DNA of 26,882 nucleotides from an uncultured Chitinophagales bacterium (GTDB lineage Bacteria; Bacteroidota; Bacteroidia; Chitinophagales; Chitinophagaceae), in NCBI GenBank assembly GCA_946886475.1, contig CAMPIQ010000032.1, forward strand, positions 1 to 26,882, written 5' to 3'. Positions 1-26,882 of the stretch are shown here, one piece after another (the stretch's first letter is position 1; every line of letters begins with the position of its first letter). The position numbers and the translations under genes were made by a program. The notes under the pieces were generated by a model that was given only the letters and a program-made list of their open reading frames with translations, had not been told where the DNA came from and searched no databases.

Positions 1-41
1 GTTTTCAAGACCGCCGCATTCGACCGCTCTGCCATCTCTCC
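1..41 (-). tRNA. tRNA-Ser (anticodon UGA), 5' part only
   Basis: Reading the minus strand from base 41, the sequence begins GGAGAGATGGCAGAGCGG and continues through a D-arm to the anticodon loop CTTGAAA. The anticodon TGA lies at bases 7 to 5, which decodes UCA and other UCN serine codons. The start and the D-arm are typical of bacterial tRNA-Ser, a class II tRNA. The window ends just after the anticodon loop, so the long variable arm, the T-arm and the acceptor 3' end are not visible. The identification is by eye from the anticodon and the 5' half. Confidence 0.9.
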
Positions 42-45
42 GGCG

Positions 46-76
46 CAAAAATAGGGGTGCAGCCATTATTGACAAA
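46..76 (-). promoter_or_regulatory. Bacteroidota-type promoter of the tRNA-Ser gene
   Basis: On the minus strand TTTG (76 to 73) is followed by exactly 19 bases and then TATTTTTG (53 to 46). This matches the known Bacteroidota consensus TTTG-N19/21-TAnnTTTG at every fixed position. Only four bases (CGCC) separate the -7 box from the first base of the mature tRNA, so transcription should begin at or within a base or two of the tRNA 5' end. Confidence 0.7.
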
Positions 77-149
77 ATCGATTTTTTACTTAATCAACTA
101 TTTTTCAACTCTTAACAGCATTTCGAAGCCTGAATTACTTAAAATAATA

Positions 150-184
150 TGGCTAATGGCCATTAGCTGATGACCTTTGGCCTG
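150..184. repeat. degenerate 7-base tandem array, 5 units (TGGCYNN)
   Basis: Five consecutive 7-base units can be read: TGGCTAA, TGGCCAT, TAGCTGA, TGACCTT, TGGCCTG. The fixed core is TGGC in the first four positions, with one substitution in two units. The array lies in the spacer between the tRNA and the small membrane-protein gene. The unit is the same as in the array that overlaps the end of mutS2, also five units and 35 bases. Confidence 0.6.
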
Positions 185-255
185 ATCGACGATATGGTAT
201 ATTCAATCAAAAAATTCCTGAAAGGTTTCCACTGAAACGTTTAAGACTGAATAAA

Positions 256-263
256 TAGATTTG
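256..263 (+). promoter_or_regulatory. -7 box TAGATTTG
   Basis: TAGATTTG matches TAnnTTTG fully. No good TTTG -33 box is seen 19-21 bases upstream. The box overlaps a TTG codon at 261 that could otherwise be read as a start of the downstream gene, so a transcript from here would not contain that TTG and would favour ATG 312, with a leader of about 44 bases. Confidence 0.45.
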
Positions 264-311
264 CCGTATGTAATAAGTGCGAACACGTTTCGCTTTCCTG
301 TGCAACAAATT

Positions 312-521
312 ATGAAAGTATATTCCTGGTTCTTTATCATCATCTCCCTGGCCGAACTGGTTTTTTCTGCCGGCTATGTGCTCCTGCGAATGAAATGGGA
401 TAAGATCCTGCTCTGGGGATTCCTTATCTATCTCATTGCCATGATGGCCGGTTATATCAGTTTGCGGATAGAACGCTATAATAAAAAAAAGAAAGCACTG
501 CTTGATTCCCTGCCTGAATAA
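312..521 (+). CDS. small membrane protein, two predicted transmembrane helices, unknown function
   Basis: The protein has 69 residues from ATG 312. It has two hydrophobic stretches, about residues 4-25 (YSWFFIIISLAELVF...) and 30-48 (ILLWGFLIYLIAMMAGY), followed by a basic tail with a KKKK run near the C-terminus. This suggests a small inner-membrane hairpin with its charged tail in the cytoplasm. I do not recognise a family. A longer reading from TTG 261 is possible but that codon lies inside a perfect -7 box, and the extra residues are not hydrophobic or otherwise informative. It stands alone between the tRNA and a spacer. The hydrophobic pattern and clean frame make it likely real. Confidence 0.6.
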   Translation: MKVYSWFFIIISLAELVFSAGYVLLRMKWDKILLWGFLIYLIAMMAGYISLRIERYNKKKKALLDSLPE

Positions 522-844
522 AATTTACCTGTCGCTGAACCTTGCTTTACCTGTTTAGCACAGGCATTTAAAGCAACAAGAGCAATAAAGGCATGATAGT
601 TTATTTTGTCATTCAAATAACCAGATCCCTCCTTCGTCAGAATAAAGCTGAAAGGCTATCGCTCGTGGTTCTTCCTCGCGCATGTATTGAACTACATTCA
701 TAGCGGCTGCTACACTCGTTACCGCAATATGCGGCACAGGCAGCATGACAAGATTTTAAATTTCGCGAATGGTTTGACTAATTTTATTTATGTATTTAGT
801 AGCTTATTAGTTGACAAGCGCAGCAGATGCGTGAACATTATCCA
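522..844. other. spacer of 323 bases with one weak small ORF
   Basis: No convincing gene. The minus strand holds an ATG-initiated frame from 746 to 609 (45 residues, beginning MLPVPHIAVTSVAAAM and ending GGIWLFE) whose GC content and codon choice look more coding than the flanks. It lies downstream of the DUF1080 gene in the same direction. It may be a small gene, a remnant, or chance. A weak 5-bp inverted repeat (CCTGT/ACAGG, 550-564) follows it. No RNA gene or mobile element is recognised. Confidence 0.35.
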
Positions 845-1585
845 CTACAGTTTCCTGATCATAATATTCCTGAACCATACATTATCACCATGGTCCTGCA
901 AGGCGATCTTTCCTTTTTTATAGGTGCCAAAATCAGGCATGGATTTAAACTTGCTTCTCGAAACCATCAACTTCCAGTTCTCATCCCACATGGTGGTCTT
1001 TAAAGTACTTTGTCCATTCATCCTGAATTCAAGCTGGCCGTTATTGGCAATGATCTCCACTTCATTCCATTCACCCGGAGGCCTGGTTGCTTCCCTGGCA
1101 ATTACCAGATCGTACAGGTCGCCCGAGCGGTGAGAAGCGATCTTTCCATCAGGATGACCGGGTTCAGTAGCACTGCCATTATCCAACACCTGCATTTCCG
1201 GACCTGTCTCCCATGGGTATTTATATTTTGAAGGATCCTCATGAATGTAAAATATGATCCCGCTGTTTCCTTTGGGTGCGATCTTCCATTCCAATTTGAG
1301 GTGAAAGTTTTCGAATTCCATATCCGTAACAATATCTCCACCTTCCGCCGTCTGCCATTCTTTTTTTGCAGCTGCGTCCAGGCGCAATGCACCATCCTCA
1401 ATTTTCCATGCTTTGCCAATGGTGTTTTTACCATAGGTATGCCACCCTGCTGTTGTTTTACCATCGAATAATGAGATCCATTCTCCGGTCTTTGCTGCAT
1501 TATTATTGTTATTCATCTGGTTCTGTTTGGTGGAATTACATGCTATAAATAATACTGCCGAAAAATAAAAAATCAGTTTATACAT
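845..1585 (-). CDS. DUF1080 / 3-keto-disaccharide hydrolase-type lipoprotein
   Basis: The protein has 246 residues. The N-terminus is a lipoprotein signal with the lipobox FIAC at Cys16, followed by an Asn-rich linker and one DUF1080 (3-keto-disaccharide hydrolase, concanavalin-like) domain from about residue 35 to the end. Visible family features are SLFDGKTTAGWH near the start, GNSGIIFYIHE, GPEMQVLD, the PPGEWNEVEI strand, and LQDHGDNVWFRNI at the C-terminus. Characterised members act on 3-keto-glycosides, breaking the glycosidic bond of sugars already oxidised at C3. It is the last gene of the minus group, four bases after the cytochrome c gene, so it is probably cotranscribed with a sugar oxidoreductase, an isomerase and the cytochrome. 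Location would be periplasmic or outer-membrane anchored. The exact substrate cannot be read from the sequence. Confidence 0.85.
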   Translation of the reverse strand: MYKLIFYFSAVLFIACNSTKQNQMNNNNNAAKTGEWISLFDGKTTAGWHTYGKNTIGKAWKIEDGALRLDAAAKKEWQTAEGGDIVTDMEFENFHLKLEWKIAPKGNSGIIFYIHEDPSKYKYPWETGPEMQVLDNGSATEPGHPDGKIASHRSGDLYDLVIAREATRPPGEWNEVEIIANNGQLEFRMNGQSTLKTTMWDENWKLMVSRSKFKSMPDFGTYKKGKIALQDHGDNVWFRNIMIRKL

Positions 1586-1589
1586 AATC

Positions 1590-1964
1590 CTATTTTTTTA
1601 ATGATAATACATATTTTACCATAGTCCTGGCATCCTCTTTAGATAAATTGGGATGGGGTATCATGGGAACGCCGCCCCAAATGCCCTGGCTTCCATCCAT
1701 TATTCTTTGTGCAAGCGTATCCACCACCCCTGGATCGTTTTTATATTTTTCCGCAATGGCTTCATAAGCCGGACCTACAAGGGTTTCGCTCACCTTGTGA
1801 CATTGCAGGCAATTATTTTGAGTAATCAATTCCAGGCCTCTTTCTTCTTCCGCACTCATTTTTACTTCGCTGTTGTTTGCTTTTTCAGGTGTCTGCTCAT
1901 TTCCATTACTGTTACACGCAATAACAAGAGCAATGACCGATACTATTAAAATTGCTTTTTTCAT
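1590..1964 (-). CDS. lipoprotein cytochrome c, single haem
   Basis: The protein has 124 residues. A signal with lipobox VIAC (Cys17) is followed by a charged linker and a class I cytochrome c domain. The haem site is C52-L-Q-C55-H56, and Met101 in GGVPMIPHP is the likely sixth ligand. The stretch NNCLQCHKVSETLVGPAY is typical of small cytochrome c domains that accept electrons from periplasmic dehydrogenases. It lies 13 bases after the isomerase gene and 4 bases before the DUF1080 gene. In known glucoside 3-dehydrogenase systems a cytochrome c takes electrons from the GMC flavoprotein; here the GMC gene is in the divergent group about 5 kb away, so this partner role is inferred. Confidence 0.88.
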   Translation of the reverse strand: MKKAILIVSVIALVIACNSNGNEQTPEKANNSEVKMSAEEERGLELITQNNCLQCHKVSETLVGPAYEAIAEKYKNDPGVVDTLAQRIMDGSQGIWGGVPMIPHPNLSKEDARTMVKYVLSLKK

Positions 1965-1977
1965 TCCGGTTGATTAT

Positions 1978-3033
1978 TTATTTAAGTCCAAGAATTTTTT
2001 TATTCAGTTCTACATCTGCACCTGCCCCAGCAAAATCATCAAATGCTTTATCCGTAACACGGATGATATGATCATTTATGAATTGCGCTCCTTCCCTTGC
2101 TCCGTCTTCCGGATGTTTTATGCAACACTCCCACTCCATCACCGCCCATCCTTTATAACCATATTGTGTGAGCTTGCTGAATATGCTTTTGAAATCCACC
2201 TGCCCGTCACCGGGAGACCGATACCTTCCTGCACGGTTCAGCCAACTTTGATACCCACCGAATGTTCCCTGTTTACCGGTTGGGTTGAATTCGGCATCCT
2301 TTACATGAAAGGCCCTGATGCGTTCATGATAATGATCGATGTATTGAAGATAATCCAGCTGCTGTAAAACAAAATGTGAGGGATCATAAAGTAAACAGGC
2401 CCTAGGGTGTTGGTTTACTTTATCCAAAAACATTTCATAGGTTATGCCATCAAACAGGTCTTCACCCGGATGAATCTCATAACATACATCTACTCCGCAT
2501 TCATCAAAATAATTTAAAATGGGTGTCCATCTTTTCGCGAGTTCCTTAAATCCTTCTTCCACCAGACCCTCCGGCCTTTGTGGCCAGGGATGGAACGTAT
2601 GCCATAATAAGGCACCGCTGAAAGATGGGCAGGCTGTCAATTCCAGGTTCTGCGATGCTTTTGCGGCATATCTCATTTGCTGAATGGCCCATTCTGTTCT
2701 GGCGCTGCTGTTATTTTTTACCTGTGCAGGAGCAAAGGCATCAAAGAGGTCATCATAAGCCGGATGAACAGCTATCAGCTGACCTATCAGATGCGTAGCC
2801 AGCTCTGTGATCTCCAGTCCCCTTTCTTTTGTCCTTCCTTTCAATTCATCTGCATAGGTTTTGCTTTCAGCTGCTTTTTGAAGATCAATGCACCGGGCAT
2901 CCCATACAGGAATTTGCACTCCTTTAAAACCTAGTGAGCCGGCCCACTGGCAAATGGAATCCATTTCATTGAAGGGTGCCTGTTCGCCAAGAAACTGTGC
3001 AAGGAATATTCCAGGACCTTTGATAGTTGTCAT
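1978..3033 (-). CDS. sugar phosphate isomerase/epimerase family TIM barrel (cytoplasmic)
   Basis: The protein has 351 residues from ATG 3033. It is a xylose-isomerase-like TIM barrel of the AP endonuclease family 2 superfamily. The usual metal-binding set is visible as Glu186 (VCYEIHPGE), Asp217 (LLYDPSH), His243 (AFHVKD) and Glu300 (AVMEWE). There is no signal peptide, so it should act in the cytoplasm, unlike the two Tat-type TIM barrels of the plus group. Such enzymes isomerise or epimerise keto sugars. The frame is open a further 28 codons upstream and would overlap the preceding Gfo/Idh gene, but that extension looks non-coding and contains a small 7-base repeat. Substrate unknown; a 3-keto sugar or its product fits the context. 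Confidence 0.85.
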   Translation of the reverse strand: MTTIKGPGIFLAQFLGEQAPFNEMDSICQWAGSLGFKGVQIPVWDARCIDLQKAAESKTYADELKGRTKERGLEITELATHLIGQLIAVHPAYDDLFDAFAPAQVKNNSSARTEWAIQQMRYAAKASQNLELTACPSFSGALLWHTFHPWPQRPEGLVEEGFKELAKRWTPILNYFDECGVDVCYEIHPGEDLFDGITYEMFLDKVNQHPRACLLYDPSHFVLQQLDYLQYIDHYHERIRAFHVKDAEFNPTGKQGTFGGYQSWLNRAGRYRSPGDGQVDFKSIFSKLTQYGYKGWAVMEWECCIKHPEDGAREGAQFINDHIIRVTDKAFDDFAGAGADVELNKKILGLK

Positions 3034-3053
3034 TAATAAATGATTTCGGTTAG

Positions 3054-3067
3054 TTTGACATTTGACC
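3054..3067. repeat. two 7-base units (TTTGACA, TTTGACC)
   Basis: Two adjacent units TTTGACA and TTTGACC lie in the 62-base gap between the Gfo/Idh gene and the isomerase gene, about 20 bases upstream of the isomerase start. The unit resembles the TTTRAAC unit of the two arrays in the plus group but lies in the opposite orientation relative to transcription. Two units alone could be chance; the position and likeness to the others make it worth recording. Confidence 0.35.
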
Positions 3068-3095
3068 CTTCCTTCATCAGGGCATGCTTTTGAAT

Positions 3096-4253
3096 TCATA
3101 CTCCAAACCTGGTCCACTTTTCCTCCGACTTACCTGATGCAATTACAGTATCAATAAAGGCCATACCCCTCACCCCGTCTTCCACCGAAGGAAAATCAAG
3201 CCATTCCGGTTTTGGTTTTACTCCATTGATCCTGGCTTTTACACAGAAAGCAAAATTGCGGTAATGGTTTGCAAAAGCTTCTATGAAACCTTCAGGATGT
3301 CCTGCTGGTGTTCTTGTATTGTGTTTGGCCACCTCGCTCAGATATCCATTGCCCGCTCTTAATATTTGAGCAGGTGCATCCGGCCATTTCATGATCAAAC
3401 TATTCGGGTCGGAATGTTTCCATTCCATTCCACCTTTTTCGCCATATATTTTAATGGTGAGCTCATTTTCTTCTCCGGTCAAAACCTGTGAGGCCACCAA
3501 TACCCCCGATGCACCATTGTTAAACCTTAACAAGACGGCACCATCATCATCAAGTTGTCTTCCTTCCACTACAATATTAATATCGGCACAGATATTTACC
3601 ACCTGTAATCCCGAAATATATTCCGCAAGGTGAAAGGCATGCGTTCCAATATCTCCCATAGCACCGGCCTTTCCACTCCTGGAGGGATCCGTTCTCCATG
3701 AAGCCTGTTTTTGTCCGGGCCTGGATTCCAGAAATTCACTCAGCCAGCCCTGAGGATAGGTTACAAAAATTTTACGGATGTTTCCAATCGCATTTTTTCT
3801 TATTCTTTCCCTGGCTTCCTTTATCATTGGGTATCCGGAATAAGTATGGGTAAGGCAAAAATAATTTCCCGTTGTACCTACAATGGCCTTCAGTTTTTTT
3901 GCTTCCTCAAGATCAAAGGTCATTGGTTTATCCAGCACCACATGAAATCCATTTTCCAGAGCCATTTTTGCAGGATCAAAATGAACATGATTGGGTGTAA
4001 CGATTGAAACAAAATCCATTCTTTGATCTGCCGGTAATTTCTTTTCCGTTAAGATCATTTCCTGATAATTTCCATAGACCCTGTTGGCGGGAAGATAAAG
4101 TTGCTCACCAGCCAGTTTTGATTTTTGAGGATCGGCGCTGAAAGCCCCACATACAAGTTCAATGTCCCCATCCATAAAAGCTGCTGTTCTGTGCACCGCA
4201 CCGATAAATGCACCCGGACCACCACCGATCATGCCCATTCTTATTTTTCGCAT
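3096..4253 (-). CDS. Gfo/Idh/MocA family oxidoreductase (cytoplasmic)
   Basis: The protein has 385 residues. It has an N-terminal Rossmann fold with an unusual nucleotide loop, MIGGGPGAFIGAVH (residues 8-21), and a C-terminal Gfo/Idh alpha/beta domain. The family EKP motif appears as Asp108-Lys109-Pro110 (VVLDKPMTFD), with Lys109 the expected catalytic residue. The second conserved block is GDIGTHAFHLAEY, with Asp201, His205 and His208. No signal peptide is present. It is the first gene of the minus group, divergent from the MFS permease across 283 bases. Such enzymes oxidise or reduce a sugar hydroxyl or ketone with NAD(P). In this locus it may reduce or oxidise at C3; the direction is not visible. 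Confidence 0.88.
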   Translation of the reverse strand: MRKIRMGMIGGGPGAFIGAVHRTAAFMDGDIELVCGAFSADPQKSKLAGEQLYLPANRVYGNYQEMILTEKKLPADQRMDFVSIVTPNHVHFDPAKMALENGFHVVLDKPMTFDLEEAKKLKAIVGTTGNYFCLTHTYSGYPMIKEARERIRKNAIGNIRKIFVTYPQGWLSEFLESRPGQKQASWRTDPSRSGKAGAMGDIGTHAFHLAEYISGLQVVNICADINIVVEGRQLDDDGAVLLRFNNGASGVLVASQVLTGEENELTIKIYGEKGGMEWKHSDPNSLIMKWPDAPAQILRAGNGYLSEVAKHNTRTPAGHPEGFIEAFANHYRNFAFCVKARINGVKPKPEWLDFPSVEDGVRGMAFIDTVIASGKSEEKWTRFGV

Positions 4254-4536
4254 TGTGTTTTGGGATTAGTTGCCTGGTTGATTAAGTTGCTAAAGTTAAC
4301 ACTGGAAATGTATAAACCCGTCAACCCATCAACTTATCATTCTTATCATGTAGCCAGCCTGCGCTTCCAAAAAAATTCCTTCTCAATTAAAATGTCAAAT
4401 GAAATTTAATGCTACATTTAAAGGCCACTGTTGATATGATAGAATGAATTAATTTAATTGCCTGTTCATGATATTTTTTCAACAACAACCGGTACTGTTT
4501 TAACAACGAATCATTTTAAAACATAACAAACTGCTG
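4254..4536. other. divergent control region of the sugar locus
   Basis: This AT-rich spacer must hold the promoters of both gene groups. On the minus strand TAACTTTA (4298-4291) and on the plus strand TACATTTA (4412-4419) each match TAnnTTTG with only the last base changed; neither has a clear TTTG -33 box at 19-21 bases. An 8-base repeat lies at 4315-4338. No palindrome typical of a LacI/GntR operator stood out by eye, and no regulator gene is present in the locus. Confidence 0.4.
4315..4338. repeat. 8-base tandem repeat, 3 units (AACCCGTC)
   Basis: AACCCGTC, AACCCATC and AACTTATC follow each other directly, and a fourth related piece (ATTCTTATC) follows with one extra base. Unlike the other arrays of this window the period is 8, not 7. 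It lies in the divergent control region of the sugar locus. Confidence 0.5.
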
Positions 4537-5808
4537 ATGAAATCAACCACCTATGCCCAGCTTTCCTTCATGATGTTTTTAAATTTTTTTATCTGGGGCG
4601 CCTGGTTCGTTACACTCGGAACTTTTTTAGGAAATAATCTCGGTGCGGATGGGGATGAATCCGCTAAAGTTTTTTCCACCCAGTCCTGGGGTGCCATTAT
4701 TGCTCCCTTTATCATTGGGCTGATAGCCGACCGTTATATCAATGCAGAAAGGATACTGGGTGTGCTGCACCTGGCAGGTGCGGTGCTTATGTACCAGTTG
4801 TATACAGCTGATAGCATCAGCAGCTTCTATCCCTTTGTATTAGTATACATGATCCTTTATATGCCTACACTGGCACTGGTAAATTCAGTTTCATTCAGGC
4901 AAATGAAAGATCCTGAAAAGTCATTTTCCGGCATCAGGATCTGGGGTACCATTGGCTGGATTGTGGCTGGCTTACTTATCAGTTTTTATTTCCATTGGGA
5001 TAATGCGGAAAATGTTAAGCAGGGTCTTTTAAAAAATACTTTCCTTATGGCTGGTATTGCCTCTGCTGTTCTTGGCCTGTTCAGTTTTACGCTGCCTAAA
5101 ACACCACCTTCAAAAAATACGGGAGAAAAGGTAAGTATCAAAGAAATCCTGGGGCTCGATGCCCTGAAACTTCTTAAGGACAGAAACTTCGCGGTCTTTT
5201 TTATTGCTTCCGTTTTGATTTGTATTCCGCTGGCATTTTATTATATGAATGCCAATCCTTTCCTTTCAAATGTTGGAATGGAAAACCCAACTGGTAAAAT
5301 GACGATCGGTCAAATTTCTGAAGTATTATTTCTTTTATTGCTTCCTGTTTTTTTTAGCCGTTTTGGTTTTAAAAAAACCATCCTTGTTGGCATGTTTGCC
5401 TGGGCATTGCGATATGTTTTATTTGCCTATGGCAATGCAGGCGAACTAAGTTTTATGCTGATCATTGGCATTGCACTGCATGGCATTTGTTATGATTTTT
5501 TCTTTGTATCGGGACAGATCTATACCAATGCGAGAGCCGGAGAAAGATATAAAAGCTCTGCGCAGGGCCTGATCACTTTAGCCACTTATGGTATCGGCAT
5601 GCTGATAGGTTTTGAAATTGCAGGTGCTGTAACAGATGCATATAAACTTGGTGAAAAATCTTTTAATTACGAAATGGTCTGGACCATTCCCGCAGGTATT
5701 GCTTTTGCGGTTATGCTTTTATTCCTTGCCCTGTTCAGGGATGAAAAGAAAAGAGCTGTCAATTCAACAGATGCAGAAAAAGGGCTGTCTTCAACGTCTA
5801 TTTCTTAA
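4537..5808 (+). CDS. MFS permease, nucleoside:H+ symporter (NupG-like) family
   Basis: The protein has 423 residues and about twelve hydrophobic segments. The start MKSTTYAQLSFMMFLNFFIWGAWF and the block IAPFIIGLIADRYINAERIL are characteristic of the nucleoside:H+ symporter branch of the major facilitator superfamily, whose Bacteroidota members often lie beside Gfo/Idh and isomerase genes and probably carry sugars rather than nucleosides. IRIWGTIGWIVAGL is another family block (about residues 133-146). It opens the plus gene group; the next gene begins 11 bases after its stop. In the model for this locus it would bring the oxidised or cleaved sugar from the periplasm into the cytoplasm. Substrate is not predictable from sequence alone. 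Confidence 0.85.
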   Translation: MKSTTYAQLSFMMFLNFFIWGAWFVTLGTFLGNNLGADGDESAKVFSTQSWGAIIAPFIIGLIADRYINAERILGVLHLAGAVLMYQLYTADSISSFYPFVLVYMILYMPTLALVNSVSFRQMKDPEKSFSGIRIWGTIGWIVAGLLISFYFHWDNAENVKQGLLKNTFLMAGIASAVLGLFSFTLPKTPPSKNTGEKVSIKEILGLDALKLLKDRNFAVFFIASVLICIPLAFYYMNANPFLSNVGMENPTGKMTIGQISEVLFLLLLPVFFSRFGFKKTILVGMFAWALRYVLFAYGNAGELSFMLIIGIALHGICYDFFFVSGQIYTNARAGERYKSSAQGLITLATYGIGMLIGFEIAGAVTDAYKLGEKSFNYEMVWTIPAGIAFAVMLLFLALFRDEKKRAVNSTDAEKGLSSTSIS

Positions 5809-5819
5809 ATTGTAAGCAA

Positions 5820-6704
5820 ATGAAAACCACCAGGAGGAAAATAATCAAAGACCTGTTGCTGACAGGAACGGCAGTTACCATGGTTCCATCTATTTCTCTT
5901 GCGGCATGCAATGATCCTAAAAGAAATGGCCTGAAAAAAAATATAAGCCATTCCGTTTGCAGGTGGACATATAATTTTCTGGACCTTGATGAATTGTGCA
6001 CCACAGTAAAGAATATTGGATTCTCAGCCATTGACCTTGTGGGTCCCAAAGAATGGAACATCCTCAAAAAGCATAATGTAGACTCTTCCATGTGTAATGG
6101 CGCAGAGATCAGTCTTACTGAAGGCTGGAATGACCCACAATACCATTCCATTCTGATTAAAAATTATACAGAACACATTAACCTTGTTGCTGCCGCAGGA
6201 TATAAAAACCTCATATGCTTCAGTGGTAACAGAAAAGGAATGGATGATGAAACGGGACTGAATAATTGTGTTGAAGGATTGAAGCAGGTGATGTCACTGG
6301 CAGAAAAAAAAGGGGTGGTGATACAAATGGAATTATTCAACAGCAAGATCAACCATCCCGATTACATGTGCGATAAAAGCGCCTGGGGGATTGAACTTTG
6401 TAAAAGGCTTGGTTCGCCCAATTTCAAATTGCTTTATGACATCTACCACATGCAGATCAATGAAGGAGATATCATACGCACCATAAAAGACCATCATCCT
6501 TATTTTGGGCATTACCATACGGCCGGCGTACCGGGAAGAAACGAAATAGATGAAACCCAGGAACTTTATTACCCTGCTATCATGAAAGCTATTTTATCAA
6601 CCGGGTACAAAGGATATGTAGCGCAGGAATTTATTCCCACCGGAAAGGACAATGAAGCAAAGGTTTCAGCGTTGAGAAAAGCAGTGGGTATTTGTGATGT
6701 TTAA
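5820..6704 (+). CDS. Tat-type TIM-barrel isomerase lipoprotein (hydroxypyruvate isomerase-like)
   Basis: The protein has 294 residues. Arg5-Arg6 (TTRRKIIKDLLLTG) plus a hydrophobic stretch form a twin-arginine signal, and SLAAC at residues 26-30 can act as a lipobox, so the mature protein would be a folded, exported lipoprotein. The TIM barrel resembles hydroxypyruvate isomerase/sugar isomerase proteins. Metal-site residues are Glu171 (VIQMELFNSK), Asp207 (LLYDIYHMQ), His233 (GHYHTAGVPG) and Glu270 (VAQEFIP). Export of an isomerase implies that its sugar substrate is made outside the cytoplasm, in line with periplasmic oxidation by the GMC enzyme. It is followed by a 114-base gap that holds a 7-base array. 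Confidence 0.85.
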   Translation: MKTTRRKIIKDLLLTGTAVTMVPSISLAACNDPKRNGLKKNISHSVCRWTYNFLDLDELCTTVKNIGFSAIDLVGPKEWNILKKHNVDSSMCNGAEISLTEGWNDPQYHSILIKNYTEHINLVAAAGYKNLICFSGNRKGMDDETGLNNCVEGLKQVMSLAEKKGVVIQMELFNSKINHPDYMCDKSAWGIELCKRLGSPNFKLLYDIYHMQINEGDIIRTIKDHHPYFGHYHTAGVPGRNEIDETQELYYPAIMKAILSTGYKGYVAQEFIPTGKDNEAKVSALRKAVGICDV

Positions 6705-6790
6705 GATAGATAGTAATTGAATTGATGCAATTAATCAGGAAAATAAACTAATCATTACTTAAATAAAATTTAGAGTACAGGGGTGCTGAC

Positions 6791-6811
6791 TTTGAACTTT
6801 AAACTTTGAAC
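6791..6811. repeat. 7-base tandem array, 3 units (TTTRAAC), before the GMC gene
   Basis: TTTGAAC, TTTAAAC and TTTGAAC follow each other, then TTAATTT runs directly into the ATG at 6819. The same unit in four copies precedes the gene for the probable small subunit of the same enzyme at 10013. The array fills the end of an unusually long gap (114 bases) within a gene group whose other junctions are 2 to 12 bases except the second array-bearing one. Confidence 0.65.
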
Positions 6812-6818
6812 TTAATTT

Positions 6819-8492
6819 ATGGCAAATAATACATTCGATGCAATTGTAGTTGGCTCCGGCATAAGTGGAGGCTGGGCTGCAAAAGAACTTACCGAAAAGG
6901 GATTAAAAGTTGTTATGCTTGAACGTGGACATAATATTGAACACATCAAAGATTATGTTACAAAAGAACAATGGGAATTTCCTCACCGTGGGGGACGCAC
7001 ACAACAAATGATCGAGGATTATCCTGTATTGCGCAGAGATTACCCTTTGAATGAAATGAACCTTAAATTCTGGGCCGAGGATAAAAAAAACCCATATACG
7101 GAAATTAAAAGATTTGACTGGTATCGCGGTTACCATGTAGGGGGAAGATCTTTGATGTGGGGAAGACAATCGTACAGGTGGAATGAATTTGATTTTGAAG
7201 CCAATGCTAAAGAAGGTGTAGCAGTGGACTGGCCTATCAGATACAAAGACCTTGCTCCCTGGTATGATTACGTAGAAGGATTTGCAGGCATCAGCGGATC
7301 TAAAGAAGGTCTGCCCGCGTTGCCTGATGGAAACTTTATGCCGCCCATGGAAATGAATTGCGTGGAAAAAGATGTATCTGCCCGGATCAAGCAGCATTAT
7401 AATAATAACAGGCATATGATCATTGGCCGTGTGGCCAATATTACGCAACCACATCACGACCGTACCAATTGTCAATACAGGAATAAGTGCTGGCTGGGTT
7501 GCATGTTCGGAGGCTATTTCAGCACGCAGTCTGCTACCCTGCCTGCGGCCATGAAAACCGGTAATTTAACCCTGGTTCCCTTCTCCATTGTTACCGAGAT
7601 CATTTATGATAAGGATACAAAGAAAGCAAAAGGTGTACGTGTGATCAATGCGGAAACAAAAGAAGCAACGGAATATTTTGCAAAGATCATTTTCGTGAAT
7701 GCATCCACTTTAAATTCAACCTGGCTCCTTATGAATTCCGCCACTGATATCTGGCCCGGTGGTTTAGGAAGCAGCAGCGGAGAACTCGGACATAATTTGA
7801 TGGACCATCATTTCCGTGTGGGTGCCAGTGGTGATGTGGATGGCTATGACGACAAATGGTATTATGGAAGAAGACCAAATGGTGTTTATGTAGTGCGTTA
7901 TCGAAATCTATTTAATGACAAGAGAGATTATCTCCGTGGTTTTGGTTACCAGGGTGGTGCAAGCCGTGATGGCTGGGGCCGCGAAATTGCGGAACTCACC
8001 ATTGGGGGCGATTACAAAGATGCCTTGTGTGAACCGGGCCCCTGGAAGATGGGAATGACGGCATTTGGAGAAATGTTACCCTACCATGAGAACAAAGTAT
8101 CTCTTGACAAAAACAAAAAAGATTTTTGGGGAATGCCGGTTCTGGCTATTGATTGTGAAATAAAAGATAATGAAAGAAAGATGCGGATCGATATGGCCAA
8201 TGATGCCAAAGAAATGCTTGAAGCCGCAGGATTAAAAAATGTACACAGCTGGGATAGTGAATATGCACCGGGAATGGGCATACATGAAATGGGAACTGCC
8301 AGAATGGGAAGAGATCCAAAAACCTCCGTTCTAAATGAATGGAACCAGGTTTGGGATTGCAAAAATGTATTCATCACCGATGGAGCGGCAATGACCTCTG
8401 CGTCCTGCGTCAATCCATCCTTAACTTATATGGCACTTACTGCAAGAGCAACAGATTATGCGGTAAGGGAATTGAAAAAAATGAACCTCTGA
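6819..8492 (+). CDS. GMC-family FAD sugar dehydrogenase, catalytic subunit (glucoside 3-dehydrogenase-like)
   Basis: The protein has 557 residues. The FAD-binding loop is GSGISG (residues 12-17) and VVMLERG gives the ribose-binding Glu. The C-terminal GMC domain has His489 in HEMGTARMG and Asn532 in CVNPSLTYMAL, the expected catalytic His-Asn pair. Cys218, Cys224 and Cys228 form C-x5-C-x3-C (CQYRNKCWLGC), the ligand spacing known for the [3Fe-4S] cluster of FAD-dependent glucose dehydrogenase. There is no signal peptide, yet such enzymes work in the periplasm; they are carried out by a Tat-bearing small subunit, and a gene for one lies at 10013. The likely reaction is oxidation of a sugar or glycoside, probably at C3, with electrons passing through the cluster to a cytochrome. 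It is followed after two bases by the exported Gfo/Idh gene. Confidence 0.88.
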   Translation: MANNTFDAIVVGSGISGGWAAKELTEKGLKVVMLERGHNIEHIKDYVTKEQWEFPHRGGRTQQMIEDYPVLRRDYPLNEMNLKFWAEDKKNPYTEIKRFDWYRGYHVGGRSLMWGRQSYRWNEFDFEANAKEGVAVDWPIRYKDLAPWYDYVEGFAGISGSKEGLPALPDGNFMPPMEMNCVEKDVSARIKQHYNNNRHMIIGRVANITQPHHDRTNCQYRNKCWLGCMFGGYFSTQSATLPAAMKTGNLTLVPFSIVTEIIYDKDTKKAKGVRVINAETKEATEYFAKIIFVNASTLNSTWLLMNSATDIWPGGLGSSSGELGHNLMDHHFRVGASGDVDGYDDKWYYGRRPNGVYVVRYRNLFNDKRDYLRGFGYQGGASRDGWGREIAELTIGGDYKDALCEPGPWKMGMTAFGEMLPYHENKVSLDKNKKDFWGMPVLAIDCEIKDNERKMRIDMANDAKEMLEAAGLKNVHSWDSEYAPGMGIHEMGTARMGRDPKTSVLNEWNQVWDCKNVFITDGAAMTSASCVNPSLTYMALTARATDYAVRELKKMNL

Positions 8493-8494
8493 TT

Positions 8495-9952
8495 ATGGAA
8501 AAAGAAAAAGAAAAAGAAACAGGCAGTTCCCGACGTGATTTTATAAAAAATACAGCCATCGTTTCTGCAGGATTTTTTATTGTACCCCGGCATGTACTGG
8601 GAAGAGGATACACTGCCCCCAGCGACAGGTTAATTGTAGCGGGGATTGGTGTTGGCGGAAAAGGGGAAAGTGATATCATGAATTTTTACAAATCCGGAAA
8701 AGCAGATATAGCTTTCCTCTGCGATGTAGATGACAGAAGAGCAGCCAACTCCATTAAAAATTTTCCCAAAGCAAAATATTATAAGGACTGGAGAGAATTA
8801 TATGACAAGGAATCTAAAAACTTCGATGCCGTTTCCGTTTCTACTCCTGATCATAACCATGCCGTTCAAACCCTGGCTGCCATGCAGCTTGGCAAGCATG
8901 TGTATGTTCAAAAACCACTGACACATGATATTTACGAAGCCAGGATACTGACACTTGCTGCAGAAAAATACAAGGTGGTTACACAAATGGGAAACCAGGG
9001 CGCATCCGGCGATGGTGTAAGACAATTGATGGAATGGTATGATGCCAATGTGATCGGCAATGTACACACGGTTTATTGCTGGACCAACAGGCCCGTGTGG
9101 CCTCAGGGAATTCAATGGCCCGCAACCAAGGCGCCGGTACCTAAAGAACTGGACTGGGATCTCTGGCTGGGAACCGCTCCATACAAAGATTATGTAGATA
9201 AACTGGTTCCATTTAACTGGCGCGGATGGTGGGATTATGGAACAGGCGCACTGGGTGACATGGGATGTCATATTATTGAACCTGCGTTCAGGGTTTTGAA
9301 CCTTCAATATGCTACAGATGTACAGGCCAGCGTAGGATCTGTTTATGTAGATGAATTCAAGCGTGGATATTTCCCCGAAAGCTGTCCGCCTTCAAGTCAT
9401 GTTACACTGACCTTTCCAAAAACAAAAAAAACAAAAGATGAAGTGGTGGTGCATTGGATGGATGGTGGCATACAACCGGAAAGACCTGAAGAATTAGGTC
9501 CCAATGAAATGTTTGGTGATGGTGGTAATGGTGCCTTGTTCATAGGAACAAAAGGAAAGATGATGTGCAGTACCTATGCTGCCAATCCAAGATTACTTCC
9601 TACATCAAAAACAGATAAGGTGAAGGTGAAGCAAAAATATGAAAGGGTGCCAGGCGGTGCAGAAGGTCATTATGCACAGTGGGTTGAAGCCTGTATTGCC
9701 GGTTACGGTAAAAAAGAAGTAAGCTCGCCATTTGAAATTGCAGGACCGGTAACAGAATCATTATTAATGGCCAACCTTGCCATCCGGGCGCACGATATCC
9801 GAAAAGCAAAAGCGGATGGAAAAGGTTTCGACTGGCCCGGAAGAAATATTAAACTGGTTTGGGATAACGATAATATGAAGGTTAGCAATTTTGATGATGT
9901 GAACCAGTTTGTGAAAAGGGAGTACAGGGATGGATATACCTTAAAATTGTGA
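8495..9952 (+). CDS. Tat-exported Gfo/Idh/MocA family oxidoreductase
   Basis: The protein has 485 residues from ATG 8495, two bases after the GMC stop. The N-terminus is a charged stretch made by three GAAAAA repeats (8498-8515), then Arg13-Arg14 (SSRRDFIKNTAIVSAG), a hydrophobic core and a likely cleavage before residue 40: a twin-arginine signal. The Rossmann domain follows (IVAGIGVGGKGE, residues 47-58). The EKP motif appears as Gln139-Lys140-Pro141 (VYVQKPLTHD). The second domain contains GALGDMGCHIIEP with Asp255 and His259. Export through Tat suggests a tightly held NAD(P), as in periplasmic glucose-fructose oxidoreductase, since free cofactor is absent outside. The frame is open further upstream within the GMC gene, but the signal peptide sets the start. 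A periplasmic redox step on the keto sugar is inferred. Confidence 0.88.
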   Translation: MEKEKEKETGSSRRDFIKNTAIVSAGFFIVPRHVLGRGYTAPSDRLIVAGIGVGGKGESDIMNFYKSGKADIAFLCDVDDRRAANSIKNFPKAKYYKDWRELYDKESKNFDAVSVSTPDHNHAVQTLAAMQLGKHVYVQKPLTHDIYEARILTLAAEKYKVVTQMGNQGASGDGVRQLMEWYDANVIGNVHTVYCWTNRPVWPQGIQWPATKAPVPKELDWDLWLGTAPYKDYVDKLVPFNWRGWWDYGTGALGDMGCHIIEPAFRVLNLQYATDVQASVGSVYVDEFKRGYFPESCPPSSHVTLTFPKTKKTKDEVVVHWMDGGIQPERPEELGPNEMFGDGGNGALFIGTKGKMMCSTYAANPRLLPTSKTDKVKVKQKYERVPGGAEGHYAQWVEACIAGYGKKEVSSPFEIAGPVTESLLMANLAIRAHDIRKAKADGKGFDWPGRNIKLVWDNDNMKVSNFDDVNQFVKREYRDGYTLKL

Positions 9953-9978
9953 ATCAGTGATTGCGAGGTAAATACTCT

Positions 9979-10006
9979 TTTGAACATTAAACTTTAAACT
10001 TTAAGA
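9979..10006. repeat. 7-base tandem array, 4 units (TTTRAAC), before the small-subunit gene
   Basis: TTTGAAC, ATTAAAC, TTTAAAC and TTTAAGA run to six bases before the ATG at 10013. The unit is the same as in front of the GMC gene. The 60-base gap it sits in is the second longest within the plus gene group. Confidence 0.65.
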
Positions 10007-10012
10007 AATACA

Positions 10013-10627
10013 ATGGAACGCAGAGAAGCCGTAAAATACATCAGTCTCTTATTAGGTGGCGCAGTGGTTGGAGGTACAGGTTTTCTTACAGGATGCAAAA
10101 GTGAAACAGGAAAACCCATGGCCTGGGATGCAAATGAAATTGCCTACCTGGACGAAATTGCTGAAACCATACTTCCTCAAACATCAACTCCCGGTGCGAA
10201 GGCTGCACGGGTAGGCGATTTCATGAAAATTATGGTGAATGATTGTTATGAGGCATCAGACCAGAAGGCTTTCAGGGAAGGGATGAACAAACTGAATGAA
10301 GAAAGTACCAGGAAGTACGATATGGATTTTGTAAAGATCAACCCGGAACAACGTAAAGACCTCCTGATAGCTATTGACGCGGAAGCAAAAAAATTCCAGA
10401 AAGAAGAGGTTAATCCATTTAACGATGAAGAAAATAAAAAATCAAAAGCTGATCCCAAATATGTAAAAAAGCGAATGTCGCCTCATTATTTTACCATGAT
10501 GAAACAGTTAACGCTTCTCGGATATTTCAGCTCTGAGATTGGTGCTAAAGAAGCACTTGGTTATGTGTCTGTACCCGGCAGGTACGAAGGATGCACAACC
10601 TATGAAAAAGGGAAACGCTGGGCTTAA
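10013..10627 (+). CDS. gluconate 2-dehydrogenase subunit 3 family protein (Tat small subunit, LacC-like)
   Basis: The protein has 204 residues. Arg3-Arg4 (MERREAVKYISLLLGG) and a Gly-rich hydrophobic stretch form a twin-arginine signal; LTGC at residues 25-28 is a possible lipobox. The mature part matches the gluconate 2-dehydrogenase subunit 3 family: WDANEIAYLDEIAETILPQTSTPG near the start is the family hallmark (aspartate, leucine and proline pattern), and the C-terminus ends with the short PGRYEGC block. In gluconate, fructose and glucoside 3-dehydrogenases the small subunit binds the GMC flavoprotein and carries it through the Tat pore. Here it is separated from the GMC gene by the exported Gfo/Idh gene, and the next isomerase gene follows after 12 bases. 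Confidence 0.88.
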   Translation: MERREAVKYISLLLGGAVVGGTGFLTGCKSETGKPMAWDANEIAYLDEIAETILPQTSTPGAKAARVGDFMKIMVNDCYEASDQKAFREGMNKLNEESTRKYDMDFVKINPEQRKDLLIAIDAEAKKFQKEEVNPFNDEENKKSKADPKYVKKRMSPHYFTMMKQLTLLGYFSSEIGAKEALGYVSVPGRYEGCTTYEKGKRWA

Positions 10628-10639
10628 AAATTAATTTCT

Positions 10640-11521
10640 ATGATCTACAAGAGAAGAGCCTTCTTGAAAACTGCAGGCGTACTTGGTTCGGGTTTGTTGC
10701 TTGGCAAATATCTTACTGGCTGCAGCGCCATTTCTCGCGGCACAGACATCAATAAAAACTTTGGCATCCAGTTGTATACCGTCAGAGATGTTTTACCTGC
10801 CGATCCCCGGGGAGTGCTTACTCAACTGGCTGGATTTGGCTATAAAGAGATCGAAAGCTATGAAGGTGATAAGGGCATGTTCTGGGGAATGAAAAATACA
10901 GAATTCAAAAAACTCATGGATGATCTTGGAATGAAAGTGGTGGCCAGTCATTGCGATATTGAAAAAGACTTTGAACGAAAAGCAGCAGAAGCAGCGGAAA
11001 TAGGAATGCGGTATCTGTTATCGGCCTGGATAGGCCCACAGCCCCGTATAGACGAATATAAAAAAGCCGCTGATAAATTCAATCAGCGTGGTGAGATTTG
11101 CAGGAAGCACGGGCTACGCTTTGCTTATCACAATCACGATTACAGTTTCAAACAACTTGAAGGTCAATTTCCGCAGGATGTTCTAATGAACGCAACCGGC
11201 AGTGACCTTGTAGATTTTGAGATGGATATTTACTGGGTGGTAACAGCCGGGCAGGATCCCATACAATGGATCGAAAGATATCCACAGCGCTTCAAATTAT
11301 CGCACATTAAAGACCGTAAGAAAAATGTTCCTGCTTCACAGGGTGATGCATCCACAAATCTGGGAACCGGTACTATAGATTTTCCAGCCATACTTTCTGC
11401 AGCCCAACAAAATGGCATGGATCATTATCTGGTTGAACAGGAATTGTATGAAAATACCACCCCGCTGGAGGCTGCAGGAGCCGGTGCGGCATACATGAAG
11501 AAGATTAAGGTCAGCGTTTAG
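10640..11521 (+). CDS. Tat-type sugar isomerase/epimerase lipoprotein (TIM barrel)
   Basis: The protein has 293 residues. Arg5-Arg6 (IYKRRAFLKTAGVLGSG) and LTGC at 25-28 make a twin-arginine lipoprotein signal. The barrel starts at about residue 40 with FGIQLYTVRD, the usual opening of exported sugar phosphate isomerase/epimerase proteins of Bacteroidota. Candidate metal ligands are the YHNHDYSF histidines (His164, His166), Asp196 (FEMDIYWV), His222 (LSHIKDRK) and Glu266 or Glu268 (LVEQELY). It is distinct from the isomerase at 5820, so the locus has two exported isomerases of different subfamilies. Its stop lies 11 bases inside the convergent small lipoprotein gene, so this marks the end of the plus gene group. 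Confidence 0.85.
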   Translation: MIYKRRAFLKTAGVLGSGLLLGKYLTGCSAISRGTDINKNFGIQLYTVRDVLPADPRGVLTQLAGFGYKEIESYEGDKGMFWGMKNTEFKKLMDDLGMKVVASHCDIEKDFERKAAEAAEIGMRYLLSAWIGPQPRIDEYKKAADKFNQRGEICRKHGLRFAYHNHDYSFKQLEGQFPQDVLMNATGSDLVDFEMDIYWVVTAGQDPIQWIERYPQRFKLSHIKDRKKNVPASQGDASTNLGTGTIDFPAILSAAQQNGMDHYLVEQELYENTTPLEAAGAGAAYMKKIKVSV

Positions 11522-11735
11522 GTACCGGAATAGAATCTTCCAGCCTGGACGAATCTACAGGTAAACTCTGGTTTAGCTCAATGGTATTGCTCGAATCGGG
11601 CAGGTTTCCATTCACATTTTGAACTCCGGGTGTAATGGGTGAAGAAGGCACTTCGTTTTCTGAAGTATCGTTACCGCATGCCCACAAAACAGATGTCGAT
11701 ATAAATACGGTTACGCAAAATTTCATCCAGGTCAT
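11511..11735 (-). CDS. small lipoprotein of unknown function
   Basis: The protein has 74 residues (71 if translation begins at the second ATG, 11726, which gives a more normal MKF start). A hydrophobic signal is followed by the lipobox LWAC and then a low-complexity Asn/Ser/Pro/Asp-rich tail without recognisable domain, ending in a basic KR. It overlaps the end of the convergent TIM-barrel gene by 11 bases. The lipobox is the main evidence that it is real. Function unknown. Confidence 0.55.
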   Translation of the reverse strand: MTWMKFCVTVFISTSVLWACGNDTSENEVPSSPITPGVQNVNGNLPDSSNTIELNQSLPVDSSRLEDSIPVPKR

Positions 11736-11775
11736 TTGACAATTTTATTTATTACTGCAATTTACTTACCAGATA

Positions 11776-11802
11776 TGAAAAGCCCCGGTAGAAACCAGGG
11801 CT
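11776..11802 (-). terminator. intrinsic terminator of the 11834-12274 gene
   Basis: On the minus strand AGCCCTGG (802-795), loop TTTCTA, and CCGGGGCT (788-781) pair over eight positions, one of them G-U, and the stem is followed by TTT and an AT-rich tract. It lies about 30 bases after the stop at 11834 and before the small lipoprotein gene. Confidence 0.6.
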
Positions 11803-11833
11803 GCGACTACTACTATATGCTTATGAGGAAAAC

Positions 11834-12274
11834 TCAGGGTTTAACTTTTTTCTGGTAGAGTTCCCAGTCTGTTTTTGAGGAACGCAGGATGAGCTTATTA
11901 TCAGCATTCTCAAGTGTAATGTAATAATGGGTCCCTTCAATATTTGACAATTCAAACAAATCTGATATCCAGTAACCATTCTGCAACTCGTTAAGGGATG
12001 TTTGCAGTATCACCGGTAATTCAGTGAACAACATATTTCTGGTGGTAGCAATGTGCGCTCCATCTTTTGCATAAAAGGCAAAAACGTGCTGGCAATTAAG
12101 AAGGAACTGTGCTCTGTAATAATCCTTGCCAACGCTCCAGCTAACTTCTTCAGCCTGGCGAAATGAATTGTTAAACGATTCGAGAACGGCAAAACTAACC
12201 GGATCTTCTTTAACCGGCATGCTTCCTGCCATAAATGAACCCATTGACAGCAGCAGGATGAGTAAAAATTTCAT
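11834..12274 (-). CDS. exported protein of unknown function, PepSY-like fold possible
   Basis: The protein has 146 residues with a signal peptide (MKFLLILLLSMGSFMAGS). The mature part begins with a helix containing F-x3-F-x2-A and VSW, then YYRAQFLLNCQHVFAFYAKDGAHIAT, a pattern of alternating strands seen in many small secreted Bacteroidota proteins that are often grouped with PepSY-like domains. A second half-repeat may be present (FELSNIEGTHYYITLENADNKLIL). I do not recognise a defined family. It has its own strong promoter and terminator, so it is a single-gene unit. Confidence 0.65.
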   Translation of the reverse strand: MKFLLILLLSMGSFMAGSMPVKEDPVSFAVLESFNNSFRQAEEVSWSVGKDYYRAQFLLNCQHVFAFYAKDGAHIATTRNMLFTELPVILQTSLNELQNGYWISDLFELSNIEGTHYYITLENADNKLILRSSKTDWELYQKKVKP

Positions 12275-12312
12275 AAAAATTATTTTAATGATTTATTGTT
12301 TTAATTCTGACG

Positions 12313-12343
12313 CAAAACTATAAATGCATGAAATTTTTATCAA
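12313..12343 (-). promoter_or_regulatory. Bacteroidota-type promoter for the 11834-12274 gene
   Basis: On the minus strand TTG (343-341) is followed by 20 bases and TAGTTTTG (320-313), a full match to TAnnTTTG with correct spacing. Transcription would start near 12308, leaving a leader of about 33 bases before ATG 12274. Confidence 0.65.
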
Positions 12344-12391
12344 GCTGTATGGTAATGGATCGTGGATTTCAGGTAATGAAATGAGATTCTT

Positions 12392-12426
12392 TGGCTATTG
12401 GCCGTTGGCCGCTGGCTATTGGCTTT
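12392..12426. repeat. 7-base tandem array, 5 units (TGGCYNN), overlapping the end of mutS2
   Basis: TGGCTAT, TGGCCGT, TGGCCGC, TGGCTAT and TGGCTTT follow without a break. TGGC is invariant in all five units. The array overlaps the last codons of the mutS2 gene; the TAG stop (12418-12416, minus strand) lies inside the fourth unit. The same unit and the same number of copies occur at 150-184. Confidence 0.75.
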
Positions 12427-14515
12427 TCTCTTTTACCAATGAAAGATCATTCAGATCAATCTGCATAGGTAATAAACCAATTTTTACTACCGCCTTCCTG
12501 CCCCTTAATTCAAGTACTACGCCTACCTGCAGGTTCTTTTTCATTTTAACCGTATCTCCTACTTTGATATCGCCTTTTACTTCTTCATATTTGGAATTCA
12601 ATTGCTTTTGTTTTTTGCTTGTCACCTTCTTCTCATCCTTTGGAAATAACAGTGCAGCCATTTCTTTAACCACTTTGTTCTTATCCTCGGATTTCTTCCA
12701 CTCCACTACCATTTGGCGCAATTTTCTTTCGGTATCCTTCAGGTACGCAATCCGGTCTTCTGTTACTTTGTTTTGATGCTTCAGCAATTCAACCTGCTGC
12801 TTATGTCTTTCCCGGTCAAGCACCTGTTCCATTTCCCTTTTCAACCGCTCATTCTCTTTCAGCAGGCTTTGTAATTCTTTTTCTTTTTGCTGAACTATTT
12901 GAAGATCCTGTTCGGTGCGGTTTAATAACTTATCAAGCCGGAAATGTTCTTCATCTACCAGGCCCCTGGCTTTCTGGATCAGTCTTTTATCCATTCCAAT
13001 TCTTTCTGCAATTGAAAAAGTATATGAACTCCCGGGTTTTCCAACCATTAGCTTATACTGAGGCAATAATTTTTTTTCATCAAAAGCCATGGCGCCATTA
13101 ATGATCCCCTGTGTTTTGTTGGCCATCACTTTAAGGTTGAGGTAATGAGTAGTCACAATACCAAATGCATGCTTCCTTGAAAGTTCTTCAAGTATTACTT
13201 CTGCAAAGGCTCCACCCAGGTTGGGATCACTGCCGCTTCCCAGTTCATCTATAAAGAACAAGGTTTTTCCATTTGCAGATTCCATAAAATGTTTCATGCT
13301 CAGCAAATGACTGCTATAAGTACTCAACTCAAATTCTATACTTTGAGTATCACCAATGTGGATCATTAATTGTTTAAAGATGCCGAATTGTGAAGATGGA
13401 TGAACAGGAACTAACAATCCACTCTGCACCATCATTTGCAGGAGTCCAACAGTTTTAAGTGTCACGGTTTTGCCTCCTGCATTTGGACCACTGATCACCA
13501 GTATCCGGTTTTTTTCGTCAAGTGTTACATCAACAGGAATGGTTTGCTTTGATGACCTGCGGTTATACAATAGAAGAAGCGGATGAAAAGCTTTTACCAG
13601 ATGAACATGTGCCTTATCTGCCAGCACCGGATATTCTCCCTGAATATCTGATGCCAGTACAGCCTTGCCTCTAATGAAGTCATATTCACCGGAAATGGTA
13701 TGATAGCTGTTCAGCAATGTAGCATAGCGGGAGAGCTGAGCGGTCAGGGATTTTAATATCCTGTACACTTCTCTTCTTTCAGCCCCTTCCAGTTCGTATA
13801 GTTCATTATTTAATTCAATGGTTTCTTCGGGTTCTATAAAAGTTGTTCGGCGGCTGTCGCTTTCCCCATGCAGTATACCCTTCACCAGTCTTTTTTGTTC
13901 GGCAAAAACGGCCACTACCCTTCTTCCATTCATAAAGCTCTCTTCAATTTCGGCCAGGTATCCCTGCTTATTTAATTTTCCAACAACACGGTCGAACAAC
14001 TTTCGCAATTCATTTCGCTTCCGGAAAAGATTCATTCTGATAGACTGGAGTTCCGGAGAAGCATTATCTTTTACGTTGCCGTTATCATCTATCACATCAT
14101 TGATCAGCTTAAGGATGGCGGGTTCATAATGAATATTGGAAATTACCTGCACTAATGCGTTATAGGTTTCTTTTCGCTCTGCATCAAACCACCTGAAAAT
14201 ACTTTCCATGCAAATGAGTAGTTTTCTGATAGAAACCAATTCTTCTCCGGCCAGCATGGCCCCCTGAATACTCAATAGTTTTAATTCCCGGGAAAGATTC
14301 AAAACATAATCGTTAGGGAAATGGATGCTATTCATCTCCAGCTGTTTGTACTCGTGAGATTGCTTTAATTCCCTTTCAATAAAGTCTTTTTTGGTATGTA
14401 TGCGAAGTTCAGAAGCCTTTGATTTTGCATATTCGGTGCGGCATTTTTCCTTAAGCAGCATTTTGATCTTATCAAATTCTAGTTGCACCGGGGCCGAATC
14501 TGGATACAGTTTCAT
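12416..14515 (-). CDS. mutS2: MutS2-family ATPase without C-terminal Smr domain
   Basis: The protein has 699 residues. It has the MutS2 N-terminal helical core, an ABC-type ATPase domain with Walker A GPNAGGKT (residues 343-350) and Walker B LFFIDELGSGSDP (Asp423, Glu424), then the H-loop region TTHYLNLK, a long charged coiled coil (about 515-620), and a small beta domain (VGDTVKMKKNLQVG to the end). Well-known MutS2 proteins (about 785 residues in Bacillus subtilis) end with a Smr nuclease domain carrying LDxRG and HGxGxG motifs; none of this is present here or in the following bases. The last residues are encoded by the 7-base array. Members act on stalled or collided ribosomes and in recombination control; without Smr the nuclease role would be lost. 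It has its own -7 box. Confidence 0.9.
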   Translation of the reverse strand: MKLYPDSAPVQLEFDKIKMLLKEKCRTEYAKSKASELRIHTKKDFIERELKQSHEYKQLEMNSIHFPNDYVLNLSRELKLLSIQGAMLAGEELVSIRKLLICMESIFRWFDAERKETYNALVQVISNIHYEPAILKLINDVIDDNGNVKDNASPELQSIRMNLFRKRNELRKLFDRVVGKLNKQGYLAEIEESFMNGRRVVAVFAEQKRLVKGILHGESDSRRTTFIEPEETIELNNELYELEGAERREVYRILKSLTAQLSRYATLLNSYHTISGEYDFIRGKAVLASDIQGEYPVLADKAHVHLVKAFHPLLLLYNRRSSKQTIPVDVTLDEKNRILVISGPNAGGKTVTLKTVGLLQMMVQSGLLVPVHPSSQFGIFKQLMIHIGDTQSIEFELSTYSSHLLSMKHFMESANGKTLFFIDELGSGSDPNLGGAFAEVILEELSRKHAFGIVTTHYLNLKVMANKTQGIINGAMAFDEKKLLPQYKLMVGKPGSSYTFSIAERIGMDKRLIQKARGLVDEEHFRLDKLLNRTEQDLQIVQQKEKELQSLLKENERLKREMEQVLDRERHKQQVELLKHQNKVTEDRIAYLKDTERKLRQMVVEWKKSEDKNKVVKEMAALLFPKDEKKVTSKKQKQLNSKYEEVKGDIKVGDTVKMKKNLQVGVVLELRGRKAVVKIGLLPMQIDLNDLSLVKEKSQ

Positions 14516-14535
14516 TTATATATAACAGGTTTTTG

Positions 14536-14543
14536 CAAATTTA
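14536..14543 (-). promoter_or_regulatory. -7 box TAAATTTG of mutS2
   Basis: TAAATTTG on the minus strand is a full match to TAnnTTTG, about 20 bases upstream of ATG 14515. The nearest TTTG upstream is 25 bases away, too far for the usual spacing, so the -33 box is weak. Confidence 0.45.
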
Positions 14544-14657
14544 GGCAGCCCAATCTTCTAAATTTATGCAAAAGCTTGTCCAAACAGGGTGTTAAAACTG
14601 TGATGTTGGCTTTTCCTTTTCTATATTCAGTCTGAAATTTGTCCTCCAAGTAATCGT

Positions 14658-15308
14658 ATGATCCTTAAAACACTTTTTGGTCTTATTAGTTTCTGCACAA
14701 TAGTTGCGTGTAATTCCGAAAAAAAATATAAGACAATGAGCACTTCACTTCTCAATGTACATGCCGGAGAAAAAACTGACACGGCAACTTTTGCTACAGG
14801 TTGCTTCTGGTGTACTGAAGCCATTTTTGAATCGTTGAATGGTGTTTTGAGTGTTACTTCGGGTTATACAGGCGGACATGTAAAAAACCCAACTTACAAA
14901 GAAGTTTGCAGCGGTGAAACCGGGCATGCGGAATGCGTTCAGATTGTATATGAAGCTGATAAGATCAGTTACGATGAATTGCTGGAAGTATTTTTTGAAG
15001 TTCATGATCCAACAAGCCTCAACCGCCAGGGCGCAGATGTAGGTACCCAATACCGCAGTGCGATATTTTATCATACACCCGAACAAAAAGAAAAAGCTGA
15101 ATACTATACTAAAGAATTAAATAACAGCGGGGCTTATGATAAACCCATAGTAACTGAGATCGCTTCTCTTGGTAAATTTTATAACGCTGAAGACTATCAC
15201 CAGGAATACTACGAAAATAACAAAAACAATAATCCTTATTGTTCTGTAGTAATAAGGCCCAAACTTGAAAAATTCCAGAAAGTGTTTGCAAAGAAATTGA
15301 AGAACTGA
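14658..15308 (+). CDS. msrA: peptide-methionine (S)-S-oxide reductase MsrA, lipoprotein form
   Basis: The protein has 216 residues. The catalytic motif GCFWCTE gives Cys49 as the reactive cysteine. Other family blocks are SGYTGGHVKNPTYKEVCSG, GHAECVQI, FFEVHDPTSLNRQGADVGTQYRS, and YHQEYYENN. A further Cys near the C-terminus (NNPYCSV) may act in resolution. The N-terminus has a hydrophobic signal and IVAC (Cys18), so the enzyme is probably an exported lipoprotein that repairs oxidised methionine in envelope proteins. An internal ATG at 14736 could make a cytoplasmic form, but the lipobox argues for the longer start. It stands alone, divergent from mutS2. Confidence 0.93.
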   Translation: MILKTLFGLISFCTIVACNSEKKYKTMSTSLLNVHAGEKTDTATFATGCFWCTEAIFESLNGVLSVTSGYTGGHVKNPTYKEVCSGETGHAECVQIVYEADKISYDELLEVFFEVHDPTSLNRQGADVGTQYRSAIFYHTPEQKEKAEYYTKELNNSGAYDKPIVTEIASLGKFYNAEDYHQEYYENNKNNNPYCSVVIRPKLEKFQKVFAKKLKN

Positions 15309-15489
15309 GCAGGTCAGCATGTTATAATAGTTAGCCTGTTTTCATTTGTCACAATATTTTACATACTGTTGTAAAAATCCAGATTTTCGCCCTGCCATTT
15401 AAGATAAGATTTAATACATATAGGTAATAACCATCCTTTGAATAAAAACATCAACAATTTAATTATCTTGTCTTCTTCAAAAATCATAA

Positions 15490-16530
15490 ATGAAAAGCCT
15501 TTTTAGCTGCATTTTATTCCTCTTTTCTTTTTTATCAATTGCACAAAAACCAGTAATTCCAAAACTTGAAATCCTCACTTCGGGAACTAAAACCTCTCTC
15601 CGTGGCTTAAGTGTTGTGAATGATGAAGTGGTATGGGTGAGCGGCAGCAATGGCACCATTGGCAAAAGCAGCAATGGTGGTAAAGACTGGAAGTGGATGA
15701 AGGTAAAGGGATTTGAAAAATCAGAATTCAGGGATATTGAAGCGTTTGATGCCAGCACAGCAATCATTATGAATTCGAGTGATAAGGACCCGGCCTACAT
15801 ACTGCGTACCGCTGATGGCGGTGAAACCTGGAAAGTGGTATACGAGAACAAAACAAAGGGTATGTTTTTAGATGCCATGGAATTCTGGAATGAACATGCC
15901 GGCATAGTGATAGGTGACCCGGTCAATGGGAAATTTTTTGTTGTCAGAACCTTTGATAATGGAAGAACCTGGCAGGATGTTCCAGAACAATACAGGCCTG
16001 TTGCCGATAGTGGGGAAGCCTGCTTTGCTGCAAGCGGAACTAATGTACGGGCGCTTGCAAATGATGAAGCCATTTTTATTTCCGGTGGATTAAGATCAAG
16101 TGTGTTTATACAGGATGAGAAATTCACATTGCCCATTATACAGGGAAAGGAAACCACAGGGGCTAATTCCATTGCAGTATGGAACCGGTATCATAAAAAA
16201 GGGGCCGACCGTTTTGTGGTGGTTGGTGGAGATTTTAATCAACCTGAATCGGACAGCCTGAATTGTTTTTATAGTCTTGACCGTGGTAAAACCTGGAAAG
16301 CATCTAAAACACCACCTAATGGATACCGCAGCTGTGTTGAATATCTGGATAAAAGAATTCTGGTTACCTGCGGATTGAACGGTGTTGATTATACCATTGA
16401 CAATGCCATAAACTGGAAACCTATTTCAAAAGAAGGATTTCATGTTTGCCGCATAGCCAAGATCGGCAGAACCGTATACCTGGCAGGTGGTAATGGGAAA
16501 GTGGCAAAGCTGGTTTATCCTTCGAGGTAA
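15490..16530 (+). CDS. exported YCF48/BNR-like beta-propeller protein
   Basis: The protein has 346 residues with a signal peptide (MKSLFSCILFLFSFLSIAQ). The mature part consists of repeated blades of the BNR/YCF48 type: SSNGGKDWKWMKV, RTADGGETWKVVYE, RTFDNGRTWQDV, SLDRGKTWKAS, and a weaker TIDNAINWKPIS. The pattern D-x-G-x-T-W is the Asp-box. Bacteroidota proteins of this type are usually annotated as oxidoreductases or photosystem-assembly-like proteins, although the fold only indicates a scaffold or binding role. Nothing in the context suggests photosynthesis. It is a single-gene unit with a possible terminator after it. Confidence 0.8.
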   Translation: MKSLFSCILFLFSFLSIAQKPVIPKLEILTSGTKTSLRGLSVVNDEVVWVSGSNGTIGKSSNGGKDWKWMKVKGFEKSEFRDIEAFDASTAIIMNSSDKDPAYILRTADGGETWKVVYENKTKGMFLDAMEFWNEHAGIVIGDPVNGKFFVVRTFDNGRTWQDVPEQYRPVADSGEACFAASGTNVRALANDEAIFISGGLRSSVFIQDEKFTLPIIQGKETTGANSIAVWNRYHKKGADRFVVVGGDFNQPESDSLNCFYSLDRGKTWKASKTPPNGYRSCVEYLDKRILVTCGLNGVDYTIDNAINWKPISKEGFHVCRIAKIGRTVYLAGGNGKVAKLVYPSR

Positions 16531-16555
16531 TTTTTTACCGGATAAAAATTGCCAG

Positions 16556-16575
16556 TTGTTTAAAAAACAATTTTT
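16556..16575 (+). terminator. possible terminator after the YCF48-like gene
   Basis: TTGTTT, loop AAA, AAACAA form a 6-bp AT-rich stem (556-570), followed by a run of five T. The stem is weak in GC, so efficiency is doubtful; the position 26 bases after the stop supports it. Confidence 0.35.
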
Positions 16576-16774
16576 CTAAACAGGCCCCTATTAATCTAAT
16601 TGGGCATTTATTTAACAACACCAGGGAGACCGACTCTTATTACGGCTCAATAGGAGCCACTCATTGAATGATCCAAGAATTTAGATGTATGTGGCGGGTT
16701 CCATAAGAACTCTTCCTTGGTTTCCCGCACCGGATCAGTATTCATAAATCATGGTCCGCGTTTTAAAGACCAGC
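16576..16774. other. spacer with a weak minus-strand small ORF
   Basis: No clear gene. A minus-strand frame from ATG 16745 to TGA 16647 would encode 32 residues (MNTDPVRETKEEFLWNPPH...), 29 bases after the peroxiredoxin stop and in the same direction. The TGA is part of a small hairpin (GGCTC/GAGCC, 644-658), and the frame stays open for 12 more codons after it. This may be a small gene, a decayed gene or chance. Confidence 0.3.
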
Positions 16775-17362
16775 TTAAAGCGCTTTCAATATCTCGTTAA
16801 TGGATAAACGCTTTTTATAATCCTCCTCAAAATACCTGAAGGTGACGGAACCTTCATCATTAACAATATAAACTGCCGGCACAGGCAGAAAGGCTTCCTT
16901 TGTTTGATTGTTTTCTTTCAAAAGGTCTATTCCCGCATTCTTATACCGGCCTAATGTTCTGTCGTCAACCCTGTATGCTACTTTATAAGCATTTGCGATC
17001 TTCATATCCTTATCATAAATAACGGGAAAAGAAGCTCCGGATCTGACCACGGCACTGTCAATGCCTTCCTCGCCCTGTGGCGTGATCACAACTACCTGTG
17101 CTCCTTTTGCTTTGATGGATTCCAGTGAATCCTGTAAAAGTTTCAGGTACCGGCTACAAAACGGGCACCATGATCCACGGTAAAAAACAACCACCACTTT
17201 AGACTTTTTTCTCAGATCCTTTAATACCACTTCATTCCCATTCTGGTCCATTGCTTTAAATTCAGGAGCCTTTGAATTGATAAACAATCCTTCAGGTTTT
17301 TCCTGGGCATGCAGGAATGAAATGATACAAAATGATAAAAAAAGAGATAATAATTTTTTCAT
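16775..17362 (-). CDS. exported peroxiredoxin-like protein (AhpC/TSA family)
   Basis: The protein has 195 residues with a signal peptide (MKKLLSLFLSFCIISFLHAQ). A thioredoxin fold follows, with APEFKAMDQNGNEVVLKD and the active site GSWCPFCSRY, giving Cys66 and Cys69. The CPFC pair is typical of peroxiredoxin-like proteins of this group, between AhpC/BCP and thioredoxin-like oxidoreductases. QVVVITPQGEEG and FPVIYDKDMKIANAYKV continue the fold. It probably acts on peroxides or thiols in the periplasm. It has its own -7 box. Confidence 0.85.
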   Translation of the reverse strand: MKKLLSLFLSFCIISFLHAQEKPEGLFINSKAPEFKAMDQNGNEVVLKDLRKKSKVVVVFYRGSWCPFCSRYLKLLQDSLESIKAKGAQVVVITPQGEEGIDSAVVRSGASFPVIYDKDMKIANAYKVAYRVDDRTLGRYKNAGIDLLKENNQTKEAFLPVPAVYIVNDEGSVTFRYFEEDYKKRLSINEILKAL

Positions 17363-17378
17363 ACTGGTAATTCTTATT

Positions 17379-17412
17379 CAAATTTAAAAAGCTGTCATCA
17401 TCTGAAATCAAA
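17379..17412 (-). promoter_or_regulatory. promoter of the peroxiredoxin gene
   Basis: On the minus strand TTTG (412-409) is followed by 22 bases and TAAATTTG (386-379), a full -7 box. The spacer is one base longer than the usual 19-21. The leader would be about 12 bases. Confidence 0.5.
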
Positions 17413-17520
17413 AGACGACCCGGATTAACAGTTCGTTGTACATGGGGCGCAATTTTGTTCAATATCAATTCCCCACAGAAATTAACCCTGATAAAAGACC
17501 TCCTGTCCTGTTTCAGGGAT

Positions 17521-17850
17521 CTATTTAAACATAAAATATACGGCACCTAACAAAAGGCAAAAACTAATCAGGTAATTTAACTGAAATGGTTCTTTCAATA
17601 CCAGCACGGCAAAAAAACTAAAGACAACAAGGGTGATCACTTCCTGCAGGATCTTTAACTGGAAAGCATTCATTCCCGAAACATACCCATGCCGGTTGGC
17701 TGGTACCATTAAGCAATATTCAAACAGGGCTATCAACCAGCTTAAGGCAATTGCTTTCCATAATGGCCAGCCTGTGTGCTTCAAATGATAATACCAGGCA
17801 AAGGTCATGAAAACGTTGGAAGCGGTAAGAAGAAGAATAGTTCTGAGCAT
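17521..17850 (-). CDS. DUF486 (DMT superfamily) small membrane protein
   Basis: The protein has 109 residues and four hydrophobic segments, with the DUF486 blocks NVFMTFAWYYHLKH, SWLIALFEYCLMVPANR and FQLKILQEVITLVVF. This small family resembles half-size drug/metabolite transporters. Its function is unknown. It lies about 150 bases downstream of smc on the same strand, but a strong terminator separates them. Confidence 0.85.
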   Translation of the reverse strand: MLRTILLLTASNVFMTFAWYYHLKHTGWPLWKAIALSWLIALFEYCLMVPANRHGYVSGMNAFQLKILQEVITLVVFSFFAVLVLKEPFQLNYLISFCLLLGAVYFMFK

Positions 17851-17900
17851 ATTTCACCCTGTCCACAGCCTTAGGAAGGAGACAGTGGTCAAATATATTT

Positions 17901-17933
17901 TAAAAAAGAAAACCCACTTATATAAAGCGGGTT
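17901..17933 (-). terminator. intrinsic terminator downstream of smc
   Basis: On the minus strand AACCCGCTT (933-925), loop TATAT and AAGTGGGTT (919-911) pair over nine positions with one G-U, and the stem is followed directly by TTCTTTTTT. This is a textbook Rho-independent terminator 68 bases after the smc stop. Confidence 0.75.
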
Positions 17934-18000
17934 AATAAAGATTCTATAAATAGGGTTACTCCATGACAGGCCTTCCCCGCCAAAAGCGGCGACAAGAAAA

Positions 18001-21000
18001 TCAATTGAGGCTTCTGAAATCTACCGGCACCAGTTTGCTAACGCCAGGTTCCTGCATGGTTACGCCATAGATCACATCTACTGCACTCATGGTGGTTTTA
18101 TTATGGGTGACAATGATGAACTGTGAATTATTACTGAATTCACGGATCATGTTGGTGAATTTACCAACGTTGGCATCATCGAGCGGGGCATCCACCTCAT
18201 CGAGGATACAAAATGGCGCAGGCTTGATCAGGTAAATAGCAAACAGCAATGCCGTTGCCGTAAGTGTTCTTTCTCCTCCACTTAACTGACCAATGCTGCT
18301 AGGTCTTTTCCCTTTTGGCTTTGCCATGATATCGATACCTGTTTCAGCAAGGTTGTCGGGATTTTCCAATATCAGATCGCACTGGTCGTCTTCAGTAAAT
18401 AAAGTTTTAAATACTTTCTGAAAATTCTCTCTCACCTGGTTAAAGGTTTCAAGAAATTTCTGATTGGCGGTTGTTTCTACTTCAGCGATGGTTTGCAGCA
18501 GGCTTTGTTTAGCATTCACAAGGTCATCCTTTTGTTCCACTATGAAGTCGTAACGTTTTTTCATTTCCTCAAATGCTTCGATAGCTGTGGGATTGACCTC
18601 ACCAAGGTTCTCCAGCCGCTTTTTCATCCGGTCTGCTTTTTCCTGTAATTCTTCTACCGGAACTTCACCGGTTCTTGGTTCATCCAAAATATCTTCCAGC
18701 ACTATCCTGAATTCAACATTAAGTCTTTCCTTCATTCCTGCCAGCTGGAGTTTCACTTCGTTCAACCTGTCCTTCATTTCAGAAAGCAAATGTTCTATCT
18801 GCTCCTTTTCTTTTACCTTATGCCTCAATTCACTTTCTTTTGAGTTGAGCTGGTTGCGTAAATTATAATAGGCCTGGTCAGCTTCATTTAAAATAGATTC
18901 TTCCTGTTCTCTTCTTCTCATCAATTCATATAATCCTTCTTCAATGCTCTTCAATAATTCTTCCGATGACGAGATATTCTCTGTGGTTTCCTTTAACTGA
19001 ACCGTATTGCTTTCCACCTGGTTACGAAGGTCATTGAGCTGATTGCTTTTGAACTGCAATTCCTGCTTTAAGGCATTGATCTTGCTTTGTTCACGGGTAA
19101 CCTGCAGATTCAGATTATTGTATTGGGTATTTATTTCGTTATACTCAATCTCTATATCATTATAGGCGGCTTCTGCTTCCTTCACTTTGTTTGAATAAGC
19201 TGAAAGGCTTTCATTCAGTTCCACCAATTCATTTCTTACTGTTTCAATTGAAGCTTGCGTCTGGTCCAGCTGACCCTGAAGGTCTTCTATACGATTGGAA
19301 GCCTGGGATTGTGACTGATGCAGGTTTTCCATTTTATTAACAATACCGAACAACTGATTATTGATCTGGAGAATTTCCTGTTCTGTCTGGCGGATAACAT
19401 TCTCCTTAAGATCGGCATTGAAAGCAATTACTTCATTATGCCTTGACTGAATCTGGGATGCCAATTCGTCAACTATCAGTTTTTGCGATGCAATTTCTTC
19501 CAGTAATTTTTCAAGGTTCTTGGCACGTCCTATCTTCTTACCTTCAAACAATCCCACACTTCCCCCACTCAGTGTATAGTTGCCTTTCACATACCTGCCA
19601 TGTTTTTCAAGTAAAACAAATCCATTACTGTTTTCCAGGGCAGTTTCATCATCGGCTATAAAAACATTTCCGAGTAATTGTTGGGCAAGATTCCTGTATT
19701 GGTCATCCACTTCAATTACATCGAGTGCAGCTATGCTATTAACGGGTTTGTGGTCTGCATTGTTAAGTTCCGCCTGATTCACTTTATCAAGAAGGAAAAA
19801 ATTGGCCTTTCCTTTTTTATTGTCGTCAAGTAAATGAACAGCCTGTAATCCTTCAGCAAGATTGTTTACGACATAGTAATTCAGATAAGGTTCCAATACA
19901 TTTTCAACGGCCGCACGGAATTCTTCCTTCACATAGATAATATCTGAAAGAATGGGCGCTGTATGATTCCAGCCAGCATTATTATGAAGGAACTTCACAC
20001 TCTCAGGATAGCCTTCCATGGAATCAACCAGACTTTTCAGAAGGTCATGTTCGTTTCTTTTGGCATCCAGCTTTCTGTTCTCTCCTGCCAGCTCCCCCCT
20101 GAGGGTTTCCAGCACTTCCTGTGTCTGGAATATCTGCTCTTTTGTATGCTGGTGATGCTGTTGTAATTGCTCAAGGTCAGTTTGCCTTGACTGAAGTTGC
20201 CTGGTCTTTTCTTCCTTTTCTATTTCAAGCTGGTGGATCTGATCCTGTCTTCCAGATCTTTCTTCCTCCAGGTGAAATATGGTCCTTTGAATATTTTGAA
20301 TGGAAGTATCGGCAACTGCCACTTTCTTTTCCGCATCAAACTGGTTGCGTTGTACCTGCTGGTAAGAAGAACGCAATGAATTGACCGCATTCCTGTTCTC
20401 ATCCAGAACCACCCTTTTTTCATCAACCTGCGCACGAAGTTCTTCCAATTGTCCTGATAAATTGGAAAGTGTAACCTCTTCTTCGCCGATCTGCCCGCGG
20501 GTAAAACTGATACTTTCTTCAATGCCGCTGATCTGTCCTTCTGCCTTATTCAGGAATTGTGAAAGGTTTTGTTCCCTTTCTCTTAAATATTCAAGTCGTT
20601 GCGAAGCAAGGTTTTTTTCATTTTCCCTTGTACGAAGCACCTGAACAAGCTCATTGAATCCTTGCTGCAGGGTATGCAATTCGTTTTCTCTTTCAATAAA
20701 ATCCACCCTTTCCTTTTCCAATGCTGCTTCTTCAGTGGCAATTTCTGCCTCAAGCGCTATTCTTTTATCCGTTTCCGATTCATTTTTTTCATTCAGTTCC
20801 CTGAAAGTAATATTGAAACCTTCCAGCGCTGCCTTGGCCAGTTCTATACTGATCTCACGGTAATCTTTTTTGATCTCAAAATATTTCTGGGCCTTCTTAG
20901 CCTGGTTCTCCAGCGTTTTTAACTGGTTATTGATCTCGAAAAGCAGATCCTCGATACGGGCCAGGTCCTGTTCTGTTGCATCAAGTTTTTGTTTTGCCTC

Positions 21001-21525
21001 TTTTTTACGCGTTTTATAAATGGAAATACCCGCTGCCTGCTCAAGCATGCGCCTCCGGCTATTGTCCTTATCCTTGATCAGGTCATCTACCATTCCAAGT
21101 TCAATGATGGCATAACTATCCGTTGAAACACCCGTGTCCAGGAAAAGGTTCTGAATATCTTTCAGACGGCAACTAACATCATTGAGGCGGTACTCGCTTT
21201 CCCCGTTTTTATAAAACTTGCGGGTAATGGTGATGGTATTGAATTCTGTGGGAAGAAGATTCTTGGTATTTTCAAAAGTGAGGCTCACTTCGGCAAGACC
21301 GCTGGCACTTCTCGTTTTAGAGCCATTGAATACCAGGCTCTCCAGGTTTTCCGACCGCAAATGGGAGATCTTTTGTTCCCCTATTACCCATCTTATGCTA
21401 TCTACAATATTACTTTTACCGCAACCATTAGGGCCAACGATACCGGTGATGTTTTCATCGAAGCTAACAAGGGTTTTATCAGCAAAGCTTTTGAAACCCT
21501 TGATTTCCAGAGATTTTAGTCGCAC
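18001..21525 (-). CDS. smc: chromosome segregation protein SMC
   Basis: The protein has 1174 residues from GTG 21525. It has Walker A GPNGCGKS (residues 31-38) after the conserved opening RLKSLEIKGFKSFADKT, a long coiled coil, a hinge in the middle (APILSDIIYVKEEFRAAVE to KGNYTLSGGSVGLFEG), the returning coiled coil, and a C-terminal head with LSGGERTLTATALLFAIY and the Walker B ILDEVDAPLDD. It forms the SMC-ScpAB complex that compacts and separates the chromosome. The frame is open upstream to 21711, but the family begins at RLKSLEI, and a perfect -7 box at 21555-21548 would start the transcript below the alternative ATG 21570. It is divergent from the universal stress protein gene. Confidence 0.96.
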   Translation of the reverse strand: MRLKSLEIKGFKSFADKTLVSFDENITGIVGPNGCGKSNIVDSIRWVIGEQKISHLRSENLESLVFNGSKTRSASGLAEVSLTFENTKNLLPTEFNTITITRKFYKNGESEYRLNDVSCRLKDIQNLFLDTGVSTDSYAIIELGMVDDLIKDKDNSRRRMLEQAAGISIYKTRKKEAKQKLDATEQDLARIEDLLFEINNQLKTLENQAKKAQKYFEIKKDYREISIELAKAALEGFNITFRELNEKNESETDKRIALEAEIATEEAALEKERVDFIERENELHTLQQGFNELVQVLRTRENEKNLASQRLEYLREREQNLSQFLNKAEGQISGIEESISFTRGQIGEEEVTLSNLSGQLEELRAQVDEKRVVLDENRNAVNSLRSSYQQVQRNQFDAEKKVAVADTSIQNIQRTIFHLEEERSGRQDQIHQLEIEKEEKTRQLQSRQTDLEQLQQHHQHTKEQIFQTQEVLETLRGELAGENRKLDAKRNEHDLLKSLVDSMEGYPESVKFLHNNAGWNHTAPILSDIIYVKEEFRAAVENVLEPYLNYYVVNNLAEGLQAVHLLDDNKKGKANFFLLDKVNQAELNNADHKPVNSIAALDVIEVDDQYRNLAQQLLGNVFIADDETALENSNGFVLLEKHGRYVKGNYTLSGGSVGLFEGKKIGRAKNLEKLLEEIASQKLIVDELASQIQSRHNEVIAFNADLKENVIRQTEQEILQINNQLFGIVNKMENLHQSQSQASNRIEDLQGQLDQTQASIETVRNELVELNESLSAYSNKVKEAEAAYNDIEIEYNEINTQYNNLNLQVTREQSKINALKQELQFKSNQLNDLRNQVESNTVQLKETTENISSSEELLKSIEEGLYELMRRREQEESILNEADQAYYNLRNQLNSKESELRHKVKEKEQIEHLLSEMKDRLNEVKLQLAGMKERLNVEFRIVLEDILDEPRTGEVPVEELQEKADRMKKRLENLGEVNPTAIEAFEEMKKRYDFIVEQKDDLVNAKQSLLQTIAEVETTANQKFLETFNQVRENFQKVFKTLFTEDDQCDLILENPDNLAETGIDIMAKPKGKRPSSIGQLSGGERTLTATALLFAIYLIKPAPFCILDEVDAPLDDANVGKFTNMIREFSNNSQFIIVTHNKTTMSAVDVIYGVTMQEPGVSKLVPVDFRSLN

Positions 21526-21547
21526 TTCTACAGCTTTTTGTGACGGG

Positions 21548-21555
21548 CAAAGATA
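21548..21555 (-). promoter_or_regulatory. -7 box TATCTTTG of smc, decides the start
   Basis: TATCTTTG is a full match to TAnnTTTG. Transcription would begin near 21543, after ATG 21570 but about 18 bases before GTG 21525. No TTG at 19-21 bases upstream is seen. Confidence 0.5.
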
Positions 21556-21643
21556 ACGGAATGAAGCCATAGTGTTAATTGTTTTGAAGCCGGGCAGGGC
21601 CAGTTTATTCCCAATTTTTACACAGCACGGGAGTGTTTGAAAA

Positions 21644-21673
21644 TTGGCTGGGAATGTTTTTTTGTTATCTTGA
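21644..21673 (+). promoter_or_regulatory. possible promoter of the universal stress protein gene
   Basis: ATTG (643-646) is followed by 19 bases and TATCTTGA, which matches TAnnTTTG in four of six fixed positions. The spacing is right and the leader would be about 22 bases. Confidence 0.3.
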
Positions 21674-21700
21674 ACCCGAATCAAAAAATCAACACTGTTT

Positions 21701-22483
21701 ATGACGATCATTGTTCCTACCGACTTTTCTCAGGTTTCAAACAATGCCGCGCGTTATGCGGCTCAGATGATCAAGGGCCAATATGAAGTGAGCCTGCTGC
21801 TTTACCATGTGTACGATAAGGCTTCGGAAGCCAAAGAAGCGGCCTCCCTTATAGACAAATTGAAGACGGAATTACAATCGGACACTTATATAAAAATTGA
21901 GACACGACTTGATGAAGGTGGTGATATGATCGATGGACTTGAACGCATGGCAAGACATACGGACGCCCAACTTATTGTAATGGGCAATACGGGCCAGTCG
22001 AAACTTTCTGAAGTTTTCCTGGGCAGTAATACCCTTAAAATGGTTGAAAGAAATGTTTGTCCGGTTTTGATCATTCCGCCTTCTGCCCAGTTCACGCAGG
22101 TAAAAAATGTATGTCTGTTATCTGATTTTAAAGATGTTGAAACCAGTATCCCTCATGTTCCCATCAGGAATGTGCTGAAGATATTTAACCCCCATCTACA
22201 TATCATTAATGTGAATAGCGACCATTATGTATCCCTGACGGAAGAATTTTTAAAGGAGAGAAGCAGGTTGCTGAACATGTTCAATGAATTCAACACTGAA
22301 TTTTATTTCATTGGAACTTATGATCTTCACGAAACAGCGCAAACCTTTGTTTCTGATAAAAACATTGACATCCTGATCACCATCCCAAGAAATCATTCCT
22401 TCTTCGACAGTATTTTCAAAACAAGCAATACCAAGAAGCTGGTGTATGAAAGTGCGATTCCGATACTGGCAGCGCATGAATAA
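21701..22483 (+). CDS. tandem universal stress protein (UspA family)
   Basis: The protein has 260 residues made of two Usp domains. The first begins TIIVPTDFSQVSNNAARYA and carries an ATP-binding signature, GNTGQSKLSEVFLGSNT, close to the G-x2-G-x9-G-S/T pattern. The second (from about residue 135, VKNVCLLSDFKDVE) keeps the fold but its equivalent loop (PRNHSFFDSIFKTSNT) has lost the glycines, so only the first half is likely to bind ATP. Such proteins are general stress factors in the cytoplasm. It is divergent from smc and followed by a hairpin built in part from 7-base repeats. Confidence 0.9.
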   Translation: MTIIVPTDFSQVSNNAARYAAQMIKGQYEVSLLLYHVYDKASEAKEAASLIDKLKTELQSDTYIKIETRLDEGGDMIDGLERMARHTDAQLIVMGNTGQSKLSEVFLGSNTLKMVERNVCPVLIIPPSAQFTQVKNVCLLSDFKDVETSIPHVPIRNVLKIFNPHLHIINVNSDHYVSLTEEFLKERSRLLNMFNEFNTEFYFIGTYDLHETAQTFVSDKNIDILITIPRNHSFFDSIFKTSNTKKLVYESAIPILAAHE

Positions 22484-22485
22484 AA

Positions 22486-22513
22486 GAAGCTGTAAGCTGT
22501 GAGCTGCTTCCTG
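22486..22513. repeat. 7-base array after the stress-protein gene (NNAGCTG)
   Basis: GAAGCTG, TAAGCTG and TGAGCTG follow directly after the TAA stop, then the less similar CTTCCTG. The array supplies the left arm of the hairpin recorded at 22496-22525. Confidence 0.55.
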
Positions 22514-22525
22514 GCCGCTCACAGC
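22496..22525 (+). terminator. 9-bp hairpin after the stress-protein gene
   Basis: GCTGTGAGC (496-504), a 12-base loop and GCTCACAGC (517-525) form a perfect 9-bp stem 12 bases after the stop. The tail CTGTTATTT is only moderately T-rich, so it may stabilise the 3' end or stop transcription weakly. Confidence 0.5.
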
Positions 22526-22638
22526 CTGTTATTTACTTCAACACCTTAGAATTTCTGCAGCACTGATAAGCAGATAACTTTAAAATCACACGAAGCCCGC
22601 AGTTCGTAATTTCCTCCTATTTCCTTTCTTACACTTCA

Positions 22639-22670
22639 TTGCCTATTTTTACATAAATCGTTTACGTTTT
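22639..22670 (+). promoter_or_regulatory. possible promoter of the arginase gene
   Basis: TTG (639-641) is followed by 21 bases and TACGTTTT (663-670), which matches TAnnTTTG except at the last base. Transcription would start near 22675 and the 7-base array at 22690-22717 would lie in the leader. Confidence 0.35.
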
Positions 22671-22689
22671 TTGCAAACGCGCAAAAGAT

Positions 22690-22717
22690 CAAAGCCCCAG
22701 GGCTCAAGGCTCGTGGC
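22690..22717. repeat. 7-base array before the arginase gene (NNNNGGC)
   Basis: CAAAGCC, CCAGGGC, TCAAGGC and TCGTGGC follow each other and end ten bases before ATG 22728. GC in the last two positions of each unit (GGC in three of four) is fixed. The local GC content is well above the flanking spacer. Confidence 0.6.
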
Positions 22718-22727
22718 TTATTTCATT

Positions 22728-23675
22728 ATGAAAAACATTAAGATCATAGAAGTTCCTTCAGAAATTGGTGCAGGCACAAGGGGAGCCAGCCTGGGTATTG
22801 AAGCCATTAAGATAGCTGCACTGGATTTTATGAGCAATTTCTTTATTCATTTTCCTTCTGAAAAGGTTGCTGTTGAAAACAAATTATTATACGAACCAAT
22901 TGAGTCGCCTTATGCAAAACGTATCAAGGGCATTGCTGCCATGTATGAAAAAGTAAGTAAGGCAGTAGCCGATTCAGTAAAAAATAATTTCTTTCCAATG
23001 GTGATCAGTGGCGACCATTCCATAGCAGGAGCCACGATAGCCGGGATAAAAATTGCAAAACCCAAAAGCAAGCTGGGTGTTATATGGATAGATGCTCATG
23101 CCGACCTTCATACTCCTTATACCACTCCATCGGGAAACATGCATGGTATGCCGCTGGCTATAGCCATCAATGAAGATAATCTGGAAAGCGCAGTGCATGA
23201 ACCCGATACCGAGACGGTGAAGCAATGGAATTATTTAAAAAATATCGGTAAGATCGCTCCCAAGGTATTGCCTGAGGACATTGTATATATTTCGCTGCGT
23301 GATTTTGAAAAGGAAGAAAAACACCTGATAGAGAAGTATGGTATCAAAATGATCACCACTAAAGAAGTAAGAAGCAAGGGACCTGAAAATATTGTAAGAG
23401 CTGTGACCAGGTATCTGAGCGACTGCACTGATATTTATATTTCACTTGATGTGGACAGCCTGGATTCTTCCATTAGCAAAGGAACCGGCACACCGGTAAG
23501 TAATGGCCTGAAAGAGCGGGAAGCTGAAGACCTGATCAGTAAGCTGATGCAAAGCAGGAAAGTTTGTTGCTTTGAGATTACAGAAGTAAATCCCACCCTG
23601 GATAAGGAAAACCTGATGGCGGAGATTGCATTTAATATTCTCCAACGGAGTGTGAATGTGTTGATGATGAGTTGA
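22728..23675 (+). CDS. rocF: arginase
   Basis: The protein has 315 residues from ATG 22728. The two-manganese site is complete: His97 (SGDHSIA), Asp122, His124 and Asp126 (IDAHADLHT), Asp241 and Asp243 (SLDVDSLDSS). SGNMHGMPL, with the Asn and His that touch the substrate amino-acid end, and GTGTPVSNG plus EITEVNPTLD (Glu286) match arginase better than agmatinase. It hydrolyses arginine to ornithine and urea in the cytoplasm. A TTG 19 codons upstream keeps the frame open but lies within the 7-base array region and gives no family match. It follows the stress-protein gene after 244 bases and has its own possible promoter. Confidence 0.92.
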   Translation: MKNIKIIEVPSEIGAGTRGASLGIEAIKIAALDFMSNFFIHFPSEKVAVENKLLYEPIESPYAKRIKGIAAMYEKVSKAVADSVKNNFFPMVISGDHSIAGATIAGIKIAKPKSKLGVIWIDAHADLHTPYTTPSGNMHGMPLAIAINEDNLESAVHEPDTETVKQWNYLKNIGKIAPKVLPEDIVYISLRDFEKEEKHLIEKYGIKMITTKEVRSKGPENIVRAVTRYLSDCTDIYISLDVDSLDSSISKGTGTPVSNGLKEREAEDLISKLMQSRKVCCFEITEVNPTLDKENLMAEIAFNILQRSVNVLMMS

Positions 23676-23798
23676 AAGCCGCATCCCTTTTTTCCAAAGG
23701 GGAAATCTTAAATTTTCCTGTTTACAGAAACACCATGACCGGAATAAAAGTTATTATGGTGGAGGGATCATCATTTGATTCAAACATCACACAATTGT

Positions 23799-24476
23799 TC
23801 ATTTTTTTCTGGCAATGATCCACTGAAATCCGATTCCGTAACTGAGATATTTTATATCACCATCATCTGATGAAATTCCAACCTCCGGTCTTATTGCCCA
23901 TTTACGAAGATCCGTACTGAATCCTGCACCAAGGCTGGCTCCAAGAAATACGTTGTTGTCTGAATCATAACCCCATAAATAATCCATTTTCATAGCGAGG
24001 GAAAGATCCACTTTCTTTTTTCTGTTGGTTACCGAAAAGATCATCTGCGGAGTAATGCTGTTTACTCTGGTTTTGTGTTTATTCCCGTCATAAAATGAAC
24101 TTACGCTATAGGTACTAAAAGGCATCATGACAGAAAAATATTCCGGGGCCACAGCAAACTTTGGAATAAAACTGAAATAATGGGCGCCGGTAAGTTTGCC
24201 ATCAAAATGTGGTGTAAATACCAGACGCTCGTAACGTAATTTCAGGTCAAATCGGTCGGTAAAACCATAACCTGCCCGGAACCCATAGTTACGGTTACTG
24301 TTCTCAGTACGGCCATAGCCATGCCTGTCGTATTTTGTTACAAAACCGGAAACTTCCGTATGGCCCTGTTGAAGCGTTCCTGCTTTTTCATACTGGTTAT
24401 TCACTGGCAGCAGGCTAACACAGGATGGCAGGCACATGATAGTAAATGCAATTACTGTCATTATCATATTCTTCAT
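23799..24476 (-). CDS. predicted outer-membrane beta-barrel lipoprotein of unknown function
   Basis: The protein has 225 residues. The signal MKNMIMTVIAFTIMCLPSC ends in a Cys that can be lipidated (LPSC). The rest is a run of amphipathic strands with aromatic ends (RNYGFRAGYGFTDRFDLKLRYE, LSLAMKMDYLWGYDS, IRPEVGISSDDGDIKYLSYGIGFQWI), the pattern of a small outer-membrane barrel of eight to ten strands. No family recognised. It follows the larger barrel gene (24644-26230) on the same strand after 167 bases, and has its own -7 box. It is convergent with arginase. Confidence 0.6.
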   Translation of the reverse strand: MKNMIMTVIAFTIMCLPSCVSLLPVNNQYEKAGTLQQGHTEVSGFVTKYDRHGYGRTENSNRNYGFRAGYGFTDRFDLKLRYERLVFTPHFDGKLTGAHYFSFIPKFAVAPEYFSVMMPFSTYSVSSFYDGNKHKTRVNSITPQMIFSVTNRKKKVDLSLAMKMDYLWGYDSDNNVFLGASLGAGFSTDLRKWAIRPEVGISSDDGDIKYLSYGIGFQWIIARKK

Positions 24477-24490
24477 GAAATAATTTTCAC

Positions 24491-24498
24491 CAAAAATA
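24491..24498 (-). promoter_or_regulatory. -7 box TATTTTTG of the small barrel gene
   Basis: TATTTTTG on the minus strand is a full match to TAnnTTTG, about 15 bases before ATG 24476. No -33 box at the usual distance. Confidence 0.4.
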
Positions 24499-24643
24499 TA
24501 AATGGGCCTGTCTCTTTGTGAATTGAATTTTACCTTAACAATTCATTTAATTGCAGAATTTACCAATGCAGTGATGAACGGTTTAATATGAAGGATGAAG
24601 TAGAATTCTGAATGTAAAAGACCATCTCAGGCCACTGTATCAT

Positions 24644-26230
24644 TTAAAAATCATGGTAAATGTTTTCCAAAGAAGTGATCAGACCTATGGTGAAAAAATG
24701 CTCATTTTGTTTGCTTAGCCGGTTAACCATTATCCTCTTACCTCCCATTAACTCTATTCTCATGTTCATTGCCGGATTCAGGATCCACCCCAGTTGAACG
24801 GAAGTAAATGAAAAATTGGTTTTAATGCCCTGAAGCATTGTATGCCCAAACATATTCAGCCCCTCTTCTCCACCCCAAAGGTCAGTTCCATAATTGTGAC
24901 CGTCAAAATTCCTGCCTGTTACTGCCACAACACTGTGCAGGCCTCCATACCATCTTTTATTTGTGTAATGGATCTGGTTCACCATTTCATAAAAATTAGC
25001 GCCAAGCGGGTGGGCCAGCGCCTGGTTGTAATGTGTATAATTCTGGCTGGTTTTACGATGCCCGTAACTGTAGGGCCGTGCCGTATTTAATTCAAATCGA
25101 TAACTTATTCCTTTAAGTTTAAAAGGATCGCTGGTCCATAATCCTAATTGAAATCCATACTTGTTATTGAGATGTTGTTGCCTGCTCCTTCTTGTTGCCC
25201 CAAAATTAAAATCATCCATCATCACCTGGCCGTATAAAAATGTTTTATTACCAGCCTGGAATTTGATGTTCATTCCAAATAAGGAATTATCGGGAGAATT
25301 CAGTGAGTACTGTGCTGTTTTTAAGAACAATAAAGGATGCAGGTAATGTAAATCAAATCCCCTTTTACTGATACTGTCCTCACCCTGCCATACAACTGAT
25401 TCAAAAAGGCTAACCTGCCATTTCTTACCCAGGAGGGCAGTTGCATAATGCATGGCGGCAAATTTGCGTTGATAACGGTCGCCAATGCTGTACCGGGGAT
25501 TGGTCAGTTGCAGATATAAAGCTGAGTAACGGATGCGCTTAAACGTAAAATCCATTCTCAGGTATGGATAATTAAATGAATTATCAGAAAGCAGGAGGCT
25601 GCGGTATCCATCGCCAATAAAATTTTTTCCATACCCCAGGATGGCTGTAAAATGAGAGGAAGCTTCAAAGCCTATGGCAGCACCTGATCGCGAATAATCA
25701 TAACTGGCATTGCCGAGGTAACGCGAATTGGCATACCCTGGAATTACAAATTCATTATTGCGGATAACGGAATCTATCCACCCTGTAAATCTTGTTTCGT
25801 TTTCAATGAATGAGGACTCAAAAAAAACCTTGCTTCCGGCACGGCCTTTGAGCCTTACTCCCCTCGATGACTGAAATAGAGACGCATCTGTCTTATTGCT
25901 CCTGCCAACAGCAAGGGATAGTATGGGATCTACAAACAGCTCAAGATTGTCTTCCCTGTATTCTATCAAATGGCTGTTAAAAATGCGTTCACGGAATTTT
26001 TGCTTTCCTCCTTTTATTTTCATGGATAAAAGCAGATAATTATTGGAACCAACCGTATCAGCCTTATGCAGGGATGATATCAATATGGGTTTCAATGATG
26101 TAAATCGCGAGGAATCTCCCGTACCAATGCTATTGATCTCCCGGGTATACCAGTTATTAAGTGGCACCAGTTGTGAAAGCGCCTGATTGCTTATGAATAA
26201 TATAAAAATGAATAGTTTTTTTTTGAACAA
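24644..26230 (-). CDS. large outer-membrane beta-barrel, RemB/Wzi-like
   Basis: The protein has 528 residues from TTG 26230, with a signal peptide (FKKKLFIFILFISNQALSQ). Only TTG fits as start: in this frame a TAA lies seven codons upstream, and the upstream ATG (26241-26239) is in another frame. A run of nine A follows the start codon. The body is all beta-strands with aromatic girdles. The block GYGKNFIGDGYRSLLLSDNS (about residues 198-217) is a hallmark I associate with the gliding protein RemB and capsule-assembly Wzi-like barrels of Bacteroidota; this attribution is from memory. A role in surface polysaccharide attachment or gliding is possible. Confidence 0.6.
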   Translation of the reverse strand: MFKKKLFIFILFISNQALSQLVPLNNWYTREINSIGTGDSSRFTSLKPILISSLHKADTVGSNNYLLLSMKIKGGKQKFRERIFNSHLIEYREDNLELFVDPILSLAVGRSNKTDASLFQSSRGVRLKGRAGSKVFFESSFIENETRFTGWIDSVIRNNEFVIPGYANSRYLGNASYDYSRSGAAIGFEASSHFTAILGYGKNFIGDGYRSLLLSDNSFNYPYLRMDFTFKRIRYSALYLQLTNPRYSIGDRYQRKFAAMHYATALLGKKWQVSLFESVVWQGEDSISKRGFDLHYLHPLLFLKTAQYSLNSPDNSLFGMNIKFQAGNKTFLYGQVMMDDFNFGATRRSRQQHLNNKYGFQLGLWTSDPFKLKGISYRFELNTARPYSYGHRKTSQNYTHYNQALAHPLGANFYEMVNQIHYTNKRWYGGLHSVVAVTGRNFDGHNYGTDLWGGEEGLNMFGHTMLQGIKTNFSFTSVQLGWILNPAMNMRIELMGGKRIMVNRLSKQNEHFFTIGLITSLENIYHDF

Positions 26231-26437
26231 GGGACTGGCATTTATGGCTTATGAATATTTTTTGATGCTTTTAGTATGAACCGTATAAATCTTTGCAAGC
26301 GAATGTATGGATGGTACCTATAAAAACCATGTTTTTTAATTCCGGCAACGGATTTTATACCTGTAATTTTTTATCTCAGTTGAATCAAACAGATCAGTTA
26401 GAGATTGATTAATTATATCGGTGAAAACACCAAATAG

Positions 26438-26445
26438 TATTTTTG
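26438..26445 (+). promoter_or_regulatory. -7 box TATTTTTG of the amine oxidase gene
   Basis: TATTTTTG is a full match to TAnnTTTG, with a leader of about 25 bases before ATG 26476. A TTG -33 box at 19-21 bases is not seen. Confidence 0.45.
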
Positions 26446-26475
26446 AGAACAACATTTGTAACCATAACCAAAAAT

Positions 26476-26882
26476 ATGTCAACTACCTACGATGTGATCA
26501 TTATTGGGGCAGGTGCATCCGGACTGATGGCCGCCCGGGAACTGGTACTGGCAGGAAAATCTACCCTGGTAATTGAGGCCCGCAACCGGGTGGGTGGACG
26601 GATTCAAACCAATTATGAACCGGGATTTGAATTACCGGTAGAATCGGGAGCTGAATTTGTTCATGGTGAATTGAAGCTTACCCGAATGCTTCTCAAAAAA
26701 GCCGGGATTGATCAATATGAGGTGAAAGGTGATGTCTGGCAAAAGCAGGATGGTAGGCTGGATCAGCAAAAAGATTTCATTGAAGACTATTCCAAACTGG
26801 AAAAACAATTAAGGAAGCTAAAAAGCGATTTGCCTGTTGCACAGTTTATTGAAGCATATCTTCAGGATGACGGGTTTAAAGA
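26476..26882 (+). CDS. flavin amine oxidase/FAD-dependent oxidoreductase, N-terminal part
   Basis: The window ends within this gene after 135 codons. The FAD-binding loop GAGASG lies at residues 11-16, followed by the ribose-binding Glu in LVIEARNRVGGRIQT, which is the GG-doublet motif of the flavin monoamine oxidase/phytoene desaturase superfamily. VESGAEFVHGE fits the amine oxidase branch. No signal peptide is seen. Substrate cannot be judged from this part. It has a perfect -7 box and is divergent from the RemB/Wzi-like gene. Confidence 0.85.
   Translation, partial: MSTTYDVIIIGAGASGLMAARELVLAGKSTLVIEARNRVGGRIQTNYEPGFELPVESGAEFVHGELKLTRMLLKKAGIDQYEVKGDVWQKQDGRLDQQKDFIEDYSKLEKQLRKLKSDLPVAQFIEAYLQDDGFK

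What the first reader, a model, noticed from the sequence alone, without database searches (positions are those of the whole stretch)
150..22717. Family of strict 7-base tandem arrays in spacers, with different units but one period
Six arrays with period 7 can be read by eye: 150-184 (TGGCYNN x5), 6791-6811 and 9979-10006 (TTTRAAC x3, x4), 12392-12426 (TGGCYNN x5), 22486-22513 (NNAGCTG x3-4) and 22690-22717 (NNNNGGC x4), plus a two-unit case at 3054-3067. The unit sequences differ, yet the period stays at 7 and the arrays abut start or stop codons. This suggests one process that copies 7-base steps, rather than spread of one element. Heptamer repeats are known from cyanobacteria (STRR); I know of no named Bacteroidota class with changing units.
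Basis: partly seen in the sequence, partly recalled or inferred. Interest (0 to 1): 0.7.

Follow-up and report, generated by a model that had tools for sequence, protein, structure and literature searches.

The report
Seven-base repeats at gene ends
The spaces between genes in this bacterium and many of its relatives carry short tandem repeats that step by 7 (or 8) bases, whose letters change from place to place and which sit against gene ends with a preferred strand direction; how they arise is not yet explained.

Summary
Window spacers carry 4 period-7 arrays at >=15/21 matches against 0.14 expected; two of the six listed are weak, and the two-unit case is no evidence. The window is Chitinophagaceae, Flavisolibacter-like.

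In stretches of seven relatives' genomes, spacers hold 201 period-7 and 75 period-8 arrays; other periods from 4 to 12 total 0-12 each. So the step is 7 or 8.

Found here: (1) arrays cluster at stop codons (136 against 62 at random); (2) the G-rich strand points away from the nearest ORF, at stops (78 of 92) and starts (50 of 57); (3) sister species keep arrays at the same spacers (31 shared of 166, odds ratio 44) while unit, rarely period, changes; (4) 171 of 446 have an inverted partner; (5) units are shared ten times more within than between genomes, mostly without shared flanks.

In print already: this edge-and-strand rule for Xanthomonas and Nostoc heptamers, and heptamers in some Bacteroidetes. 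Best reading: 7/8-bp slippage plus fold-back copying, some kept as 3'-end hairpins. Why 7/8, and why the polarity, stays open.

The parts
150..184 (+). Weak period-7 array, unit TGGCYNN, about 100 bp from a partial tRNA-Ser
   Evidence: 15/28 at lag 7; not in the TRF list
6789..6813 (+). Period-7 array, unit ACTTTGA/ACTTTAA, ending 5 bp before ATG 6819
   Evidence: TRF score 43; 12/14; Longitalea orthologous spacers in L097 and L189 are printed without an array
9979..10004 (+). Period-7 array, unit TTTAAAC, ending 8 bp before ATG 10013
   Evidence: TRF score 38; 16/21
12388..12434 (-). Period-7 array, sense unit AATAGCC, overlapping the last codons and the TAG stop of the MutS-like ORF 12416-14515
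   Evidence: no array at this gene end in 15 of 19 relatives, other units in L115, L117, L118, L119
22486..22514 (+). Period-7 array, unit AAGCTGT, directly after the Usp stop, running into a hairpin
   Evidence: RNA fold of 22481-22545 -23.9 kcal/mol, z -4.27; no array in the same gene pair of L001, L003, L049
22690..22717 (+). Weak period-7 array, unit NNNNGGC, ending 10 bp before ATG 22728 (arginase family)
   Evidence: 14/21 at lag 7; not in the TRF list
3054..3067 (+). Two-unit match TTTGACA/TTTGACC inside an ORF; not counted as an array
   Evidence: 6/7 at lag 7; ORF 1978-3117

Best explanation
The window's arrays belong to a lineage-wide class of unit-variable 7- and 8-bp tandem arrays at ORF edges. 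Shown: step of 7 or 8, concentration in spacers, closeness to stop codons, G-rich strand leaving the ORF, unit number and unit identity differing between sister species at the same site, inverted second arms that repeat the order of variant units, arrays running into stop codons. Inferred: units are gained and lost by slipped-strand replication in 7/8-bp steps; fold-back (template-switch) copying makes the inverted arm; short copying between arrays spreads units inside a genome; arrays grow until the essential end of the ORF stops them. Some, above all the paired ones, may be kept because the transcript folds into a terminator-like hairpin. The cause of the 7/8 step and of the polarity is not shown.
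For: Only lags 7 and 8 are strongly enriched (201 and 75 arrays in seven genome samples, shuffles at most 0.6 per sample). 16 orthologous same-unit pairs differ by at least one unit in 8 and at least two in 3. Unit replaced at conserved sites. Arms agree at 92% in the best register and 75% one unit off, over 145 pairs. 171 of 446 arrays have an inverted partner against 14 of 446 in the control. Array-rich G008 and G027 show no RVT_1 match, so no such enzyme seems needed.
Against: Slippage alone predicts neither the outward polarity, nor the lack of 5-, 6-, 9- and 10-bp classes, nor the reuse of units at unlinked sites. No slippage event was seen: the species compared are far apart (ortholog protein identity about 90%). 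More than half of the arrays have no inverted partner, and of four window arrays folded only one folds better than shuffles.
Confidence: 0.45

Rival explanations
1. The arrays are selected RNA elements at gene 3' ends: the two arms form terminator or transcript-stabilising hairpins, and repetition in 7/8-bp steps is an easy way to make long stems.
For: Stop-edge clustering; lag-7 density in convergent against divergent spacers 15.0 to 1.3 per 10 kb and 12.6 to 5.3; inverted partners; arrays kept at the same spacers; in tandem spacers fewer canonical hairpin-plus-T terminators with paired arrays (4 of 53) than without arrays (159 of 792, p 0.03); window 22481-22545 folds at z -4.27.
Against: In convergent spacers the terminator share hardly differs (paired 6 of 42, none 72 of 462), and unpaired arrays in tandem spacers are not significantly different (16 of 114, p 0.16). 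275 of 446 arrays lack a partner at score 12; arrays also lie before starts and in divergent spacers with the same polarity.
Confidence: 0.25
2. A templated, telomerase-like addition extends 3' DNA ends at breaks in spacers, which would put the same strand outward on both sides.
For: Polarity is the same at stops and starts and in divergent spacers. A bacterial enzyme that makes tandem-repeat DNA with variable units, DRT10, is described (PMC12632851, abstract and passages).
Against: No RVT_1 match in array-rich G008 and G027 (incomplete assemblies or very divergent enzymes could hide one). Dozens of units per genome do not fit one fixed template.
Confidence: 0.08
3. The arrays are binding sites of a protein that reads 7/8-nt steps in DNA or RNA (the translational-regulator idea of MacGregor 2015).
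For: Edge position; arrays kept at the same spacers; phases differ in conservation more than in 200 permutations (0.0316 against at most 0.0263).
Against: No common word across units; units are replaced at the same site.
Confidence: 0.07
4. The arrays are recombination or insertion points for gene clusters.
For: In the window two same-unit arrays lie at either end of about 12 kb that separates the MutS-like gene from tRNA-Ser; the two are close together in 7 of 19 relatives.
Against: Gene order is kept as often at array spacers (92 of 102) as at others (238 of 277, p 0.30). One weak array is involved.
Confidence: 0.05
5. Ordinary low complexity or chance.
For: 150-184, 22690-22717 and 3054-3067 taken alone are weak.
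Against: First-order Markov shuffles give at most 0.4 lag-7 arrays per genome sample where 2-51 are seen; the same scan of 100 kb of E. coli (8.4 kb of spacer) gives 0.
Confidence: 0.01

Closest known systems
GGGNATC / GGGGA(C/T)T heptamer repeats of Xanthomonas and Nostoc (Rehm 2015, PMC4692102; sections 13 and 16 and passages read)
   Same: Period 7, intergenic, within 0-50 bp of ORFs, after stops on the coding strand and before starts on the non-coding strand, some overlapping the stop; inverted pairs in Xanthomonas; few between divergent ORFs; length and sequence change between related species.
   Different: There one G-tract unit per genome is studied; here dozens of units per genome and mostly no GGG tracts, plus an 8-bp class.
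TAACTGA heptamer repeats of Beggiatoaceae, Cyanobacteria and five Bacteroidetes (MacGregor 2015, PMC4679880; abstract, sections 12 and 24 and passages read)
   Same: Period 7, intergenic, close to starts or stops, other heptamers mixed in; sister genomes of some lack them at the same site.
   Different: One fixed unit, not the units seen here; that unit has equal G and C, so it says nothing on the G-strand rule.
STRR heptamers of heterocystous cyanobacteria (recalled; only search listings and citing passages seen)
   Same: 7-bp degenerate units in spacers.
   Different: Host group and units; not compared here.
DRT10 tandem-repeat DNA synthesis (PMC12632851; abstract and passages read)
   Same: Short tandem DNA repeats of variable unit made in bacteria.
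   Different: Needs a reverse transcriptase and an RNA template; G008 and G027 show no RVT_1 match.
Intrinsic terminators
   Same: Hairpins after stop codons; a paired array with T-run in L033 and L036.
   Different: Period-7/8 arms; over half of the arrays have no second arm.

Membership tests
Heptamer intergenic repeats of the Xanthomonas/Nostoc kind (Rehm 2015) | Period 7 in spacers | tested here: met
   an added 8-bp class in relatives
Heptamer intergenic repeats of the Xanthomonas/Nostoc kind (Rehm 2015) | G-rich strand leaves the ORF at stops and starts | tested here: met
   78 of 92 and 50 of 57 in relatives; of the four strong window arrays three follow and the one at the MutS-like stop does not (22486 read)
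Heptamer intergenic repeats of the Xanthomonas/Nostoc kind (Rehm 2015) | Unit with a G-tract able to form a four-stranded structure | tested here: not met
   the window units lack repeated GGG tracts
TAACTGA repeats (MacGregor 2015) | Unit TAACTGA | tested here: not met
   window units are TGGCYNN, ACTTTRA, AAGCTGT and NNNNGGC
TAACTGA repeats (MacGregor 2015) | Intergenic heptamer direct repeats close to starts or stops | tested here: met
   positions
STRR of cyanobacteria | Heptamer units of the cyanobacterial set | not tested
   units not compared
Intrinsic terminator | Stable hairpin followed by a T-run | tested here: inconclusive
   one of four window arrays folded beats shuffles (z -4.27; others 0.43, -1.40, 0.24) and is followed by TTATTTACTT rather than a clean T-run; 9979 and 22690 were not folded
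Telomerase-like (DRT10) product | A reverse transcriptase in the genome | tested here: not met
   no RVT_1 match in G008 and G027, matches in 6 of 8 genomes, 5 over the cut-off; a divergent enzyme could be missed, and the window's genome is not held
REP/BIME elements | Conserved hairpin with a fixed 5' tetranucleotide and a cognate transposase | not tested
   considered from recall only

The most novel reading that the evidence does not exclude
One unknown, sequence-tolerant process writes 7- or 8-nt steps outward from ORF edges, with the G-rich strand running 5' to 3' away from the gene, at the same sites again and again with new units. The same edge-and-strand rule is in print for Xanthomonas and Nostoc, so it would be one mechanism shared by at least three bacterial groups, neither plain slippage nor a reverse transcriptase with a fixed template.
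Probability: 0.2. Interest if true: 0.85.

Novelty: new variant of a known kind. Interest (0 to 1): 0.55.

Why it matters
An excess of heptamer repeats in bacteria was noted in 2007 (as cited in PMC4692102), and that paper still calls the functional role open. Here many unit families, two step sizes, a strand rule tied to ORF edges, and unit replacement at fixed sites occur together in a family with named strains, so slippage, selection for 3'-end hairpins and templated addition can be told apart by strain comparison and RNA 3'-end mapping. Arrays also run into last codons and stop codons, which matters for annotation.

Tried and rejected
Mean autocorrelation over window spacers showed no lag-7 peak; local array counts do. 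A telomerase-like enzyme was the first idea to explain polarity on both edges; speak against it. A mobile element carrying arrays: flanks are similar in 4 of 1,554 pairs. Arrays as points of lost synteny: not supported. Stop codons in all frames as the reason for a step that is no multiple of three: consensus heptamers contain a stop in 30 of 46 sense against 24 of 46 antisense, octamers 17 of 20 against 9 of 20, but steps of 10 and 11 are not enriched like 7 and 8. A recognition word: phases differ in conservation but no single word is conserved, and block copying of variants could do the same. The L118 fold was taken at a wrong place and is not used. The heptamer pattern as a family marker in the phylum: its backward control hit about as much (7 genomes, 82 matches, against 12 genomes, 75 matches, of 198), because other heptamer families exist, so that search shows neither preference nor rarity of this unit.

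Limits of the counts: ORFs are my own longest-ORF calls (ATG, GTG or TTG starts; ATG alone from then on), so start edges are rough; spacers with N were dropped (shuffle count), and short spacers (under 20, 40 or 60 bp) as each script states; arrays with equal G and C are left out of polarity ratios (9 of 158 within 30 bp). Shuffles are first-order Markov simulations, not exact dinucleotide shuffles. In one search a few of the different-unit rows rest on weak hits in long stretches, so 11 is an upper figure. Some genes and loci in the 80-locus set are related, so counts are not independent.

Literature: (one search failed). The last, for Chitinophagaceae with intergenic and heptamer, found 0 papers. 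The library lacks most subscription papers, so 'not in print' claims rest on these searches alone.
Full report
WHAT WAS CHECKED. The window is 26,882 bp at 41% GC. Its SMC protein is 85-87% identical (best segment) to Flavisolibacter loci L001 and L002, the best of 80 loci kept, most of them titled Chitinophagaceae or genera of that family. No genome is held for the window. TRF lists four period-7 arrays. Against 100 Markov shuffles of 2,565 bp of window spacer, lag 7 at >=15/21 gives 4 against 0.14; of the other lags from 4 to 12 only lag 8 has a hit, one.

FAMILY-WIDE TEST. In the 80 loci plus the window (1.50 Mb, 90% coding) spacers hold 86 lag-7 arrays at >=16/21 against 22 in coding DNA. 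Lag 8 is enriched too (43), 42 of these not overlapping a lag-7 array, with octamers such as TGATGTGC and GATCACCC. With a looser cut (>=15/21) lag 7 gives 122 against 9.7 and lag 8 62 against 9.9, while the other lags from 4 to 12 give 7-18 against 8.4-15.7. In stretches of seven genomes (200 kb each, 400 kb for G009) lag 7 gives 51, 12, 17, 44, 2, 27 and 48 and lag 8 gives 29, 2, 1, 20, 5, 5 and 13 (G009, G016, G028, G027, G001, G005, G008), shuffles at most 0.4 and 0.6; the largest other counts are 6 at lag 9 in G027 and 4 at lag 11 in G028. G001, Flavisolibacter ginsengisoli, is poor. In 40 samples (up to 20 kb each) of genomes drawn from the phylum, lag 7 gives 23 against 1.0 and lag 8 3 against 1.2; 8 of the 40 samples hold these 26 arrays, one of them 14. 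Two E. coli stretches (100 kb, 8.4 kb of spacer) give 0. The class is patchy within the phylum.

WHERE THEY SIT AND HOW THEY POINT. The near end of the array lies -10 to +9 bp from a stop codon 136 times against 62 for random placement in the same spacers; for starts 49 against 42. Convergent spacers are rich and divergent ones poor: lag 7 per 10 kb 15.0 against 1.3 and 12.6 against 5.3 (there the tandem ++ class is highest, 13.2). Read outward from the nearest ORF edge within 30 bp, the array has more G than C in 78 of 92 cases at stops and 50 of 57 at starts, 9 ties left out. Farther away the rule fades at stops (34 out, 27 in) but not at starts (42 out, 11 in). It holds in divergent spacers (32 out, 6 in, 4 ties), in paired arrays (101 out, 14 in) and in unpaired ones (119 out, 27 in; within 40 bp). 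In the phylum sample it is 19 out, 6 in, 1 tie. Spacers without arrays show no skew after stops (G 4,160, C 4,157) and a mild one outward of starts (5,341 to 4,139), so part of the start-side signal may be general. Of the four strong window arrays, the one at the MutS-like stop breaks the rule.

ARRAYS AND STOP CODONS. Genes with an adjacent outward array end in TAG or TGA in 92 of 151 cases, those without an array within 100 bp in 731 of 1,991 (p 1e-8). Two cautions: a G in the stop can itself tip an overlapping array to 'outward' (with inward ones added the figure is 100 of 183), and genes with an array 12-100 bp away are also raised (56 of 111). The highest share is in arrays overlapping the stop (53 of 75). 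In L012/L031 and L015/L017 the last codons of some orthologous genes differ because each array runs into the ORF.

TURNOVER AT FIXED SITES. Two Longitalea species share arrays in 31 of 166 orthologous spacers, with 16 and 5 one-sided and 114 empty (odds ratio 44, p 7e-17; spacers of at least 60 bp: 29, 11, 3, 82). The unit is the same in 19, different in 11, the period different in 1. Of 16 same-unit, same-strand pairs, 8 differ by at least one unit in length and 3 by at least two. Examples: octamer TGATGTGC in L012 against heptamer AACGCAA in L031 after the same gene; octamer AACAAGTT in L015 against heptamer AATAGGC in L017. At the 3' end of the MutS-like gene the window has AATAGCC, L115 AATAGGC, L117 AAAGTTG, L118 AGTAGTG, L119 AATGGTG, and 15 of 19 relatives have no lag-7 array. 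At 80 SMC 3' ends, lag 7 is the best period at >=15/21 in L008, L025, L027, L033, L036, L045 and L055, and at 14/21 in two AT-rich cases; other periods lead in six (a clear 9-bp array in L007, weaker 6-, 9- or 10-bp hits in five); many of the rest show, by eye, an ordinary hairpin and T-run. The Usp-arginase spacer has an array in the window and none in L001, L003 or L049, so it was probably gained in the window's line.

INVERTED PARTNERS. 171 of 446 arrays have a reverse-complement partner in the same spacer at score 12 or more, against 14 of 446 with foreign spacers; for the 145 at score 14 or more the median gap between arms is 57 bp. Arms agree at 92% in the best register and 75% one unit off, and 71 of 145 are better by at least 15 points, so the order of variant units is shared. 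In Longitalea the segment between the arms at L012 4654-4778 and L031 4712-4838 looks inverted between species; read by eye, not tested.

UNITS SPREAD WITHIN GENOMES. Identical units occur in 188 of 4,488 array pairs within a genome and 79 of 18,277 between genomes, yet masked spacers share flanks in 4 of 1,554 within-genome pairs. One heptamer pattern has 230 (overlapping) hits in G009, 73 in G005, 26 in G004, 6 and 2 in two more and 0 in seven, with 1 in the backward control. In 198 phylum genomes the pattern hits 12 genomes and its backward control 7, with similar totals, since other heptamer families exist.

MECHANISM. Slippage gives unit gain and loss and drift; fold-back copying gives inverted arms; both are inferred. 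Selection as a 3'-end hairpin fits the position and the shortage of canonical terminators beside paired arrays in tandem spacers (4 of 53 against 159 of 792, p 0.03), but not convergent spacers (6 of 42 against 72 of 462), unpaired arrays (16 of 114, p 0.16), or start-side and divergent arrays. Of four window arrays folded, one folds better than shuffles; Rfam has no match in the window. A telomerase-like mechanism fits the polarity but not the missing RVT_1 matches in G008 and G027 or the number of units.

PRIOR WORK. Rehm 2015 (PMC4692102; [quoted passage not shown] MacGregor 2015 (PMC4679880) describes TAACTGA repeats in five Bacteroidetes, with other heptamers beside them. PMC6749651 (passages) notes heptamer-derived families in bacteria and suggests a possible transposition mechanism; PMC4060949 (passages) surveys simple repeats by phylum. 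What I did not find in these is the 7-or-8 step with dozens of units in one genome, the polarity in Bacteroidota, and unit replacement at orthologous sites.

Noticed in passing
window 1-46 (minus strand) and about 200-12390: The window starts inside a tRNA-Ser that matches the one of L102. In L102, L105 and L110 this tRNA lies 50-75 bp after the MutS-like gene, in L104, L106, L107 and L109 about 520-610 bp after it (7 of 19 loci); in the window about 12 kb of a GMC/MocA/AP-endonuclease-type gene cluster lies between, with TGGCYNN arrays in the same orientation near both ends.
   Followed up: partly
window 12416-14515: The gene whose stop lies inside an array encodes a protein with a MutS domain V and a weak (below cut-off) MutS2/Smr-associated SH3 match; a link to repeat dynamics would be speculation.
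   Followed up: no
L012 4654-4778 and L031 4712-4838: The segment between two inverted heptamer arrays looks inverted between the two Longitalea species (read by eye).
   Followed up: no
L007, 3' end of SMC: A 9-bp array (GTTGATTGG-like, 20/21 matches) at the same gene end where others have 7-bp arrays.
   Followed up: no
L012 7694-7801, L031 7711-7818, L015 8218-8325: The spacers with fast-changing arrays also hold a conserved Bacteroidales small SRP RNA (RF04183) a few tens to about 250 bp from the arrays.
   Followed up: partly
L232 (G140:C1:1-20000), L200 (G044:C1:1-20000): Long near-perfect arrays, one of 8-bp and one of 7-bp units, overlapping stop codons in other Bacteroidota.
   Followed up: no
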